Part shown: one piece after another, positions 1-64,000 of the stretch
How the letters are laid out: the number at the start of each line of letters is the position of its first letter
Position numbering within the stretch: position 1 is the first letter of the stretch
Assembly: GCA_015655015.1 (NCBI GenBank)
Contig: JAATFV010000090.1
Span: 124,001 to 188,000 of the forward strand
Source: Chitinophagales bacterium
GTDB lineage: Bacteria; Bacteroidota; Bacteroidia; Chitinophagales; Chitinophagaceae
Direction of reading: 5' to 3'
Length of the DNA: 64,000 nucleotides
The notes under the pieces: model-generated
Told to the model about the DNA's origin: nothing
The model's database searches: none
Seen by the model: only the letters and a program-made list of their open reading frames with translations
Translations under genes and position numbers: made by a program

Positions 1-766
1 GACGTATAAACTTAGAGGCGATATGAATATCATTATAAATGGCAGATAGAAATTCATCTTTGGGGATCAGGGCCAGCTCGGCGTCTTCCAGCACTTCTGC
101 CGTATCCTCGTACATCCCGTTCTCCAGCAGGGGTAGGTAACCGATATAATCCCCCGCGGTATAGAGGTTGGTAATGTATTCCTTTCCATCTTCGTGGACC
201 CGATAGGCTTTTATTTTCCCTTTTTTAAGATAATACAGGAATTTGGGCCTTCTCCCTTCCATAAAAAGGGATAATTTCCGGGATAAGGTTTCCGTATCAT
301 AGTTGTCGGGATTCAGCGGGATCATACCGGAGACATTCAGGTCGGTCAGCAATTCACTGGCGCCTTTGCCGTCCGTTGCATATTTATTTTGCAGAATATC
401 GTATTTCTTAAGGCGGATCTCGATAGCATTCAGCAATTCGATATCGTCGAAGGGCTTGGTAATATAATCGTCCGCCCCCATTTCCATTCCTTTCCGGAAG
501 TCCACACGCTCCGTCCGGGCAGTGAGGAAAATGAATGGGGTGTTCTCCGTCGACTCATTTTTCCGCAGGAGGTGCAGAACTCCGTATCCGTCCAGCTCGG
601 GCATCATGATATCGCAAATGACCAGGTCGGGCTTTTCTTTCAGGGCCTTTTCCACCCCTTTCTTTCCATTTTCGGCGGTGAGCGCTTCGTAACCGGCCAG
701 GGAAAGGATCTCGGCAATGTTTTCCCGGATATCATCATGGTCGTCGATAACAAGTAACCTGCGCAT
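1..766 (-). CDS. Response regulator receiver fused to Crp/Fnr-type domain (3' end outside window)
   Basis: Reading leftward from the ATG at 764-766, the protein starts MRRLLVIDDHDDIREN and runs off the window edge after 255 codons. Residues 1-120 form a CheY-like receiver with the acidic pair D8-D9, phospho-acceptor D52 (VICDIMMPELDGYG), T82 and K104. Residues about 140-255 form a cyclic-nucleotide-binding-type beta-roll (GKIKAYRVHEDGKEYITN, AGDYIGY). The C-terminal helix-turn-helix is cut off. It is a close paralogue of the complete gene at 17182-18240, which shares both domains. This copy keeps every phosphorylation residue, so it is probably driven by a histidine kinase, and the PAS kinase at 9995-11557 is the nearest candidate. 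It is divergent from the cbb3 oxidase locus and is a candidate activator of the paired-box promoters. Confidence 0.88.
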   Translation of the reverse strand, partial: MRRLLVIDDHDDIRENIAEILSLAGYEALTAENGKKGVEKALKEKPDLVICDIMMPELDGYGVLHLLRKNESTENTPFIFLTARTERVDFRKGMEMGADDYITKPFDDIELLNAIEIRLKKYDILQNKYATDGKGASELLTDLNVSGMIPLNPDNYDTETLSRKLSLFMEGRRPKFLYYLKKGKIKAYRVHEDGKEYITNLYTAGDYIGYLPLLENGMYEDTAEVLEDAELALIPKDEFLSAIYNDIHIASKFIR

Positions 767-842
767 GTATAATAAATATTTTGAATGAACGGTATAAAAG
801 TTACGGCCTACAATACTACTATTTTCCACCAAAAAGAGCAAA

Positions 843-908
843 ATGATTACAATCAGATTAATTGCTGACCCCGGTCATAAATGAGCTTCCCTCGCCAGCC
901 TACCTTGT
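843..908 (+). promoter_or_regulatory. Paired TGA-N6-TCA boxes and -7 element, cco operon promoter
   Basis: Distal box ATGATtacaATCAG (843-856), 8-bp gap, proximal box CTGACcccgGTCAT (865-878), 22-bp gap, then a -7 element TACCTTGT (901-908) shortly before the ccoI ATG at 921. The same geometry recurs at many promoters in this window. Boxes and spacing are seen directly; control by a Crp/Fnr-family activator is inferred. Confidence 0.72.
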
Positions 909-920
909 CTTTTATTTATT

Positions 921-3386
921 ATGGAACCATTAACGGACAAAGAAGTCTGCTGTAACCATTGCGGGGAAAAGTGCAGAACAACTATAATAAGGGCCCAAGA
1001 TAAGATATTTTGCTGCGAAGGCTGCAAAATGGTCTATCAATTGCTGGACCAGAACGGTCTGACGGATTATTATACCCTGAATGATCACCCGGGTCTTACA
1101 GGACAGGCGGAGGACCGCAAGGACAAGTTCGCCTTCCTGGAAGATGAAAAGATCGAGTCGCAGCTGATCTCATTCCGTAATGAATCGGAGACGCATATCA
1201 GCTTTTACCTGCCCCGGATCCACTGCAGCTCCTGTCTCTTCCTCCTGGAAAACCTTCACCGCCTGCATTCCGGGGTGATCACTTCAAGGGTGGATTTTGC
1301 CGCCAGGACGGCGTTTATCGTGTTCGATCCCCGCCGGATATCCCTCCGGGAACTGGCTGAGCTCTTATCCGCCATTGGTTACGAGCCCTATATCAGCCTC
1401 CGGGACATGGGTAAAAGCAAGCCGACAGTCGAAAAAAGCAGCATTTACCGCCTGGGCATCGCTGGTTTCTGCTTCGCCAATATCATGCTGCTGAGCTTCC
1501 CGGAATACCTTGGGCTGGATGGAACCGAAAAATCATTGCAGCTCATTTTCCGTTCGCTCAATTTTATTTTGTCGCTGCCTGTATTTTTTTATAGTGCACA
1601 GCCCTTTTATAGTGCTGCCTGGAAAGGCCTGAAGCGCCGCTTCCTCAACATAGACGCTCCGATCGTGCTGGCTATCTTCGTCACCTTCGCCCGCAGCGCC
1701 TACGAAGTATTGTCCGGAACGGGATCGGGTTATTTCGACAGTATGACGGGCATCGTGTTCTTTATGCTGGCGGGAAGGGCTCTGCAGGACAGGACCTACC
1801 GGCAGCTGTCCTTCGAAAGGGACTATACTTCCTATTTTCCCATTGCCGTGTCCGTATTGGCGGAAGGGAAAAAAATCAGCAGGCCCCTGCCGGATTTACG
1901 CTGCGGCGACACGCTGCTCATTCACCATGGTGAATTGATCCCGGCCGATGGCATTCTCACCCGGGGAGAGGCGCTGATCGACTATAGTTTCGTCACCGGG
2001 GAGTCCCTCCCCGTCCTGAAAGAGACAGGTTCCTTTATTTATGCGGGAGGAAGGCAGACGGGTGCAGCCATCGAATTGCTGGTAATGAAAGAAGTGGCGC
2101 AAAGTTACCTGACACAGCTCTGGGAACGGGAAGAGTTCCGTAAGACAGGCGCGACAGACAAAAATACCTCCTTCATACACCTGCTGAGCCGTTATTTTAC
2201 CTATATCGTTCTGGCGGTGGCTGCTTCGTCCGCACTATACTGGTGGAAACATGATCCTGCCAGGATCTGGACGGCTGTAACGGCCGTGCTGATCATTGCC
2301 TGTCCCTGCGCCTTATTGTTGTCAGCGACATTTACCAATGGCAATATTCTTCGCATCCTCGCAAAAAATCATTTCTATCTCCGCCATGCGCAGGTGATAG
2401 AGCGGATAGCTGCTACCAATCTTATTGTTTTTGACAAAACGGGAACGCTCACAACGGGCAGCCAGCAGGATCTGGTATATGAAGGAATTCCCCTGAGTGC
2501 CCCCGACCGGCAAGCCATCGCCGTCCTGGCCGCTCAGTCCACCCATCCTCTTAGCAAGGCCCTGGCCCAACACCTGGAAGCCAGCGGGCCCAGCAGTCTG
2601 CCGGGATTCCGGGAAGTTCCCGGGAAGGGAATCGAAGGCCGCGTGAACGGCGAGCTGGTCGCCATCGGCTCCCGGTCTTTCATCACCGATGATCCTGCTG
2701 CAGATCTCCCGGGTAACGATCTTTCGCGTGATAACGATCTTTCACGTGATAACGATCCTTCGCGTGGTAACGATCCTTCAGGCACGCGGGTGTATGTAGC
2801 CAGGGAGCGAAAATTGCTGGGGCATTTCAGCATCGTCAACCATTACCGGGAAGGGATACCCCGGCTGGTGAAGGAGCTGCCGGCCGGTATTTCGGTATCG
2901 GTGCTCTCCGGAGATAATTACCGGGAACGTCTCCGTCTGCAAGAAATGCTGGGGCAGAACAATAACCTGCTTTTCGATCAATCCCCTCATGACAAGGCTG
3001 CCTATATTCAACAGTTACAGCAACAGGGCAGCAAGGTGATGATGATCGGCGACGGACTGAATGATGCAGGAGCCCTGCAGCAGAGCGATACCGGCATAGC
3101 GCTCTCGGAGAACAGCAATCATTTTACTCCCGCCAGCGATGCCATCCTGGACGCACAAAAGTTACCTCTTTTAGGGGCTTTTATCCGGCTCTGCCGGGCC
3201 AACCGGCGTATTATCATCGCCAGCTTTATCTTATCCATCCTGTATAATATCATTGGATTGTCTTTCGCCGTACAAGGTAATTTATCACCCCTTATAGCCG
3301 CTATCCTTATGCCGTCGAGCTCCCTGAGTTTACTCCTGGCTACCTATGGAAGCAGCAGCCTCGTAGCCAGGCTGCTAAGGCTTTGA
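921..3386 (+). CDS. ccoI: Copper-translocating P-type ATPase (CcoI/FixI type)
   Basis: This 821-aa membrane ATPase probably exports Cu(I) for assembly of the cbb3 oxidase encoded directly downstream. The N-terminus has a Cys-rich metal-binding region (CCNHCGEKC, FCCEGCKMVY), typical of FixI-like ATPases, followed by a degenerate HMA-like domain (HCSSCLFLLENL). The core shows the TGES actuator loop (FVTGESLPV), the CPC ion-binding motif in a membrane helix (IACPCALLLS), the phosphorylation motif DKTGTLT, the HP motif (THPLSKAL) and the hinge GDGLNDAGAL. An 18-bp tandem repeat inserts NDxSRx hexapeptides into the nucleotide-binding domain (2715-2785). It is the first gene of the cco locus, and the promoter boxes lie just upstream. 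Confidence 0.93.
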   Translation: MEPLTDKEVCCNHCGEKCRTTIIRAQDKIFCCEGCKMVYQLLDQNGLTDYYTLNDHPGLTGQAEDRKDKFAFLEDEKIESQLISFRNESETHISFYLPRIHCSSCLFLLENLHRLHSGVITSRVDFAARTAFIVFDPRRISLRELAELLSAIGYEPYISLRDMGKSKPTVEKSSIYRLGIAGFCFANIMLLSFPEYLGLDGTEKSLQLIFRSLNFILSLPVFFYSAQPFYSAAWKGLKRRFLNIDAPIVLAIFVTFARSAYEVLSGTGSGYFDSMTGIVFFMLAGRALQDRTYRQLSFERDYTSYFPIAVSVLAEGKKISRPLPDLRCGDTLLIHHGELIPADGILTRGEALIDYSFVTGESLPVLKETGSFIYAGGRQTGAAIELLVMKEVAQSYLTQLWEREEFRKTGATDKNTSFIHLLSRYFTYIVLAVAASSALYWWKHDPARIWTAVTAVLIIACPCALLLSATFTNGNILRILAKNHFYLRHAQVIERIAATNLIVFDKTGTLTTGSQQDLVYEGIPLSAPDRQAIAVLAAQSTHPLSKALAQHLEASGPSSLPGFREVPGKGIEGRVNGELVAIGSRSFITDDPAADLPGNDLSRDNDLSRDNDPSRGNDPSGTRVYVARERKLLGHFSIVNHYREGIPRLVKELPAGISVSVLSGDNYRERLRLQEMLGQNNNLLFDQSPHDKAAYIQQLQQQGSKVMMIGDGLNDAGALQQSDTGIALSENSNHFTPASDAILDAQKLPLLGAFIRLCRANRRIIIASFILSILYNIIGLSFAVQGNLSPLIAAILMPSSSLSLLLATYGSSSLVARLLRL
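2715..2785 (+). repeat. In-frame 18-bp tandem repeat inside ccoI
   Basis: Three full units and a partial one, with unit 1 aacgatctttcgcgtgat at 2715-2732, then 2733-2750 and 2751-2768. Each unit encodes a hexapeptide of the form N-D-L/P-S-R-D/G. The repeat lies in the ATP-binding domain between the stretch reading SRSFITDDPA and GTRVYVARE, where a surface loop is expected, so it probably adds a hydrophilic loop without destroying function. Confidence 0.85.
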
Positions 3387-3388
3387 TC

Positions 3389-3420
3389 GCTGGGGCACCG
3401 GTTTTACCGGTGTCCCCAGC
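3389..3420 (+). terminator. Hairpin after ccoI
   Basis: A strong GC-rich stem starts 2 bp after the ccoI stop: left arm GCTGGGGCACCGGT (3389-3402), TTT loop, right arm 3406-3420 with one bulged T. It is followed by only two T residues. It is therefore more likely an attenuating or mRNA-stabilising hairpin within the operon than a full terminator. Confidence 0.5.
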
Positions 3421-3521
3421 TTATCAGAAGAGCATTCTTTCTTCATGAGAAAGATCATATTTCCTCCTGAGGCTGATCATCAGCAAGCCATAACCGCTGC
3501 TCTATTTTTACGCAATATTTA

Positions 3522-3767
3522 ATGAACCATACTACTATGAGCGTCATCATTTTATTATTGATAGCCAGTCTCTCCATCGCTACCCTTTTTCTGGGAGCTT
3601 TTATCTGGAGCGTAAAAAACCGGCAGTTCGAGGACGGATTCTCCCCTCCCCGGAGGATCCTTTTCTCCCCTCCTGCCCCTGCTGAAGGGGAGAACTCTCC
3701 GCCGCCACCTGTCGACTCTAAGCCTGAACCCATCACCCCAAACACTCATTCCTCCGTATGCAGCTAG
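3522..3767 (+). CDS. ccoS: cbb3 oxidase assembly protein CcoS
   Basis: This small protein has one N-terminal membrane segment (SVIILLLIASLSIATLFLGAF) followed by the CcoS signature WSVKNRQFEDGFSPPRRILF. CcoS is needed for haem and copper incorporation into cbb3 oxidase. The reading frame starts at ATG 3522; ATG 3537 (MSVIILL) gives the more usual family length and may be the true start. The last 10 bp overlap the start of ccoNO, indicating translational coupling. The Pro-rich tail is longer than in most CcoS proteins. Confidence 0.9.
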   Translation: MNHTTMSVIILLLIASLSIATLFLGAFIWSVKNRQFEDGFSPPRRILFSPPAPAEGENSPPPPVDSKPEPITPNTHSSVCS

Positions 3768-5914
3768 AAAAATTCTATTACGACAACAAGACAGTAAAAT
3801 GGTTCGCATATGCCGTTCTGTTCTGGAGCATAGTAGGCATGCTGGCCGGTCTCTGGGTCGCCATCGCCCTGTATTATCCTCCTATGAACCTCGGCATTCC
3901 CGCCACCACCTTCGGCCGGATGCGGCCGGTACACACCAATGCCGTGATCTTCGCTTTTGTAGGCAATGGCATTTTTATGGGCGTCTACTATTCCCTGCAG
4001 CGCCTTTGCAAGGCCAGGATGTTCAGTGACACGCTCAGCAAGATCCATTTCTGGGGCTGGCAGCTGATCATCGTAGCAGGAGCCATCACTTTATGGGCCG
4101 GTAAGACCAGCGGCAAGGAATATGCCGAGCTGGAATGGCCCATCGATATCGCCATCACCGTGATCTGGGTGATCTTTGGCATCAATCTTTTTGGAACCAT
4201 CCTCAAAAGAAGGGAAAGTCATCTTTATGTGGCGATCTGGTTCTATATAGCGACCTGGGTGACCGTCGCCCTTCTGCATATCGTAAATTCCATGGAACTG
4301 CCTGTCTCTCTGTGGAAAAGCTATAGCTGGTATGCGGGAGTGCAGGACGCCCTGGTGCAATGGTGGTATGGGCATAATGCGGTGGCCTTCTTCCTGACCA
4401 CTCCTTACCTGGGTCTGATGTACTATTTTCTGCCCAAGGCAGCCAACCGGCCCATTTATTCCTATCGGCTTTCCATTATCCACTTCTGGGCACTGATCTT
4501 TATCTATATCTGGGCGGGGCCGCACCATTTGCTGTACACGGCTTTGCCGGACTGGGCCCAGTCCCTGGGGGTCGTCTTCTCCGTGATGCTGATAGCGCCC
4601 AGCTGGGGCGGTATGTTAAATGGGCTCTTCACCTTACGGGGCGCCTGGGATAAAGTGAAAGAAGACCCGGTACTGAAATTCCTGGTGGTTGCGATCACCT
4701 GTTACGGCATGGCCACCTTCGAAGGGCCTATGCTGGCCCTGAAAAATGTCAATGCCATCTCGCATTATACCGACTGGACGATCGCCCACGTGCACGTAGG
4801 CGCCCTGGGATGGAACGGCTTCCTCACCTTCGGGGTATTGTACTGGCTGATCCCGAAAATGTGGAATACTACTCTTTACTCAAAAAAATTAGCCACCACC
4901 CACTTCTGGATCGGCACCATCGGCATTGTCCTTTATGTAGTGCCGTTATACTGGGCCGGCTTCACCCAGAGCATGATGTGGAAGAGCTTTACGGAAGAAG
5001 GGCAGCTGAGGTTCCAGTTCCTGGAAACGGTAACACATGTGATCCCCATGTATATCACCCGCAGTCTGGGCGGCGCCATCTATCTGACAGGGGCCGTCCT
5101 GATGGTATACAACCTGCGCAAGACCATTGCGAAAGGCAGCTTTATAGCAAATGAAGCCGCAGAAGCAGCTCCTTTGCCTTCCAATCCTCAGACGCATGGC
5201 AAGCAACACTGGCATCGCTGGATAGAAAGACGCCCGATGCAGATGCTGGTCCTTAGTCTTATTGCCGTATCGATCGGCGGTATGCTCGAAATGATACCCA
5301 CCTTCCTGGTGAAGTCCAATATCCCGACCATCAGTAGTGTAAAACCCTATACTCCCCTGGAATTGCAGGGACGGGATATCTATGTACGGGAAGGCTGTTA
5401 CCTCTGCCATTCGCAGATGATCCGTCCCTTCCGGGATGAGGTGGCCCGGTATGGAGAATATTCCAAGGCCGGCGAGTTCGTCTACGATCATCCATTCCAG
5501 TGGGGCTCGAAAAGAACAGGGCCCGACCTTGCCAGGGAAGGGGGAAAATACCCGGACAGCTGGCATTACAACCATATGATGGATCCTCAATCGATGTCAC
5601 CGGGCTCTGTCATGCCCTCTTATATCTGGTTGCTGGATAACAATATCGATACCGCCAGTACACCCGCCAAGATCCGCGCTATGCAGAAAATGGGAGTTCC
5701 CTATCCTGCAGGGTTCGCGGACCAGGCAAATAAAGATCTGGTTGCACAGGCTGCAGGCATCCGGGCCTCTTTGAAACAGGACAAGATCCATTCAGGAGAC
5801 ATTAAAGAGATTGTGGCCCTGATCGCCTACCTGCAAAGAATGGGTAAGGATATCAAAGCGGCACCTCTCGCCGAACAAAAGGGCGATGGGGGACAATCGG
5901 TGATGGGGAACTAA
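3758..5914 (+). CDS. ccoN: cbb3 cytochrome c oxidase, fused subunits I and II (CcoNO)
   Basis: This 718-aa fusion is typical of Bacteroidota. Residues about 1-470 are CcoN, the catalytic haem b/b3-CuB subunit with about 12 membrane helices. Visible ligand motifs include RPVHTNAV, the GHNAVAFFLTTPYLG helix, GPHHLLY and HVHVGALGWNGF. After a further membrane helix (LVLSLIAVSIGGMLEMIP), residues about 530-700 are CcoO, a membrane-anchored mono-haem cytochrome c with CYLCH at 547-551 and methionine-rich ligand loops (MSPGSVMPSY). The enzyme reduces oxygen at very low concentrations while pumping protons. It overlaps ccoS and is followed by ccoQ. Confidence 0.97.
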   Translation: MQLEKFYYDNKTVKWFAYAVLFWSIVGMLAGLWVAIALYYPPMNLGIPATTFGRMRPVHTNAVIFAFVGNGIFMGVYYSLQRLCKARMFSDTLSKIHFWGWQLIIVAGAITLWAGKTSGKEYAELEWPIDIAITVIWVIFGINLFGTILKRRESHLYVAIWFYIATWVTVALLHIVNSMELPVSLWKSYSWYAGVQDALVQWWYGHNAVAFFLTTPYLGLMYYFLPKAANRPIYSYRLSIIHFWALIFIYIWAGPHHLLYTALPDWAQSLGVVFSVMLIAPSWGGMLNGLFTLRGAWDKVKEDPVLKFLVVAITCYGMATFEGPMLALKNVNAISHYTDWTIAHVHVGALGWNGFLTFGVLYWLIPKMWNTTLYSKKLATTHFWIGTIGIVLYVVPLYWAGFTQSMMWKSFTEEGQLRFQFLETVTHVIPMYITRSLGGAIYLTGAVLMVYNLRKTIAKGSFIANEAAEAAPLPSNPQTHGKQHWHRWIERRPMQMLVLSLIAVSIGGMLEMIPTFLVKSNIPTISSVKPYTPLELQGRDIYVREGCYLCHSQMIRPFRDEVARYGEYSKAGEFVYDHPFQWGSKRTGPDLAREGGKYPDSWHYNHMMDPQSMSPGSVMPSYIWLLDNNIDTASTPAKIRAMQKMGVPYPAGFADQANKDLVAQAAGIRASLKQDKIHSGDIKEIVALIAYLQRMGKDIKAAPLAEQKGDGGQSVMGN

Positions 5915-5932
5915 TTATAAATCACCCAACCC

Positions 5933-5976
5933 CTCCCTTAAGGGAGATGGAGGGTATAAAATCTCCCTTAAGGGAG
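5933..5976. repeat. Two 14-bp perfect palindromes between ccoNO and ccoQ
   Basis: CTCCCTTAAGGGAG occurs at 5933-5946 and again at 5963-5976, in a 30-bp tandem arrangement. The second copy runs into a strong ribosome binding site (AAGGAGG, 5978-5984) four bases before the ccoQ ATG. Folding of the repeats could affect exposure of this site. The repeat could also simply be a dispersed palindromic element. Confidence 0.8.
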
Positions 5977-5987
5977 AAGGAGGGTAT

Positions 5988-6149
5988 ATGAAATTTATAA
6001 ATTATCTGGAAAAGATCAGCGGAGTGAGCATCTACGGACTGACGTCCCTGGTATTGTTCGGAACGATCTTTTTGCTCATGCTGATCTGGACAGCAAGAGC
6101 AGACAAAAAAATGATCGAAGAGATCAGTCAGATTCCACTGGATAAATAA
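5988..6149 (+). CDS. ccoQ: CcoQ-like small subunit of cbb3 oxidase
   Basis: This 53-aa protein starts MKFINYLEKISGVSIYGL, has one hydrophobic helix (SLVLFGTIFLLMLIWTARA) and a short charged tail. Size, topology and location between ccoNO and ccoP identify it as the CcoQ/FixQ-like subunit that stabilises the oxidase complex. A strong AAGGAGG site lies 4 bp before the ATG. Sequence conservation in this family is weak, so the call rests mainly on context. Confidence 0.8.
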   Translation: MKFINYLEKISGVSIYGLTSLVLFGTIFLLMLIWTARADKKMIEEISQIPLDK

Positions 6150-6174
6150 ACGAGCATACGTTAAACTTCTTTTT

Positions 6175-6579
6175 ATGTCATTGCTAAAAAATATCGGTAA
6201 GGTATCCTTTTCTATCAGCCTCTTATTGCTGAGCGTTATCGCTAAAGCCGACGGGCCACCCTTGCCGTCTTCGACCAATAATCCTTTTGTAGTGATCATG
6301 CTCATTATAATCGCGGTGCTGGCCCTTGCCATCATCCTGCTGGCCAATGTGGTGCTGGGCGCAGCACAAATTCCCCCGGAAACATCGGACCCGGCCACAG
6401 CAGCCGTTCCCGGCCATGCACCGGTCACGGTCCACGGCACGACTGACGGAGATGCCCAGCCCCCTGTTACTGCGACCGGATCCGGCGCCGGTAATAAGCC
6501 GGGCCCCGGGCTGCTGGCAGGGATCGCACCGGTGGCCGTCGCGACCGGATCTGCATCCTCTACGGTGAACGGGATCTAG
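6175..6579 (+). CDS. ccoP: CcoP N-terminal part, ended by in-frame amber codon
   Basis: This 134-aa product has a signal-like N-terminus (SFSISLLLLSVIAKADG), a membrane helix (FVVIMLIIIAVLALAIILLANVV) and a Pro/Thr/Ala/Gly-rich linker. It ends at TAG 6577-6579. The reading frame continues without shift through six codons (DTAFYL) into the ATG of the next frame at 6598, whose first residues continue the second CcoP helix. Bacteroidota CcoP is normally one polypeptide of roughly 380 residues covering both parts, and together they give 383. The amber codon may be a real nonsense mutation tolerated as a split subunit, a read-through site, or a sequence error. Confidence 0.75.
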   Translation: MSLLKNIGKVSFSISLLLLSVIAKADGPPLPSSTNNPFVVIMLIIIAVLALAIILLANVVLGAAQIPPETSDPATAAVPGHAPVTVHGTTDGDAQPPVTATGSGAGNKPGPGLLAGIAPVAVATGSASSTVNGI

Positions 6580-6597
6580 GATACCGCTTTTTACCTG

Positions 6598-7326
6598 ATG
6601 ACCGGCGTCGTATTCCTGGAGGTCCTGATCCTGATGGCCCTGTTATACAACCTGCAGCTGCTCCTGTCCATTCATAAAAAAACAAAGCTGGCGGTTGCAA
6701 AGGCCCTTCAGCCGTCAGCTCCAAGGCTCAGCTGGTGGGATAGGATGAACCGCCTGAAACCACTTGAACAGGAGTTTGACCTAGACCTGGGACATGATTA
6801 CGACGGCATCCGGGAACTGGACAACCGCCTTCCCCCCTGGTGGCTGTATGGATTCTACTGTACGATCCTTTTTGCGGGCATCTATCTCTGGCGCTACCAT
6901 GTGTCCCATTCGGCGCCCCTCAGCGGGGAAGAATACCGGATCTCTGTAGCAGAGGCCGAGGTAAGAAAGACAGAATACCTGAAGAAAGCAGCCAATAATA
7001 TCGACGAGAATACGGTGAAGCTGCTTACAGCACCGGGAGACCTCGCTGCGGGAAAAGCTGTTTTTGAATCCACCTGTTTTGCCTGCCATGGCAAATCAGG
7101 AGAAGGCGGCGTTGGCCCCAACCTGACCGACGAGTACTGGCTGCATGGAGGAACTATCCAGGATGTCTTTAAAACCATCAAGTATGGTTGGCCTGACAAA
7201 GGAATGAAAAGCTGGAAGGATGACTACTCCCCTTCCCAGATCGCACAGATCGCCAGCTACGTAAAGTCCCTGGGCGGTACACATCCGGCTAACCCCAAAG
7301 CCCCGCAAGGGGTTATTGCTAAATAA
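6598..7326 (+). CDS. ccoP: cbb3 oxidase cytochrome c subunit CcoP, C-terminal part
   Basis: This 242-aa frame contains two membrane helices (residues about 1-24 and 82-98), the conserved CcoP linker DYDGIRELDNRLPPWWLYGFY, and a C-terminal cytochrome c domain with CFACH at 160-164 and a GMKSW methionine ligand. It passes electrons from soluble cytochromes to CcoO/CcoN. Only one haem c motif is present, as is usual in Bacteroidota CcoP. The frame begins 18 bp after the amber codon that ends the preceding frame and lies in the same phase, so the two should be read as one interrupted gene. Confidence 0.9.
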   Translation: MTGVVFLEVLILMALLYNLQLLLSIHKKTKLAVAKALQPSAPRLSWWDRMNRLKPLEQEFDLDLGHDYDGIRELDNRLPPWWLYGFYCTILFAGIYLWRYHVSHSAPLSGEEYRISVAEAEVRKTEYLKKAANNIDENTVKLLTAPGDLAAGKAVFESTCFACHGKSGEGGVGPNLTDEYWLHGGTIQDVFKTIKYGWPDKGMKSWKDDYSPSQIAQIASYVKSLGGTHPANPKAPQGVIAK

Positions 7327-7365
7327 CTTACCCATGATCTCCATCACCTAATCATTTTGTCACCC

Positions 7366-8811
7366 ATGGAAATACCCATAACACCTGTGTCCTCCTCCGG
7401 CAAGAGCCCTGCGCCGGAAGATTCGTTTCGCGACCATCTGGCAACCCTCGATGCGGCCGGACGACGTAAGTGGGTGTTTGCACAACGTCCTTCGGGGAAA
7501 TGGTATCAGGCCAGAACGTATACCAGCTGGGTCTTTTTTGCCGTCTTTTTCGCCATGCCGTTCATTTACGTGCAGGGAAGACCGCTGTTCCTCTTCAATA
7601 TACCCAATGCCCGGTTTATTATTTTCGGAAAGGTGTTCTGGCCCCAGGACTTTTTCATTTTCGGGCTTACCATGGTAACCTTTATCATTTTCGTGATCCT
7701 GTTCACTGCCGCCTTCGGCCGTCTGTTCTGCGGCTGGATATGTCCCCAGACGATCTTTATGGAGATGCTCTTCCGCAAAGTGGAATATGCGATCGAAGGA
7801 GATGCGGCAAAACAAAAGCTCCTGAAAAATGCACCCTGGACCACTCATAAGATCTTTAAGAAGACCTTCAAGCATGGTATCTTCTTCCTGCTGGCCTTTG
7901 TCATTGCCAATACTTTCCTATCCTATATCATTGGGGTAAAGGAACTCTGGAAGATCATGACGGAGCCTGTCAGTGAACATATAGGCGGGCTGTTCTCGGT
8001 CCTCGTGTTCTCGGGGGTCTTTTATTCGGTGTACGCCTTTTTCCGTGAACAGGCCTGCACGGTGGTGTGTCCCTATGGACGCTTGCAGAGCGTTCTGCTG
8101 GACCGCAATTCCATGATCGTCGCTTATGATCACAAAAGAGGGGAGCCCAGGGAGAAATTCAGCAAGCAGCCAACCAGCCATGCCGGAGACTGTATCGACT
8201 GCTTCCAGTGTGTAAAGGTCTGCCCCACGGGAATCGATATCCGTAACGGCACCCAAATGGAGTGTGTCGGATGCACCGCCTGTATCGATGCCTGCGATCA
8301 CATGATGGAAAAGACCGGCCGTCCCATCGGGCTGATCCGTTATGCCTCTGAGAATGGCATATCCCGGGCCGAACCGCTGCGGTATACGCTCCGGATGAAA
8401 TTATATACCGGGCTGCTCTGCGTGCTGGTAGTTATCCTTTCAGGCCTGCTGCTGAGCAGGAAGGACGTGGACGCGACTATCATGCGTACGCCCGGAATGC
8501 TCTTCCAGGAGAGAGGACAGGACAGCGTGTCCAACCTGTACACGATCAAGGTCGCCAATAAGACCGTCCGGCAGGTTCCTCTCAGCCTGCGGATGGAAGA
8601 CATGAGCGGGAATATCCAGATCATCGGCGGAGGACCTATCTCCCTGAAACGGGAGGATGAAGGGACCGGGACATTTTTCGTGGTGATCCCCCGCAACCTG
8701 CTGCGGCAGCGAAAGACGGCTATACGGATAGGACTGTACGAAGGCAATAAAAGAATCGACGAGATACGCACAAATTTCCTGGGCCCGCTGCCCGATAACG
8801 ATAATGACTAA
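7366..8811 (+). CDS. ccoG: cbb3 oxidase accessory protein CcoG (4Fe-4S membrane protein)
   Basis: This membrane-bound ferredoxin-like protein of about 481 aa is thought to reduce Cu(II) for oxidase assembly. It has four to five membrane helices, the conserved CGWICPQTIFMEMLFRKVEY and CTVVCPYGRLQSVLLD motifs, two 4Fe-4S clusters (CIDCFQCVKVCPTGIDIRNG and CVGCTACIDACD), and a C-terminal periplasmic Ig-like FixG domain. The frame is also open from a TTG at 7357, but the ATG at 7366 (MEIPITPV) is the more plausible start. It sits between ccoP and ccoH in the usual order. Confidence 0.95.
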   Translation: MEIPITPVSSSGKSPAPEDSFRDHLATLDAAGRRKWVFAQRPSGKWYQARTYTSWVFFAVFFAMPFIYVQGRPLFLFNIPNARFIIFGKVFWPQDFFIFGLTMVTFIIFVILFTAAFGRLFCGWICPQTIFMEMLFRKVEYAIEGDAAKQKLLKNAPWTTHKIFKKTFKHGIFFLLAFVIANTFLSYIIGVKELWKIMTEPVSEHIGGLFSVLVFSGVFYSVYAFFREQACTVVCPYGRLQSVLLDRNSMIVAYDHKRGEPREKFSKQPTSHAGDCIDCFQCVKVCPTGIDIRNGTQMECVGCTACIDACDHMMEKTGRPIGLIRYASENGISRAEPLRYTLRMKLYTGLLCVLVVILSGLLLSRKDVDATIMRTPGMLFQERGQDSVSNLYTIKVANKTVRQVPLSLRMEDMSGNIQIIGGGPISLKREDEGTGTFFVVIPRNLLRQRKTAIRIGLYEGNKRIDEIRTNFLGPLPDNDND

Positions 8812-8822
8812 ACTATTTATTT

Positions 8823-9260
8823 ATGAACTGGGGAAACAGATTACTCCTGGTATTTGCCGTCTTCGGCAGTATGATATCTTATATGGTCTATCGCTGTATG
8901 GAAACACCCGTAGACCTGGTGAACAAAGAATATTATAAGGATGAACTCGTCTATCAGCAGGTGATCGACGGTGCGCATAAGGCCAATGGACTCTCCGGCA
9001 AAGTAATATTACAGCAGGAAGCGTCAACGATCTCCCTGCAATTTCCGGCTGAAATGAAAAATGGGGCCGTCAGCGGAACCGTTCTCTTTTACTGCCCTTC
9101 CAACAAGGAAAAGGACCGTCAGCTGCCCCTTAAGGTCGATGCCGGCGCCAGGCAGGAAATAGAAACCCGCTATTTTTCCCCCGGGCATTATAACGTAAAG
9201 ATCAGCTGGGAGAACAAGGGAGTTAACTATTTTACAGAAGAGCCTTTTACTATTCAATAA
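8823..9260 (+). CDS. ccoH: FixH/CcoH family protein
   Basis: This 145-aa protein has one N-terminal membrane helix (NRLLLVFAVFGSMISYMVYRCM), followed by the conserved VNKEYYKDELVYQQVIDGAHKANGL motif and a small beta-rich periplasmic domain. CcoH stabilises assembly intermediates of the cbb3 oxidase. It lies 11 bp after ccoG and 33 bp before the next gene, so it is co-transcribed. Confidence 0.92.
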   Translation: MNWGNRLLLVFAVFGSMISYMVYRCMETPVDLVNKEYYKDELVYQQVIDGAHKANGLSGKVILQQEASTISLQFPAEMKNGAVSGTVLFYCPSNKEKDRQLPLKVDAGARQEIETRYFSPGHYNVKISWENKGVNYFTEEPFTIQ

Positions 9261-9293
9261 TCATTTCAGAACCTATTTCAGAACCTCCTGTAT

Positions 9294-9998
9294 ATGATAG
9301 GACCGATCCTTATAGCAGGCTTTTCCCTGGGGCTCTTCAGCAGCCTGCACTGCATCGGCATGTGCGGCCCCCTGGTGCTGGCTTTGCCTTTACAGGGAGT
9401 TTCCGGGCCCCGCCGTATACTTGCTACCGGCTTGTATCATGGTGGAAGGATCGGCATGTATGCCGTATTGGGATCAATCTCCGGTCTGCTCGGCCACCGC
9501 ATTTATATTGCCGGTTGGCAACAGGGAATGTCTATCGGGTTGGGAACGGGAATTCTTTTAATGCTGGGATGGAAATGGATAGGACGGCCCCGGAAGATCT
9601 TCTTCCCGGATAAGCTCTACGGCGGCCTTCGGCGATGGATACTACGGCTCTGGCAGTCTCCTTCATCCGGAAGTTTTTTCTTGCTGGGCGTGGCCAATGG
9701 ATTGCTGCCCTGCGGAATGGTTTATCTGGCCGTTGCAGGAGCGGTGAGTCTCTCCGGGATAGGCCAGGGACTGGCTTTCATGCTCTCTTTTGGGGCAGGC
9801 ACCCTACCCCTGTTGCTGGCGCTAAGCTATTCCGGTCATCGTATCCGCCTGAATTTCCGGGGTTTCCTTCAAAAGGGCCTCCCCTTTCTGATGGCGCTCA
9901 TGGCCGTCTTGCTCATACTGCGGGGATTGAACCTGGGGATACCCTATATCAGTCCCCTGCTCCCCGGAGCAAAAGGCGGAGCGGTTGAATGTCACTAA
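9294..9998 (+). CDS. TauE/SafE-like membrane protein at end of cco operon
   Basis: This 234-aa protein has about six membrane helices and opens with the motif SLGLFSSLHCIGMCGPLVLALPL. A second, similar half motif follows (GVANGLLPCGMVYLAVAGA). The paired Cys-containing repeats are typical of the SafE/DsbD-like families (UPF0721/DUF2217) found next to cco genes, where a role in copper or thiol handling during oxidase maturation is likely. Direct evidence for transport of sulfite is absent. Its stop codon overlaps that of the convergent histidine kinase by 4 bp. Confidence 0.85.
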   Translation: MIGPILIAGFSLGLFSSLHCIGMCGPLVLALPLQGVSGPRRILATGLYHGGRIGMYAVLGSISGLLGHRIYIAGWQQGMSIGLGTGILLMLGWKWIGRPRKIFFPDKLYGGLRRWILRLWQSPSSGSFFLLGVANGLLPCGMVYLAVAGAVSLSGIGQGLAFMLSFGAGTLPLLLALSYSGHRIRLNFRGFLQKGLPFLMALMAVLLILRGLNLGIPYISPLLPGAKGGAVECH

Positions 9999-11557
9999 AG
10001 TTGCTGACCGGAAGGAATGCTGACAGTAATGGTAGTACCCTGGCCAAGGATACTGTCCAGGTGAATGGAGCCCTGAAGGAGGTCTACATACCGTTTGACA
10101 ATATGCAAACCCAGCCCCGTCCCCTCTATATTCTGGGCGTTGTCGCCCCGGAAAAAGCTACTGAAAAGGTGTTGCTGATCTTCCCTTGAAATGCCGATCC
10201 CTTCGTCTCTTATGGACAGCACCATCCCCTTTTCATCCGGATGGGTAACCTTCAGCCATATGCCGGCATTCACGGGAGAGAACTTAACGGCATTGCTGAC
10301 GAGGTTGATCAGGATATTTTTCAGGAGCCGCTTGTCGCTGACAAAACTGCTTTCCCCCTGGTAGTCGCAATAGATAATTTGTCCATCTTTTACCAGGGCT
10401 CTCATCTCTTCGGCCACTTCTTCCAGAAATTCCTTTACCTGGAAGGGGGCCAGATCCATTTTAACCCTTCCTTCCTCCAGCCGGCCCAGGGAGAGGAAAT
10501 CCTCCAGCAGGTCGTTGAGATGTTTCACCGAGTCTTTGATACGGCGGATATGTTTGTCCCGCTGTTCCTGCTGTTCTTCCCGGGTATATTTCGACAGAAG
10601 AGCTGCCGAAGAGAGCACCGTGCTGAGCGGCGTTCTGAACTCATGGGAAGCCATGGATACAAAACGGGACTTGATCTCATTCAATTCTTTTTCCTTGTTA
10701 AGAGCCTCATTCAATTCCGTTTGCGAACGCTCCAATTCCTGCAGGGCTTCCCGGAGAATAAGGGTCCGTTGCTCTACTTTGGTCTCCAGCTCCGTATTCA
10801 GCCGTCCAATATCGCTGGTGATCTTCTCCAGCTCGGCCTTCCTGTCCAGTAATTCCTTCTCAGACTGCTTGCGTGCAGTAATATCCACGAGGAAGGCAAT
10901 AACAAAAAGCCTGTCCTTCTGCCGGTAATAGCTGAGACTGACCTCGACGGGAAATTCCTTATTGCTTTTTTTGCGGGCAAACAAATCCCTGCCGTGCCCC
11001 ATAGTCCTGTTACCCGGGTGTTCATAAAAACCTTCGCGGTATCCTACATGCGCCTTATGAAAGCGGCCAGGTATCAATACGTCAATGGACTTGCCCAGCA
11101 ATTCGTCCCGCTCATATTCGAACAGCTGGAAAGCGGCCGGATTCAACAGGACAATCTTTCCTTTGTCGTCCGTGAGAATAATTCCTTCTGTAGCGTGCTC
11201 GAATAGCGCGTTGACCTGCATTTGCTCCGATTCGATAGACCGGTACAGCTTTTTTACATACAATACGAATATCATGGTCATAATGACGATGATGAGCGAA
11301 AAGAGGTGCTGCATGATGACCTGCTCCCGTTCCATGCTTTCGTGCCGGTAAAAGGATGCAACGACGATCAGCACAATACTGATCGCACCGAATAACTTCG
11401 TATACCCATCGTCTTTCAGGAAGATCGTCAGGAGGATGGCGGCGATGAGTCCTCCGTCGAAGAAGCTGAAACCGGGATTGAGGTATTGCAATACCGCCGA
11501 ACACAGGGTCACAATGGAACAGAACAGGAGTACATTGAATGATTTTTCCTTGAACAT
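9995..11557 (-). CDS. PAS-domain membrane histidine kinase
   Basis: This 520-aa protein has four membrane helices in residues 1-102, a PAS domain at about 115-230 (EHATEGIILTDDKGKIVLLN), a long coiled coil (230-295), a HisKA dimerisation domain with catalytic H305 (SMASHEFRTPLS), and an ATPase domain (NLVSNAVKFS, DEGIGIS, GTGLGLHIVKRY). It lacks its own receiver. No response regulator is adjacent; the receiver-Crp gene at 1-766 is the closest plausible partner. A perfect -7 element TATATTTG (11594-11587) lies upstream without recognisable boxes, so the kinase may be made constitutively. The PAS stretch aligning with the FixL haem ligand reads NRTMGHGR, with Arg where FixL has His, so haem sensing of the FixL kind is not supported. 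Confidence 0.93.
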   Translation of the reverse strand: MFKEKSFNVLLFCSIVTLCSAVLQYLNPGFSFFDGGLIAAILLTIFLKDDGYTKLFGAISIVLIVVASFYRHESMEREQVIMQHLFSLIIVIMTMIFVLYVKKLYRSIESEQMQVNALFEHATEGIILTDDKGKIVLLNPAAFQLFEYERDELLGKSIDVLIPGRFHKAHVGYREGFYEHPGNRTMGHGRDLFARKKSNKEFPVEVSLSYYRQKDRLFVIAFLVDITARKQSEKELLDRKAELEKITSDIGRLNTELETKVEQRTLILREALQELERSQTELNEALNKEKELNEIKSRFVSMASHEFRTPLSTVLSSAALLSKYTREEQQEQRDKHIRRIKDSVKHLNDLLEDFLSLGRLEEGRVKMDLAPFQVKEFLEEVAEEMRALVKDGQIIYCDYQGESSFVSDKRLLKNILINLVSNAVKFSPVNAGIWLKVTHPDEKGMVLSIRDEGIGISREDQQHLFSSFFRGDNAQNIEGTGLGLHIVKRYVDLLQGSIHLDSILGQGTTITVSIPSGQQL

Positions 11558-11640
11558 ACCGTGGTGTCGTTAAGAGAGATTTATGCCAAATATAAGAAGA
11601 ACTCCCGCTCAGTCATACCTCAATATTTTTTCAGGGCTGC

Positions 11641-12729
11641 TTAATAATATCGTATCAGGGCAATATGGCCGTAATCCTTCAGCCGGTCTTTGTCCACCCA
11701 TTCCACGTCTCCTCCATTCTCCAGCACTTGCTGTATGATGCTGTCCACCGGGTCCCCGATGTAGAAAGCGGATGGGACATTCTTTTTATTTCCGATGGCC
11801 GGTAATTCTCCCGGAACATCTGTTGTAAAACCGTGTTCCAATACCAGCAGCCGGTTGTTCCTGTATTTTGCCGTCTTGTTCACATCTTTTATACCACAGG
11901 CCCCCTTGCCGGTATTCAGGGCTTCTTCCACCTGGCGCACGGCATTCTGCTGCCGGATCTCCTGCCAATCGGCGAGATAGGGTTGCAGCGACTGTCTCAA
12001 TTCCTCTTCGGAGCTGTCCTGGCAGTTTTTATGGATGTAGGCAGCAATATTTTTTTCATGACGGGTAATCTTCGCAAAATGACCGGTCACCCGGCTATCT
12101 CCCAGGACGAATACCGGCCGGGGATAAGCTTTCAGCATGGCAGACAGGCCTTCATCCATGTGCAGGAGGAATTTATCCAGCATGGTCTCCCTCCTGGTGG
12201 AGGGATCGGAGAAATTAGCCGCTCTTTCCGGCACTTCGTTAAGATAGGCATATACATTGTCAGGGCCATTGGATTTGATCAGGCGCAGGCCACTGGCATT
12301 GCCGAGGTACGTCTTCGATTGCCGGGCGCTCAGCAGGAAAACGAGATATTCAATGGTCTCCTGTTTACAATTCACCAGGTCCCGCATATGAAAGGGGGCA
12401 TCCACCACTACTTTTTCCTCTACGGGAATATTCAGGTAAACAATCTTTTCCGTGTCCGGCGAGACGAACAGGGCGACGCTCTGTTTGTGCGTAGCGTAGT
12501 TGAGGCTCTTACACAGCTGCTGCAATTTCTTTGTAACCGGAAGGGCCTGGTCGGAAGGATAATTGGCCATGAGCTCTTTTTCGACCTTGGTCAAGGCAGC
12601 TTTCTGCCGGCATTCCAGCTCAGCTTTAGATGTCATTTTCGGTTCGAATGGCAGCACAACCGTGACAGTCGGGAAATGCTCCCTCGTCTCAGTCAAAGGG
12701 GTTTCTTCCACAATCGTTGTTATATGCAT
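11641..12729 (-). CDS. baeRF-family protein (bacterial release factor-like, eRF1 domain fold)
   Basis: This 362-aa soluble protein is unlike housekeeping RF1/RF2. The middle part has the domain-2-like stretch RPVFVLGDSRVTGHFAKITRH. The C-terminus (NKKNVPSAFYIGDPVDSIIQQVLENGGDVEWVDKDRLKDYGHIALIRYY) resembles the L30e-like third domain of eRF1/Pelota. Such bacterial archaeo-eukaryotic release factor relatives are largely uncharacterised and have been proposed to act in ribosome rescue. Its promoter carries the paired boxes at exact spacing, which puts it in the stress/low-oxygen set. I recognise the family by motif only. Confidence 0.65.
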   Translation of the reverse strand: MHITTIVEETPLTETREHFPTVTVVLPFEPKMTSKAELECRQKAALTKVEKELMANYPSDQALPVTKKLQQLCKSLNYATHKQSVALFVSPDTEKIVYLNIPVEEKVVVDAPFHMRDLVNCKQETIEYLVFLLSARQSKTYLGNASGLRLIKSNGPDNVYAYLNEVPERAANFSDPSTRRETMLDKFLLHMDEGLSAMLKAYPRPVFVLGDSRVTGHFAKITRHEKNIAAYIHKNCQDSSEEELRQSLQPYLADWQEIRQQNAVRQVEEALNTGKGACGIKDVNKTAKYRNNRLLVLEHGFTTDVPGELPAIGNKKNVPSAFYIGDPVDSIIQQVLENGGDVEWVDKDRLKDYGHIALIRYY

Positions 12730-12751
12730 AGTATGGGTGTTTAATATTAAT

Positions 12752-12848
12752 CAAAGATATTTTACTGTCCTGCCCGGGGCAATGATGATAATCAGCATAT
12801 TCAATGACCTCGCTCATTCTCCGGCATTTCCAGTCCTAGTTACTTTAC
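12752..12848. promoter_or_regulatory. Shared divergent promoter with paired boxes (baeRF leftward, USP rightward)
   Basis: Boxes ATGATgataATCAG (12782-12795) and ATGACctcgCTCAT (12804-12817) are 8 bp apart. Leftward, a perfect -7 TATCTTTG (12759-12752) lies exactly 22 bp from the nearer box and serves the baeRF gene. Rightward, TACTTTAC (12841-12848) lies 23 bp from the nearer box and precedes the USP gene. The pair could therefore act in both directions. Confidence 0.65.
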
Positions 12849-12861
12849 AGAAAAATACTAT

Positions 12862-13698
12862 ATGGAAAAGATACTGCTGGCGTTGGACGCGCAAAATCTG
12901 AATATAAACTCCATCGACTTCGCCTGCTACCTGGCGAAGCTGACCCATTCCCGGCTGACAGGCATTTTCCTGGAAAATCTTTTATACGGGGAAAAGGTCT
13001 TCAACCCGGTGATGACCGGCGCGGCCTATCCTCCGGTCTCCCTCGTTACTGTACAGGACACCGGCCCGGCGAAGGACCTGACGGAAGAAAATATCCGCCT
13101 TTTTAAAGAAGTCTGCCTTTGCAGAGGTGTTGAGCCGCTGATACATCGCGACCGGGGTGTCCCGGTAAAGGAGATCATAGAAGAAAGCCGGTTTGCCGAC
13201 CTGATCATCGTGGATCCGGAGACTTCTTTCACCAGGGGAAATGAATCGCTGCCCGGACGTTTTGTGAAAGACGTATTGCTGGAAGCCGAGTGCCCGGTTA
13301 TCCTGTCACCCTATAGTTTTGAAAGTATCGATGAGATCATTTTTTCTTATAACGGGACCCGGTCATCCGTATTTGCCATTAAGCAATTCACCTATCTCTT
13401 CCCGGAACTAAAGCAAAAAAAAGTAACCATTGTGAATGTGCGGAGTGCCGGTGAACACGCCATAGAAGAGCCTTTTAAAATGAAAGAATGGTTAAAAAAT
13501 CACTACGGCGAAGTGGAATTTGCCGTGTTGGCAGGGGATCCCGCCGACGAGCTGTTCGGGTATCTGCTGAACAGGAAGAACGGTTTTGTCATCATGGGCG
13601 CCTACGGACGGGGAATGGTCTCCCGCTTTTTCAAGCCCAGCCATGCCCGGCTCATCGTCAAAACGGTGAACCTGCCGATCTTTATCGCTCATCATTAA
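12862..13698 (+). CDS. Universal stress protein, two UspA domains
   Basis: This 278-aa cytoplasmic protein starts MEKILLALDAQNLNINSIDFACYLAKL. It has two tandem UspA-like Rossmann domains; the second begins near residue 150 (DEIIFSYNGTRSSVFAIKQFTYLF) and ends with a nucleotide-loop-like GAYGRGMVSRFFKPS. USPs bind ATP or AMP and support survival in growth arrest and anoxia; the precise role here is unknown. It is the first of five full-length USP genes in the window, three of them close relatives (this one, 14372-15193 and 50720-51541). It is divergent from the baeRF gene and shares its box pair. Confidence 0.9.
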   Translation: MEKILLALDAQNLNINSIDFACYLAKLTHSRLTGIFLENLLYGEKVFNPVMTGAAYPPVSLVTVQDTGPAKDLTEENIRLFKEVCLCRGVEPLIHRDRGVPVKEIIEESRFADLIIVDPETSFTRGNESLPGRFVKDVLLEAECPVILSPYSFESIDEIIFSYNGTRSSVFAIKQFTYLFPELKQKKVTIVNVRSAGEHAIEEPFKMKEWLKNHYGEVEFAVLAGDPADELFGYLLNRKNGFVIMGAYGRGMVSRFFKPSHARLIVKTVNLPIFIAHH

Positions 13699-13713
13699 GA
13701 GGAAAGGCAGAAA

Positions 13714-13779
13714 AGGATATTTATCATCTGTTGAACTGACGGGGATCAGGATATTTGAAGCCAGGTCGAATTAGCTTTA
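13714..13779 (+). promoter_or_regulatory. Paired boxes and -7 element, holin-like/USP operon
   Basis: AGGATatttATCAT (13714-13727), 8 bp, CTGACggggATCAG (13736-13749), 22 bp, then TAGCTTTA (13772-13779). The distal box is degenerate in its left half, but the positions match the island-wide geometry exactly. Confidence 0.68.
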
Positions 13780-13795
13780 ACAAAAAGATTATTGG

Positions 13796-14158
13796 ATGGA
13801 AGAGTTCATAAAAGTCGAGACGCTGATCGATCACACCAGGGAGTACATAAATACCCGGATCGATGAAACCAGGCTGAAGGCAGCGGAAAAAGCTTCCGGA
13901 GTCATTGCCCTGCTGATCGCCCGCGCCGTGGTCAATTTGGTCTTCCTATTCAGTCTTTTTTTCGCCAGCGTGGCTGGTGCTTACGGGCTGGGAATCTGGC
14001 TGGGTAAGATGTGGCTGGGCTTCCTGCTCGTGGCAGGAGCTTATTTTCTGGCAGGATGTATCGTCTGGGCAGCCAGGGAACGGCTCCTCCAGATTCCGGT
14101 CATGAACGCCATTATTCATCAACTCTTTAAAAATGATGATCCCGATGAGGAAGATTAG
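13796..14158 (+). CDS. Phage-holin-superfamily-like small membrane protein
   Basis: This 120-aa protein has an amphipathic N-terminal helix (residues 1-40), two membrane helices (about 42-65 and 72-93) and an acidic tail. The layout matches the holin-superfamily-III/YqjE-like membrane proteins that are widespread in chromosomes and often lie next to YqjD/YqjK-like proteins. There is no phage context here; a membrane-stress role is the more likely reading. It overlaps the next gene by 26 bp and heads a four-gene operon under a paired-box promoter. Confidence 0.65.
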   Translation: MEEFIKVETLIDHTREYINTRIDETRLKAAEKASGVIALLIARAVVNLVFLFSLFFASVAGAYGLGIWLGKMWLGFLLVAGAYFLAGCIVWAARERLLQIPVMNAIIHQLFKNDDPDEED

Positions 14159-14375
14159 AAGAATCAGCCATTTACGAAAGGAACAGACGCGCCTGCAGCA
14201 GCGGCGGGCCGAGCTGGAGGATGCTCTTCGCAATGACTGGAAGACCATCCGGCAGACCCTGCAGCCGGCTACCCTGGCGCGGGAGGCCCTGGTCTCCGGT
14301 GTTACATGGATCGGCGATCAGCTGCTGTCGAAGTGGCTGCCGGTCAAAAAAAGCGCTAAAAAACACCACTCATGA
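14133..14375 (+). CDS. Small basic protein, partner of holin-like protein
   Basis: This 80-aa protein is rich in Arg/Lys, with an N-terminal helical region (HLRKEQTRLQQRRAELEDALRNDW) and a C-terminal KKSAKKHH tail. I do not recognise a family, although the size and position resemble YqjK in the enterobacterial yqjDEK cluster. Several starts are possible (14133, 14136, 14145). It overlaps the preceding gene by 26 bp and the following USP gene by 4 bp (ATGA), so all three are translationally coupled. Confidence 0.65.
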   Translation: MMIPMRKIRRISHLRKEQTRLQQRRAELEDALRNDWKTIRQTLQPATLAREALVSGVTWIGDQLLSKWLPVKKSAKKHHS

Positions 14376-15193
14376 AAAAAATAATCTTGTCATTTGAAGG
14401 ATCCAATTTTGCGGAAGAAACGCTGGAATTTGCGCGGCAGCTGAATGCCTTATCCCCTGTCTTCCTGGCGGCGGCTTTCCTGCCGGAAGTGGATTATGCC
14501 CGGTTCTCGAGCTTGTCGGGGGGGATCGTTGCGCCAGGTATTGCGCTCGCAGCGAACAATGAAGATGACACCATTCAAAAAAACAGTGCGCGCATAAGGG
14601 AATTTTGTATAACACATAATATCAAATTTGCAATACATACGGACCGTTTTGATTTCGCCTTGTCTGCTATCCGTAAGGAAACCCGTTTTTCAGATCTCCT
14701 CGTATTAAGCGGCCGTCATTTCTTCGAAAATATAGATGCCGACCAGCCCAATGCCTACATGAAGGAGATCCTGCACACAACAGAATGTCCGATCCTGATG
14801 GTCCCTGAAAAACCTGTCCTCCCTGATCATCTGATCCTTGCCTATGACGGCACACAATCCTCGATACATGCCATCCGTCAGTTCACGTACCTTTTCCCGG
14901 AGTTCAGCGATACGCCAGCCACCCTGGTTTATATCAATGACAAGAATGATGAGCCCCTGCCGGACGAATCATTCATAGAAGAGCTGGTCTCCCATCATTT
15001 TAAGGATTTACGCCTGCTGAAGCTAAAGATGGGGCCTAAGGACTTTGCCCATACGTGGGTCGCCGACAAAATCAATCCCTGGCTGATAACAGGAGCCTAC
15101 GGGCGCTCGGATCTGTCGCTATTGTTCTCAAAAAGCTTTATTACCACGCTGATCAAAGAAAATAAAATACCGGTATTCGTCGCACATATTTAA
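14372..15193 (+). CDS. Universal stress protein, two UspA domains
   Basis: This 273-aa USP starts MKKIILSFEGSNFAEETLEFARQL. The first domain ends near TECPILMVPEKP, and the second starts with LILAYDGTQSSIHAIRQFTYLFPEF and ends GAYGRSDLSLLFSKSF. It is closely similar in organisation to the USPs at 12862-13698 and 50720-51541 (shared phrase AYDGxxxSxxAxxQFxYLxP). The 4-bp overlap with the upstream small basic protein links its expression to the holin-like operon. Confidence 0.9.
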   Translation: MKKIILSFEGSNFAEETLEFARQLNALSPVFLAAAFLPEVDYARFSSLSGGIVAPGIALAANNEDDTIQKNSARIREFCITHNIKFAIHTDRFDFALSAIRKETRFSDLLVLSGRHFFENIDADQPNAYMKEILHTTECPILMVPEKPVLPDHLILAYDGTQSSIHAIRQFTYLFPEFSDTPATLVYINDKNDEPLPDESFIEELVSHHFKDLRLLKLKMGPKDFAHTWVADKINPWLITGAYGRSDLSLLFSKSFITTLIKENKIPVFVAHI

Positions 15194-15233
15194 ACGGCAA
15201 AAGCCATTTGACAATTATTAAATCCTCCTTCCC

Positions 15234-15869
15234 ATGTTCCAGGACAGAACAGATGCCGGTGCTCAGCTGGCGGAAAAATTAGAGAAATATGCTCCCGCAC
15301 AGGGGATCCTTCTTGCGGTACCCGGAGGTGGCGTACCTGTTGCTTACGCAGTAGCAAAAAAGACAGGCTTGCCCCTGGACCTCTTACCGATGATGAATAT
15401 CGGGCATCCGCAAAACAGGGAATTTGCTATTGGGGCCGTAAGCCTGACAGACAGCCATTTCACATCCTATAATGGTATTGCCAGTCATTATATCAAGCTG
15501 GAAACGGAACGTATCAGAAAGAGGCTTAGAGAAATGGAAGTGAAGTTCATGGGGCTCTCCCAACATCACAGCCTGAAGGACAAGACCGTTATAATCGTAG
15601 ACGACGGCCTGGCATCCGGCAACAACCTGGTCAACGCCATAACGATGCTCCGCAAAGAAGGAGCTGCCGGAATCGTGCTGGCTGTCCCTGTCGCATCGCG
15701 CCTTGCCGCCACCAAGCTTGCCCAGGTCGTGGATGAGCTGGTATGTGTGCTGATACCGGATGAATTTCAGGGTATCGAACATTTTTACGAGGACTATCAC
15801 CGGATAAGGGACGAGGAAATGTTCGAGTATCTTAATAAATCCAGAGGGACGAGCCCGCAAATGGTATGA
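15234..15869 (+). CDS. Phosphoribosyltransferase-family protein
   Basis: This 211-aa protein has the type I PRTase fold, with the PRPP-binding motif VIIVDDGLASGNN near residues 120-132 and an N-terminal AVPGGGVPVAYAVAKKTGLPLDL stretch. Related proteins commonly lie next to USP and stress genes (for example in mycobacterial dormancy regions), but their substrates are unknown. The gene begins 40 bp after the USP gene with no promoter boxes in between, so it probably belongs to the same transcript. Confidence 0.85.
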   Translation: MFQDRTDAGAQLAEKLEKYAPAQGILLAVPGGGVPVAYAVAKKTGLPLDLLPMMNIGHPQNREFAIGAVSLTDSHFTSYNGIASHYIKLETERIRKRLREMEVKFMGLSQHHSLKDKTVIIVDDGLASGNNLVNAITMLRKEGAAGIVLAVPVASRLAATKLAQVVDELVCVLIPDEFQGIEHFYEDYHRIRDEEMFEYLNKSRGTSPQMV

Positions 15870-15908
15870 CTGCAAAAGGAGTGATCGCTAACACAGAAAA
15901 TAAAAATA

Positions 15909-16193
15909 ATGGACCCCTATCGTTTTTGCCAGAGCTGCAGCATGCCGTTGGATAATGTAGAAGTTTTGGGTACTGAAAAAGATGGCTCTAAATGCCTCAA
16001 ATATTGCCGATATTGTTACCAGAACGGCGAATTTACCCATCCTGATATGACATTGGATGAAATGAGGTCCGTGGTGATATCGCAGATGCATATAATGAAT
16101 TTAGAGGAGGATATCATTACAAGGGCTGTGAACGTTCTGCCTTACCTGGGTCGCTGGCTTAGCCCAACGCCTCCTTATCTGTCAACGAAATAA
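15909..16193 (+). CDS. Zinc-ribbon domain protein
   Basis: This 94-aa protein has two Cys pairs (FCQSCSMPLDN and CLKYCRYCYQNGEF) forming a putative zinc ribbon (zf-ribbon_2 type), followed by a helical region (TLDEMRSVVISQMHIMNLEEDII). This is a common small protein of Bacteroidota with unknown role. It lies 39 bp after the phosphoribosyltransferase gene and could be the last gene of the operon. Confidence 0.8.
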   Translation: MDPYRFCQSCSMPLDNVEVLGTEKDGSKCLKYCRYCYQNGEFTHPDMTLDEMRSVVISQMHIMNLEEDIITRAVNVLPYLGRWLSPTPPYLSTK

Positions 16194-16295
16194 ATGGTTG
16201 TCTGAAAGTGAGTTAACATCCTTTATTTTGCGCGGCGTTTTTATTGCCGGAGAATCTGTAACTTTAAAATATCGCGTCTATTTAATATCTATGTT

Positions 16296-16877
16296 ATGTC
16301 AAAAAAGAAGATCCTTTTCCTTACCGGCGATTATGCCGAAGATTATGAAACAATGGTGCCCTTCCAGATGCTGACCATGATCGGTCATGAAGTCCATGCC
16401 GTTTGCCCGGGGAAGAAAAAGGGCGATAAGGTACAGACGGCCATTCATGATTTCGACGGAGCGCAGACCTACAGCGAAAAGCCCGGACATCTTTTTGAGC
16501 TGAATTACTCCTTTGAAGAGGTGAACCCGGAGGAGTATGATGCCCTGTGTATTGCGGGAGGACGCGCCCCGGAATATCTGCGCCTGAACCAGCGTGTCCT
16601 TGACCTGGTGCATCATTTCAATCACTTTAGCAAGCCCATCGCTGCTGTTTGTCATGGGATCCAGATCCTTACAGCCGCGAATGTGGTAAAGGGCAGAAGG
16701 CTTACCGCCTATTATGCGGTAGGACCGGAAGTGACACTTGCAGGAGGAGAGTACGTAAATGTCCCGGCGACTGATGTGGTAATAGACGGCAACCTGGTGA
16801 CCTCACCGGCCTGGCCCGGTCATCCAAAATGGATCGCTGCATTTTTACAGATCTTAGGGACAAAGATCGAGCTGTAG
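16296..16877 (+). CDS. DJ-1/PfpI family protein
   Basis: This 193-aa protein has the class I glutamine amidotransferase-like fold. The nucleophile elbow Cys is in AVCHGIQIL, with an upstream acidic residue in [13 protein letters not shown] and the [10 protein letters not shown] loop. Members act as deglycases, chaperones or proteases in stress responses; specificity cannot be read from sequence. A -7-like TAACTTTA (16259) is present upstream, but I see no box pair, so this gene probably lies outside the island-wide control. Confidence 0.9.
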
Positions 16878-17025
16878 ACCACTCCTGCCACCACCAGCAG
16901 AACAATTCCCAAGGCGCCGGTTATGATCTTTTCATAATGCAAACCGCCGGTTAACCCACGACCCGCGCCATCTCTTCGTATGTTCTTTATCGTTCTTTAC
17001 CAGCCAGGCCGTCAATCCTTTTTTG
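16878..17025. other. Intergenic spacer without supported gene
   Basis: The spacer between the DJ-1 gene and the receiver-Crp gene is 304 bp long (16878-17181). The right half holds a paired-box promoter (17026-17091) and a leader hairpin (17121-17150). In the left half I see no gene with a credible start; a leftward frame encodes a hydrophobic stretch ([17 protein letters not shown]) but has no ATG/GTG start before a stop. Confidence 0.5.
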
Positions 17026-17091
17026 TTGACAGGGATCACTCTTTCCATTGATAAAGTTCATGCCTTTCGGTTGGCAGATAAGGTACATTTC
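17026..17091 (+). promoter_or_regulatory. Paired boxes and -7 element of the receiver-Crp gene
   Basis: TTGACagggATCAC (17026-17039), 8 bp, TTGATaaagTTCAT (17048-17061), 22 bp, TACATTTC (17084-17091). The regulator gene thus carries the same promoter layout as its proposed targets, consistent with autoregulation or cross-regulation by the paralogue at 1-766. Confidence 0.68.
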
Positions 17092-17120
17092 CGGAAAATA
17101 TAATCTTATATCCGCCGCCG

Positions 17121-17150
17121 GGTAATACCAGGGAGCTTCCCTGTATTACC
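17121..17150 (+). promoter_or_regulatory. Leader hairpin of the receiver-Crp gene
   Basis: GGTAATAC (17121-17128) pairs with GTATTACC (17143-17150), and AGGGA (17130-17134) with TCCCT (17138-17142), leaving one bulged C and a 3-nt loop. It would lie in the 5' leader, about 25 nt downstream of the predicted transcription start and 31 bp before the ATG. No T-run follows, so it is more likely an mRNA structure or an operator than a terminator. Confidence 0.45.
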
Positions 17151-17181
17151 GGCAGGATGTAGTGCTATAAAATATTAACCG

Positions 17182-18240
17182 ATGAAAAAGATATTATTGA
17201 TAGACGGCCAGACCGAAATTCGTGACAGCGCCGTGGGGATACTTGAGTTATCAAATTACAGGGTCATCTGTGCGGACGATGGAAAGACAGGGGTGGAAAT
17301 GGCTATGAGGGAAAGACCAGACCTGATCATCAGCGAACTATTCGTGCCGGGCCTGGACGGATATGGTATACTCCATGTACTGCAGCAGTATCCGGAGACT
17401 TCACAGATCCCCTTTATTTTTCTGACAGCTCCGGGAGATAAGAACGACTGGCGGAAAGGAATGAAGGCGGGCGCAGACGATTACCTGACCAAACCCTTTG
17501 AAGGCATCGAATTGCTGAAAGCCGTCGAGGCCTGCCTGAACAAGAAAAAGTCCCGTGTTCAGAAGCCGCGGCAGTCAGCCGCCGGATATCCCGCATTCTC
17601 CATGGATGTACATGGGTCCGGAATCCAGCCGCCGTCTATGCCGGACCGGCCTGTACATGCCTTCAGGAAGAAAGATATGCTCTATATGGAGGGGCAGCGT
17701 CCTCATTACGTCTATTTCATAATATCAGGCAGGGTAAAAACATATAAGACCCATACAGATGGGAAGGAGCTTATCACGAATATATGCGGGCCGGGTGATT
17801 TTATCGGGTATCTGGCCGTCATGGAAGGAACGAATTTTCAAGACACCTCGCAGGTATTGGAAGACACAAAAATGATACTGATCCCCAGGCAGGAATTCCT
17901 GGATTGGCTCGGCAAGGATCCGATCGCTACCCGGCACTTCATACGGCTAATGGCGCGAAGCGTAGCGGAAAAAGAAAACGGCCTGTTGAATCTCGCCTAT
18001 AATTCCCTGCGCAAAAGGGTGGCGACGGAGCTCCTGCAGCTAATGGTCACATACAGGAAGAAAGGAGATGGAGACGGAGCTATCGGCATATCCCGCGAAA
18101 ACCTGGCGCATGTGATCGGGTCTGCTACCGAATCGCTGACCCGTACCCTTGGAGATTTCAAGGAAGAGAAACTGATAGACATCCGCCATGGAAAGATCTA
18201 TCTCCTGAACGAGGAAAAATTGAAAAAGCTGATCAATTAA
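17182..18240 (+). CDS. Pseudo-receiver fused to Crp/Fnr-type transcription factor (Asp52 to Glu)
   Basis: This 352-aa protein has a receiver (1-120), a linker (120-150), a cyclic-nucleotide-binding-type beta-roll (about 150-270) and a Crp-type winged helix (about 270-352). It is a paralogue of the gene at 1-766. In the receiver, the phospho-acceptor is E52 (LIISELFVPGLDGYG) and the acidic pair is D8-G9 (LLIDGQTEIRD), while T82 and K104 remain. Phosphorylation is therefore unlikely, and Glu may mimic the active state. The recognition helix reads ATESLTRTLGDF, with E317 and R321 in the positions that read TGA half-sites in Fnr (E-x-x-S-R). No Fnr-like Cys cluster is seen. It is a strong candidate activator of the TGA-N6-TCA promoters, including its own. 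Confidence 0.92.
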   Translation: MKKILLIDGQTEIRDSAVGILELSNYRVICADDGKTGVEMAMRERPDLIISELFVPGLDGYGILHVLQQYPETSQIPFIFLTAPGDKNDWRKGMKAGADDYLTKPFEGIELLKAVEACLNKKKSRVQKPRQSAAGYPAFSMDVHGSGIQPPSMPDRPVHAFRKKDMLYMEGQRPHYVYFIISGRVKTYKTHTDGKELITNICGPGDFIGYLAVMEGTNFQDTSQVLEDTKMILIPRQEFLDWLGKDPIATRHFIRLMARSVAEKENGLLNLAYNSLRKRVATELLQLMVTYRKKGDGDGAIGISRENLAHVIGSATESLTRTLGDFKEEKLIDIRHGKIYLLNEEKLKKLIN

Positions 18241-18262
18241 ATACCTGGTTGTCCTGTTAAAA

Positions 18263-18309
18263 GTTATCCAATTAAAAAAAAACGTTATCCAATTACCGTT
18301 ATCCAATTA
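18263..18309 (+). repeat. 12-bp direct repeat, three copies
   Basis: gttatccaatta occurs at 18263-18274, 18284-18295 and 18298-18309, just after the receiver-Crp stop codon and before the bidirectional hairpin. It is one of many short, locus-specific tandem repeats found in the intergenic spaces of this window. Confidence 0.8.
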
Positions 18310-18336
18310 AAAAACCCCGCCTACGAGGAAGCGGGG
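18309..18336 (-). terminator. Rho-independent terminator downstream of hsp20
   Basis: Read leftward, the stem CCCCGC/GCGGGG (18315-18320 with 18331-18336) encloses a 10-nt loop and is followed by six T residues (18314-18309). It terminates the leftward hsp20 transcript; the rightward side has only A residues after the stem. Confidence 0.75.
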
Positions 18337-18368
18337 AAAACACCAATCAACGATCTTGCCTGTAATGA

Positions 18369-18822
18369 TCACTTCACGGAGATGTGCCGGGACGAGAGCT
18401 TTTTGGCTTCTTCGGTCTTCGGCAGCACCAGCCTGAGTAACCCATCTTCATAGGATGCATCTATCTTGTCCTTATTCACCCATTCCGGTAGGGTGAAGCT
18501 CCTGGAAAGAAGTATAGCTAAATTCTTTGCGGGTGAATTTTTCTTCCTTTTCTTCACTTTTTTCTTCTTTTTCAGCACTGATGGTCAGGATATTGCCTTC
18601 CACATCGATCTTAAAATCGTCCTTTTTCATGCCGGGTGCGGCGAGGTTCACTTCATAGTGGTTTTTGTTCTCCACAATGTTCACGGCAGGAATATTAACC
18701 GGATTCAGGTTCTTCCCTAAAGATCCGCCGTTGAAATCGAACATGGATTCCCAGGGCCTGAAAAAATCATTGAAAACGGTAGGGAGCGTTTCTCCTCTTT
18801 TTAATAATGCTTTGGTAGACAT
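18369..18822 (-). pseudogene. Hsp20/alpha-crystallin small heat shock protein, frameshifted
   Basis: Two overlapping leftward frames together make one Hsp20. The first (18822 to 18472) gives MSTKALLKRGETLPTVFNDF, then the alpha-crystallin start (EVNLAAPGMKKDDFKIDVEGNILTISAEKEE) up to KEFSYTSFQ, and then leaves the family. The second frame continues with RSFTLPEWVNKDKIDASYEDGLLRLVLPKTEEAKKLSSRHISVK, which is the expected C-terminal half with the IxI/V-like tail. The shift lies near 18500-18510. A real loss-of-function mutation, a programmed shift or a sequence error are all possible. A ribosome site AAGGAG precedes the ATG, and an intact paired-box promoter is present. Confidence 0.85.
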
Positions 18823-18867
18823 AACATACTCCTTTTTATTTTAAAGTTGAGAATATGAATTCCAGTA

Positions 18868-18933
18868 CAAAGCTATTCTGTCCGCAACTTCCCGCCTAAG
18901 ACCATCGTCAACCCCGGACCTGAGATTGATCAC
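18868..18933 (-). promoter_or_regulatory. Paired boxes and -7 element of hsp20
   Basis: On the plus strand, the distal box is CTGAGattgATCAC (18920-18933) and the proximal box AAGACcatcGTCAA (18898-18911), 8 bp apart. Read leftward, after 22 bp comes a perfect -7 TAGCTTTG (18875-18868). The proximal box is weak in its outer bases but in register. Confidence 0.65.
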
Positions 18934-19039
18934 TGTTCTTATTTTAAATTGGCGGCTGCCCTCATTTGCTATTTTGTATATTACATTAATGGACGCGACC
19001 GCATTGCGAACGTATGCGGCGCCGGTAATTTCTAACTAT

Positions 19040-19807
19040 ATGGCAAAGATCGGTCTGGTTCTAAGCGGTGGCGGCGTGAGGGGGTTTGCTCATTTGGGAC
19101 TTCTGCAGGCATTGGACGAATGGGGTATTAAACCCTATGCGATCTCAGGTGTGAGCGCCGGAGCAATAATAGGCGCTTTATATGCGGCCGGCCATAAGCC
19201 GGAAAAGATCCTGGCCTTTTTAAAAGCGAATTCCTATTTCAGGTGGTCTAATTTCCTATGGAATAAAGACGGCTTTTTTTCCATGTCGCCCCTGCTGGAA
19301 TTGTTACAGGAGCAGATTCCCCGGGATAGCTTCAAAAACTTGTCGACCCGGCTTTTTATAACCGCGACTGATTATACCAGGAATAAATCCGTCACTTTTG
19401 AAAAAGGAAGCTTGTCCCGGGCGGTCATTGCCTCCTCTTCCGTACCCGTCATTTTTGAACCGGTAGAGATCGGAAATGGCCTTTTTGTGGATGGCGGTTT
19501 ATTGAATAATTTCCCGATCGAGCCTCTCGAAAGCATATGTGACAAACTGATTGGTTGCCATACCAACAATATTCAAACCTGGACGGAGCCTGTCAACCGC
19601 ATCGGGAAAGCCCATATTATCGACCGGTGTTTCCACATGGCTATAGCCAATACAGTCTACGGGAAAGCCAAACATTGTGACCTGTTTATCGAACCCCTGC
19701 TCCATCCCTTCAGCCTGTTCGATGTTAAGAATGCGGATAAGATCTATGAGATCGGGTATAAATCGGCTATAAAGTACAAGAATCAACTGGGTAAGTTACT
19801 GACATGA
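19040..19807 (+). CDS. Patatin-like phospholipase
   Basis: This 255-aa protein starts MAKIGLVLSGGGVRGFAHLGLLQAL. The oxyanion loop GGGVRG, the nucleophile elbow GVSAGA and the catalytic DGG (FVDGGLLNNFPIEPL) of the Ser-Asp dyad are all present, so an active lipid acyl hydrolase is expected. The frame is open further upstream (18926, 18989), but the family N-terminus begins at 19040. It lies before the Mla-type lipid transport operon, with which it may share phospholipid homeostasis, but it has its own spacer. Confidence 0.9.
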   Translation: MAKIGLVLSGGGVRGFAHLGLLQALDEWGIKPYAISGVSAGAIIGALYAAGHKPEKILAFLKANSYFRWSNFLWNKDGFFSMSPLLELLQEQIPRDSFKNLSTRLFITATDYTRNKSVTFEKGSLSRAVIASSSVPVIFEPVEIGNGLFVDGGLLNNFPIEPLESICDKLIGCHTNNIQTWTEPVNRIGKAHIIDRCFHMAIANTVYGKAKHCDLFIEPLLHPFSLFDVKNADKIYEIGYKSAIKYKNQLGKLLT

Positions 19808-19856
19808 AACATTTTGCACTCCTGCCGGCATGTTATCCCCGGCCCTTTTCCCCTTA

Positions 19857-19922
19857 TTGATTTTAATCATCTTTTCTATTGATCAAGTTCACTCCCTGCC
19901 CGTGAAGCTTGTTGTAGTTTCA
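19857..19922 (+). promoter_or_regulatory. Paired boxes and -7 element of the mla operon
   Basis: TTGATtttaATCAT (19857-19870), 8 bp, TTGATcaagTTCAC (19879-19892), 22 bp, TAGTTTCA (19915-19922), then the mlaE ATG at 19940. Confidence 0.66.
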
Positions 19923-19939
19923 TCCGATAATAACAACGC

Positions 19940-20710
19940 ATGCAGCTACCCGTCAAACTACAGCAGTTTCTCGATGAGACCGGCGATATTGCCAGATTCA
20001 CCGGGCGTTATTTCGTACAGGGCGGCAAACCCCGTTATGAATTCCGTGAGCTGATCCGCCAGTGTTATCTCATCGGGTACAATTCATTCCCCCTGGTGGG
20101 CCTTACCGGGTTCATCATGGGCCTGGTATTGACCATGCAATTGCGTCCGTCCCTGGTGGCATATGGCGTTGAATCCCAGTTGCCTGTCATGGTGGGCATT
20201 GCCATTGTCAGGGAGATCGGCCCGGTGATAACGGCATTGATCTTTGCCGGAAAGATCGCCAGCAGCATGGGCGCTGAGCTGGGCTCCATGAAAGTGACCG
20301 AGCAGATAGATGCGATGGAAGTCAGCGGCACCAATCCGTTCAGATACCTGGTGGTAACGCGGGTTGCTGCCTCTACCCTGATGCTGCCGGTGCTGGTGGT
20401 GCTGGGAGACGCCATATCCCTGTTCGGCGCCTATATCGGGGTAAATATCCGTTCTAATACCAGCTTCAGCCTGTTCTTCCAGCAGATATCGGATAGTTTC
20501 AGCTTCGGAGACGTTCTTCCCGCCTTCATTAAAACCTTTTTCTTTGGATTTGCAGTGGGGGTGATCGGCTGTTATAAGGGCTACAACTCCAGTAAGGGTA
20601 CCGAAGGGGTAGGCAGAGCGGCCAATTCAGCGGTGGTAATGGCGTCCATCCTGATCTTCATCATCGATCTTCTCGCAGTGCAGATAACGGATCTGCTCGG
20701 ATTAAATTAA
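19940..20710 (+). CDS. mlaE: MlaE-type ABC transporter permease
   Basis: This 256-aa permease has five to six membrane helices and the conserved MlaE core (LTGFIMGLVLTMQ, REIGPVITALIFAGKIASSMGAELGSMKVTEQIDAMEVSGTNPFRYLVVTR). With the ATPase and MCE protein that follow, it forms a phospholipid transport system between the inner and outer membrane. The ATPase gene starts 5 bp downstream. Confidence 0.95.
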   Translation: MQLPVKLQQFLDETGDIARFTGRYFVQGGKPRYEFRELIRQCYLIGYNSFPLVGLTGFIMGLVLTMQLRPSLVAYGVESQLPVMVGIAIVREIGPVITALIFAGKIASSMGAELGSMKVTEQIDAMEVSGTNPFRYLVVTRVAASTLMLPVLVVLGDAISLFGAYIGVNIRSNTSFSLFFQQISDSFSFGDVLPAFIKTFFFGFAVGVIGCYKGYNSSKGTEGVGRAANSAVVMASILIFIIDLLAVQITDLLGLN

Positions 20711-20715
20711 TATAA

Positions 20716-21471
20716 ATGCAGGAAGCCCAATCATATAAATCATCGAACCCCATCATTTCCATCGAACATGTATGTAAAAGTTTCGGGACCAATATCGTGC
20801 TGAATGATTTTAACCTGACTATCGGGAAAGAAGAAAATGTGGTCATATTAGGTAAATCGGGGGCCGGCAAATCGGTGCTGATCAAATGTATCATCGGCCT
20901 GTTGAAGCCGGACAGCGGCCGGATCCTGGTGTTCGATAAGAACATTCCGGACCTGGATCATGATGAGCTGGACAAGATCAGGGCGAAAGTGGGTTTTCTT
21001 TTCCAGAGCAATGCCTTATACGACTCGATGACCGTCCGGCAAAACCTGGAATTCCCCCTGCGCAGGCATTGGATCGAGATCTCTCAACAGGAGACGGACG
21101 CACTGGTGATGGAAGTCCTGGATAATGTCGGACTCGCGCATACGGTGGATAAGCTGCCGGAAGAGCTGTCCGGCGGCATGCGCAAACGGATCGCGCTGGC
21201 CAGGACATTGATCTTAAAACCGGAAATTATCCTGTATGACGAGCCTACGACCGGTCTCGATCCGGTGACGGGAAGAGAGATCAGCAAGCTGATAATAGCG
21301 ATACAAAAGAAATACCATACAGCGTCCATCATTATTTCACATGATATGAATTGTGTCAGGCTGACCTCGGACAGAGTGGCGATGTTGATGGAGGGCAAGT
21401 GTTATGCACAGGGCACCTATGAGGAGCTGGAACATTCAACGGATGAAAATATAAAACAATTTTTCGAATAA
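20716..21471 (+). CDS. mlaF: MlaF-type ABC transporter ATPase
   Basis: This 251-aa ATPase has Walker A GKSGAGKSVLIK, signature LSGGMRKRIALARTL, Walker B ILYDEPTTGLDP and the switch histidine in IIISHDM. It powers the MlaE permease. The motif set and the MlaF-typical GGMRKR signature support the assignment. Confidence 0.95.
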   Translation: MQEAQSYKSSNPIISIEHVCKSFGTNIVLNDFNLTIGKEENVVILGKSGAGKSVLIKCIIGLLKPDSGRILVFDKNIPDLDHDELDKIRAKVGFLFQSNALYDSMTVRQNLEFPLRRHWIEISQQETDALVMEVLDNVGLAHTVDKLPEELSGGMRKRIALARTLILKPEIILYDEPTTGLDPVTGREISKLIIAIQKKYHTASIIISHDMNCVRLTSDRVAMLMEGKCYAQGTYEELEHSTDENIKQFFE

Positions 21472-21482
21472 ATTCTTATGTT

Positions 21483-22493
21483 ATGGCAATGCAAAACAGA
21501 AGTAATATTAAACTGGGCATCCTGGTCCTGGCAGGACTGTTCCTGTTTATATTGACTTTATATATAATCGGTAAGAACCAGCACCTGTTTGGATCCAATT
21601 TCGAGCTGAAAGCGAGATTTGAGAATGTCAATGGGCTTATGAAGGGAAATAATATCCGTTTTGCAGGTATACAGGCAGGCACTGTCAAAAGCATTAATAT
21701 CATCAACGACACCACGATCGAGGTGATCATGCTGATCGACAACGCCATGAAACCCTATATTAATAAGAATGCAAAAGTTGCCGTCGGCACAGAAGGCCTG
21801 ATCGGAAATAAGATCATCAATATTGTACCGGCAAAGGAAACGGCTCCTGTAGCAGAACAAGGCGATCTGCTGTCCACTCAAAAAAATATCAATACCGACG
21901 AGATGCTGCAGACATTAGACAAGACCAATAATAACATTGCGGACATTTCAGAAGATCTTAAAAGCACTATCCGCCGAATCAATAACAGCACCGCCCTCTG
22001 GGGTATACTGAATGAAAAGAGCCTCGCAGCCAACATGAAGGCGTCTCTGAATAATATCAGCCAGGCCAGCGCAAATGCCAACGATATGGTCAGCGATCTC
22101 CGTGTTATCATCAGCAATGTGAAAAACGGAAAAGGTTCGGCAGGCGCCCTGCTTAAGGACACCAGCCTTTCTCATAATCTCGGTGAAGCTGTGGAAAATA
22201 TCCGAACTGCGGGTGAGAAGATGAATGGCGTGGTGGCGACACTGAATGAGACGGTGCAGGATATCCACCGGGAAATCAACAATGGGAAAGGTACCGTGAA
22301 TGCATTATTAAAAGACCCCGGCCTGGTAGCAAAACTAAATGCCAGTCTTGACAATGCGCAGAAGGGAACAGACGGCTTCAATCAGAATATGGAGGCCTTA
22401 AAGCACAATTTTCTGTTCCGGGGTTATTTCCGCAAGCTGGAAAAACAACAAAAGAAAGAAGTTTCCGCCCGGGACAGTTCCCGCCGGGATTAG
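21483..22493 (+). CDS. mlaD: MCE/MlaD-family lipid-binding protein
   Basis: This 336-aa protein has an N-terminal membrane anchor (IKLGILVLAGLFLFILTLYIIG), an MCE domain (residues about 38-115, FENVNGLMKGNNIRFAGIQAGTV, GTEGLIGNKIINI) and a long helical C-terminal region with amphipathic repeats (NGKGSAGALLKD, NNGKGTVNALLKD). It is the periplasmic lipid-binding component of the MlaEFD complex. Its stop codon abuts the box pair of the next gene. Confidence 0.93.
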   Translation: MAMQNRSNIKLGILVLAGLFLFILTLYIIGKNQHLFGSNFELKARFENVNGLMKGNNIRFAGIQAGTVKSINIINDTTIEVIMLIDNAMKPYINKNAKVAVGTEGLIGNKIINIVPAKETAPVAEQGDLLSTQKNINTDEMLQTLDKTNNNIADISEDLKSTIRRINNSTALWGILNEKSLAANMKASLNNISQASANANDMVSDLRVIISNVKNGKGSAGALLKDTSLSHNLGEAVENIRTAGEKMNGVVATLNETVQDIHREINNGKGTVNALLKDPGLVAKLNASLDNAQKGTDGFNQNMEALKHNFLFRGYFRKLEKQQKKEVSARDSSRRD

Positions 22494-22559
22494 ATGACGG
22501 CAATCAGAGCACCTGCTGAGTCTTGTCATTGCATACTGTGTTTATCTATTGTACATTCA
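22494..22559 (+). promoter_or_regulatory. Paired boxes and -7 element upstream of 119-aa hypothetical gene
   Basis: ATGACggcaATCAG (22494-22507), starting right after the mlaD stop codon, 8 bp, CTGAGtcttGTCAT (22516-22529), 22 bp, TACATTCA (22552-22559). Confidence 0.66.
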
Positions 22560-22582
22560 TTCAGATCACTCCTTTATTATAA

Positions 22583-22942
22583 ATGCTGAATTATATGAAA
22601 AAGATAGATATTGAATTCGAATACAAAGGCCATCAATACGATGCAGCCATTCGTATAAAAAATAAGGCAGAGGGAAAAAAGGAGTACCGGATCACGGTCC
22701 TGGACTGGGAATTGGAGAGGCTCCTATATGGAAATCAAATAATTCAGGAGGCCGATGGGGCCTTGCAGGCAAATGTGCTATTGGAGAAAAAAGAACAAAC
22801 TGAGCTAAAGCTGATCATTGCCGGCAGGTTGAGCAGTTACCTGAAAATACCCTGTTTTGCCGGTGATCTGTGTATCGTACCGTCTCCCCAGGAAGAAGGC
22901 TGGGAAGAATGGCATCCTATTTCCCGGCATAAAATAATATGA
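22583..22942 (+). CDS. Hypothetical protein, 119 aa
   Basis: I do not recognise this protein. It is a small mixed alpha/beta soluble protein starting MLNYMKKIDIEFEYKGHQYDAAIRI (an alternative start at 22595 gives MKKIDIEFEYKG). It has no signal peptide, membrane helix or catalytic motif. Its own paired-box promoter suggests regulated expression with the stress genes. The gene after it (polymer-forming membrane protein) may be co-transcribed across a 105-bp gap. Confidence 0.7.
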   Translation: MLNYMKKIDIEFEYKGHQYDAAIRIKNKAEGKKEYRITVLDWELERLLYGNQIIQEADGALQANVLLEKKEQTELKLIIAGRLSSYLKIPCFAGDLCIVPSPQEEGWEEWHPISRHKII

Positions 22943-23047
22943 ACTATAAAAGCCTGATCTACCGCCTGGCGGCATGAGCAGGGAAGGAATGTTTTTTGCA
23001 GGAAAATCCGTGGAAAGAATGATCGATTAACATTTAAATTTTGAATT

Positions 23048-24223
23048 ATGAAACGATTTTTTTTCCTGTTGCTCCTGCTGACGATGGCTCGCAGCGTTCC
23101 TGCCATGGTCGTCGAATCCGGCACCAGCGTGGTGATAGACCAGCCTGTATATGAGGACGTATATCTTGCCGGGGGCACCATTACGATCGATGCCCCCATC
23201 CACGGAGATCTGGTAGTGGCTGGAGGTAATGTTTATATCAATGACAGCGTGACCCGGGATATCCTGGTGGTAGGGGGAACGGTGACGATCAAAGGATATG
23301 TCGGAGGGAGGATCCGTAGTATCGGCGGTACGATACGGATCACGGGAAACGTGCAGAACGATCTGGTAATAGCCGCGGGAAATATTTTTCTTGAAAAAGG
23401 GAGCACTGTTTTTGGAAGCCTGCTGGCCACCGGAGGCGACCTCACGCTGAATGGCGATATAAAAGGCGATATAAAGGTTGCTGTCGGGTCATTTAAATTG
23501 TATGGCACCGCGGGAAGAAATCTTGATTGCCGGGCAGGCAAGATCGAGATCGACGGGACGATAGCCGGCAGCTCCATTCTGGCCGCTTCCGACAATTTGA
23601 TGATCAGCAATAATGCCGCCTTCAAGGGAGAGGTCCGCTATTGGACATCCGACAAGAACGTGAACTTCGGAAAGTCTCTTGAGAAAGGGAATGCTGTTTC
23701 GGATGAAAGCCTGGCCATAAAAACAAGATCCTGGTATTTTTTAGGCGCTACGACCCTGGCAGGGATCCTCTTGTATCTGGGCATGGGGCTTGTAAGCATC
23801 ATAATGCTGCAATATCTGTTCGCATCTATCTTTAAGAAGGCGGGAGATACGGTGTATTTGAGTACGCTTAAATCCCTGGGATCGGGCTTCCTGTTCCTGG
23901 CTGGAATGCCTGTGCTGATCTTCCTGGTTTTCATTACGCTGGTCGGGGCGCCCCTTGGGCTGATCTTATTATTTGGCTATATCACCGTAATTCTGCTGTG
24001 CAGCAGTATTGTATCTATGACAGGCGCGAACTGGCTCAACAACCGCAGCGGGAATAATCCGGGATCCTGGTCCCTGATATGGAAGGCCTTTGGAATATTT
24101 ATTCTGCTCAGGCTTATCCTGTTCACTCCATTCCTCGGCTGGTTCCTATACTTATTATTGAGCTGCATTGCCTGTGGAGCGATCTTATTGAACATCAAAT
24201 GGAAAAGACTTCAGAAAGTATAA
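23048..24223 (+). CDS. Bactofilin-like beta-helix membrane protein
   Basis: This 391-aa protein has a signal peptide (FFFLLLLLTMARSVPA) and a right-handed beta-helix region (residues 25-215) of short G-rich repeats (VYLAGGTITIDAPIHGDLVVAGGNVYINDSV), as in polymer-forming cytoskeletal/bactofilin-related domains. Four C-terminal membrane helices follow (230-385). Such exported beta-helix plus membrane-domain proteins are common in Bacteroidota and of unknown function; a scaffold role in the envelope is a guess. Its 3' end overlaps the convergent flavin protein gene by 13 bp. Confidence 0.75.
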   Translation: MKRFFFLLLLLTMARSVPAMVVESGTSVVIDQPVYEDVYLAGGTITIDAPIHGDLVVAGGNVYINDSVTRDILVVGGTVTIKGYVGGRIRSIGGTIRITGNVQNDLVIAAGNIFLEKGSTVFGSLLATGGDLTLNGDIKGDIKVAVGSFKLYGTAGRNLDCRAGKIEIDGTIAGSSILAASDNLMISNNAAFKGEVRYWTSDKNVNFGKSLEKGNAVSDESLAIKTRSWYFLGATTLAGILLYLGMGLVSIIMLQYLFASIFKKAGDTVYLSTLKSLGSGFLFLAGMPVLIFLVFITLVGAPLGLILLFGYITVILLCSSIVSMTGANWLNNRSGNNPGSWSLIWKAFGIFILLRLILFTPFLGWFLYLLLSCIACGAILLNIKWKRLQKV

Positions 24224-24684
24224 AAGGCCCCGATATGTGATTTTTCAAACCGGCCGGTCTTTTCACTGAGGCGGATCCGGAATGTGACACCCGGTATTTT
24301 GCTTAATTCTGCAGGAGGAAAAGGCCAGTCAGGCGATAGATGTACGGTCTCGCTGGCGATCATGGGAAGGATCCGCTGGTGCAGCTGATGCAGCGCCTTA
24401 TTCCGCTGCACGGTATCGGTCAGCTCCTCAAATTTTCCCCAGGCGATCACGCTCTGCCAGTTGGCCATATTAAATAGATGATCTACTTCAAAGCAGACCT
24501 GGGGGTTCTTTCTCATCATGTCGATCTTCAGGCCTTCATCGGTATGGCAGTAGATATATTCACCATCGTAGGCGTAGCTGATGGGGACTACATACATAGA
24601 ATCTCCGTAACGGCACCCGAGGCGCCCTATCGTCTGCTTGCCAAGCAAGGCCTCCACTTCCGGCGTATTCAATATTCCCAGCAT
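24211..24684 (-). CDS. Pyridoxamine 5'-phosphate oxidase-like FMN-binding protein
   Basis: This 157-aa protein starts MLGILNTPEVEALLGKQTIGRLGCRYGDSMYVVPISYAYDGEYIYCHT, the hallmark of the NimA/PNPOx-like flavin-binding split barrel. Conserved elements include KIDMMRKNPQVCFEVD and WQSVIAWGKFEEL. Such proteins bind FMN, haem or F420, and some reduce nitro compounds. The frame is open to 24747, but the start at 24684 fits both the family and the predicted transcription start. It is divergent from ackA and overlaps the bactofilin-like gene by 13 bp at its end. Confidence 0.85.
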   Translation of the reverse strand: MLGILNTPEVEALLGKQTIGRLGCRYGDSMYVVPISYAYDGEYIYCHTDEGLKIDMMRKNPQVCFEVDHLFNMANWQSVIAWGKFEELTDTVQRNKALHQLHQRILPMIASETVHLSPDWPFPPAELSKIPGVTFRIRLSEKTGRFEKSHIGAFYTF

Positions 24685-24703
24685 AACAATCGATTTATTT
24701 CTT

Positions 24704-24769
24704 TCAAGGTAAAAAGAGAGGGCCGGCATTTTACTGACAGAGATCAATCGGGCGAATGATAAAATTCAT
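24704..24769 (-). promoter_or_regulatory. Paired boxes and -7 element of FMN-binding protein (shared spacer with ackA)
   Basis: ATGATaaaaTTCAT (24756-24769) and CTGACagagATCAA (24734-24747) lie 8 bp apart. Leftward after 22 bp comes TACCTTGA (24711-24704). In the other direction the best -7 for ackA, TAAATTTT (24794-24801), is 24 bp from the nearer box, 2 bp off the usual spacing, so control of ackA is uncertain. Confidence 0.62.
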
Positions 24770-24805
24770 GAACAAGTTTGCAGATATTTGTTGTAAATTT
24801 TCCGT

Positions 24806-25978
24806 ATGCAGGAAGAAAGATCATTTGTGCTGGCTGTCAATGGCGGATCGTCCAGCTTAAAGTTCGGGTTATATGAAACAGGCAGCCTGAACAGGGAGCT
24901 ATCCGGAGAGGTGCAGCGGATCGGGGACGGCGAAGGGCATTTTGAGATACGGGATGCGAAGGACAAGGTGTTGGCAGACATTCGGAAATCCTTTCCCGAT
25001 AGCAGGGCCGCGACCGGGGAATTGATTGACTGGCTGAAGGAAAGATCAGCCAGATACCCTGTCGCTGCTATTGGCCACCGGATCGTGCAGGGAGGTCCTG
25101 CACACCGGGAGCCTGAGCTCGTTACGGAGGAGCTCCTCCGATCGCTGGAAGAAATAATCGAGCTGGCGCCCAATCATCTTCCTGCGGAATTAGCGACCAT
25201 ACGGGCTTTTGGGAAGGCGTTCGTGCAGGCGGCGCAGGCAGCCTGTTACGATACGGCCTTTCACCGGGAGATGCCGGAGTATGCGCAATTTTATCCTATC
25301 TCTCCTGTGTGGCGTAAAGAAGGATTGATCCGATATGGATTTCATGGGCTCTCCTATGAATATATACTGCAGGAGCTGGGTAAAAATGGCGGGGAACGGA
25401 TCATCGTTGCGCATCTCGGAAATGGGTGCAGCATGGCGGCCGTTCATGCAGGAAGAAGTATCGATACTACGATGGGGCTAACCCCTACGGGGGGGCTGGT
25501 GATGGGCACCCGGTCCGGTGACCTGGATCCCGGACTGGTGATGTACCTTCTGCTTCAAAAGAAGATTCCTGCGGAAGAGCTGGAGCAGGTCCTTACCCAC
25601 CAATCCGGGATGAAGGCTTTATCCGGCGGGATCAGCGATGTCAGGGAGCTGCTCGAGAGGGAGATAACGGACCCGAATGCCGCGCAGGCCCTTACCATAT
25701 TTTGCTACCAGGCTAAAAAATTTATTGGCTCCCTGGCTGCGGCCCTGGGAGGATTGGATACCCTGGTATTTACAGGCGGGATCGGGGAGCATGCCCCTGC
25801 CATCCGCAGTCGTATCTGCGAAGGGCTGCAATTCCTGGGAATAGCGATCGATGGGCCGCTCAATGAGGCTGGCGCTGAAATAATCTCGCCGGCTTCCGGG
25901 CGCGTCAGCGTACGGGTCATTCCTACCAATGAGGAATTGATGATAGCCCGCCATACGGATAAATTATGGCGGGGTTAA
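24806..25978 (+). CDS. ackA: Acetate kinase
   Basis: This 390-aa enzyme converts acetyl phosphate and ADP to acetate and ATP. Visible motifs are VLAVNGGSSSLKFGLYE, HRIVQGGP, CYDTAFHREMPEYAQFYPIS, RYGFHGLSYEYI, AHLGNGCSMAAVHAGRSIDTTMG and the TGGIGEHAPAIR block. It is convergent with phosphoketolase, whose product acetyl phosphate it would use, giving substrate-level ATP under oxygen limitation. No phosphotransacetylase gene is nearby. Confidence 0.96.
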   Translation: MQEERSFVLAVNGGSSSLKFGLYETGSLNRELSGEVQRIGDGEGHFEIRDAKDKVLADIRKSFPDSRAATGELIDWLKERSARYPVAAIGHRIVQGGPAHREPELVTEELLRSLEEIIELAPNHLPAELATIRAFGKAFVQAAQAACYDTAFHREMPEYAQFYPISPVWRKEGLIRYGFHGLSYEYILQELGKNGGERIIVAHLGNGCSMAAVHAGRSIDTTMGLTPTGGLVMGTRSGDLDPGLVMYLLLQKKIPAEELEQVLTHQSGMKALSGGISDVRELLEREITDPNAAQALTIFCYQAKKFIGSLAAALGGLDTLVFTGGIGEHAPAIRSRICEGLQFLGIAIDGPLNEAGAEIISPASGRVSVRVIPTNEELMIARHTDKLWRG

Positions 25979-25995
25979 TCGGAGAGGACCCGCAG

Positions 25996-26042
25996 AACGC
26001 AGCCGCAGGACTCAAACGCAGCCGCAGGACTCAGCCGCGGGA
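25996..26042 (+). repeat. 19-bp tandem repeat in ackA-xfp spacer
   Basis: AACGCAGCCGCAGGACTCA occurs at 25996-26014 and 26015-26033, followed by a partial degenerate copy. It fills the short gap between the convergent acetate kinase and phosphoketolase genes. Confidence 0.8.
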
Positions 26043-26047
26043 CGCCG

Positions 26048-28441
26048 CTAAAGAGCGCCGCCCCATTTCCAGTTCCGGATCTCGGGCAGATCCTGCCCGT
26101 TCTTACATATATATAATTTGTGTTCGATCAGCTTATCCTGCATTTCCTGTTTGAGCCAGGCGGCTTTATTGCCCAATTGGGGCAGACGGTCAATAGCATC
26201 CTGTACGAGATGAAAGCGGTCCAGATCGTTTAAGACTGCCATGTCAAAAGGAGTAGTGATGGTGCCCTCTTCCTTATATCCGCGAACATGTATGTTATTG
26301 TGATTGGTCCGCCGGTAGGTCAGCCGGTGGATCAGCCAGGGATAACCATGAAAAGCAAAGATGACGGGCTTGTCCTTCGTAAACAGGGCATCAAAATCCT
26401 TGTCGCTCAATCCATGGGGATGCTCGCTTTCAGGTTGCAGTTTCATCAGGTCAACCGTATTGACCACCCTGATCTTCAGATCGGGCAGCTTAGCGCGGAG
26501 GATGGATACTGCAGCCAGGGTTTCCAGCGTGGGGACGTCACCGGCACAGGCCATTATCAGATCCGGCTCGGCATTATGGTCATTGCTGGCCCAGGGCCAG
26601 ATGCCTATTCCTTTGGTACAATGGATGACGGCGGTATCCATGTCAAGCCATTGGGGTGCGGGATGTTTTCCGGCCACGACTACATTGACATAGTGGCGGC
26701 TGCGCAGGCAATGATCCATTACAGAAAGCAGGCAATTCACATCGGGGGGCAGGTATACTCTTACGATCTCTGCTTTTTTATTCATCACGTGATCGATAAA
26801 TCCGGGATCCTGGTGGGTAAATCCATTATGGTCCTGCCTCCAGACATGGGAAGATAACAGATAATTGAGGGAGGCGATCTTTCTACGCCATGGGAGTCCA
26901 TTGGTGACCTTGAGCCATTTGGCGTGCTGGTTGAACATGGAATCCACTATATGGATAAATGCTTCATAGCTGTTGAACAGGCCATGCCTTCCGGTGAGCA
27001 GGTATCCTTCCAGCCATCCTTCGCATTGATGTTCGCTGAGCACTTCCATGATCCTTCCATCACGGTTCAGGAACTGATCGTCCGGCAAGGTGCTGCCTTC
27101 CCATTGGCGATCGGAAGCCTCAAAAACGGCATCCAGCCGATTGGAGAGGGTTTCGTCAGGGCCGAAGATCCTGAAATTCCGTTGCTCCCCATTAAGACGA
27201 ATGATATCGCGGAGAAAATTCCCCAATAGGAGCGTATCTGCTGCCTGGATGTTACCGGGTTCCTGTACGGGCACGGCATAGTCCCTGAAATCGGGCATGT
27301 GCAGATCGGTCAGCAATAAGCCCCCGTTGGCATGCGGATTGGCGCCCATCCTCCGCTCCCCTGCCGGCGCCAGCGCTGCTAATTCTTCTCTGAGCCGTCC
27401 CTTTTCGTCGAATAATTCTTCCGGCCGGTAGCTTTTGAGCCATTCTTCAAGCTGTTGCAGATGTTGGGGATTAACGGCCGGATCGGAGATGGGAACCTGG
27501 TGGGCCCGGAAGGTCCCCTCTACGCGATGGCCATCCACCAATTTGGGGCCGGTCCATCCTTTCGGTGTTTTTAAGACGATCATAGGCCATAATGGACGGG
27601 TAGTATTTGCGCCCTGGGTCCGGGCATTCCGCCGGATGGCCTGAATATCTTCCAATACTTTATCCAGTGTCGCCGCCATGGCGCTGTGCATGGTCATGGG
27701 GTCATCTCCTTCCACAAAATGAGGGATCCATCCGTACCCTCTGAATAATTGTTCCAATTCCTCCCGGGGGATTCTTGCCAGAATGGTGGGGTTGGCGATC
27801 TTATAGCCATTCAAATGCAAAATAGGCAACACAACGCCATCCGTTACGGGATTAAGGAATTTGTTCGAATGCCAGGCAGTGGCAAGCGGGCCGGTTTCCG
27901 CTTCCCCATCTCCAACCACACAGGCAACGACCAGATCAGGATTGTCGAAGACGGCGCCAAATGAATGACTGAGGGAATAACCCAATTCTCCCCCTTCGTG
28001 TATGGATCCGGGGCATTCCGGCGAAACATGGCTTGGGATGCCTCCGGGGAAAGAGAATTGCTTGAAAAGTCTTCTAAGCCCTGTCTCATCCCGGCTGATA
28101 CGGGGATAGACCTCGCTGTAGGTGCCTTCCAGGTAGGTATTGGCGACGAGTGCGGGCCCTCCGTGCCCGGGTCCGGAGACATAGATCATGTTCAGATCAT
28201 ATTTCCGGATCACCCTGTTCAAATGCACATAAATAAAGTTCTGGCCGGGTGTGGTGCCCCAATGCCCCAGCAGCATATGCTTAATGTGTTCTATTTTGAG
28301 CGGCTCCTTTAACAGCGGATTGTCATAGAGATATATCTGACCTACAGAAAGATAGTTCGCTGCACGCCAGTAAGCATCCATGCGAAGCAGCAGGTCTTGT
28401 GACAAGGTTGGATCCTGTAAATTCAATGTTTGTTCTTGCAT
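26048..28441 (-). CDS. xfp: Xylulose-5-phosphate/fructose-6-phosphate phosphoketolase
   Basis: This 797-aa thiamine-diphosphate enzyme cleaves xylulose 5-phosphate (and perhaps fructose 6-phosphate) with phosphate to acetyl phosphate and an aldose phosphate. Family hallmarks are the N-terminal [21 protein letters not shown] and [15 protein letters not shown], the diphosphate-binding [23 protein letters not shown], and the [17 protein letters not shown] [16 protein letters not shown]. The length matches bacterial Xfp. Paired with acetate kinase, it forms the ATP-yielding phosphoketolase shunt. It is transcribed leftward from a paired-box promoter in the 263-bp spacer shared with a USP gene. 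Confidence 0.96.
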
Positions 28442-28532
28442 AGATAAATTTTATTCTTGCATAGATAATTATTATCAAATAACCGGTAAATATTATCAAA
28501 TAACCGGCCGTTTTATATTTCTTAGTTTATGC

Positions 28533-28598
28533 TAAAGTTATATTTCCCTTTATACCCCTATCCTGATAAAGATCCTGCTGAAGGATGATTATGGTCAT
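28533..28598 (-). promoter_or_regulatory. Paired boxes and -7 element of phosphoketolase
   Basis: Distal ATGATtatgGTCAT (28585-28598), proximal CTGATaaagATCCT (28563-28576), 8 bp apart. Leftward after 22 bp comes TAACTTTA (28540-28533). A 16-bp direct repeat (attatcaaataaccgg) lies in the leader between here and the start codon. Confidence 0.7.
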
Positions 28599-28622
28599 AC
28601 TAACCATTCGTCCTCCATTTGC

Positions 28623-28688
28623 CTGACTATCCTCATGCGGGCGGCAAATTCAGGTCATATTCCAGGACAAAGGAAGGCTTTATTTTAG
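28623..28688 (+). promoter_or_regulatory. Paired boxes and -7 element of USP gene 28705
   Basis: CTGACtatcCTCAT (28623-28636), 8 bp, CAAATtcagGTCAT (28645-28658), 22 bp, TATTTTAG (28681-28688). The proximal box has only one good half-site. Together with the divergent xfp pair, the spacer holds four boxes in two separate units. Confidence 0.62.
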
Positions 28689-28704
28689 TCAAAATTATAT
28701 GATT

Positions 28705-29496
28705 ATGCCATCTATTATAGTGCCTGTCGACTTTTCCGGTCCTTCTTCCAATGCCGCAAGGTATGCGGCCGATATGGCCCTGGCCATCGGAGCGGAAATA
28801 CATTTAGTCCATGTATTACAGATGCCCGCTATTCCAGTGGAGGCGGGAATACCCGATTATGCCCTGGATGAAATGCGCGACAGCGCTCTTACTTCCCTGC
28901 AGACCTTGTCCGATGAGCTGGTCCGGCAGACCGGCGGAAAGGTTAGTGTCGCCACGGACCTGGAAACCGGCGAGCTGAACACCAGGGTCAAAGACTTCTG
29001 CCGCTGGAAACGACCTTTCCTGGTGGTCATGGACGCTTCCCTTCCATCACCGATACAACAGCTGCCCTACGCCCAGCTGCTCATACCGGAGCATACCACT
29101 TTTCATCCCATCCGGGAGATTTTGCTGGCCTGTGATCAGGAAGATATTCAATCGGGCATGCCGGTCCCGGTTGGCTTTCTGCGACAGCTGCGGGATCTTC
29201 TCGGCGCCCGTTTCGACGTTATCCATGTAATTACCGACGAAGAAAAGGAAAAGGGCGAGGCTGTTCCCGCCTTTGATAAATGGAAAGATGTACAGCAGAA
29301 AAGCTACCCGGAAATGCATTTTATAGGATCACCTCAAGTGGAAGAAGGCGTGCAGCAATACCTGGACGATCCGGATCATATGGCAGACTGGCTGATGGTA
29401 TTTCCTAAGAAAAACGGGCTGTTTCACTTACATAAGAGCCTGTCCCAAAAGATCATTCTGCATTGCCCGGTGCCTGTCATGAGCATCCATGAATAA
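28705..29496 (+). CDS. Universal stress protein, two UspA domains
   Basis: This 263-aa USP starts MPSIIVPVDFSGPSSNAARYAADMALAIGAEIHLVHV (an ATG two codons upstream at 28699 is also in frame). It belongs to a different subgroup from the 12862/14372 pair and is close to the protein at 51807-52634: both share PVDFSxxSxNAARYAADMA, a middle HPxxxVxLACDxxDI segment and the ending PVMSIH. Each half resembles one UspA domain, without a clear G-2x-G-9x-G nucleotide loop. It is divergent from phosphoketolase. Confidence 0.9.
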   Translation: MPSIIVPVDFSGPSSNAARYAADMALAIGAEIHLVHVLQMPAIPVEAGIPDYALDEMRDSALTSLQTLSDELVRQTGGKVSVATDLETGELNTRVKDFCRWKRPFLVVMDASLPSPIQQLPYAQLLIPEHTTFHPIREILLACDQEDIQSGMPVPVGFLRQLRDLLGARFDVIHVITDEEKEKGEAVPAFDKWKDVQQKSYPEMHFIGSPQVEEGVQQYLDDPDHMADWLMVFPKKNGLFHLHKSLSQKIILHCPVPVMSIHE

Positions 29497-29521
29497 TGAA
29501 TGTGCGCCGGTACTGTACATG

Positions 29522-29592
29522 CTGACAACAACCGTCCATACTGACAACAACTGTACAAGCTGACAACAACCGTTCATGCTGACAACAATCAT
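29522..29592 (+). repeat. 19-bp tandem repeat that contains the distal promoter box of the BON gene
   Basis: Units beginning CTGACAACAA start at 29522, 29541, 29560 and 29579, a strict 19-bp period. The last unit (29579-29592) reads CTGACaacaATCAT and is exactly the distal box of the BON promoter; the three upstream units keep the left half-site CTGAC but have ACCGT or ACTGT in place of ATCAT. Confidence 0.8.
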
Positions 29593-29644
29593 AGATAAGG
29601 TTGATGGCGGTTACCGGCCCCGGCTGTAAATCGTTCTAATTTTA
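29579..29644 (+). promoter_or_regulatory. Paired boxes and -7 element of BON gene
   Basis: CTGACaacaATCAT (29579-29592), 8 bp, TTGATggcgGTTAC (29601-29614), 22 bp, TAATTTTA (29637-29644). Confidence 0.66.
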
Positions 29645-29705
29645 TGCAGCCGACCCTGGAACACCTCCGGGGTATACTTATTCATCATCCATAAAAATTC
29701 AAGTT

Positions 29706-30374
29706 ATGAGAGCAGATGCAGAAATTCAGAAGGATGTAATGGCTCAATTAAAATGGGAGCCCATCCTCAATTCCGCCGAAATAGGGGTATCGGTAAAAGA
29801 CGGCGTAGTCACGCTGACCGGAATAGTGGACAGCTATTATAAAAAGACCTGCGCTGATCTGGCAGCCAAAAAGGTTCTTGGTGTCCGGGCTGTGGCAGAA
29901 GACATCCAGGTGGGACTCTCCCCCGAGTACCGGAGGACGGACACAGAAATTGCTGAGGCCGTAGTGGCTGCGCTGGCATGGCATACAGCCGTACAGGAAG
30001 ATAAAATAAAGATAAAAGTGGAAGACGGGGTCGTAACCCTTGACGGAGCGGTAGATTGGAATTTTCAGCGTACCAGCGCTGCCGATACTATTAAGAACCT
30101 GGCCGGCGTTCGTTGGATCAACAATAATATTACTATCAAACAGGGTATTACCCCATCCGATGTAAAGCACAAAATTTCCGCCTCCCTTCAACGCAATGCC
30201 ACCATCGACTCCGGTAAGATCTCTGTCGATGTTGTTGGCAGCAAGGTCATTCTGCGCGGGGTAGTGCGTTCCCTTGCGGAAAGGGACGATGCCGAATATG
30301 CTGCCTGGGCAGCTGCCGGAGTCACCAATGTGGAAAATAAGCTGATCGTTACAGAACCGGCATTTGCCTATTGA
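29706..30374 (+). CDS. Triple BON-domain protein
   Basis: This 222-aa protein has three consecutive BON domains (about 1-70, 77-147, 150-218), each with the pattern VxDGVVTLxGxVxxxxxxxxAxxxxxxxxGVRxVxxxI. There is no signal peptide, unlike periplasmic OsmY, so it is probably cytoplasmic. BON domains bind membranes or other proteins and are often induced by osmotic and stationary-phase stress. A strong terminator follows. Confidence 0.9.
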   Translation: MRADAEIQKDVMAQLKWEPILNSAEIGVSVKDGVVTLTGIVDSYYKKTCADLAAKKVLGVRAVAEDIQVGLSPEYRRTDTEIAEAVVAALAWHTAVQEDKIKIKVEDGVVTLDGAVDWNFQRTSAADTIKNLAGVRWINNNITIKQGITPSDVKHKISASLQRNATIDSGKISVDVVGSKVILRGVVRSLAERDDAEYAAWAAAGVTNVENKLIVTEPAFAY

Positions 30375-30444
30375 CCGCCTATTGACCGCTGACAATACCG
30401 GGATACAAAGTCAGTACTGCCCCTTCAGGCATGGATGTTAATTC

Positions 30445-30476
30445 TTAACCACCTGCTGTTACCGGCAGGTGGTTAA
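30445..30476 (+). terminator. Rho-independent terminator after BON gene
   Basis: A perfect 12-bp stem, TTAACCACCTGC (30445-30456) with GCAGGTGGTTAA (30465-30476), 8-nt loop, followed by TTTTGTTT. Confidence 0.85.
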
Positions 30477-30546
30477 TTTTGTTTCTATACCGGGCAATCA
30501 CCGTATGCTCCTGATATTGCTTACATTTGAGCCGTCGCATACACGC

Positions 30547-32286
30547 ATGAAGTTATATTTCCCATTCGCCGCCCAATATAGAAAAGCATTTATACTCGCC
30601 CCGCTGCTGGTGATCGTTGACGCTTTTTGTGAGATCGTCCAGCCGGCGCTCATGTCCAATATCGTCGACCGGGGCATACAGCACAAAGACCTGTCATACA
30701 TTATCCGGATGGGTGGCATTATGCTCCTGCTTTCCCTGCTGGCGATTGTGGCCAATGTGGGAAATATCTGGTACTCTTCCCGGGCATCCGTCGGTTTTGC
30801 CACTTCGTTGAGAAAAGGCCTTTTCGGAAAGATCCAGGAGTTCTCCTTTTCCACGATCGATCGTTTCAACTCCGCCTCCCTGGTCACCCGGCTTACCAAT
30901 GATGTCACCGTATTGCAACAGGTCGTGATGATGTCCCTGCGGATGCTGATAAAATCTCCCCTGATGATGGTATTTGCCGTGATCATGGCCATCCGCATCA
31001 ATGCCGGCTTAGCCGTGGTGATCGCCATCGCCATCCCCACCCTGGGACTTTGTATATTCTTCATCCTTCGCAAATCCCTTCCCTTTTTCATACAGATGCA
31101 GGCAAAGCTGGACAATGTCAATGGTGCGGTGCAGGAGAACCTCACCAATGTACGGGTCGTCAAAGCTTTTGTCCGGGAAAGTTTTGAAAAATCAAAATTT
31201 GCGCTGTCCAATGAACAGCTGAGGGACATCTCCATAAAGGCCTCCGGTATGGTGGTATTGATCACGCCGGTCATGCAGCTGGTCATGAATGTATCCATCG
31301 TAGCGATCGTCGCGCTCGGCGGCCGGAAGATCATGTCGGCAGGCTTACAGGTGGGTCAGCTCATTTCTTTCATCAGCTACATCACCCAGGTCCTCATGTC
31401 CCTGATGATGTTCTCCATGACTATTATGACCTTTTCCCGGGCAGGGGCCTCTTCTGACCGCATCCTGGAAGTGCTGAATACAAAGGCGGATATCTCCGAT
31501 AGCCCGTCCGCTGTCAAAGAGCAGCTGATTGTAAAAGAAGGCAGGGTCGAATTTTCCCATGTTCATTTCAAATACCATCCCGACAGCGCTGAATATGTGT
31601 TGAAAGACATCAGCTTCACCGTGGAGCCCGGACAGCGGATCGCTGTCATCGGAGCTACCGGTTCCGCCAAAAGCACGCTGGTACAGCTGATCCCCCGCCT
31701 TTATGAGGTGACTGAAGGCCGGATACTGGTAGATGGCAGAGATATAAAAGACTATACCCTTTTCAACCTCCGCAATCGCGTCGCCATGGTATTGCAGAAA
31801 AATGAGCTCTTCTCCGGCACTATCCGCGACAACCTGAAATGGGGCAATCCCGACGCAACGGAGGAAGCCATCACTTTGGCCGCCAAAGATGCCGAAGCGC
31901 ATGATTTCATCCTTTCCTTCCCGGCAGGTTATGATACCATCCTGGGCCAGGGCGGAGTGAATGTATCCGGCGGCCAGAAACAAAGGCTTTGCATCGCCAG
32001 GGCCATCCTGAAAAGACCTGCCATCCTGATACTCGACGACAGCACCAGCGCCGTCGATACCGCTACCGAGGGAAGGATCCGTACGGCACTGGACAGGGAC
32101 CTGGGAGGAACCACCACCTTTATCATCGCTCAACGGATCAGCTCCATACAATCCGCTGATAAGATCATCCTGCTGGATGACGGCGCCATTGCGGCCATGG
32201 GCACACATGATGCCTTACTCCAATCCAGCCGCGAGTACCAGGAAATCTATTCATCGCAAGTACAAACTGAAGCCGTTCCCTCATGA
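30547..32286 (+). CDS. ABC exporter half-transporter (degenerate ATPase site)
   Basis: This 579-aa protein has six N-terminal membrane helices fused to an ATPase domain, as in heterodimeric multidrug exporters (YheI/YheH or LmrCD type). Walker A is GATGSAKSTL, with Ala where the consensus Gly precedes Lys. The signature is VSGGQKQRLCIARAI. Walker B is ILILDDSTSAVDT, with Asp instead of the catalytic Glu, which marks the degenerate site of such pairs. The start at 30547 (MKLYFPFAAQYRKAF) is preferred: the upstream open frame overlaps the BON terminator. It overlaps its partner gene by 4 bp (ATGA). Confidence 0.92.
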   Translation: MKLYFPFAAQYRKAFILAPLLVIVDAFCEIVQPALMSNIVDRGIQHKDLSYIIRMGGIMLLLSLLAIVANVGNIWYSSRASVGFATSLRKGLFGKIQEFSFSTIDRFNSASLVTRLTNDVTVLQQVVMMSLRMLIKSPLMMVFAVIMAIRINAGLAVVIAIAIPTLGLCIFFILRKSLPFFIQMQAKLDNVNGAVQENLTNVRVVKAFVRESFEKSKFALSNEQLRDISIKASGMVVLITPVMQLVMNVSIVAIVALGGRKIMSAGLQVGQLISFISYITQVLMSLMMFSMTIMTFSRAGASSDRILEVLNTKADISDSPSAVKEQLIVKEGRVEFSHVHFKYHPDSAEYVLKDISFTVEPGQRIAVIGATGSAKSTLVQLIPRLYEVTEGRILVDGRDIKDYTLFNLRNRVAMVLQKNELFSGTIRDNLKWGNPDATEEAITLAAKDAEAHDFILSFPAGYDTILGQGGVNVSGGQKQRLCIARAILKRPAILILDDSTSAVDTATEGRIRTALDRDLGGTTTFIIAQRISSIQSADKIILLDDGAIAAMGTHDALLQSSREYQEIYSSQVQTEAVPS

Positions 32287-34088
32287 GCCTGAGCCGCAAT
32301 ATAAAATTGACACCAGGCGGCCTGCCGGGCCGGGGGCGCACCGTGTCGGTGGAAAAACCCAAACAGATGAAAGGGGTGATCCGCAGACTGTGGGCTTACT
32401 TCGGAAAGTATAAGGCCCTTTTAGCGCTGATATTCGGACTGCTGCTCCTCAACACCGGCGCCAACCTGGCTGGCTCCTATCTGCTCCGGCCCATTATCAA
32501 TCACTATATATTGCCCCACGACTGGCCCGGACTGGTGAAAATGGTCACCTGGCTGCTCATCATCTATATCGCGGGCTCGGCGGCAGGTTTCGTTCAAAGC
32601 AGGCTCATGGTCGTCGTCGCCCAACGGATCGTCGCCAATCTCCGCACCGACCTCTTTGGTCATTTACAATCACTGCCTCTCCGGTTCTTCGATACACAAA
32701 ATAATGGCGAGCTGATGAGCCGGTTTACCAACGACGTGGATAATATCAGCGAGTCCTTCAATGATAGTCTTACCCAATTGTTCTCCAGCACCATTACGCT
32801 GATAGGGACATTCGTTCTGATGATCTGCATCAGCCCTCTGCTGACCCTTGTCACCCTTATCGTCGTGCCGCTGATGCTTTGGCTCGCGACCCGCATCATC
32901 AATAAGAGCAAGCTCTTTTTCATGGAGCAGCAAACCGCTCTGGGTACGGCCAACGGATATATAGAAGAAATGATCACCGGCCTGAAAGTAGTAAAGGTCT
33001 TTTGCCATGAAGCCGAAGCCGCCCGAGAGTTTGGGGTGCTGAACCAGGATCTCCAGGATAAAGCCGGCAAGGCACAGCTGTATTCCGGTCTCATGATGCC
33101 CGTCATGAGCAATCTGAATACGATCAATTTTGCGCTGACCGCCGCTATCGGAGGTTTGTTATCCGTATTGCGGGGCCTGGACATCGGCGGTCTGGCCGCT
33201 TTCCTTCAATATTCCCGGCAGTTCGCCAGGCCGGTCAATGAAATATCGAGTCAGTTCAACAGCCTGCAATCGGCGCTGGCAGGGGCCGAACGCATTTTCC
33301 AGATCATGGATGAAGCGCCGGAAATGGCTGATGCCCCCGAAGCCGTCCCACTGGAACCTCTCAAAGGCGGAGTCCGTTTTGACCATGTCACTTTCAGCTA
33401 TGATCCCGGCAAGATCATCCTGGAAGATATCACCCTGGAAGCCCGACCCGGTCAGAAGATCGCCCTGGTCGGCTCGACAGGGGCGGGCAAAACGACGATC
33501 ATGAACCTCCTGCCCCGGTTCTATGACATCCAATCCGGGCATATCACCATCGACGGCATCGATATTCAGCAGGTAAAGCGGGAGGACCTTCGCCATTCCC
33601 TGGCCATCGTTCTGCAGGACGCCCACCTTTTCACCGGCACCGTCATGGAAAATATCCGTTACGGCCGTCTCGATGCCACCGACGAGGAGGTCATCGCAGC
33701 GGCGGGATTAGCCAATGCTCATTCCTTTATCAAAAGGCTGCCTAAAGGTTATCAAACGGTCCTCGAAGGCGATGGCAACAACCTTAGTCAGGGCCAGCGG
33801 CAGCTGCTCACCATTGCCCGGGCCGCCGTAGCCGTCCCCTCCATTCTTATCCTGGACGAAGCCACCAGCTCTATCGACACCCGCACCGAGATCGCTATTC
33901 AGGCCGGCATGGACAAGCTGATGCATGGCCGCACCAGTTTCGTCATTGCCCACCGGCTGTCCACTGTCCGGAACGCAGACGAGATCCTTGTCCTGGAAAA
34001 AGGAAGGATCATCGAACGGGGTACGCATGTTGCCTTATTGCAGCAAAAGGGAAAGTATTATGAATTGTATACCGGCCAGTTCGATTAA
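32283..34088 (+). CDS. ABC exporter half-transporter (canonical ATPase site)
   Basis: This 601-aa protein is the second half of the heterodimer: six membrane helices, Walker A GSTGAGKTTI, Walker B ILILDEATSSIDT with the catalytic Glu, an altered signature LSQGQRQLLTIARAA, and H-loop VIAHRLS. The complementary degeneracy of the two halves is what is known for heterodimeric exporters. A basic N-terminal extension of about 35 residues precedes the first helix. Substrate unknown (drug or lipid). Confidence 0.92.
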   Translation: MSLSRNIKLTPGGLPGRGRTVSVEKPKQMKGVIRRLWAYFGKYKALLALIFGLLLLNTGANLAGSYLLRPIINHYILPHDWPGLVKMVTWLLIIYIAGSAAGFVQSRLMVVVAQRIVANLRTDLFGHLQSLPLRFFDTQNNGELMSRFTNDVDNISESFNDSLTQLFSSTITLIGTFVLMICISPLLTLVTLIVVPLMLWLATRIINKSKLFFMEQQTALGTANGYIEEMITGLKVVKVFCHEAEAAREFGVLNQDLQDKAGKAQLYSGLMMPVMSNLNTINFALTAAIGGLLSVLRGLDIGGLAAFLQYSRQFARPVNEISSQFNSLQSALAGAERIFQIMDEAPEMADAPEAVPLEPLKGGVRFDHVTFSYDPGKIILEDITLEARPGQKIALVGSTGAGKTTIMNLLPRFYDIQSGHITIDGIDIQQVKREDLRHSLAIVLQDAHLFTGTVMENIRYGRLDATDEEVIAAAGLANAHSFIKRLPKGYQTVLEGDGNNLSQGQRQLLTIARAAVAVPSILILDEATSSIDTRTEIAIQAGMDKLMHGRTSFVIAHRLSTVRNADEILVLEKGRIIERGTHVALLQQKGKYYELYTGQFD

Positions 34089-34090
34089 GA

Positions 34091-34156
34091 ATGATGATTG
34101 TCACCTTCGTCCATGACGCCTGTCATTTACAGGGAAGGCGCTCTGGTATTTCTTTG
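34091..34156 (+). promoter_or_regulatory. Paired boxes and -7 element of nitroreductase
   Basis: ATGATgattGTCAC (34091-34104), 8 bp, ATGACgcctGTCAT (34113-34126), 22 bp, TTTCTTTG (34149-34156), and ATG at 34164. The pair starts 2 bp after the exporter stop codon. The very short distance to the ATG suggests a leaderless or nearly leaderless mRNA. Confidence 0.7.
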
Positions 34157-34163
34157 TATCATT

Positions 34164-34697
34164 ATGACAACTTACACCATACCTGAGGCGCTCTCCGTCA
34201 TCCTGAGAAGGGCAAGTGTCCGGAATTATACAGAACAAGTGGTCGACAAAGCCAATATAGAACGGCTGTTGCGGGCAGGCATGGCCGCTCCCGCCGCCGT
34301 TCACCAGTTTCCCTGGAAATTCATCGTTATCCGGGACAGAGTAATGCTGCAATACCTGGCCGACGGCCTGCCTTTCGCCAAAATGCTGGCAGAGGCTAAT
34401 GCCGCTATCGTCGTATGCGGAGTACCCCAGGAGGCATTCGCCGGAAGAACGGAATATGCCATTCTCGCCTGTGCCTGCGCCAGCGAGAATATTTTACTGG
34501 CCGCCGAAGCCCTTGGACTGGGCGCCGTATGGACGGCCGTCTATCCCAATGCGGACCTGATGGAGTTTGTCCGGAGAGAATTGAATATTCCCGCCGATGT
34601 CATTCCCCTGAACATTATTCCGATAGGTTATCCTTCCGGTGAAGATATGCCCTGTGAAAAATATGATCCGGCTAACATTCACTGGGAAAAATGGTAA
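34164..34697 (+). CDS. Nitroreductase-family FMN oxidoreductase
   Basis: This 177-aa protein starts MTTYTIPEALSVILRRASVRNYTEQVVDKANIERLLRAGMAAPAAVHQFPWKFIVI. The RRASVRNY motif, the AAPAAVHQFPW FMN region and the C-terminal IIPIGYPSGEDMP are typical of small nitroreductases, which use NAD(P)H to reduce nitro compounds or quinones. The frame is open to 34098, but the start at 34164 follows the promoter. It overlaps the AI-2E gene by 7 bp. Confidence 0.9.
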   Translation: MTTYTIPEALSVILRRASVRNYTEQVVDKANIERLLRAGMAAPAAVHQFPWKFIVIRDRVMLQYLADGLPFAKMLAEANAAIVVCGVPQEAFAGRTEYAILACACASENILLAAEALGLGAVWTAVYPNADLMEFVRRELNIPADVIPLNIIPIGYPSGEDMPCEKYDPANIHWEKW

Positions 34698-35779
34698 AGT
34701 TACACCGCAGCCTTATCAGCATCTCTCTGCTGCTGCTGATCCTTTATCTTGGGCGGCCTATTTTTGTACCGCTGGCATTTGCCTGTCTGTTCGCCCTGAT
34801 ACTAGTAACGCCCTGCCGTTTTATAGAGAAGCATAAGGTGCCCCGGGGTGTATCTTCTTTGTTATCCATTATAACATTTGTTTTTACCGGGTTGATCCTG
34901 TTCTATTTTATATCCTTTCAGCTTTCCCGTTTAAAAGGGGATTTGTCCGTGCTGACAGGTGAGCTTTCCGCCGGTATCGGCCACCTGGAAAAATGGATGC
35001 AGGAAAAATTCGGGGGGAACTCATCCGGGACCGGAGGTTGGATACATTCCTATACTTCCGGGACCCTGGCAAATTCCTCTTCGATGCTGAACAGAACGTT
35101 TAGCTTCGTCTCAGGCACCGTCATTTACCTGGTGCTGATCCCCGTTTATACCTTCCTGCTTTTATATTACCGCGGACTGCTCGTGCGTTTCCTTGTCAGG
35201 CAGTTCGGCGAAGATCATTCGGATAAGATACTTGAATTGGGGGAGAAGGCAAGATCCGTCATAAAAGGATATGTCGGCGGCCTCCTCATCGAAATGAGCA
35301 TTGTCGCCTCGCTAAACTGCGCAGGCCTGTTCCTGGTCGGTATGAGGTATGCCTTATTGTGCGGGGTGATCGTCGCCCTGTTAAATCTCATTCCTTATCT
35401 CGGTATCTTTATTGCCTGTGCCATGAGCCTGCTGATCACCTTACATACCGACTCTCCTGACACGGCGGCAAGAGTGATCGTTGTCCTGGTATCCGTCCAT
35501 CTTATGGACGCTTATTTCCTTTTTCCAAAAGTGGTCGGATCAAAAGTAAAGATCAATGCACTGGCAGCTATACTGGGAGTAGTTACCGGAAGTGTATTAT
35601 GGGGCATTCCGGGGATGTTCCTTTCCCTTCCCGCCATCGCCATGCTGAAAGTCATATTCGATGAGGTGGAGGGCCTGCAGGCCTGGGGGCTTCTGCTCGG
35701 TGATGATGTCCCTGCCACCAATCATTCCCGGCACGGTGTCTGGAAATGGAAAAGACGGGCGGCAAAAAAGAACCGATAA
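34691..35779 (+). CDS. AI-2E family transporter (PerM-like permease)
   Basis: This 362-aa membrane protein has about eight helices and the family core (VYLVLIPVYTFLLLYYRGLLVRFLV, ALLNLIPYLGIFIA, GSKVKINALAAILGVVTGSVLWGIPGMFLSLPAIAMLKVIFDEVE). The family includes Na+/H+ antiporters and autoinducer exporters; the substrate is not predictable. A 7-bp overlap with the nitroreductase gene places it in the same regulated transcript. Confidence 0.92.
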   Translation: MVKLHRSLISISLLLLILYLGRPIFVPLAFACLFALILVTPCRFIEKHKVPRGVSSLLSIITFVFTGLILFYFISFQLSRLKGDLSVLTGELSAGIGHLEKWMQEKFGGNSSGTGGWIHSYTSGTLANSSSMLNRTFSFVSGTVIYLVLIPVYTFLLLYYRGLLVRFLVRQFGEDHSDKILELGEKARSVIKGYVGGLLIEMSIVASLNCAGLFLVGMRYALLCGVIVALLNLIPYLGIFIACAMSLLITLHTDSPDTAARVIVVLVSVHLMDAYFLFPKVVGSKVKINALAAILGVVTGSVLWGIPGMFLSLPAIAMLKVIFDEVEGLQAWGLLLGDDVPATNHSRHGVWKWKRRAAKKNR

Positions 35780-35797
35780 TTATTCCACCGCCCATCT

Positions 35798-35942
35798 TAG
35801 AACGCTCCGTTCTATTCAAGAACGCTCCTGTTCTATTCAAGAACGCTCCTGTTCTATTTAAGAACACTCCTGTTCTATTTAAGAACACTCCTGTTCTATT
35901 TAAGAGCACTCCTGTTCCATTTAAGAACACTCCCGTTCCTCC
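35798..35942. repeat. 21-bp tandem repeat, seven units with internal inverted repeats
   Basis: Units of the type aagaacgctcctgttctattc follow each other from 35798 to 35942 with 20-21 bp period. Each unit holds AGAAC-N6-GTTCT, which can form a small hairpin. The array lies between the convergent AI-2E transporter and alcohol dehydrogenase genes. A frame reading through it gives only LFKNTPV-like repeats and is not a gene. Confidence 0.88.
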
Positions 35943-35991
35943 AGATAGCCTGGTGGAACGGGAGGTAATGATCCTAAAGAGTATGATCAGA

Positions 35992-37026
35992 TTAAGGCTT
36001 CGCGATTTCCAATACTATTCTTCCCTCGATGTCTCCTTTTTTCATTTGATCGAATGCGGAATTGATATCCTCCAGCTTGGCTGCATGGACGGTAGCTTTT
36101 ACCTTACCCTCTATGGCGAAAGCAAGGGCCTCCTGCATGTCTTTTCTTGTTCCGACGATCGAGCCTCTCACGGTATAGCGGTTTAACACCGTTTCAAAAA
36201 TGGGCAGATCAAAACTTCCGGGAGGCAAGCCATTCAGCGCGATCGTTCCCTTACGCCGCAGAGCGGAGATACCCTGTCTGAAGGCGATTGGAGAGACCGC
36301 CGTGACGAGCACGCCGTGCATGCCGCCTGTCTGTTTTTTCAGGAAAGCTCCCGGATCCTGTTCCCGTGCGTTGACTGTGAGATCGGCGCCCAGTTTCCTG
36401 GCCAGCGCCAGCTTGTCCTCCGCCACATCGATGGCTGCCACATGAAGTCCCATTGCCTTGGCATATTGCACGGCCAGGTGGCCCAGACCACCAATACCTG
36501 AAATAGCGACCCATTCCCCGGGTTTGGTATCGGTCTCTTTCAGGCCTTTGTAAACCGTTACTCCCGCACAAGTGATGGGTGCGATCTCCAGGAAATTGAC
36601 GTTGGAAGGTAAATGAGCGACATACCGGGCATCTGCAATAACATATTCCGCATATCCGCCGTCTACGCTGTATCCCCCGTTCTGCTGGGTTTCACACAAG
36701 GTCTCCCATCCCGTAATGCAATATTCGCAGCCGCCGCAGGCGCTGTACAGCCAGGGCACCCCAACGACATCTCCTTCTTTAACGTTGGTTACGCCTTTGC
36801 CCAATGCCGCTACATAACCGATTGCCTCATGCCCGGGTATCAAAGGCATTTTGGGTTTCACCGGCCAATCTCCCGTCACTGCATGCAGGTCGGTATGACA
36901 AACACCGCAGGTGATTACTTTTACAAGGATCTCGTTTTCGCGCGGTTCTTTTACCGGCATTTCTTCGATCTTCAAGGGGGCGCCGAATTCATAAACGACA
37001 GCCGCTTTCATTTTTTTAGGTAACAT
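35992..37026 (-). CDS. adhP: Zinc-dependent alcohol dehydrogenase, AdhP type
   Basis: This 344-aa protein starts [25 protein letters not shown] (37011 is an alternative start). It shows catalytic zinc ligands in [15 protein letters not shown] and GHEAIGYV, a structural zinc loop [15 protein letters not shown], and the NAD-binding [17 protein letters not shown]. It interconverts ethanol or other primary alcohols and aldehydes with NAD and would dispose of reducing power during oxygen limitation. It is transcribed leftward from a promoter with a perfect box. Confidence 0.94.
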
Positions 37027-37062
37027 ATAAGATGATTTATCTGAACAATTGTGTTTAAACAA

Positions 37063-37128
37063 CAAATATATTTCTACCGGTTACGCAAACGGGTAATGTA
37101 GTTCAGGCCTCCCGATGATTAAGATCAT
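37063..37128 (-). promoter_or_regulatory. Paired boxes and -7 element of adhP
   Basis: Distal perfect palindrome ATGATtaagATCAT (37115-37128); degenerate proximal box GTAATgtagTTCAG (37093-37106), 8 bp apart; leftward after 22 bp a perfect -7 TATATTTG (37070-37063). Rightward, GAATTTTA at 37151 lies 22 bp from the strong box and could serve the persulfide dioxygenase gene. Confidence 0.65.
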
Positions 37129-37164
37129 GCCGGAACATGTTATTTATTGAGAATTTTAACATTC

Positions 37165-37246
37165 GATCAGCAAAACCGGACCTTCAATCAACAGAGCTGG
37201 ACCTTTAATCAGCAGAGTTGGATCTTTAATCAGCAGAACGGGACCC
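37165..37246 (+). repeat. 21-bp tandem repeat, four units
   Basis: Units of the form aatcagcagagttggatcttt lie at 37165-37185, 37186-37206, 37207-37227 and 37228-37246 (the last is incomplete). They fall in the leader region of the persulfide dioxygenase-like gene. Confidence 0.85.
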
Positions 37247-37271
37247 GATGGTCAATCTAAATTAATTTTTT

Positions 37272-38687
37272 ATGAAAATAGAGCAGATTTATACCGGCTG
37301 CCTGGCACAGGGCGCCTATTACCTTGAAAGCAATGGTGAGGCGGCTATCGTGGACCCGTTACGCGAAGTGGAACCTTATATTCAAAAGGCGGCAAAAGAC
37401 AGGGCCCGGATAAAATATGTGCTGGAAACCCATTTTCATGCGGACTTCGTCTCCGGGCACCTGGACCTCTCGCGTAAGACCGGCGCCGTCATTGTGTATG
37501 GTCCCCGGGCCACCCCCGCTTTTCCGGCGCGTATCGCCGCAGACGGAGAGGAGTTAAAGCTGGGCGATATCACTATAAAAGTATTACATACCCCCGGCCA
37601 TACGCCGGAAAGCAGCTGTTTCTTAGTATTGGATGAGACCCGGAAGCCAACGGCTTTATTCACCGGCGACACCTTATTCATCGGAGATGTCGGCAGGCCT
37701 GACCTGGCGCAGGCAGCAACCGGAATGACGAAAGAACAAATGGCCGGGATATTGTTCAATTCCCTTGTCCATAAAATAGTTCCCCTCCCGGATGACGTCA
37801 TGCTGTACCCTGCTCATGGCGCCGGCAGCGCCTGCGGAAAGAATATGAGCAAAGAGACGACGGATACGCTGGGACATCAGAAAGCCACCAATTATGCATT
37901 AAGGCCGGGTATAACAGAGGATGAGTTCATAAAAGAGATCACGGAAGGTCTTACACCGCCGCCGGCCTATTTCCCGCTGAATGTCCTGCTTAATAAAACG
38001 GGATATGAACCTTTTGACGTGGTAATGAAAAGGGGCGACAAGGCCTTATCTCCCGATGCATTCGAAAGAACGGCCAATACGGCCGGCGCCCTGATCCTGG
38101 ATACCCGGGACGCGGATATTTTCTCTTCCGGATTTATTCCCAATTCCATCAATATCGGTATAGATGGCAACTTCGCTCCATGGGCCGGCGCCCTGATCCC
38201 GGATATCGAACAAAAGATCCTGCTCGTAACGGAACCGGGCCGTGAAGAAGAAGTGATCACCCGGCTGTCCCGTGTAGGGCTGGATCATTCGATCGGTTAT
38301 CTGAAGGGTGGCTTCGCAGCCTGGAAGGCCGCTGGGAAGGAAACGGATTCCGTCCCATCCTTAACAGCCGCTGAGCTCGCCACCCAACAGGGCAAAACCG
38401 CACCCGTGCTGCTGGATGTCCGCAGGAACAGCGAATACCAGAGCGAACATATTATCGGCGCGATCAACACTCCTTTGGATACGATTAACGATAACCTGCC
38501 ACAGATCGACAGAAGCCGGACCAGTTACGTATTTTGCGCAGGGGGCTACCGCTCCATGATCTTTATTTCCATTTTAAGAGCAAGAGGATATGACAAGCTC
38601 GTCAACATACGGGGAGGATTCAAGGCGATCAAAGAATGCGGGCTGTTCCCCGTGACGGAGTATGTTTGCCCCACTACTATTTTATAA
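37272..38687 (+). CDS. Metallo-beta-lactamase fold hydrolase with two rhodanese domains (persulfide dioxygenase type)
   Basis: This 471-aa protein has an N-terminal metallo-beta-lactamase domain with THFHADFVSGH (53-63), HTPGHTPESS and FTGDTLFIGDVGRPDL, as in ETHE1-like persulfide dioxygenases. Two rhodanese domains follow (about 255-350 and 362-460). Only the second has the catalytic Cys loop (YVFCAGGYRSM); the first has lost it (LLVTEPGREEEV). The layout resembles CstB from sulfide-detoxifying staphylococci: oxidation of persulfide to sulfite and transfer of sulfane sulfur. A CHAD protein gene follows. Confidence 0.88.
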   Translation: MKIEQIYTGCLAQGAYYLESNGEAAIVDPLREVEPYIQKAAKDRARIKYVLETHFHADFVSGHLDLSRKTGAVIVYGPRATPAFPARIAADGEELKLGDITIKVLHTPGHTPESSCFLVLDETRKPTALFTGDTLFIGDVGRPDLAQAATGMTKEQMAGILFNSLVHKIVPLPDDVMLYPAHGAGSACGKNMSKETTDTLGHQKATNYALRPGITEDEFIKEITEGLTPPPAYFPLNVLLNKTGYEPFDVVMKRGDKALSPDAFERTANTAGALILDTRDADIFSSGFIPNSINIGIDGNFAPWAGALIPDIEQKILLVTEPGREEEVITRLSRVGLDHSIGYLKGGFAAWKAAGKETDSVPSLTAAELATQQGKTAPVLLDVRRNSEYQSEHIIGAINTPLDTINDNLPQIDRSRTSYVFCAGGYRSMIFISILRARGYDKLVNIRGGFKAIKECGLFPVTEYVCPTTIL

Positions 38688-38748
38688 AAGAGGTTTTATC
38701 TTTACAGGCCGCTCCTTCCGGTCTATCGATCACACCAATCTGAATTGT

Positions 38749-39627
38749 ATGAAGCGCAAGGAAACAGTAAATATTATCCGAAAGAGATTTAAAAAGATAA
38801 ATGCGGCCTTCCGGGCGCTGATGCTTCATTTTGATGCGGAAGACATTCATGATTTCCGGGTGGAAGTGAAAAAGCTCAAGGCCTTCCTGCGGTTTGCAGG
38901 GACGGCAGGCTCAACAGGGACGGTAGGGACGGCCTCCCCCGGAACATCCGGGAAAGGACCGGCCGGCCTTAAGCTTCCCAAAAAATTACGTGAGCTTTAC
39001 AGGATATCAGGCACTCTCCGGAATCTTCAGCTGCAGCAGCAAAATATCCGGAATGCCTGGCCTGCCGGCGGCGCTGAATCTCCCGATCACTATCTATATC
39101 TCCTCATCACGGAATCGGTCTGCCAGGTCACGCAGGCAAAACGCCTGGTAAAAGGCAAGAGAAGCTTCAAAAAAGAAGAAAGGCAGATCATCGGTCAATT
39201 ACCGTTGCGGCCCGGGAAAAAAATCGCTGAAAGATTTGTGCGTGCACATACCAGCAATATCCGGGATCTGCTGGCAGTCTCTTCTCCGACAGACGACTCC
39301 TTTCACACGATCCGCAAAAAGCTGAAAGATCTGCAGTATACGGGCCCTTATACAGGGGGGCATGTCACGCTGCCTGAGAGCCCTGAGCGGCGGCCGGCGG
39401 GTTTTCCGCTTACCGATAAAGAGATTGTCTCTTTCACAGGCTTACTGGGAGATTTGCAGGACCTCTGTATCGGGATAGAGCTTTTACAACCGGCTTATAC
39501 CAACCGGGTAAGTCCTGAAAAGGAAAGAATGGGCCTGGTAGACCTTCGCAGGCAATGGCAGAAAGAAAAAGAGCGTAAGGAACAGGAGGTATATATTAAA
39601 CTAACGAAAAAATTACTTCCCGCCTGA
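38749..39627 (+). CDS. CHAD domain protein
   Basis: This 292-aa protein starts MKRKETVNIIRKRFKKINAAF. The N-terminal helix pair has the CHAD signature DAEDIHDFRVEVKKLKAFLRF, and a second HTIRKKLKDLQY occurs near the C-terminus. CHAD domains are helical, rich in conserved His and basic residues, and bind polyphosphate. A Gly/Thr-rich insertion (GTAGSTGTVGTASPGTSG) interrupts the first helical bundle. The frame is open to 38662, but the start at 38749 avoids overlap. The end overlaps the convergent membrane protein gene by 15 bp. Confidence 0.85.
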   Translation: MKRKETVNIIRKRFKKINAAFRALMLHFDAEDIHDFRVEVKKLKAFLRFAGTAGSTGTVGTASPGTSGKGPAGLKLPKKLRELYRISGTLRNLQLQQQNIRNAWPAGGAESPDHYLYLLITESVCQVTQAKRLVKGKRSFKKEERQIIGQLPLRPGKKIAERFVRAHTSNIRDLLAVSSPTDDSFHTIRKKLKDLQYTGPYTGGHVTLPESPERRPAGFPLTDKEIVSFTGLLGDLQDLCIGIELLQPAYTNRVSPEKERMGLVDLRRQWQKEKERKEQEVYIKLTKKLLPA

Positions 39628-40884
39628 AACTGAATCCGATATGACTACAGTTCTTCTTGCGAATATTTCCGGAATCAATAACAGGGCTAGTCCGGCAAAC
39701 ATGATAATAGCTGCAATGAACAGTAAAAAAGGAAAAAGGGCTCCGCTCAGGTAATTGATAGCCGACAGTCCCTGCAGCACCAGCAAAATTTCATTGATCA
39801 AAACCCCGGCAATGAAAATACCCGCGCTCATTCTCCGGAAGCCCGAAATGCAATGGAGCATTTTTTCCTGCAGTAAGAAGCCGATCATGAAAAAGCTTAT
39901 AAAACCCAATACAACAAGATGAAGATAACCGATGATCACCGCTCTGAACCCGAATGCCAGACGGCCCAGAGCCGGGATGACTGATAAGGCCTGCAGCACC
40001 AGCTTGATCATAAAGGCGATAAAGGAAAATCCCCAGAATATTTTCACCTGCATAGATAACAGCAGGCGCCATTGATCCCGTGATTGCCAGACCAGTCGGA
40101 CAAGAATGATCAGGGCAGCCAGCTGCAGACAGGCGGCGGCAGCTGCTATAACAGATACCCAGACAGGAGGATCCATCCATAACAGGGATAAACAGTAAGC
40201 CGGGATACAAGCTGTCGTCATGAGTATAAAGAACAGGCGGCTATTTCTTTTATCCAATGGAACTTTGTATAACCAGACGCTAAAAAAGAACAGGGCCATT
40301 ACACCAAAGCTGAACCACCCATTGTACTGGAAATGCAGAAAAAGATATACGGAATTATAATAAAGCCTGGGAGCGGCTACCTGGCGGGACATGATGTAGG
40401 CCAGCAGAAAAGGCCCGGCACTCGAAAGGACAAAAAACAACAGCGCAGCTTTCACCCATCGTTGTATCCATACCGGGATCTCACTTCCCGTAATATCTTT
40501 CCAATAGGTCACGGCAAACCAATAGGAGAACAGAATAGATAATACAGAGAAAAAGATAGATACCGGTCCATAACCCTGGAAAGGGAAGCTTAACAACATA
40601 CCATAACTGGCTGACTGCGCCCAAAGAAACTGGTAGGAATATATTTTGCGGATAGTCACTCCGGATCGGGATAACAGGTAGACAAAAGCCGTAAAAATAA
40701 CCGTGGAAGCCCAACCTGAAAAGGCAAAATGAGAATGGGCGTTCAGCAGGAATTTGTAGTCCAGGGCCGGCAATGAAAAGGCGATCTTGTATCGTAAAAG
40801 GATGCCCAGCAGAGAAACCAGCAACAGATTGAAAAGACAAAATACAGGCCATGACCGGTATTTTGAAAAGCCTGCACTCTCCAT
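39613..40884 (-). CDS. Polytopic membrane protein, possibly haem-binding, divergent from nos locus
   Basis: This 423-aa protein has about 12 membrane helices. Histidines inside helices recur in a pattern reminiscent of haem-copper oxidase subunit I or NnrS: NAHSHFAFSGW, FLHFQYNGWF and IGYLHLVVLGF. The full set of CuB and haem ligands is not obvious, so I do not call it an oxidase. Its promoter carries the paired boxes on the side facing away from nos, suggesting a role in nitrogen-oxide or low-oxygen respiration. The start at 40884 (MESAGFSKYRSW) is downstream of the predicted transcription start; the longer frame from 40917 is not. Confidence 0.7.
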   Translation of the reverse strand: MESAGFSKYRSWPVFCLFNLLLVSLLGILLRYKIAFSLPALDYKFLLNAHSHFAFSGWASTVIFTAFVYLLSRSGVTIRKIYSYQFLWAQSASYGMLLSFPFQGYGPVSIFFSVLSILFSYWFAVTYWKDITGSEIPVWIQRWVKAALLFFVLSSAGPFLLAYIMSRQVAAPRLYYNSVYLFLHFQYNGWFSFGVMALFFFSVWLYKVPLDKRNSRLFFILMTTACIPAYCLSLLWMDPPVWVSVIAAAAACLQLAALIILVRLVWQSRDQWRLLLSMQVKIFWGFSFIAFMIKLVLQALSVIPALGRLAFGFRAVIIGYLHLVVLGFISFFMIGFLLQEKMLHCISGFRRMSAGIFIAGVLINEILLVLQGLSAINYLSGALFPFLLFIAAIIMFAGLALLLIPEIFARRTVVISDSVSGGK

Positions 40885-40914
40885 AAGTATTAAAAATGAG
40901 ATGGATTTTCCAGG

Positions 40915-40980
40915 CAAAATTATCGCTGTTACGGGTCAGTCCACCTGATTTTGATCCTCCTTTAGCATGATTTGAATCAT
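40915..40980 (-). promoter_or_regulatory. Paired boxes and -7 element of membrane protein gene
   Basis: Perfect distal box ATGATttgaATCAT (40967-40980), proximal CTGATtttgATCCT (40945-40958), 8 bp apart, then leftward after 22 bp a perfect -7 TAATTTTG (40922-40915). Confidence 0.72.
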
Positions 40981-41019
40981 ATTAATACACAAATACATCT
41001 ATTTATCTGCAAATAAAAC

Positions 41020-41089
41020 ATGATCTTAATCATGAACCGCCAATCATGATCCAAATCATATCCGAATGTAAATATCCACGCTAAACTTG
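41020..41089 (+). promoter_or_regulatory. Two perfect boxes and -7 element of nos operon
   Basis: ATGATcttaATCAT (41020-41033) and ATGATccaaATCAT (41046-41059) are both perfect palindromes, here 12 bp apart instead of 8. After 22 bp comes TAAACTTG (41082-41089). The leader to the cytochrome ATG is about 70 nt. Confidence 0.75.
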
Positions 41090-41162
41090 CAGCGTAATCC
41101 TTAAGCAACCGGCTTTATATGAAATGCACCGCATTCATGAACACCTTTTAAAAAAGACAAAT

Positions 41163-41645
41163 ATGCATGTAAGTAAAAAATACCTTCTGATTGCAACGAT
41201 ACTGGGACTGGTGTATTCCTGCTCCAATTCCGGGTCTGAAAAGAAGGAGCAGCCTTCTGCATCAACCGGCAATGAAAGCGGTGCACCTTCTTCTGCATAT
41301 GATTCTGTCAAGGGGGCCGGTAAATTTACTCATGTCACCCTCAACCCCGCCCTGGATCAAAAGCTGGCAGAGAAGGGAAAAGCTGTTTATGACATTAAGT
41401 GTTCCGGCTGCCATAAGCTGACCGGTGAAAAATTAGTAGGTCCCGGATGGAAAGGTGTTACAGAAAGGAGAAAACCAGAGTGGATCATGAATTTTGTCAC
41501 CAATACCGAAGAAATGCTGAACAAGGATGCCAAGGCTCAGGCCATGCTGGAAATATGCATGGTGAAAATGCCGAACCAGAATCTCAGCGACGAAGACGCC
41601 CGTAATGTGTTGGAGTTCATGCGAAAAAATGACGGAGTAAAATAA
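41163..41645 (+). CDS. Lipoprotein cytochrome c of nos locus
   Basis: This 160-aa protein has a lipoprotein signal (YLLIATILGLVYSCSNSG, lipidated Cys about residue 19) and one mono-haem cytochrome c domain with CSGCH and a downstream Met ligand (MVKMPNQNLSDEDA). Cytochromes at this position in clade II nos clusters are thought to deliver electrons to NosZ. The frame extends upstream to 41124, but the start at 41163 gives a proper signal peptide. It lies 45 bp before nosZ. Confidence 0.9.
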   Translation: MHVSKKYLLIATILGLVYSCSNSGSEKKEQPSASTGNESGAPSSAYDSVKGAGKFTHVTLNPALDQKLAEKGKAVYDIKCSGCHKLTGEKLVGPGWKGVTERRKPEWIMNFVTNTEEMLNKDAKAQAMLEICMVKMPNQNLSDEDARNVLEFMRKNDGVK

Positions 41646-41690
41646 ACCCATGGAACTCATAAATCAACAGAATCAATAAATCAATTCAAT

Positions 41691-43679
41691 ATGAAACCTC
41701 ATAAACAACTACTCTTCCCGGTCCTCCTGGTTACCACGGCGCTGGCCTTCCATTCCTGCAAACCCAGGGATGCTGCTGCCGCCATCAGCGGTGACGCTGC
41801 CGCAAAAGCATACGTAGCTCCGGGCAAATACGATGAATTTTACAATTTTGTCTCCGGTGGTTTTAACGGCCAGGTATCCGTATATGGATTGCCTTCCGGA
41901 AGGCTGCTGAAGCTCATCCCGGTGTTTTCTGTATTTCCGGAGAACGGGTATGGTTATAGTGAAGAGACGAAACCTATGCTCAATACCTCCCATGGGTTTG
42001 TTCCCTGGGACGATCAGCATCACCTGGAACTTTCCCAAACGGACGGACAGCCTGACGGCCGGTGGCTGTTTGCCAATGCGAATAATACGCCAAGGGTAGC
42101 CCGTATCAACTTAGCTACTTTCAGGACAGAAGAAATACTGGAGCTGCCCAATAGCGCGGGCAATCACTCTTCTCCCTTCACTACGGAAAACAGCGAGTAT
42201 ATCGTGGCAGGCACCCGCTTTAGCGTTCCGGTCGGAGACAAGCAGGATGTACCTATCGACTCATACAAAAAGAACTTCCACGGCACCATTAGCTTTATCA
42301 GCGTAGACCCAAAATCCGGACATTTAAAGATCGCTTTCCAGCTGCTGATGCCGGGTGTGGATTTTGACCTGAGCCATGCCGGCAAAGGACCTTCCCATGA
42401 CTGGTTCTTCTTTTCCTGTTATAATACCGAGCAGGCGCATACCTTACTGGAAGTAAATGCTTCGCAGCGTGATAAGGATTTTATTATGGCCCTGAACTGG
42501 AAAAAAGCCGAAGAATGGATCCGGCAGGGAAAAGGGGTGAAAAAGCAGGTAACCTATGCCCATAATATCCTGGATGAAAAAACCTTTACGGCCACTTCCA
42601 CTATCGAAACCGACGTGATGGAACTGGACGGCAAAGATCTGAAAGATATGCTGTATTTCATTCCCTGTCCTAAATCACCTCATGGCTGCGATGTCGATCC
42701 TACCGGGGAATATATTGTAGGCAGCGGCAAACTGGCTGCGCTGATCCCCGTGTTCTCCTATACCAAAATGCTGAAAGCTATTGAAGACAAACAATTCGAA
42801 GGAGATTACGAAGGAATACCCGTGATCAAATATGAAGCGGCCTTATATGGGGAAGTAAAAAAGCCGGGCCTTGGACCTTTACATACTGAATTTGACGGCA
42901 AAGGAAATGCGTATACCTCCATGTTCGTTTCTTCAGAGATCGTGAAATGGAACATCAAGGACCTGACGGTGCTGGACCGTGCTCCCACTTTTTATTCCAC
43001 AGGCCATTTGATGATCCCCGGCGGCGACACGAAAAAACCGTACGGAAAATATCTCGTCGCGTATAATAAGATCACGAAGGATCGTTATCTCCCCACCGGT
43101 CCGGAACTTGCCCAGAGTGCGCAGCTGTTCGATATTACCGGAGACAAAATGGAACTCATCCTGGATTACCCTACCGTCGGCGAACCGCATTATGGTCAGG
43201 CGATCCCTGCCGACCTGGTCTCAAAGAACTCCGTAAAGTTTTTTAAAATAGAAGAAAATACCCATCCGTACGTAACCAAAGGAGAAAAAGATGCCAGAGT
43301 CGTGCGGGAAGGCAACAAGATCCATGTGTATATGACCGCCATTCGTTCCCATTTTGTACCGGATAATATCGAAGGGATCAAGGTAGGAGATGAAGTTTAT
43401 TTCCATGTCACCAATCAGGAACAGGATTGGGATATTCCACATGGTTTTGCCGTAAAAGGAGCAGCGAATGCTGAGATCCTCATTATGCCCGGCGAGACCT
43501 GCACGCTGAAATGGGTTCCGGGCAAAGAAGGAGTCTATCCTATCTATTGCACGGACTTCTGCAGCGCCCTTCACCAGGAAATGCAAGGATATGTACGGGT
43601 GTCCCCTGCCGGCAGCAACACGCCCCTGCAATTCAGCACCAACAAAAAGGATGCGGATTCGACCCAGAATAAAAATTAG
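41691..43679 (+). CDS. nosZ: Nitrous oxide reductase, Sec-type (clade II)
   Basis: This 662-aa periplasmic copper enzyme reduces N2O to N2. The N-terminus is a Sec-type, lipoprotein-like signal (LFPVLLVTTALAFHSC), not a twin-arginine signal, which is characteristic of clade II NosZ. The beta-propeller carries CuZ His motifs (DDQHHLELSQ, CPKSPHGCDVDPTGEY, DLSHAGKGPSHDW). The C-terminal cupredoxin domain has the CuA site (DIPHGFAV, YCTDFCSALHQEMQGYV). It is followed by nosL, D, F and Y in the usual order, with no nosR. Confidence 0.97.
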   Translation: MKPHKQLLFPVLLVTTALAFHSCKPRDAAAAISGDAAAKAYVAPGKYDEFYNFVSGGFNGQVSVYGLPSGRLLKLIPVFSVFPENGYGYSEETKPMLNTSHGFVPWDDQHHLELSQTDGQPDGRWLFANANNTPRVARINLATFRTEEILELPNSAGNHSSPFTTENSEYIVAGTRFSVPVGDKQDVPIDSYKKNFHGTISFISVDPKSGHLKIAFQLLMPGVDFDLSHAGKGPSHDWFFFSCYNTEQAHTLLEVNASQRDKDFIMALNWKKAEEWIRQGKGVKKQVTYAHNILDEKTFTATSTIETDVMELDGKDLKDMLYFIPCPKSPHGCDVDPTGEYIVGSGKLAALIPVFSYTKMLKAIEDKQFEGDYEGIPVIKYEAALYGEVKKPGLGPLHTEFDGKGNAYTSMFVSSEIVKWNIKDLTVLDRAPTFYSTGHLMIPGGDTKKPYGKYLVAYNKITKDRYLPTGPELAQSAQLFDITGDKMELILDYPTVGEPHYGQAIPADLVSKNSVKFFKIEENTHPYVTKGEKDARVVREGNKIHVYMTAIRSHFVPDNIEGIKVGDEVYFHVTNQEQDWDIPHGFAVKGAANAEILIMPGETCTLKWVPGKEGVYPIYCTDFCSALHQEMQGYVRVSPAGSNTPLQFSTNKKDADSTQNKN

Positions 43680-43742
43680 GATTGTGTAATCAGGTCTGTG
43701 CAGGAAAATCATATCAGATATGTGTACGAAAATCATAAAGGA

Positions 43743-44798
43743 ATGAATAAGAAAATGTCTTCGCTGGCGAGGTGGGTTACCTTGTTCTGTTCTTCCATCC
43801 TGATCGCAGTATTATTTCTGCCTATCTGGAGAATTGATCTGTCCGCACCTCAGTATCCTGAAGGACTGGTGTTAAGAATTTATGCCGATAGGATCGGCGG
43901 TGATGTAGACATCATCAATGGCCTGAACCACTATATAGGAATGAAGATGCTTCACACCAGGGACTTCGTCGAATTTGTAGCGCTGCCTTACATTATCGGC
44001 GGGTTCCTGGTCCTGGGGTTCCTGGTGGCGCTGTCCAACCGGCGCTCTATATTCTACGGCTGGGTATCCCTGCTGTTGCTGATCGCCTTTATGTCCCTGA
44101 TAGATTTCTACCGGTGGGAATACAATTATGGGCATAACCTTGACGAAGGGGCCCCTATCAAAGTTCCCGGGATGGCTTATCAGCCACCCCTGCTCGGGTA
44201 CAAACAATTGCTCAATTTCAGCGCCTGGTCCATTCCCGACAGCGGCGGATGGACCTTTGCCGGAGTCGGCGTGCTGCTGACATTCGTCGCTTTCCTGGAA
44301 ATGTTCCGGCAAAAAAGGGGGAAACCCGGTACATCTGCCAAAATTACCGGGAAAACAAAGACCGTTGCCGCCGTATGGATAGTCGCTGTCCTGGGATTGG
44401 GCGCTTTTTCGCTGACGGGCTGCAAGGCGGGCCTCCAACCGATCCATTATGGCCAGGATAATTGTGATTTCTGCAAGATGGGCATCGCCGACAAAAGGTT
44501 TGGCGCAGAGATCCTGACCAAAAAGGGAAAAACCTTTAAGTTCGACGACATGCATTGCCTGCTGGGGTTTATCCATTCCGCCACGCTTGATAAAAAAGAG
44601 ATGGCAGGGATATACCTGGTAGATTTCTCAGGAGATGGAGATTTAATGAAGGCTGATGAAGGCTACCTGTTAAAGAGCGAGTCGCTGCATAGTCCGATGA
44701 ATGGAAATATAGCTGCCTTCAGAAATGCCGACAGCATGAAAAAATATGAAACCGAATTAAACGGCCAGCCTACCACATGGAAAGAATTGTACCAATAG
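43743..44798 (+). CDS. nosL: Membrane domain fused to NosL copper chaperone
   Basis: This 351-aa protein has two parts. Residues about 1-215 form a domain with four membrane helices and a periplasmic loop (WRIDLSAPQYPEGLVLRIY). Residues about 215-351 are a NosL domain, which begins with a helix ending in a lipobox-like LTGCKAG and contains GQDNCDFCKMGIADKRFGAE, the Cu(I)-binding CxxC-M motif. NosL delivers copper to NosZ and is usually a separate lipoprotein, so the embedded lipobox suggests a fusion. The frame extends to 43698; 43743 is the better start. It overlaps nosD by 22 bp. Confidence 0.88.
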   Translation: MNKKMSSLARWVTLFCSSILIAVLFLPIWRIDLSAPQYPEGLVLRIYADRIGGDVDIINGLNHYIGMKMLHTRDFVEFVALPYIIGGFLVLGFLVALSNRRSIFYGWVSLLLLIAFMSLIDFYRWEYNYGHNLDEGAPIKVPGMAYQPPLLGYKQLLNFSAWSIPDSGGWTFAGVGVLLTFVAFLEMFRQKRGKPGTSAKITGKTKTVAAVWIVAVLGLGAFSLTGCKAGLQPIHYGQDNCDFCKMGIADKRFGAEILTKKGKTFKFDDMHCLLGFIHSATLDKKEMAGIYLVDFSGDGDLMKADEGYLLKSESLHSPMNGNIAAFRNADSMKKYETELNGQPTTWKELYQ

Positions 44799-46003
44799 GA
44801 ATGCTGTTACTGCTGCCTTTCCTGGCCAGCGCAAAGACCTGGATAGTCGGCGGATCGTCTTCGATACAGCAGGCAGTTAATAAAGCGGCTCCCGGGGATA
44901 CCATCCTCGTCGAAAAAGGTATCTATTATGAAAAGGGGCTGCTGATCAATAAAAGAATTTACCTGAAAGGAATTGACCGGCCTGTGCTGGATGGAGAGAA
45001 AAAATATGAAATAATATCCGTGAAGGCCGATGGAGTGATCGTGGAAGGGTTGCACCTGCAGTATTCCGGGGTTTCAGGTTGGAATGACATTGCCGGCATC
45101 AAGATCTATGATGCAAAGGACGTCATTATCCGCGGCAATACCCTGGATTATACCTTCTTTGGCATTTTCAGCCTCAATTCCGGCAGCTGTATTATTTCAG
45201 GCAATACGATCCGTTCGAATGCGCCCGACGATATTCAATCGGGCAACGGAATTCATTGCTGGAAATGCGACAGGATGCAGATCCTCGACAACGTGATCAC
45301 CCGGCACCGGGACGGCATCTATTTCGAATTTGTCACCAATTCGCTGATCCGCGGTAACCAGAGCTTCAGCAATGCCCGGTATGGGCTGCATTTTATGTTC
45401 TCCAATAACGATACCTACCAGGGCAATCTGTTCCGGCACAATGAGGCCGGCGTATCCGTCATGTTCTCGCATGGCGTGAAAATGCTGGGCAATACATTTA
45501 CGGAGAACCAGGGAGGGGGGGCTTATGGCATTCTGATGAAGGAGATCAGCGACAGCCAGGTGGAAGGCAATCACTTTACGGCCAATACCAGCGGTATTTA
45601 CATGGAAGGAACGACCCGTGTCCGGGTAACGGAAAATACGTTCTCGGATAACGGATGGGCCATGAAGATCCAGGCCAGCTGTGCGGACAATACGATCACA
45701 CGGAATAATTTCCTGGGCAACACCTTCGATGTGGCTACCAACGGCACCCTGGTCCTGAATACTTTCGACAATAATTATTGGGATAAGTACGAAGGATATG
45801 ATCTGGACCGCAATGGTATCGGAGACGTGCCCTACCACCCGGTCAGCATGTATGCCATGATAGCTGAGAAGAACCCTTCCGTCATGATGTTGTTTCACAG
45901 TTTTATGGTGAGCTTACTGGATAAGACCGAAAAAGTGATCCCCAGCATTACGCCAGTCAATTTAAGGGACGACAAGCCTTACATGAAACAATTGAAACTA
46001 TGA
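44777..46003 (+). CDS. nosD: NosD, periplasmic beta-helix maturation protein
   Basis: This 408-aa protein has a signal peptide (GMLLLLPFLASA) and a CASH/right-handed beta-helix fold of repeated G-N-T/N motifs (IIRGNTLDYTFFGIF, LIRGNQSFSNARYGLHFMFSN). NosD with NosF and NosY is needed for copper centre assembly in NosZ. It overlaps nosL by 22 bp and nosF by 4 bp. Confidence 0.95.
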   Translation: MERIVPIGMLLLLPFLASAKTWIVGGSSSIQQAVNKAAPGDTILVEKGIYYEKGLLINKRIYLKGIDRPVLDGEKKYEIISVKADGVIVEGLHLQYSGVSGWNDIAGIKIYDAKDVIIRGNTLDYTFFGIFSLNSGSCIISGNTIRSNAPDDIQSGNGIHCWKCDRMQILDNVITRHRDGIYFEFVTNSLIRGNQSFSNARYGLHFMFSNNDTYQGNLFRHNEAGVSVMFSHGVKMLGNTFTENQGGGAYGILMKEISDSQVEGNHFTANTSGIYMEGTTRVRVTENTFSDNGWAMKIQASCADNTITRNNFLGNTFDVATNGTLVLNTFDNNYWDKYEGYDLDRNGIGDVPYHPVSMYAMIAEKNPSVMMLFHSFMVSLLDKTEKVIPSITPVNLRDDKPYMKQLKL

Positions 46004-46707
46004 TCATCGCTACGAATGTCCATAAGAGATTTGGAAAGCTTCACGCGCTCGACAATATCAGCCTTACCTGTAGCAAAGGGCAGACTATTTCATTGATCGG
46101 GCCTAATGGCAGCGGAAAGACGACTTTTATAAAATGCCTGTTGGGGATGGTAATGCCGGATAGCGGTTTCATCACTTTTAATGGCAACAACATCGCCCAT
46201 GACTGGAAATACCGGTCGAAGATCGGTTATATGCCCCAGACCGGCAGGTATCCCGACAATATGACCATCGGACAGGTTTTCGACATGATGAAAGATATCC
46301 GGAAGGCTGATGCCGCAATAATCGATGAAGAGCTGTTCGCGTCATTTGGGCTGAACAGGATCATGGACAAACGTATGCGGGCCTTATCCGGCGGCACCCG
46401 GCAAAAGGTGAGCGCCTGCCTTGCCTTCCTGTTCAATCCGGATGTGCTGATACTGGATGAGCCAACTGCAGGACTGGACCCCGTCTCTTCGGAAATATTA
46501 AAAGAGAAGATCCGGAAGGAAAAACAAAAGGGGAAGCTGATCCTCATCTCCTCTCATATCCTCAGTGAGCTGGACGATATCGTCAGTGAAGTGATCTACC
46601 TGCAGGATGGGAGCCTGAAGTTTCATAAAAGCCTGGAACAATTGAAGAAAGATACCGGTGAGGAAAGGTTGACGAGGGCCATTGCCAGGGTCATGCAATC
46701 CAATTAG
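46000..46707 (+). CDS. nosF: NosF, ABC transporter ATPase
   Basis: This 235-aa ATPase has Walker A GPNGSGKTTFIK, signature LSGGTRQKVSACLAF, Walker B VLILDEPTAGLDP and switch ISSHILSE. It energises NosY/NosD. Its ATG overlaps the nosD stop (ATGA). The spacer to nosY is filled by a 16-bp tandem repeat. Confidence 0.95.
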   Translation: MIIATNVHKRFGKLHALDNISLTCSKGQTISLIGPNGSGKTTFIKCLLGMVMPDSGFITFNGNNIAHDWKYRSKIGYMPQTGRYPDNMTIGQVFDMMKDIRKADAAIIDEELFASFGLNRIMDKRMRALSGGTRQKVSACLAFLFNPDVLILDEPTAGLDPVSSEILKEKIRKEKQKGKLILISSHILSELDDIVSEVIYLQDGSLKFHKSLEQLKKDTGEERLTRAIARVMQSN

Positions 46708-46711
46708 ACGG

Positions 46712-46775
46712 GTCAAACCCTCCAATTGTCAAACCCTCCAATTGTCAAACCATTCAATTGTCAAACCATCCAATT
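46712..46775 (+). repeat. 16-bp tandem repeat, four units, between nosF and nosY
   Basis: gtcaaaccctccaatt at 46712-46727 and 46728-46743, then gtcaaaccattcaatt (46744-46759) and gtcaaaccatccaatt (46760-46775). The period is strict. It replaces the usual tight coupling between nosF and nosY and ends just before the nosY start. Confidence 0.9.
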
Positions 46776-46782
46776 TAAAAAA

Positions 46783-47550
46783 ATGAATAAGATCATCAAA
46801 TATGTCATTCTCGATATTCTTCGCAACAAGATCGTGCTGGCATATACGCTTTTCCTGCTGGCTATCTCTTTAACCGTATTCAACCTGGAAGACAGTTCCG
46901 CCAAAGGGATATTGAGCCTGATGAATATCGTTCTTATCGTATTACCGCTGGTAAGCATTATTTTTTCCACCATCTATGTTTATAATTCGGCGGAATTTAT
47001 CGAATTGCTGGTTTCCCAGCCTTTGAAACGAACCCGGCTGCTGCTCAGCATTTTTACGGGGTTATCCGTTTCCTTATTACTGGCCTTTATGGTAGGGGTC
47101 GGGATACCTGTCCTTCTCTATGGGGCCACTACAATAGGGCTGATCCTGATCGCCATTGGCATGGGACTCACCATCATCTTTGTGGCATTGGCCTTATTGG
47201 GCGCCGTGATCACCCGGGATAAGGCTAAAGGGATCGGCATTGCCATTCTGCTGTGGTTTTATTTCTCCCTGATCTATGATGGGATAGTGTTATTTATTTT
47301 GTTTCAATTCAGCGATTATCCGCTGGAAAGGGTGTCAATTGTGCTCAGTTCGCTGAACCCGATCGACCTGGGCAGGATCATGATCCTGCTGAAGATGGAT
47401 ATTTCCGCCATGATGGGTTATACCGGAGCCGTCTTCAAAGAATTCTTTGGCGGTCCCCGGGGAAGCCTTTATGCCGGCATAGTCATGCTGTTATGGATGT
47501 CCGTCCCCTTGTGGATAGCTGTTCGGAGGTTCAAACGGAAAGACCTTTAG
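46783..47550 (+). CDS. nosY: NosY, ABC-2 type permease
   Basis: This 255-aa permease starts MNKIIKYVILDILRNKIVLAYTLFLLAISLTVF and has six membrane helices. It is the membrane partner of NosF in NosZ maturation. The frame is also open from 46726, but that start lies inside the 16-bp tandem repeat and adds non-conserved residues, so 46783 is preferred. Confidence 0.92.
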   Translation: MNKIIKYVILDILRNKIVLAYTLFLLAISLTVFNLEDSSAKGILSLMNIVLIVLPLVSIIFSTIYVYNSAEFIELLVSQPLKRTRLLLSIFTGLSVSLLLAFMVGVGIPVLLYGATTIGLILIAIGMGLTIIFVALALLGAVITRDKAKGIGIAILLWFYFSLIYDGIVLFILFQFSDYPLERVSIVLSSLNPIDLGRIMILLKMDISAMMGYTGAVFKEFFGGPRGSLYAGIVMLLWMSVPLWIAVRRFKRKDL

Positions 47551-47560
47551 ACCTGTAAGC

Positions 47561-47723
47561 TTTTGGAGCCGAAGTAGCCTATCGGATCGAAACAGTCTAT
47601 CGGAGCCGATGTAATCTATCGGAGCCGATGTAATCTATTGGAGTCGATGTAATCTATTGGAGTCGATGCAATCTATTGGAGTCGATGCAACCTATTGGAG
47701 CCGATGTAGCCTATCGGAGCCGA
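47561..47723 (+). repeat. 19-bp tandem repeat array, about nine units
   Basis: Units such as tatcggagccgatgtaatc run from 47561 to 47723 with 18-19 bp period and gradual divergence (cgg/tgg, ccg/tcg, taatc/caacc). The units carry the small inverted repeat TCGGagCCGA. The stop codon of the leftward 598-aa gene (47711-47713) and its last codons lie inside the final unit. Confidence 0.88.
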
Positions 47724-49507
47724 ACGACTATTTGTTCCAATTCCTTTCCTGCGGCATCCAATGCCCGGATAAATTGAAGTTTACCCATTACTGCCACGCC
47801 CGGCAGCTGGCGATAATAAGCAATCCCCTCCGTAAGGTTCTTATAAAATTCCTGGTAGTATTTCTTTCTTTTACTGTCCGGTTCTTTAGGAGCTTCCCTC
47901 TGCAGCTGCTCTTTCAGGTAATCGATATATAAATTCAATTCGGAAATGAACATATGGGGCCGGTGTTCGTCTGCTACAATATCCGTCCTGCCATAAATAT
48001 GATCCGTCATGGTCTGAAGCGTTACTATTTTAGAGAAATAAATAACATTCGGCCCGGGGCAAATAGTAACGGCCTCCAGCTTTTTAACCAGCGGGACTTT
48101 ATATACTTTGGCAGCAGCATTGCTTAATCCGATACACAGGCATTCTTTGGCCAATATCCCGGCGAGCTGCTGCTGATATTCTTTATCCGGCATATTTAGC
48201 GATTGCAGCTGTGCAATTTTCAACTTTTGATATTTCCTGGATGCCGTACAAATGGGTTTTTCTGTAAACTCCGTATTAAATGCCAGATGTTTTTCCGTGC
48301 AGGGACTGCCTGGCCTGCCGTTATCGATACGGGTCTGTCTTTCCACATCGGCGCTGGTGCCCTTGAGATAGTGGAACCTCACTCCCAATGGAGAGTTATT
48401 GCTCAATATCACATCTTTCTTTTTGGCTTTGCATAATAGATCAAGGGTAGCTTCATCCACCGTTGTGGCTTCGGGGACGAGCAAAAAAGGAGTTCCCCAG
48501 CCTGTGCTTTCCAGACCGTAGTAATCGTGTAAAAAAGCGTCTTCCCCGAAAGTGCCGATGCCGCCCTGTGCCGTTATCTTAATGGGATGAGGCTGGTTAA
48601 TGACAGTACGGCCTTTTGCGATAATAGCGGAGCTGTACAGGTCAAATATAGTGGTGATCAGCTCATTTTTCCTGGTTTTAAATTCTTCCAGTATTGGCCC
48701 CAGCAGATAACCGTCGGTGGCAAAAGCATGGCCTCCGCAATTCAGTCCGGACTCGATCCTGAATTCGCTTACCCAAATGCCTTTCTTTGCCAGGTACTTC
48801 CCCTGAATTAAGGCCGAACGATAATCGCTTACTTTAATGATCACTTTCTTTTTAAACTGCCCGTCTTCATCCGCATCGAACTGGCTGCATTCTTCCAGGT
48901 AATTATATAGTCGTGGATTCAAACCCGCAGAAAAGATGATGGATGAATTGGAAAGATCGCTTTGTGCATATCCTCTTAATGCCGATACCGCATCCGAACC
49001 ATCCTCCGACAACCCGCCATCTGTCTTGTAATTATCCTTGTCGATCTTGGTCATAATATTGACATCGATGCTGCCGGGTATGATTTGTGTTCGCAAATAG
49101 GTTTCCAGGCTTTCCTTTTTCTGTTTGTCTTCCGTATTCATAACACGCCTGTATGCCTGTTTTAGCTTGCTGTCATCAGGCAACATTTCGAAATATTTCA
49201 TTATTTCAGAACCTGTTTCAAAAGCGGACTTTTTTAGTTTTTCCACTTGTTCCTGCACGATCTTATTGACCAGGTTCAAATAGTCCGTTATTCTTTTGGC
49301 ACGATAATCCTCTTCATCCGTACCGATGGGATGATATTTCTCCTGTATGGCCGGATAATAATAGCTTCTCATCATTTCTATCAGCTTGTCTTCCACAATA
49401 GAAATAACGGAGGATATGCCAAACCTGGCGACTTTAACAGGAGAATCGATCGTATAAGCTAATCCCATTACGGGGATGTGAAATTTGTGCAGGGAAGAAT
49501 CGGGCAT
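47711..49507 (-). CDS. Uncharacterised 598-aa cysteine-containing protein
   Basis: I do not recognise a named family. The protein is soluble, without signal peptide or membrane helices. Residues about 195-380 contain stretches reminiscent of FMN-dependent TIM barrels of the nitronate monooxygenase or glutamate synthase kind (SGLNCGGHAFAT, KITAQGGIGTFGEDAF, GWGTPFLLVPEATTVDEATL). The C-terminal third has four Cys groups (GSPCTEKH, KPICTASRKY, KECLCIGLSN, VTICPGPNVI) that could hold an iron-sulfur cluster. It lies between nos and an alcohol dehydrogenase and has no promoter boxes of its own, so it may be co-transcribed with that dehydrogenase. A role in anaerobic redox metabolism is an inference from place and motifs only. 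Confidence 0.8.
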   Translation of the reverse strand: MPDSSLHKFHIPVMGLAYTIDSPVKVARFGISSVISIVEDKLIEMMRSYYYPAIQEKYHPIGTDEEDYRAKRITDYLNLVNKIVQEQVEKLKKSAFETGSEIMKYFEMLPDDSKLKQAYRRVMNTEDKQKKESLETYLRTQIIPGSIDVNIMTKIDKDNYKTDGGLSEDGSDAVSALRGYAQSDLSNSSIIFSAGLNPRLYNYLEECSQFDADEDGQFKKKVIIKVSDYRSALIQGKYLAKKGIWVSEFRIESGLNCGGHAFATDGYLLGPILEEFKTRKNELITTIFDLYSSAIIAKGRTVINQPHPIKITAQGGIGTFGEDAFLHDYYGLESTGWGTPFLLVPEATTVDEATLDLLCKAKKKDVILSNNSPLGVRFHYLKGTSADVERQTRIDNGRPGSPCTEKHLAFNTEFTEKPICTASRKYQKLKIAQLQSLNMPDKEYQQQLAGILAKECLCIGLSNAAAKVYKVPLVKKLEAVTICPGPNVIYFSKIVTLQTMTDHIYGRTDIVADEHRPHMFISELNLYIDYLKEQLQREAPKEPDSKRKKYYQEFYKNLTEGIAYYRQLPGVAVMGKLQFIRALDAAGKELEQIVVRLR

Positions 49508-49547
49508 ACGTTTAATAGTGTTTTAATCGGGTTATGGATAATATGCC

Positions 49548-49576
49548 AAAGTCGCCTGTCATGGACAGGCGACTTT
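49548..49576 (-). terminator. Strong hairpin between alcohol dehydrogenase and 598-aa gene
   Basis: A perfect 13-bp stem, AAAGTCGCCTGTC (49548-49560) with GACAGGCGACTTT (49564-49576), loop ATG. Read leftward it follows the dehydrogenase stop by 20 bp and ends in TTT then GGC. It may be a partial terminator or a processing site within one transcript. Confidence 0.6.
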
Positions 49577-49595
49577 AACATTCATAGGCATATCT

Positions 49596-50636
49596 TTATT
49601 CGTTGGTCAATATTACCTTCAGCGCTTTTTCCCGGTCTGCATGCTGAAAAGTGTCGTAAGCCTTGTCAATATCCGACAGCTTGAACCGGTGGGTGATCAA
49701 TTGCTGGGGATCTAATTTCTTCGACCGCACCGTTTTCAGCAGCATCGGGGTGGTGACAGTATCCACGAGCCGGGTGGTGATGGTAATATTGTGCGACCAC
49801 AATTTTTCCATATGAAGGTCTACGCTCTTTCCGTGTACGCCGATATTGGCAATTCGTCCTCCGGGAGCTACCAGGGCCTCACAGAGCTCAAAGGTCACCG
49901 GTGTTCCAACAGCCTCGATAACGGTGTCCGCACCTTTATTACCAGTCAGGCTCATTACCTTTTCGACAGCGTTGGTGTTCCGGCTGTTGATCGTCTGGGT
50001 AGCTCCGAATGTTTTGGCAATGTTCAGCCTGTTGTCGTCCAGGTCGATCATGATGATCTCTGCAGGAGAATAGAACTGTGCTGTCAGCAGGGCCGCCAAC
50101 CCGATAGGGCCCGATCCGACAATGGCGACCGTATCGCCTGGTTTTACCTGACCGTTCAGCACGCCACATTCAAAGCCGGTGGGCAAGATATCGCTGAGCA
50201 TGACCAGGGCCTCTTCATCACTGCCTTCCGGTATCCGGTACAGGCTGTTATCTGCGAAGGGGATCCTTACATATTCGGCCTGTGTCCCGTCAATTAAATG
50301 ACCCAGGATCCAGCCGCCATTTTCGCAATGGGAATACATTCCTTTTTTGCAGTACTCGCATTTTCCACAGGAGGTAATGCAGGAGATCAGGACATGGTCT
50401 CCTTTTTTAAAACTGGTGACTCCGCCTCCCACTTCTTCTATTACCCCTACTCCCTCATGACCCAGGATCCTTCCGTCAGTCACTTCGGGAGTGTCTCCTT
50501 TTAAAATATGGAGGTCCGTTCCGCAGATGGTCGTTTTATAAATCCGGACGATGGCGTCCGTCGGAAGCTGAATGGAAGGTTTGGGCATTTCTTCCCAGCT
50601 TTTTTTACCGGGGCCATGATATACTAATGCTTTCAT
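49596..50636 (-). CDS. Zinc-dependent alcohol dehydrogenase (secondary alcohol/threonine dehydrogenase-like)
   Basis: This 346-aa medium-chain dehydrogenase starts MKALVYHGPGKKSWEEMPKP. Catalytic zinc residues lie in TTICGTDLHILKGDTPEV and GHEGVGVIEEVG; the structural zinc loop is CGKCEYCKKGMYSHC; the cofactor loop is GSGPIGLAALLTAQ, with IDLDDNRL favouring NAD. It belongs to the group of isopropanol, formaldehyde-like and threonine dehydrogenases; the substrate cannot be settled. It is controlled by a paired-box promoter with its distal box at the end of the adjacent USP gene. Confidence 0.92.
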   Translation of the reverse strand: MKALVYHGPGKKSWEEMPKPSIQLPTDAIVRIYKTTICGTDLHILKGDTPEVTDGRILGHEGVGVIEEVGGGVTSFKKGDHVLISCITSCGKCEYCKKGMYSHCENGGWILGHLIDGTQAEYVRIPFADNSLYRIPEGSDEEALVMLSDILPTGFECGVLNGQVKPGDTVAIVGSGPIGLAALLTAQFYSPAEIIMIDLDDNRLNIAKTFGATQTINSRNTNAVEKVMSLTGNKGADTVIEAVGTPVTFELCEALVAPGGRIANIGVHGKSVDLHMEKLWSHNITITTRLVDTVTTPMLLKTVRSKKLDPQQLITHRFKLSDIDKAYDTFQHADREKALKVILTNE

Positions 50637-50652
50637 GTTGATGATTTTAAAT

Positions 50653-50718
50653 GCAATTTATTACGTCCACAGATACAGAAACATGATGCCTGTTACCGGA
50701 CTGGATGATTGAGATCAC
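50653..50718 (-). promoter_or_regulatory. Paired boxes and -7 element of alcohol dehydrogenase 49596-50636
   Basis: Distal ATGATtgagATCAC (50705-50718), proximal ATGATgcctGTTAC (50683-50696), 8 bp apart; leftward after 22 bp TAAATTGC (50660-50653). The distal box ends 1 bp before the stop codon of the upstream USP gene. Confidence 0.68.
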
Positions 50719-50719
50719 C

Positions 50720-51541
50720 TTATACATGCGCAATAAATATTGGCATTTTATGCTCCCGGATCACTTCCTGTGCAAAACTACGCCTGGTGGCATAGGAAAA
50801 AGGAGACCTTCCGAATGAGCCGCATACCATCAGCACATCCTGCTTCTCGCCTATCCAGGTAGCAAAATAGCTGGCAGCCTTGAAATGTAGCTTTGAAAAA
50901 TTCATGCTGCTGAAATGAAGACGGGAAAAGTTCTTCAGATTTTCAATATCAGGAATTTCGTGAGAAGCCTCGTCTTTTGCATAAATAAATTCCGTGGGGA
51001 GCTCCGTATATTGCGGCAGCAGATAACAGAATTGTTTCAGGGCAAAGAGGCTTTCCGGGCTGCCATCATAGGCGATCACCAGGTGCCGAAAGGGGGTAAA
51101 CTCCTCCGGTACGACCATCACGGGACATTCGGACACATGAAGGGCCTCCTGCAGGAAGGAATTGGGCTGGTCGTCGTCGACATCGGAATAGAATAATTCT
51201 CCGCTGACCACCATCAGGTCTGAAAAACGACTTTCCCTTGCCAGGATATCCTTATACCACTCCTCTTCATTTTCGTGGACCTGGTGTTTGATATAATGTG
51301 ACTCGCATAAGCTGGAGAAGAGGGTTTTGTGGTCTTCCAGCACCTTTTTCTCCTTCTCCAGCAGCCGGAGGTAAGGTCCGGGCACCGGCACATGGCTTGC
51401 GTTAGCCATCGCCCTGTCGTCTATGGGCCTGAAGAATAACCCTGTTACGCATATAGGCTCATGCTGCTGCAGGGATTGCAGGAAGGCAAATGCGCCTTTC
51501 GGGAAGGAATGGCCGGCGCTGACAAAAAGTATCCGTTTCAT
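50720..51541 (-). CDS. Universal stress protein, two UspA domains
   Basis: This 273-aa USP starts MKRILFVSAGHSFPKGAFAFLQSL. The second domain has LVIAYDGSPESLFALKQFCYLLPQY and ends CGSFGRSPFSYATRRSFAQEVI. It shares organisation with the 12862 and 14372 proteins, including the ECPVMVVPEEF end of the first domain and VSGELFYSDVDDDQPNSFLQEALH, matching LSGRHFFENIDADQPNAYMKEILH of 14372. It is divergent from the USP at 51807 across a spacer with two separate box pairs. Confidence 0.9.
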   Translation of the reverse strand: MKRILFVSAGHSFPKGAFAFLQSLQQHEPICVTGLFFRPIDDRAMANASHVPVPGPYLRLLEKEKKVLEDHKTLFSSLCESHYIKHQVHENEEEWYKDILARESRFSDLMVVSGELFYSDVDDDQPNSFLQEALHVSECPVMVVPEEFTPFRHLVIAYDGSPESLFALKQFCYLLPQYTELPTEFIYAKDEASHEIPDIENLKNFSRLHFSSMNFSKLHFKAASYFATWIGEKQDVLMVCGSFGRSPFSYATRRSFAQEVIREHKMPIFIAHV

Positions 51542-51549
51542 AAAGATCG

Positions 51550-51607
51550 TTTTAGAGTGTTATTGTTTTAGCCTGTTATTGTTTTAGCGTGTTCCTGTTT
51601 TAGAATG
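51550..51607 (-). repeat. 16-bp tandem repeat in the USP leader
   Basis: ttttagagtgttattg (51550-51565), ttttagcctgttattg (51566-51581), ttttagcgtgttcctg (51582-51597) and a partial unit to 51607. The array falls between the predicted transcription start (about 51620) and the ATG of the leftward USP gene, so it is in the mRNA leader. Confidence 0.82.
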
Positions 51608-51623
51608 ACCATAATTACTTATG

Positions 51624-51689
51624 TGAAGATATTCAGGGAACATGTCCCCGTTTATGAGCCATTTCATGCAGGAACATGATATTTGTCAT
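51624..51689 (-). promoter_or_regulatory. Paired boxes and -7 element of USP 50720-51541
   Basis: Distal ATGATatttGTCAT (51676-51689), proximal ATGAGccatTTCAT (51654-51667), 8 bp apart; leftward after 22 bp TATCTTCA (51631-51624). Confidence 0.66.
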
Positions 51690-51714
51690 GGGGTCGGCCA
51701 GTCCTTAAAAGGGC

Positions 51715-51787
51715 CTGAAATATGACAATAGTCATATTTCAGACTTACGGGAGTCATACGATAAAGGTCCGGGCCGATTTAGTTTAG
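51715..51787 (+). promoter_or_regulatory. Paired boxes and -7 element of USP 51807, distal box in a 12-bp inverted repeat
   Basis: Distal ATGACaataGTCAT (51722-51735), embedded in a perfect 12-bp inverted repeat (CTGAAATATGAC 51715-51726 with GTCATATTTCAG 51731-51742). Proximal CTTACgggaGTCAT (51744-51757) after 8 bp; after 22 bp TAGTTTAG (51780-51787); ATG at 51807. Confidence 0.7.
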
Positions 51788-51806
51788 CGGTATTAAAACA
51801 AGAGAC

Positions 51807-52634
51807 ATGAAAATAATAATTGCTCCCGTCGATTTTTCGGCCAATTCCAATAATGCCGCACGGTATGCGGCGGATATGGCCGTGGCCATTAATGCCGAGC
51901 TCCATCTCGTCCATTTTGTGGAAATACCGGCTAGTGCAGGCGAGTTTCCTTTAAACGATTATATTCTCGACGAGATGCAAAACAACGGTACAGAGGGGCT
52001 CAACCAGCTCCGGGATGAGCTGGCTGTCCGAACAGGCGGCAAAGTGAATATATTGACCAATATGGAAGTGGGCAATGTGCAATATCGTCTTGAGGAATAC
52101 TGCACACAAAAAAAACCGTTTGTCGTGATCCTGGGGAGCTCCGGCAATTCCCTGGAAAAATTGTTGATAGGGAGCCATTTATCAGGCGTCCTTCATCATA
52201 TCCCCTATCCGCTGATCGTCGTCCCTAAGAATGCCGTTTTTCATCCATTCAAGAAGGTCGTGCTGGCCTGCGATCTGGACGATATTGCAAAAGGCGTGCC
52301 TGCAGGCGTCTCCTTTTTAAAAGAGTTCCAGGATATTTTCGGTTCCGGCTTTGAAGTGATCAATATCACTACGGAAAGACAGGACCGCCAGAATGAGGCG
52401 GAGGCCGCTTTTGAATTTAATTCCTGGAAAGAAAGGCTGCAGGAGATCTATCCGGATGTACATTTTGTCCGAATGAATAAAATAGAGGAAGGGATCAGTG
52501 ATTACCTGGTAAGTCATCCGGCGGACCTGTTACTGGTCTTCCCGAAGAAACATTCCTTTTTGGAATTTCATAAAAGTCATGCAAAGAAGATTTCCCTTAA
52601 CAGCACCATCCCCGTCATGAGCATTCATGCGTGA
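51807..52634 (+). CDS. Universal stress protein, two UspA domains
   Basis: This 275-aa USP starts MKIIIAPVDFSANSNNAARYAADMAVAINAELHLVHF. It is the close paralogue of the protein at 28705-29496: both share the start, the middle HPFKKVVLACDLDDI-like segment, DEMQNNGTEGLNQLRDELAVRTGGKV-like helices and the ending PVMSIH. It shares the motif-poor second domain of that subgroup. A strong bidirectional terminator follows. Confidence 0.9.
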   Translation: MKIIIAPVDFSANSNNAARYAADMAVAINAELHLVHFVEIPASAGEFPLNDYILDEMQNNGTEGLNQLRDELAVRTGGKVNILTNMEVGNVQYRLEEYCTQKKPFVVILGSSGNSLEKLLIGSHLSGVLHHIPYPLIVVPKNAVFHPFKKVVLACDLDDIAKGVPAGVSFLKEFQDIFGSGFEVINITTERQDRQNEAEAAFEFNSWKERLQEIYPDVHFVRMNKIEEGISDYLVSHPADLLLVFPKKHSFLEFHKSHAKKISLNSTIPVMSIHA

Positions 52635-52685
52635 GCGGTGAAACTTTATTCTGATGACATACATTACCGGAGGTATACCGGCAGT

Positions 52686-52717
52686 AAAATAAGGGACCCG
52701 CACGGGTCCCTTATTTT
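52686..52717. terminator. Bidirectional Rho-independent terminator
   Basis: A perfect 14-bp stem, AAAATAAGGGACCC (52686-52699) with GGGTCCCTTATTTT (52704-52717), 4-nt loop. It is flanked by A-rich and T-rich arms on both sides, so it works for the USP gene from the left and hemN from the right. Confidence 0.88.
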
Positions 52718-52732
52718 GATCTTGCATTCATC

Positions 52733-52768
52733 AATGCAGATCATATCTGTAATGCAGATCATATCTGT
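52733..52768. repeat. 18-bp direct repeat, two copies
   Basis: aatgcagatcatatctgt at 52733-52750 and 52751-52768. Each copy contains the inverted repeat CAGATcatATCTG. It is located at the 3' end of hemN. Confidence 0.8.
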
Positions 52769-54240
52769 TAAATAGCATTGCTGAAAATTCTGGTGCTGTC
52801 CGGCGCCTTTCCTGCTTCCTTGCCTGCTTCTCCGGATGTATCCCCGGATGTTCTTTGTGATAACGCGGACTTTCCGCAAAGAACAGAATTCTCTCCGTGG
52901 GCACGTGCCGATTCTTCGCGCAAAAGACGCAGGTCGAAGGCTTTACAGATATTACGGATAAATGGATGACCGGCAGCGGTCACTTCCACTTCCTTTTCAT
53001 CCACGCGGACCAGTCCGTCATTTTCCAGTTGCCGCAATACGGGAAATGTGTATTCCTGTAAAGTAGCCAGCCAGGCCTCATTAAAAGAGGTTCGCCCCTT
53101 ACAGGTTATATCCAGGATATGGTTCCGGAATACCAGGTCCTCTTCCGTCAGGAAATACCCTTTTTTCACGGCCATTTGGCCCGACGCGATAGCCTGGTAA
53201 TATCCCGCCAGGGTCTTGTCATTCTGAGCAAAAGCGATTCCTGCATCGCTGATGGATGAGACCCCCAGGCCCAGCAGCAAGGCGCTTTTCCGGGAGGTAT
53301 ATCCCATGAAATTGCGGTGAAGCCGTCCTTTCTTCCAGGCAACATATAATTCATCGGCAGGCAATGCGAAATGATCCATGCCAATATCCGTATATCCTCC
53401 GGCTATTAATAGTTCTCTGCCCTGCCGGTGTAAAGCCAGCTTTTCAGCGGCGGAAGGCAGATCCCGCTCGTCGATGAGCCGCTGGGCGCAATTGACCCAG
53501 GGTGTATGCGCATAACTATAGAAGGCGATCCGGTCCGGGTTAAGGCCGATGGATTGCCGGATGGTATTGGCCAACCTGTCGGCATCCTGGCGGGGAAGGC
53601 CGTACACCAGGTCGAAATTGACCGAGGTAAACCCTGCCTTCCGGGCGGCTTCCGTGGCCCTTTTCACGTTCTCAAAAGGCTGTATGCGATGGATGATCTT
53701 TTGGACTTCGGGGTTGATATCCTGGATGCCATAGCTGATCCTGCGAAAGCCCAATCCATATAAAACATCCAGATGCTCTTTGGTAGTATTATTCGGATGT
53801 CCTTCCAGGCTGAATGCATGTTGAGGATGAATAAAAGCTCCTTTCAGAAGGCCCTGGATCAGCCGGTAAAGACTGGCCGGAGAAAAAAAAGTGGGGGTTC
53901 CGCCGCCCAGGTGTATTTCCCGGATCACCGGAGGCTCTTCCATCAGGGTCCTGTACTCATTCCATTCCTTAAGAACAGCATCGATATAAGGATCTTCCAC
54001 ACTATGATTGGCAGTGATCTTTTTATTGCACCCGCAATAGATACATAAGGACTCGCAAAAAGGAAGATGGATATAGAGACTGATCCCTTCCTGTCTGTTG
54101 TTTTCCCGGAATTGCCGGGCAAAAACCTGCTTCCATCGGGGCAGATCCATTCCATCTTTCCAGAACGGTACAGTAGGATAGCTGGTATACCGGGGAACGG
54201 GGACATTATATTTAGTCGATAAGGACAGATCAGTCTGCAT
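52768..54240 (-). CDS. hemN: Oxygen-independent coproporphyrinogen III oxidase
   Basis: This 490-aa radical SAM enzyme has the HemN-type Cys motif CESLCIYCGC (62, 66, 69, 71), the N-terminal YNVPVPRYTSYPTVPFW, EIHLGGGTPTFFSP, and the HPNNTTKEHLDVLYGLGFRRISYGIQD core. It carries out the oxidative decarboxylation step of haem synthesis without oxygen, which the haem-rich cbb3 and nos systems require. A Ser/Gly/Glu/Ala-rich C-terminal extension of about 45 residues is not part of the usual fold. It is transcribed from one of the clearest paired-box promoters. Confidence 0.96.
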   Translation of the reverse strand: MQTDLSLSTKYNVPVPRYTSYPTVPFWKDGMDLPRWKQVFARQFRENNRQEGISLYIHLPFCESLCIYCGCNKKITANHSVEDPYIDAVLKEWNEYRTLMEEPPVIREIHLGGGTPTFFSPASLYRLIQGLLKGAFIHPQHAFSLEGHPNNTTKEHLDVLYGLGFRRISYGIQDINPEVQKIIHRIQPFENVKRATEAARKAGFTSVNFDLVYGLPRQDADRLANTIRQSIGLNPDRIAFYSYAHTPWVNCAQRLIDERDLPSAAEKLALHRQGRELLIAGGYTDIGMDHFALPADELYVAWKKGRLHRNFMGYTSRKSALLLGLGVSSISDAGIAFAQNDKTLAGYYQAIASGQMAVKKGYFLTEEDLVFRNHILDITCKGRTSFNEAWLATLQEYTFPVLRQLENDGLVRVDEKEVEVTAAGHPFIRNICKAFDLRLLREESARAHGENSVLCGKSALSQRTSGDTSGEAGKEAGKAPDSTRIFSNAI

Positions 54241-54256
54241 CCTGCTTGGGTTTTTC

Positions 54257-54322
54257 CAAAGGTAACCGGAGCCGGGTAGCGGGCAAATGACGCAGATCAG
54301 GTTACCGGCTGAAAATTGTCAT
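54257..54322 (-). promoter_or_regulatory. Paired boxes and perfect -7 element of hemN
   Basis: Distal CTGAAaattGTCAT (54309-54322), proximal ATGACgcagATCAG (54287-54300), 8 bp apart; leftward after 22 bp a perfect -7 TACCTTTG (54264-54257). hemN is a classical Fnr/Anr target in other bacteria, which supports the low-oxygen reading of the boxes. Confidence 0.75.
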
Positions 54323-54378
54323 TTTCTCATTAGCTTTACGAAAGCCATTTATCTCAGCTTCTATCCGGAGGATAACGA

Positions 54379-54440
54379 ATATGGCAGCATTTGAACATGA
54401 ATATGAGAGCATATGAACAGAATATGACAGCATATGAAAG
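54379..54440 (+). repeat. About 21-bp tandem repeat at the permease start
   Basis: Three imperfect units (aatatggcagcatttgaaca, aatatgagagcatatgaaca, aatatgacagcatatgaaag) precede and include the start codon of the permease gene at 54434. The repeats bring several ATG triplets, so the start codon choice is not certain. Confidence 0.7.
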
Positions 54441-57061
54441 AGCAGGATCGTTTATGGGTTTTGATGGCCAGACAGCTGACTGGTGAAGCTACCGAAGAAG
54501 AACTGCTGGAGCTACAAAAGTTATTGGAAAAATATCCCGACGCAACGACTTCCACGCCCATCCTTTCAGAAATCCTGAAGCCCGCCGAAGGGAAGATCTC
54601 CGAAGACAGCGAGGAGGCATTTACCCGCCACCACCAGCGAATGGCGCTCCGGGAGGCAACCAGGGAAGCCAATTATTTCGCCCATCATGTTGTTGCAAAG
54701 CGAAAGACCATATGGGAAAGGGGAAGATTTACATTCCGGAACCTGCTCCGCAATAAAAGTTTTTCCTTTATCAATATTTCCGGGCTGGCGATCGGAATGG
54801 CCAGTGCGATCATTATTTTATTGTGGGTTCAGCTGGAGCTGAGCTATGACCAATTTCACAAAAACAAAGACCGTATCTATCAGCTGTATAGCCGTGCCCT
54901 GTTGGGAGGAAGAACAGAGTGCTGGTGGACTACGCCCATGGCGATGGCCCCGGTCTTAAAAAAGGATTATCCGCAGGTGGAAGAAGTGGTGAGGCTCAAC
55001 TGGGTAGGCGCTTTTACCCTGGGGGACCATCACCTGCAAACGCAGGGATATATTACAGATTCCGGCTTTTTTAAGCTCTTCAGCTATTCCCTGCTCCAGG
55101 GAGATCCCAATACGGCATTAAGTTCGCCGCATTCTATCGTGATCACGGAGAAAATGGCGGGAAAGCTCTTTGGGAATACCCATGCGCTGGGTAAAATGAT
55201 CCGGGTGGACAGCAATGCTCATTTTATCGTAACGGGAGTATTGAAAGATCTGCCGAACAATACGCAGTTAAATAGTTTGGAATACCTGATCCCCTGGAGT
55301 TATATGAAAGAGGTAGGCTGGGAAACTACCGATTGGGGGACTACCGGCATACGAACCTATGTTCTACTCAGGCCCGGCGTATCTGAAAAAGCCGCTAATG
55401 ATCAATTCCGTACGATCGTCCAGTCTCATTCGGATGGGATACGGAATGAGATCTTTGTGCATCCAATGCGTAAATGGTGGCTTTATTCGCACTTCGAAAA
55501 TGGGAAGATCGTTGGCGGACGTATTGACATCGTACGCCTGTTCGGGATCATTGCTGGTTTTATCCTGCTGATCGCCTGCATCAATTATATGAACCTGAGC
55601 ACCGCACGTAGTCAGAAACGGGCAAGGGAGGTGGGCATCCGCAAAGTGATCGGAGCAGGAAAGTTTTCACTGATCCGGCAGTTTATGGGTGAATCGATCC
55701 TGATCTCCTTTTTAGCAGGCATGCTGGCCCTGCTGCTCCTTCAGCCAGGCCTGCGGGGATTCACCTGTCTAACCGGGCAGGAGATAGAAATTCCTTATAC
55801 GCATTTACATTTCTGGATAGCAGCTATCGGTTTTATCCTGCTGACAGGGATCATTGCGGGCAGCTATCCGGCTTTTTATTTATCGGCTTTCAGGCCCATC
55901 AACGTCCTGAAGGGGATCGGCAAGGCAGGCAGCGCGCTGGTCACTCCCCGCAAAGTGCTTGTAGTCTTTCAGTTTACTTTCGCCATTATCCTGATCATTT
56001 CCACCGTGATCATCTACAAGCAGATCGGATACAGCCGGGAACGGGATCTGGGTTATAATAAGGACCACCTGGCATTCTTATACATTAAGGGGGATATCAG
56101 CAGGAATTATCCCCTTATCAAAGAGGAGCTGCTCAACAGCGGGGCGATCACCAGTCTTACCCGGACCAATTCTCCCATAACGGATATCTGGACCACCGAC
56201 GATAGTTATGAATGGACAGGGAAAGATCCGAAGACCCGTTATGCATTTGCCAAATTCCAAACGGACCATGATTTTCTCCGAACAATGGGATTAACGGGGA
56301 TAACCGGCCGGGATATCAATACCGATAGTGATCCTGCCGACACAACGGCTATTATCCTGAATGCAAGCGCTGCGCAGCTGATGGGTTTTCAGGATCCTGT
56401 AGGGCAGATGATAACTAACCGGGATGGGAGATGGCGGATAGCAGGGGTGGTGAAAGATTTTATTCCGGGATCTCCTTATGAACCTCTTCAGCCGGTAGTG
56501 ATACAGGGACGTCGAAACGGATTCGGTACGCTTAGTTTTAGATTGAATGATAAAAATGAGGACAAAAGCAACCTGGAAAAGATCGGCGCTACCTTTAAAA
56601 AATATAATCCGGATTATATTTTTGACGTTAAGATGGTAACCGAAACACAGGGCGAACAATTCCAGGGTACGCAGCATCTTGGAATACTGGCGGCAGCATT
56701 CGCCGGTCTGACTATTTTTATTTCCTGTCTCGGCTTATTTGCCCTGGCTGCTTATATGGCGGAAAACCGCATTAAGGAGATCGGCGTGCGGAAAGTGCTG
56801 GGAGCATCGGTATCAGGTCTGGTAACGCTGCTATCGAAAGACTTTCTGAAGCTGGTCTTCATCTCCTTTGTCATAGCCTCACCACTGGCAGGCTGGGCCA
56901 TGTATGCGTGGCTGCAGGGATTCTCCTACCATATTCATATCAGCTGGTGGATCTTTGTTCTTGCCGGGCTGCTCACGGGGCTGATAGCGCTGGCGACCGT
57001 ATCTTCCCAGGCTATCCGGGCGGCGTTGGCCAATCCGGTAAAGAGCTTGAGAACGGAATGA
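54434..57061 (+). CDS. MacB/FtsX-type ABC transporter permease
   Basis: This 875-aa membrane protein has a short cytoplasmic N-terminal helical region (MKEQDRLWVLMARQLTGEATEEELLELQ), then the Bacteroidota permease core: RFTFRNLLRNKSFSFINISGLAIGMASAIIILLWVQ, a periplasmic MacB-like domain, a first FtsX block with three helices (GIIAGFILLIACINYMNLSTARSQKRAREVGIRKVIGAG), a second periplasmic domain and a second FtsX block (RIKEIGVRKVLGASVSGLVTLLSKDFLKLV). The family works with a separate ATPase, not found here, and is often linked to efflux or cell-envelope stress. No box pair with the right spacing is seen. Confidence 0.93.
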   Translation: MKEQDRLWVLMARQLTGEATEEELLELQKLLEKYPDATTSTPILSEILKPAEGKISEDSEEAFTRHHQRMALREATREANYFAHHVVAKRKTIWERGRFTFRNLLRNKSFSFINISGLAIGMASAIIILLWVQLELSYDQFHKNKDRIYQLYSRALLGGRTECWWTTPMAMAPVLKKDYPQVEEVVRLNWVGAFTLGDHHLQTQGYITDSGFFKLFSYSLLQGDPNTALSSPHSIVITEKMAGKLFGNTHALGKMIRVDSNAHFIVTGVLKDLPNNTQLNSLEYLIPWSYMKEVGWETTDWGTTGIRTYVLLRPGVSEKAANDQFRTIVQSHSDGIRNEIFVHPMRKWWLYSHFENGKIVGGRIDIVRLFGIIAGFILLIACINYMNLSTARSQKRAREVGIRKVIGAGKFSLIRQFMGESILISFLAGMLALLLLQPGLRGFTCLTGQEIEIPYTHLHFWIAAIGFILLTGIIAGSYPAFYLSAFRPINVLKGIGKAGSALVTPRKVLVVFQFTFAIILIISTVIIYKQIGYSRERDLGYNKDHLAFLYIKGDISRNYPLIKEELLNSGAITSLTRTNSPITDIWTTDDSYEWTGKDPKTRYAFAKFQTDHDFLRTMGLTGITGRDINTDSDPADTTAIILNASAAQLMGFQDPVGQMITNRDGRWRIAGVVKDFIPGSPYEPLQPVVIQGRRNGFGTLSFRLNDKNEDKSNLEKIGATFKKYNPDYIFDVKMVTETQGEQFQGTQHLGILAAAFAGLTIFISCLGLFALAAYMAENRIKEIGVRKVLGASVSGLVTLLSKDFLKLVFISFVIASPLAGWAMYAWLQGFSYHIHISWWIFVLAGLLTGLIALATVSSQAIRAALANPVKSLRTE

Positions 57062-57172
57062 TTTTTCAAAGAGGAGCAGGAGCTTAGGAAGTCTATCAGT
57101 TGTGGGGTGTTGGAGTTACATCCTGCAAATCCAGGGCAGGTTGGCTATCTTTGTTGCTCAAAACAGGAAAAT

Positions 57173-57409
57173 ATGCAGGCACAAGGGCCATCGAATGATC
57201 CATTACACGGGCTTACCCTTGAAAAGATCGTAACGCATTTAGTGGAGAGCTATGGATGGGAGCAACTGGGAGAGCAGATCCGGATCAAATGTTTTACCAT
57301 CAATCCGTCTGTACAGTCCAGCTTGAAATTTTTACGCAAGACCCCATGGGCGAGAACAAAGGTGGAAGACTTTTATAAGTATTCTTTGCGGAAGAATAAA
57401 TTGAAATAA
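57173..57409 (+). CDS. VF530 family DNA-binding protein
   Basis: This 78-aa protein starts [68 protein letters not shown], matching the VF530 (DUF2132) family of small helical proteins with DNA-binding ability. The frame is open to 57107, but the conserved region begins after 57173. Confidence 0.88.
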
Positions 57410-57462
57410 GGCCGGCTTCCGGGCCGATCAGTGTATGACCACTTCGACCATTCGCTAAATGA

Positions 57463-58800
57463 TCACTTCCTCTTTTTTTTGGCGCCTCTTGTTAAGGGCT
57501 TACCGTATTTCTTCATCATCCGGTCGGTATGGCGCACGATAACATTGACCTTCTTGTTCTTCTCCAGCTTCTCATGAAAGGCTCCGCCGGCAAATTCCGG
57601 CTTGGGTATATCGAGCGGGATTATTTTCATGTAGGGTTGCGGCTTCTCTTCTTCCGTCAGCACATCCGAGATCTCCAGGTCATTCGGTAAGGGGACCATC
57701 GGTATTTTATAGTTCATCAGGCTCTCTATTTTTGCCTGGTACTCCTTTTCTTTTTCCGTAATAAAGCTGATGGCGATCCCTTTTTTATCTGCTCTGCCTG
57801 TCCTTCCTATCCGGTGGATATAGTTCTCCGGCACTTCCGGGGTGTCGAAATTAATTACATGGGATACTTCCGCAACATCCAGTCCCCGGGCTATAATATC
57901 GGTAGCGATGACAAAATGATATTCTCCGCTCTTGAATCTGTTGACGGTGTTAAAGCGATAGTTCTGGTCTTTATTAGAATGAATAACGCCTGTCTTACCC
58001 GGAAATTTTTCGGATAACTGCTCATACAATTGATCCGCCAGCTGTTTGGTCGCTACAAATATCAATACTTTGGTCATTTCAGCATCCCGGCTCAGGAGGA
58101 GTTCCAGGAGGTTTACTTTGGTATGGAAGTTCGGCACTTCATAGGCTCTTTGATCGATATTTTCGACCGGGGTGCCTGTAGGAGCGGCCTCGATCCTCTC
58201 CGGATTGTTAAAATAAGTATCCATGAGCATTTCCACCTCTTCGGTAATAGTGGCGGAGAATAAGAGGTTCTGTCTTTTAGCGGGCAGCAGGTCCAAAATA
58301 TTCCTCAGCTGCGTGCGAAATCCCAGGTTCAGCATTTCGTCCACTTCGTCTATCACTAGTTTTTTAATCGCATTCAACCGCAGGGAGCCGCTGAGCACCA
58401 GGTCGTATAACCTGCCGGGGGTAGCGACCAGTATATCCAGCCCTTTTTCCACCTCGGCCCTTTGCGTATTGGTATTGACGCCGCCATATACTCCCACTGT
58501 CTGAAGGGTCATATAGGTGGTCAGCTCCTTTACCGACTGGACGACCTGCGCCACCAGCTCACGGGTAGGGACAATGATCAACAGCTGGGGAGTCCTGCTC
58601 TTCGAGAAGGTCAGCTGCCGGAGGCAGGGCAGCAAATACGCAAATGTTTTGCCGGTGCCGGTCTGGGCTATTCCGCATACATCCCGTCCGGACATTATTA
58701 CGGAAAACACCTTCTGCTGAATGGAGGTAGGAACCTGGTAGCCTAAGTCATTTAAGGCATTCAGCAGCGGTTTGTTCAAATTTAACTCACTAAAAGTCAT
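57463..58800 (-). CDS. DEAD-box RNA helicase
   Basis: This 445-aa helicase has the Q motif (GYQVPTSIQQKVF), Walker A AQTGTGKT, PTRELVAQV, GG, TPGRL, a DEVD box (VIDEVDEML, in place of DEAD), SAT, ARGLDV and HRIGRTGRA. The DEVD variant is common in Bacteroidota RhlE-like proteins. The basic tail (KKYGKPLTRGAKKKRK) suits RNA binding in ribosome assembly or mRNA turnover. A -7 element TACCTTTG (58828-58821) lies 20 bp upstream of the start. Confidence 0.94.
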   Translation of the reverse strand: MTFSELNLNKPLLNALNDLGYQVPTSIQQKVFSVIMSGRDVCGIAQTGTGKTFAYLLPCLRQLTFSKSRTPQLLIIVPTRELVAQVVQSVKELTTYMTLQTVGVYGGVNTNTQRAEVEKGLDILVATPGRLYDLVLSGSLRLNAIKKLVIDEVDEMLNLGFRTQLRNILDLLPAKRQNLLFSATITEEVEMLMDTYFNNPERIEAAPTGTPVENIDQRAYEVPNFHTKVNLLELLLSRDAEMTKVLIFVATKQLADQLYEQLSEKFPGKTGVIHSNKDQNYRFNTVNRFKSGEYHFVIATDIIARGLDVAEVSHVINFDTPEVPENYIHRIGRTGRADKKGIAISFITEKEKEYQAKIESLMNYKIPMVPLPNDLEISDVLTEEEKPQPYMKIIPLDIPKPEFAGGAFHEKLEKNKKVNVIVRHTDRMMKKYGKPLTRGAKKKRK

Positions 58801-58950
58801 GCTACTTGCGTTAAAAAAGGCAAAGGTAGCTCAAATCCCCGGCAGTTGGGGCAGATAATCCTCTGTGGACGTGATTAATAAGCCAATAACGGTTCACTGG
58901 CATGATTATTTAAGCGGAACTTTCCGGCCCAACTGTTCAAACTATACGCC

Positions 58951-60279
58951 ATGAAAATCAATCCTTTTATATCATTTGCCGCCCTGGCCCTTTTAGGGAC
59001 TTTGCCTGGCTGTAACATGAGAAAATTAAACAAGGGCTCTTATGGCGGATCTGCCCATACCAGCGGCTATCAGGCGGATACCCTCGCGTCCCCCTATGCC
59101 ACCGGATCTGCCAAAAATTTCAGCAAGGTGATCGGGTGGAGAGGTGATGAGACGCCCAGGGCCCCGGCAGGATTTACCGTCACTAAATTTGCAGACGGGC
59201 TGGACCATCCCCGCTGGATATATGTAGCGGATAACGGAGATATTTTCGTGGCTGAATCCAATACGGTCCTCAAAGGCATTTTGAAATTCGGAGCAGGGAT
59301 CTCCCGGAAGATAAAAACACAGCATATCGGAAAAAGCGTTAACCGTATCATACTTTTCAGGGATTCGGATAAAGACGGGGTTCCGGAGAAACGTACTGTT
59401 TTTATGGAAGGGCTCAACCAGCCTTTCGGCATGCTGATATTGGGGAATCATTTTTATGTAGGCAACACCAATGCCTTAATGGAATACAATTATACTTCCG
59501 GCGACACCTGTATCAGGGGAAGAGGGAAAAAGATCCTCTCCCTGCCGGCGGGTAAGCATAATCGTCACTGGACAAGGAATATCATCACCAATAGGGAACA
59601 TGATAAGATCTATATCGGGGTCGGTTCCGGAACAAATGTGGCTGAAAAGGGATTGGAAAATGAAGTAAGAAGGGCCGATATACTGGAGGTCAATACGGAT
59701 GGGAGCGGAGAACGGATCTATGCCAGCGGTCTGCGCAATCCCGTGGGAATGGGATGGGCGCCGGGTACCCATACTTTATGGGCAGCGGTCAATGAAAGAG
59801 ATGAGCTGGGAGATGAGCTGGTGCCTGATTATCTCACCCATGTCAAAGAGGGAGGTTTTTATGGCTGGCCGTATTCTTATTACGGGCAGCACGAAGAGCC
59901 AAGGATGAAGGACCAGCAGCGACCGGACCTGGTAGAAAAAGCTATTGTGCCGGATGTTCCCCTGGGGTCTCATACGGCCTCGCTGGGGCTGGTGTTTTAT
60001 GAAAAAAGGGCCTTTCCTTCCCGATATCACGATGGCGCATTTATCACCCAGCATGGTTCCTGGAATCGTTCTGTCCTATCCGGTTATAAGGTAGTATTTG
60101 TCCCTTTCAGGGATGGGAAGCCTTCCGGAAAACCGGAGGATTTTTTAACGGGTTTTATCGGCGATCTTTCAAAAAGTGAAGCGCATGGCAGGCCGGTCGG
60201 CATTGCTGTACTGGCTGACGGATCGATGCTGGTATCGGATGATACGAGCAATACGATCTGGCGGGTGAGCGCGAAATGA
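58951..60279 (+). CDS. PQQ-dependent sugar (sorbosone-type) dehydrogenase, lipoprotein
   Basis: This 442-aa protein has a lipoprotein signal (ALALLGTLPGCNMRKL) and the six-bladed beta-propeller of the soluble glucose dehydrogenase/L-sorbosone dehydrogenase family (GFTVTKFADGLDHPRWIYVADNGDIFVAES, GLNQPFGMLILGNHFYVGNTNALMEY, YASGLRNPVGMGWAPGTHTLWAAVNERDELG, HTASLGLVFYEKRAFPSRY, GRPVGIAVLADGSMLVSDD). It probably oxidises sugars or aldoses in the periplasm using PQQ. PQQ synthesis genes are not in the window. Confidence 0.9.
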   Translation: MKINPFISFAALALLGTLPGCNMRKLNKGSYGGSAHTSGYQADTLASPYATGSAKNFSKVIGWRGDETPRAPAGFTVTKFADGLDHPRWIYVADNGDIFVAESNTVLKGILKFGAGISRKIKTQHIGKSVNRIILFRDSDKDGVPEKRTVFMEGLNQPFGMLILGNHFYVGNTNALMEYNYTSGDTCIRGRGKKILSLPAGKHNRHWTRNIITNREHDKIYIGVGSGTNVAEKGLENEVRRADILEVNTDGSGERIYASGLRNPVGMGWAPGTHTLWAAVNERDELGDELVPDYLTHVKEGGFYGWPYSYYGQHEEPRMKDQQRPDLVEKAIVPDVPLGSHTASLGLVFYEKRAFPSRYHDGAFITQHGSWNRSVLSGYKVVFVPFRDGKPSGKPEDFLTGFIGDLSKSEAHGRPVGIAVLADGSMLVSDDTSNTIWRVSAK

Positions 60280-60292
60280 GCGGTCTTTGTAT

Positions 60293-61501
60293 TCATTTTG
60301 GATCAGGATGCTCATCCTTCTCCTCCAGCAGCTTCAGAAATTCGATGAGGCTGACGGCTTCTATATTTTGACCTATGGGAAAACGTACCGTCCCTGAATA
60401 TATTACGAATTTTTGTGTTGCCCCGATGTCTTCACAGGCAGTGTAAAATCCTTTTTTTAGATTTGGCGCGGAGGATCTTTTGATCTCTATAGCCCACACC
60501 TGCTTATCCGGTCCTTCCAGGACAAGATCAATTTCCGTTTGCGTCGTCGTTCTATAATAGCTGTATTGCCATTTATTCGACAGATTTACGATTATGTTTT
60601 CAGCAACAAATCCTTCCCAGCTTGCCCCAATAATGGGATTGCCGAGCAGACTATCAAAATCTGAAATATTCAGAAGCTTGTGCAGAAGGCCTGTATCACG
60701 TAAATAGATTTTAGGTGATTTAACCAGCCTTTTTTTTGTATTTCCTGACCAGGGTTGAATTTGTCTGACCATGTAGAAATCGGTTAGGATGTCCAGATAC
60801 GATCTTATGGTCGTATGACTTACTTCCAGACTTTTACCAAGGTCGGACAACACGACCTGCTGACCATGATAATGCGCCAGCATCGTCCAGAATTTTTTCA
60901 TCCGGGCAGACGAAATCCCGGGTCCCATTAAAGGTATATCCCGTTCAACATAAGATGAAATAAAATCATTACGCCATTCCCAGCTTGCATTCTCCGTTTC
61001 TGCCAGATAACTATCTGGGAATCCGCCGCGGAACCATAATTTTTCAGGATTAAAACTAAGAAGTTCGGCCTTATAGACCTCTGCCGCAGTAAAAGGGCTT
61101 AATTCCAGATACCGGATCCTTCCGGCTAGAGTCTCTGAAGATTGCTGCAATAGATCCCGGGAGGCTGAACCCAATAAGAGGAATTGCCCTACTTTTTCTC
61201 CAGCTCTTTTTCGAATATCAACCAACCCTCTCAGGATTCTAAACAAATCCGGTTTTCGCTGAACTTCATCGATAATAACCAGCTGGTTTTCAAAGCGTCT
61301 TAGATAACTTTCGGGATCACTTAATTTGTTTAGGTCTGTATCCAGCTCCAGATCGAGATAGGATGTTTTTTTATTGATCCTTTGTTCGGCTATCTGCAAG
61401 GCAAGAGTCGTCTTTCCCACCTGCCTGGCTCCCAACAATGCGACAACAGGCATACTGTTAAGAGCCTCTGTCAGGTTATGTCGTATGTCACGAGGGATCA
61501 T
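60293..61501 (-). CDS. AAA+ ATPase with DUF4143
   Basis: This 402-aa protein has Walker A GARQVGKTTLALQI (near residues 24-37), Walker B LVIIDEVQRKPDL, a sensor region (LLLGSASRDLLQQSSETLAGRI), and a C-terminal DUF4143 with nuclease-like residues (TQTEIDLVLEGPDKQVWAIEIKRS). Such genes are frequent, mobile-looking singletons of uncertain function, sometimes considered toxin-antitoxin or defence-associated. Two near-identical inverted repeats lie directly upstream of its start, and the base composition there is much more AT-rich than in the neighbours. Confidence 0.9.
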   Translation of the reverse strand: MIPRDIRHNLTEALNSMPVVALLGARQVGKTTLALQIAEQRINKKTSYLDLELDTDLNKLSDPESYLRRFENQLVIIDEVQRKPDLFRILRGLVDIRKRAGEKVGQFLLLGSASRDLLQQSSETLAGRIRYLELSPFTAAEVYKAELLSFNPEKLWFRGGFPDSYLAETENASWEWRNDFISSYVERDIPLMGPGISSARMKKFWTMLAHYHGQQVVLSDLGKSLEVSHTTIRSYLDILTDFYMVRQIQPWSGNTKKRLVKSPKIYLRDTGLLHKLLNISDFDSLLGNPIIGASWEGFVAENIIVNLSNKWQYSYYRTTTQTEIDLVLEGPDKQVWAIEIKRSSAPNLKKGFYTACEDIGATQKFVIYSGTVRFPIGQNIEAVSLIEFLKLLEEKDEHPDPK

Positions 61502-61510
61502 AATAATGTA

Positions 61511-61589
61511 ATTTGAAAGTTAAACTTTCAAATAGCAGCAAAAATAGGCAAAAAACATGTAATTTGAAAGTCAAACTTTCAAATTACAT
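61511..61589 (-). promoter_or_regulatory. Two long inverted repeats upstream of the AAA/DUF4143 gene
   Basis: Repeat 1: ATTTGAAAGT (61511-61520), TAA, ACTTTCAAAT (61524-61533). Repeat 2: ATGTAATTTGAAAGT (61557-61571), CAA, ACTTTCAAATTACAT (61575-61589). The centres are 51 bp apart, close to five helical turns. The first begins 10 bp before the start codon, so binding there would block translation initiation or transcription. They look like an operator pair for autoregulation. Confidence 0.75.
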
Positions 61590-61664
61590 AAAAAATCGAG
61601 AAGGCCGATTATTCGCCCGCAATGGATGATTTTCCATGTATGTTGCATGATGTATGTTGCATGG

Positions 61665-62570
61665 CTACGTAGACTGGGGAGGATCGAGGAGCCGAAGGTA
61701 GGGCTCGATCTTCCAGTCCTTTCTCAGCCATCTTTTGATCCTTCTGTTCAAAGAAGAGGTGCGTTCATACGCCACTTTATCCGGGACAATGTTCTCCGGT
61801 AAAATCCGGGCGCTGTTCGCCATAAGAACGGAGAGGGAAGCCCCCTCGTATTTTTCAAAGAAATGCTGCAGCACTACCCGGAATTCCTTCAGGTTCCAGT
61901 AATGAAAAAGGAAGGGCTCTGCAGCATCAATATGCAGCTTATTCTTTTGAAAAGTATAACAAAAGGCGAATTGTTCAACAGTATGTTTGGGAAATTTCCG
62001 GTGTACTTCGTCCGTTATCTTCAGCACATCCCGTAAAAGAGGAGCCTGGATAGGGGTGAATCCGATCGTCCCTGCATTCCACATATTCATATCCAATGCG
62101 GAAGCGAGGCCGGCCTTCGGCTGACGACGCAAAAAGGCCCTCCACTTTTTTATGTGAAGGTTGGCAGGACGGCCAATGAGACCTTCGGATTTATGGAGGA
62201 TCACGCTGGTATCAGACAACAGATCGTATAAGGCTTCCAGGGGCTGCAGGCAATAGGTGTCACTATCGACATAGAGTAATTTTCCGTTATAGTGATTAAC
62301 GCAATCCAGGAGCATTTCTATTTTGGGCCTGAAGATGAAGTCAATTTCACCTCTCCATTTTTTGATCCGGCCGGCCGTAATTTCCCGGATATGTAAGGTC
62401 AGGCGGTCCTGAAACAGGGCAAACTCATCGGGTTTATCGGTATAGATAATAATTTCCGGCGCCGGAGTACTGCTCTTTTCATAAACAGTCAGCAGACGCA
62501 GGAGCGCAAATTTACATTCATGGAATATGTCCTTGCGGCCATACACCATAAAAAGAAGATATTTTGTCAT
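61665..62570 (-). CDS. Glycosyltransferase-like protein (GT-A fold)
   Basis: This 301-aa protein starts MTKYLLFMVYGRKDIFHECKFALLRLLTVYE. The DxD motif is in KLLYVDSDTYCLQPL, with a preceding FIFRPKIEMLLDC and a later DMNMWNAGTIGF typical of nucleotide-sugar glycosyltransferases. The acceptor is unknown, and no polysaccharide cluster surrounds it. The frame extends to 62672, but a start at 62570 keeps it clear of the divergent Crp-family gene. Confidence 0.75.
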   Translation of the reverse strand: MTKYLLFMVYGRKDIFHECKFALLRLLTVYEKSSTPAPEIIIYTDKPDEFALFQDRLTLHIREITAGRIKKWRGEIDFIFRPKIEMLLDCVNHYNGKLLYVDSDTYCLQPLEALYDLLSDTSVILHKSEGLIGRPANLHIKKWRAFLRRQPKAGLASALDMNMWNAGTIGFTPIQAPLLRDVLKITDEVHRKFPKHTVEQFAFCYTFQKNKLHIDAAEPFLFHYWNLKEFRVVLQHFFEKYEGASLSVLMANSARILPENIVPDKVAYERTSSLNRRIKRWLRKDWKIEPYLRLLDPPQST

Positions 62571-62689
62571 GGTCAGAAAAGAGTTAGGTCTAAATACCAC
62601 ACGAAGATAAGTGTTTGCGAAAGATGTGCATCGCCGGAGCTTCGCGGTCCTGCGATTGTCCCATTTCTGCAAAAGGACTACCTTTAAGC

Positions 62690-63268
62690 ATGTTTGAAGC
62701 CATAAACAATTATGCAGCCCGGTATATTTCTTCTTCGAAGGAGGAAATCAGCCTTTTCAACAGACTTTTGCAGTATAAAAAGGTCCCTAAAAAGACATTT
62801 TTATTGCAGGAAGGGGAAATTTGCCGGTTTGAAGCCTACATCAATGCCGGGTGTATCCGCAACTATTATATAAATGAGTCCGGTACTGAAGTCACCTTGC
62901 AGTTTGCTATTGAAGACTGGTGGGTGAGCGATATAGCCAGCTTCCACGAACAGAAGCCCAGCCGGATGTTCATTGAAACGCTGGAAGATTGTGAAATACT
63001 GGTCCTTACGCCGGACAGTAAGGAAATACTCCTCAAAGAAGCCCCCTGTTTTGAAAGGATGTTCCGTTTGATGGTGCAGCGAAATCTCTCCAGGCTGCAG
63101 GAACGTCTGTTTCAGACGATCGCTACTACGGCCGTAGAAAAATACCTGGATTTCCTGGAGCGCTACCCGACCATCCCGCAGCGGGTGGCTCAACATTATA
63201 TCGCATCTTATTTAGGCTTCTCCCCCGAATTCCTTAGTAAGGTGAGAACAAGACTTGTCAGGAAGTAG
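62690..63268 (+). CDS. Crp/Fnr-family transcriptional regulator (Bacteroidota type)
   Basis: This 192-aa protein starts MFEAINNYAARYISSSKEEISLFNRLLQYKKVPKKTFLLQEGE. It has an N-terminal cyclic-nucleotide-binding-type domain (GCIRNYYINESGTEVTLQFAIEDWWVSD) and a C-terminal winged helix (IASYLGFSPEFLSKVRTRL). The recognition helix is unlike the E-x-x-T/S-R pattern of the 17182 protein, and no cluster-binding cysteines are present, so it is not a candidate for the TGA-N6-TCA boxes. Divergent from the glycosyltransferase gene. Confidence 0.92.
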   Translation: MFEAINNYAARYISSSKEEISLFNRLLQYKKVPKKTFLLQEGEICRFEAYINAGCIRNYYINESGTEVTLQFAIEDWWVSDIASFHEQKPSRMFIETLEDCEILVLTPDSKEILLKEAPCFERMFRLMVQRNLSRLQERLFQTIATTAVEKYLDFLERYPTIPQRVAQHYIASYLGFSPEFLSKVRTRLVRK

Positions 63269-63354
63269 TTTCCGGAGAGCCTTTCTCTTTCTTGTCCTGG
63301 TTCAATGCCCGGGTAAATGGAATAGCGCAACTTTGCCCTATCAAATTAATCATT

Positions 63355-64000
63355 ATGGAAAATAAAATTCTAGGTATCCATCATATAACGGCAATAGCCG
63401 GCGATGCCAAACGCAATTTCGATTTCTACACAAAGGTGCTGGGTCTGCGGTTTATAAAAAGGACGGTCAACTTTGACGATCCGCATACCTACCATTTCTA
63501 CTTTGGCGATGAACAAGGGCACGCCGGGACCATTCTTACTTTTTTCCCCTGGGGAAGTTCAGTAAGGCAAGGCAGGCGGGGAGCCGGTATGGCGACAGAG
63601 ATAGGATATGCTGTTCCGGAAGGCAGTTTTGATTTCTGGATCAATCGATTTGAGGAACACCATGTGACCTATAATAAGCCTGCCCAGCGATTTGGCGAGT
63701 CATACCTCACCTTTTTAGATCCGGACGGCCTTAAGCTGGAGCTGGTGATCCCTCCGGCAGCCGACAACAGAAAACCTTATGAAACGGCGGAGGTGAAGGC
63801 AGCGGCAGCTACCAGGGGTTTCTACAACACCACCCTGACGTTAAACAGTATTAAAGCCACCGCGGCTGTGCTGACCGATATTTTTGGTTATACCCTGATA
63901 GGGCAGGAAGGAAATCGCTATCGTTATGCCACGGATGCCGTCGATACGGCCAATATTATTGACCTGGTGGAGCTCCCGAATGAAAACAAGGGTATAGGAG
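63355..64000 (+). CDS. Ring-cleaving dioxygenase, VOC superfamily (3' end outside window)
   Basis: The reading frame from ATG 63355 is open to the window end (215 codons). It has two glyoxalase/VOC modules: module 1 begins GIHHITAIAGDAKRNFDFYTKVLGLRFIKRTVNFDDP, and module 2 begins GFYNTTLTLNSIKATAAVLTDIFGYTLIGQEGNRYRY. The start is typical of the Bacteroidota and Firmicutes ring-cleaving dioxygenase family (MhqO/CatE type); metal ligands H8/H9 and E of KLELVIPP are visible. The downstream part is cut off. Confidence 0.88.
   Translation, partial: MENKILGIHHITAIAGDAKRNFDFYTKVLGLRFIKRTVNFDDPHTYHFYFGDEQGHAGTILTFFPWGSSVRQGRRGAGMATEIGYAVPEGSFDFWINRFEEHHVTYNKPAQRFGESYLTFLDPDGLKLELVIPPAADNRKPYETAEVKAAAATRGFYNTTLTLNSIKATAAVLTDIFGYTLIGQEGNRYRYATDAVDTANIIDLVELPNENKGIG

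Follow-up and report, generated by a model that had tools for sequence, protein, structure and literature searches.

A fixed two-box promoter geometry in Chitinophagales and a receiver-Crp protein as its candidate reader

Results and Discussion

Genes and promoters in the window

The stretch of DNA analysed here, hereafter the window, comprises 64,000 nt from a soil-type Bacteroidota bacterium (contig JAATFV010000090.1, 124,001-188,000), and all site coordinates are given as window positions. It contains two genes for receiver-Crp proteins (Rcr1 and Rcr2), the gene of a PAS histidine kinase, and a series of promoters built on the same grammar, in which two TGA-N6-TCA boxes separated by a fixed gap are followed, after a fixed spacer, by a TAnnTTTG -7 element. 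These features are as follows (spacing 8+22, i.e. gap and spacer in bp, unless indicated).

1..766, and 293 bases more beyond the left edge, -: Rcr1, receiver-CNB-HTH_Crp, 352 aa, intact receiver
9995..11557, -: PAS histidine kinase
17182..18240, +: Rcr2, receiver-CNB-HTH_Crp, 352 aa, Glu replacing the phospho-acceptor Asp
844..908, +: promoter of ccoI (921-3386), 32.4 bits
3446..3510, +: promoter of ccoS (3522-3767; FixS) and ccoNO (3758-5914), 33.9 bits
12752..12816, -: promoter of baeRF (11641-12729), probably also serving the PAS kinase gene behind it, 35.3 bits
12783..12848, +: promoter of USP 12862, 8+23, its box pair common with baeRF in the opposite direction, 32.5 bits
13715..13779, +: promoter of the holin-like gene 13796 and following genes, 25.8 bits
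17027..17091, +: promoter of Rcr2, 22.4 bits
18868..18932, -: promoter of hsp20 (18472-18822; matches HSP20), 27.4 bits
19858..19922, +: promoter of the mla genes (19940-22493), 23.3 bits
22495..22559, +: promoter of gene 22583, 31.0 bits
24704..24768, -: promoter of the FMN-binding (Pyridox_ox_2) gene 24211-24684, 25.4 bits
28533..28597, -: promoter of phosphoketolase 26048-28441, 30.4 bits
28624..28688, +: promoter of USP 28699/28705, 23.0 bits
29580..29644, +: promoter of BON gene 29706, 28.4 bits
34092..34156, +: promoter of nitroreductase 34098-34697 (true gene start downstream of the listed start), 32.0 bits
37063..37127, -: promoter of adhP 35992-37065 (true gene start downstream of the listed start), 26.6 bits
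40915..40979, -: promoter of the membrane protein gene 39613-40884, 31.1 bits
41021..41089, +: variant 12+22 before cytochrome c, nosZ, nosL and nosD genes from 41124, read in the sequence
50653..50717, -: promoter of alcohol dehydrogenase 49596-50636, 20.7 bits
51624..51688, -: promoter of USP 50720-51541, 28.9 bits
51723..51787, +: promoter of USP 51807, 28.7 bits
54257..54321, -: promoter of hemN (52768-54240), 33.5 bits
3415 -, 34061 -, 37094 + and 54288 +: mirror-strand readings of palindromic pairs, at least 20 bits

An earlier note on this DNA had listed 18 promoters with 8+22 spacing. When scored with a matrix built from 80 named Rcr loci of other genomes, with the window sequence left out, all of them reached between 20.7 and 35.3 bits. 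At a threshold of at least 20 bits the window holds 24 strand-sites, whereas shuffled windows average 0.03 and the reversed window has none; the 24 are 20 oriented promoters (the 18 listed and those at 3446 and 12783) plus the four mirror-strand readings. The promoter at 3446, heading ccoS/ccoNO, was absent from the original list and constitutes the 19th, with both boxes perfect, the 8+22 spacing and TATTTTTA. The two near-matches of the list are also present as claimed, namely the 8+23 arrangement of USP 12862 and the 12+22 arrangement of nos, where the cores lie 14 bp apart (12 in the convention of 14-bp boxes) and TAAACTTG is found 23 bases past the core. While the spacing of the 18 promoters is exact, their wording is variable: both boxes are perfect in nine and one is imperfect in the other nine, and of the 6 fixed bases of the -7 word, 12 of the 18 promoters retain 5 or 6 and the remaining six only 4 (ccoI, mla, 22583, the FMN gene, alcohol dehydrogenase 49596 and USP 50720). 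The centre of the proximal box precedes the first T of the -7 word by 29.5 bp; with the distance from -7 to the transcription start that we assume, the box centres would fall near -41.5 and -63.5. Two weak possible extra sites were observed as well, one at 37094-37158 + (gene 37272, GAATTTTA) and the other at 24735 + (ackA), where the best -7 lies two bases further.

The same form was found throughout the genome to which the window belongs. The genome-wide scan that had been proposed as a check, done with the full pattern and up to three mismatches, gave 28+27 = 55 matches and 0+1 in the reversed control; with up to two mismatches, 37 matches were obtained in the 8.1 Mb. Exact pairs occur at 17 places, 10 of them inside the window, and box pairs with any gap from 2 to 32 at 70 places (4 in the reversed control), so that 17 of the 70 concentrate at one of 31 gaps.

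Conservation of the geometry in other genomes

The spacing was evaluated in the 80 named Rcr loci of other genomes (1.37 Mb). Exact pairs appeared 95 times at the gap proposed in the earlier note and 0-4 times at any one of 40 other gaps. A single offset accounted for 94 occurrences of the -7 word (0-8 at the others), and the peaks for single boxes, 144 and 172, fell where they were expected (5-28 at other offsets). No conserved word that could represent a -33 element was seen in the 22-base spacer, and in 14 of the 95 exact pairs a good -7 is present on either side. The density of matches with up to two mismatches near Rcr, 132.5 per Mb (0 in the reversed control), contrasts with the 37 in the whole 8.1-Mb genome of the window, and in part reflects the position of Rcr among its likely targets.

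Of 198 genomes examined from the order Chitinophagales, 164 contain the grammar, which rules out that it is confined to the genome of the window. Outside the order, at least three matches were found in 25 of 57 genomes of the class (296-genome table) and, beyond the class, in only 5 of 223, so that a phylum-wide distribution is also ruled out. The 110 genomes of the order judged Rcr-positive had a mean of 8.5 matches and the remaining 88 a mean of 3.2, values uncorrected for ancestry and genome size; five of the 110 had none. The rule for Rcr presence (best E of at most about 1e-35) was chosen after inspecting the match table, and is based on stronger matches having mostly open frames of ~350 aa and weaker ones of ~240, the frames being listed for only part of the weak genomes.

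Promoters of homologues of window genes carry the grammar in 24/26 cases for ccoNO, 18/24 for ccoI, 7/7 for the FMN gene, 6/7 for hemN and 13/18 for the USP51807 type, and in 20/66 for the PAS kinase. The share is low for hsp20 (1/4), mlaE (1/4) and USP50720 (2/5), and no instance was found for adhP (0/3) or for the operon-internal ccoP (0/26) and ccoG (0/25). Some genes of the window set are thus met again close to Rcr in other genomes, as is also seen in a scan of 125 of 212 downstream genes, drawn at random among the 209 with lengths of 70-1000 aa. As the downstream gene we used the longest open frame that begins no more than 250 bp away, a rule that can err. The spacing peaks, the matrix, the spread across the order and the heads of the cco operons support in independent genomes the Crp/Fnr-type regulon with fixed two-box geometry that had been proposed, with the correction that the grammar is order-wide and peculiar neither to its own genome nor to one regulator.

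The Rcr proteins and the PAS kinase

Rcr1 and Rcr2 both have the cNMP_binding fold and the HTH_Crp domain of the Crp/Fnr superfamily, and Rcr1 also has the acidic pair, phospho-Asp, Thr and Lys of response regulators. In a receiver alignment of 21 rows, Asp9, Asp52 and Thr82 are kept in at least 90% and Lys104 is invariant; Rcr2 is the sole row with Glu in the Asp52 column, which makes it an aspartate-less receiver. The earlier note had named only the receiver-Crp gene at 17182; it is the paralogue at the left edge, Rcr1, that has the intact receiver. The recognition helix TATESLIR is near-invariant among Rcr, and among the eight HTH_Crp_2 matches above the cut-off in the genome (four weaker ones left out) the TATES helix is restricted to Rcr1 and Rcr2. 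FNR sequences are the closest solved ones to the Crp part, and an AlphaFold model of Rcr1 (pLDDT 80, pTM 0.41), searched against the PDB, led again to the Crp/FNR fold. An FNR-type four-cysteine cluster is absent from the 21 Rcr rows, where the only column with Cys in at least half adjoins the receiver Asp. Autoregulation of Rcr as a rule was rejected, since a same-strand site within 400 bp was present in 3/79 cases, and in 8/79 with a looser rule.

A homologue of the window PAS kinase is located directly upstream of Rcr in 63 of the 80 loci. Comparison of its PAS domain with PDB sequences (E 1e-5) gave 14 matches, one to a multi-sensor kinase and 13 to DosP or FixL entries, among which we take those named 'Heme pas sensor protein' and 'yddU' to be DosP. 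The domain is thus similar in sequence to oxygen sensors that bind heme. Its His170 is aligned to a His of DosP and is kept in all 59 homologues with a residue at that column (63 aligned), which alone is no proof of heme.

Which protein reads the boxes

We consider it fairly likely that the low-oxygen and stress promoters of the window are activator-dependent and read by Rcr under control of the PAS kinase. The spacing is not specific to Rcr, however, since it also occurs around plain Crp/Fnr genes, whose recognition helix differs in some cases. In 16 such loci 16 matches were found (55.6 per Mb), with 9 of the 16 carrying the grammar; since the helix of some of the plain proteins is of the Rcr kind, the reader elsewhere may be other than Rcr. 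It could be argued from this, and from the sites retained in genomes without Rcr, that the main reader is a plain Crp/Fnr protein sensing oxygen, nitric oxide or a nucleotide itself, with Rcr as one modulator among several. We regard this as unlikely, given that five plain Crp-type proteins of the genome of the window have other helices (AREN, PETLSR, YETVFR, KEQVST and RQTVTT) and that in the cluster beside the AREN protein (C114) the distal box is preceded by T and followed by C in 3/3 sites, while this C appears in 2 of 18 window promoters. The flanking C is found in 7/7 sites at loci whose plain Crp helix is VKET or AREN, in 0/9 where it is TATES or TATET, and in 11% of 182 sites at Rcr loci.

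The common spacing at loci of three helix types could also mean that the lineage uses the grammar generally for its Crp-class promoters, under many regulators and signals, so that the 19 window promoters need not be one regulon. The first half of this statement is probably true and compatible with reading by Rcr; as a whole we give it rather little credit, because most window flanks fit the Rcr type and because of the recurrence of part of the gene set near Rcr. As for palindromes paired by chance and picked by eye, the box is short and single boxes are frequent (62 in the window), but the single-gap peak in the 80 loci, outside the original reading, and the matrix scores against shuffled and reversed windows lead us to reject this explanation as extremely improbable.

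Proposed mechanism

In the reading by Rcr that we favour, two dimers of this response regulator, a receiver fused to an FNR-like Crp protein, would occupy the distal and the proximal box as neighbours, at a distance of about two helical turns. The dimer on the proximal box would replace the -33 element and place RNA polymerase on the TAnnTTTG -7, and the one on the distal box would aid binding. The PAS kinase, FixL/DosP-like and probably heme-bound, would phosphorylate Rcr1 when oxygen or the redox state falls, and phosphorylated Rcr1 would turn on the cbb3 oxidase, N2O reductase, hemN, fermentation, USP and chaperone genes, along with Rcr2 and, via baeRF, the PAS kinase gene. Rcr2, whose phosphorylation site carries Glu, may keep the state on without the kinase. 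Somewhat short of even confidence, we put forward a broader picture: a merged FixJ and FixK, i.e. a phosphorylation-gated Crp/Fnr activator with a FixL-like kinase, whose two adjacent dimers in one invariant geometry would replace the -33 element and allow divergent firing, could run a low-oxygen, dormancy-like programme in much of the class, latched by a phosphomimetic paralogue; the rigid promoter architecture would be specific to the lineage and common to several Crp-type regulators distinguished chiefly by their box flanks.

If true, this promoter code would allow low-oxygen regulons to be recognised by sequence in many genomes and would single out a kinase and its regulator as a pair for testing; a single switch would then connect survival genes of soil bacteria with their N2O reduction and cbb3 respiration. 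The rigid promoter form would also offer a route to studying two Crp-type dimers with the unusual Bacteroidota polymerase.

Comparison with known systems

The earlier note held that such a regulon is not described for Bacteroidota, and none was found in the literature searched, from which subscription journals were mostly outside coverage. In mycobacteria, the DosR regulon of hypoxia genes is rich in USP, Hsp20-type and nitroreductase genes and its activator has a receiver, as here, but DosR has a LuxR-type output domain and recognizes a different DNA word, unlike Rcr. In class II CRP/FNR-dependent promoters with tandem sites the proximal site is near -41.5; here the second upstream site stands at a fixed distance that is kept across the whole order. 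FNR/Anr regulons have hemN, ccoN and other low-oxygen genes in common with the window set (PMC6588701), while Rcr differs from FNR proper in having no four-cysteine cluster. The NmpRSTU system of Myxococcus xanthus likewise places an oxygen-use regulon under two-component control, with a heme-dependent kinase, but with an NtrC-like regulator and sigma-54 sites (PMC11841059). Close parallels in components are the FixL-FixJ-FixK and hFixL-FxkR-FixK cascades of rhizobia, which likewise combine a PAS kinase, a response regulator, a Crp/Fnr activator, FNR-like palindromes and cbb3 oxidase targets, with regulator and oxidase genes clustered (PMC7888657). The oxidase operons described there have one activating anaerobox, in contrast to the pair of boxes with fixed spacing and the Bacteroidota -7 found here, and the response regulator of these cascades induces fixK (PMC7888657). 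In place of a separate FixJ driving fixK, the receiver is here fused to the Crp-type part; the logic resembles theirs, with FixJ and FixK merged into one protein.

A fixed two-box layout in the window

An earlier note had paired TGA-N6-TCA boxes by eye, each 14 bp long and separated by 8 bp, and direct scans of the window confirmed these pairs at the positions given. The note's further claim, that 18 promoters share an 8 + 22 bp layout (22 bp from the proximal box to a TAnnTTTG-like -7 word), held for 18/18, which scored 20.7-35.3 bits with an independent weight matrix. This matrix was trained on 80 loci around homologues of Rcr (a receiver-CNB-HTH_Crp fusion protein) in other genomes. With a threshold of 20 bits it returned 24 strand-sites in the window, against 0.03 per shuffled window and 0 in the reversed control; of these, 20 are promoters read in their proper orientation, and the remaining four are mirror readings that arise because the boxes are palindromic. 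Across the 18 promoters spacing was less variable than the words: both boxes were perfect in nine, and in six the -7 word kept merely four of its six fixed bases. The matrix scan also gave a clear site absent from the original 18:

3446-3510, two-box promoter of ccoS-ccoNO

The top score of the 18 (35.3 bits) was that of the baeRF promoter; behind baeRF itself the following gene is situated:

9995-11557, minus strand, PAS histidine kinase

Occurrence in the genome, the order and the phylum

The window belongs to contig C227 of an 8.11-Mb genome, in which 17 exact box pairs were found at the 8-bp gap, 10 of them in the window (reversed control, 0); summed over gaps 2-32 there were 70 versus 4. 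The 18-base full pattern with up to three mismatches gave 28 + 27 matches on the two strands (control, 0 + 1). Sites outside the window precede, besides other genes, USP-like ones, identified by eye from gene starts, and those for HypA, an alanine dehydrogenase/PNT protein, an MCRA-family protein and a protein with ATP-grasp and Succ_CoA_lig domains. On another contig (C114, locus L060, 11835-13378) a second cluster keeps the spacing, has C after the distal box and adjoins a plain Crp gene (11916-12632) with an AREN helix; it looks like a regulon of its own.

Within the order Chitinophagales, 164 of 198 genomes held at least one match (up to two mismatches), with a sum of 1218 versus 42 for the reversed pattern. 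In the 80 Rcr loci the gap histogram showed a single spike, with 95 pairs at 8 bp; the 40 remaining gaps in the test had 0-4 apiece. One offset of the -7 word accounted for 94 of 190 strand-instances (0-8 at other offsets), and a good -7 lay on one side of 66 of the 95 exact pairs, on both sides of 14 and on neither side of 15. The logo of 94 sites has more information in the distal than in the proximal box, a -7 consensus of TAnYTTTG and no conserved word within the 22-base spacer, as expected if a proximal activator replaces the -33 element. Around Rcr in a same-genus genome, the same promoters stand ahead of frames that by eye resemble kinase, USP, hemN, ccoI and ccoNO genes. Outside the class Bacteroidia, one genome (G454), from another class of the phylum, held 9 + 9 matches (reversed control, 0), and the other 222 had at most four each.

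Genes behind the promoters

A Pfam scan of 125 sampled downstream genes from the 80 loci gave COX1 (15), FixO (14), Usp (13), ccoI-type ATPase (9), HSP20 (7), PAS and kinase domains (7), Pyridox_ox_2 (6), ScdA_N (4) and hemerythrin (4). Homologues of window genes within these loci were also examined for the layout at their promoters.

Table. Window-gene homologues in the 80 Rcr loci with the two-box layout at the promoter.
ccoNO: 24/26
ccoI: 18/24
FMN gene: 7/7
hemN: 6/7
USP51807-type: 13/18
USP12862-type: 3/4
USP50720-type: 2/5
hsp20: 1/4
mlaE: 1/4
adhP: 0/3

The layout was found at 0/26 ccoP and 0/25 ccoG homologues, which are operon-internal, and at 69 of the 723 remaining open frames of at least 150 aa, spurious ones counted. 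No homologue of BON or nitroreductase lay in these loci, which span at most 21 kb each, and phosphoketolase, ackA and USP28699 were each represented by a single homologue that lacked the layout.

Three window regions have features of their own. The row cytochrome c-nosZ-nosL-nosD-ABC (41124-47550) has a variant promoter (41021-41058) with boxes 4 bp further apart, which may give N2O reduction a different tuning. On the minus strand at 29549-29650, ahead of the BON gene, short repeated words (GTTGTTGTCAG...) adjoin the boxes. The row at 13796-16877 encodes a holin-like protein, a 273-aa protein (at 14372), a phosphoribosyltransferase, a zinc ribbon and a DJ-1/PfpI protein; the 273-aa protein, without a Pfam match, is perhaps the USP of the holin-USP operon previously proposed.

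Rcr or another Crp-type reader

Genomes with Rcr averaged 8.5 matches (n=110) versus 3.2 in those without (n=88; rank test, p 3e-11, shared ancestry and genome size ignored). The layout also occurs around plain Crp/Fnr genes, which lack the receiver: 16 such loci held 16 matches, spread over nine loci. A C followed the distal box at 7/7 sites in loci with a VKET- or AREN-helix protein and at 0/9 with a TATES- or TATET-helix protein, compared with 11% of 182 Rcr-locus sites and 2/18 window sites; remaining flank positions distinguished helix types less cleanly. Small as they are, these numbers suggest that the spacing is an architecture common to several regulators, with regulator identity in the flanks.

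Rcr proteins, the PAS kinase and a proposed mechanism

Two receiver-CNB-HTH_Crp proteins are encoded in the window:

start at 766, running out of the window, minus strand, Rcr1, opposite ccoI
17182-18240, Rcr2, with a two-box promoter of its own

The nearest PDB match of the Rcr Crp part by sequence is FNR, and the alignment showed no FNR-type cysteine cluster in this part. The phospho-Asp is kept in 20 Rcr1-type proteins, whose recognition helix (TATESLIR) is near-invariant. Rcr2 is the sole exception among the 21 aligned rows, with Glu in the phospho-Asp position; it also has Gly in place of Asp9, a member of the acidic pair. Receivers without Asp are the subject of PMC4395418, and a title in its reference list has Glu at the site mimicking phospho-Asp in NtrC. 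Rcr2 is a possible latch independent of the kinase. A third receiver-Crp gene is apparently split between two contig ends (C200 and C248; L192 3695-4975 and L069 1-260), the break falling inside a run of SDRNAP repeats. A PAS kinase lies in front of this gene, whose helix, APESFIR, is unlike that of the Rcr family.

In 63 of the 80 loci a homologue of the window kinase immediately precedes Rcr and shares its strand. Six further loci (L097, L098, L101, L102, L106, L118) have it about 9 kb upstream, cut by the locus edge, a placement resembling that in the window. The PAS domain of the window kinase matched the heme domains of DosP and FixL in sequence searches, and His170, aligned with a DosP His which we take to be the heme ligand, is present in 59/59 homologues having a residue at that column.

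Distal and proximal box centres are 22 bp, or about two helical turns, apart, which would place two dimers on the same face. Assuming that transcription begins a few nucleotides downstream of the -7 word, the centres would lie near -41.5 and -63.5. In the favoured model the kinase, probably through heme, would sense a low-oxygen or redox signal and phosphorylate Rcr1, two dimers of which would bind the boxes jointly and then activate transcription.

Comparison with known systems

A literature search found no paper on the two-box architecture in Bacteroidota, and a term search of the partial text of PMC8510549 gave nothing on this subject. According to excerpts of the respective papers, the closest logic to the kinase-Rcr scheme is that of the rhizobial FixL-FixJ-FixK and hFixL-FxkR-FixK routes (PMC7888657); NmpRSTU is a further case of an oxygen regulon under a two-component system that has a heme kinase (PMC11841059), and Anr regulons have hemN and ccoN in common with the two-box set (PMC6588701).
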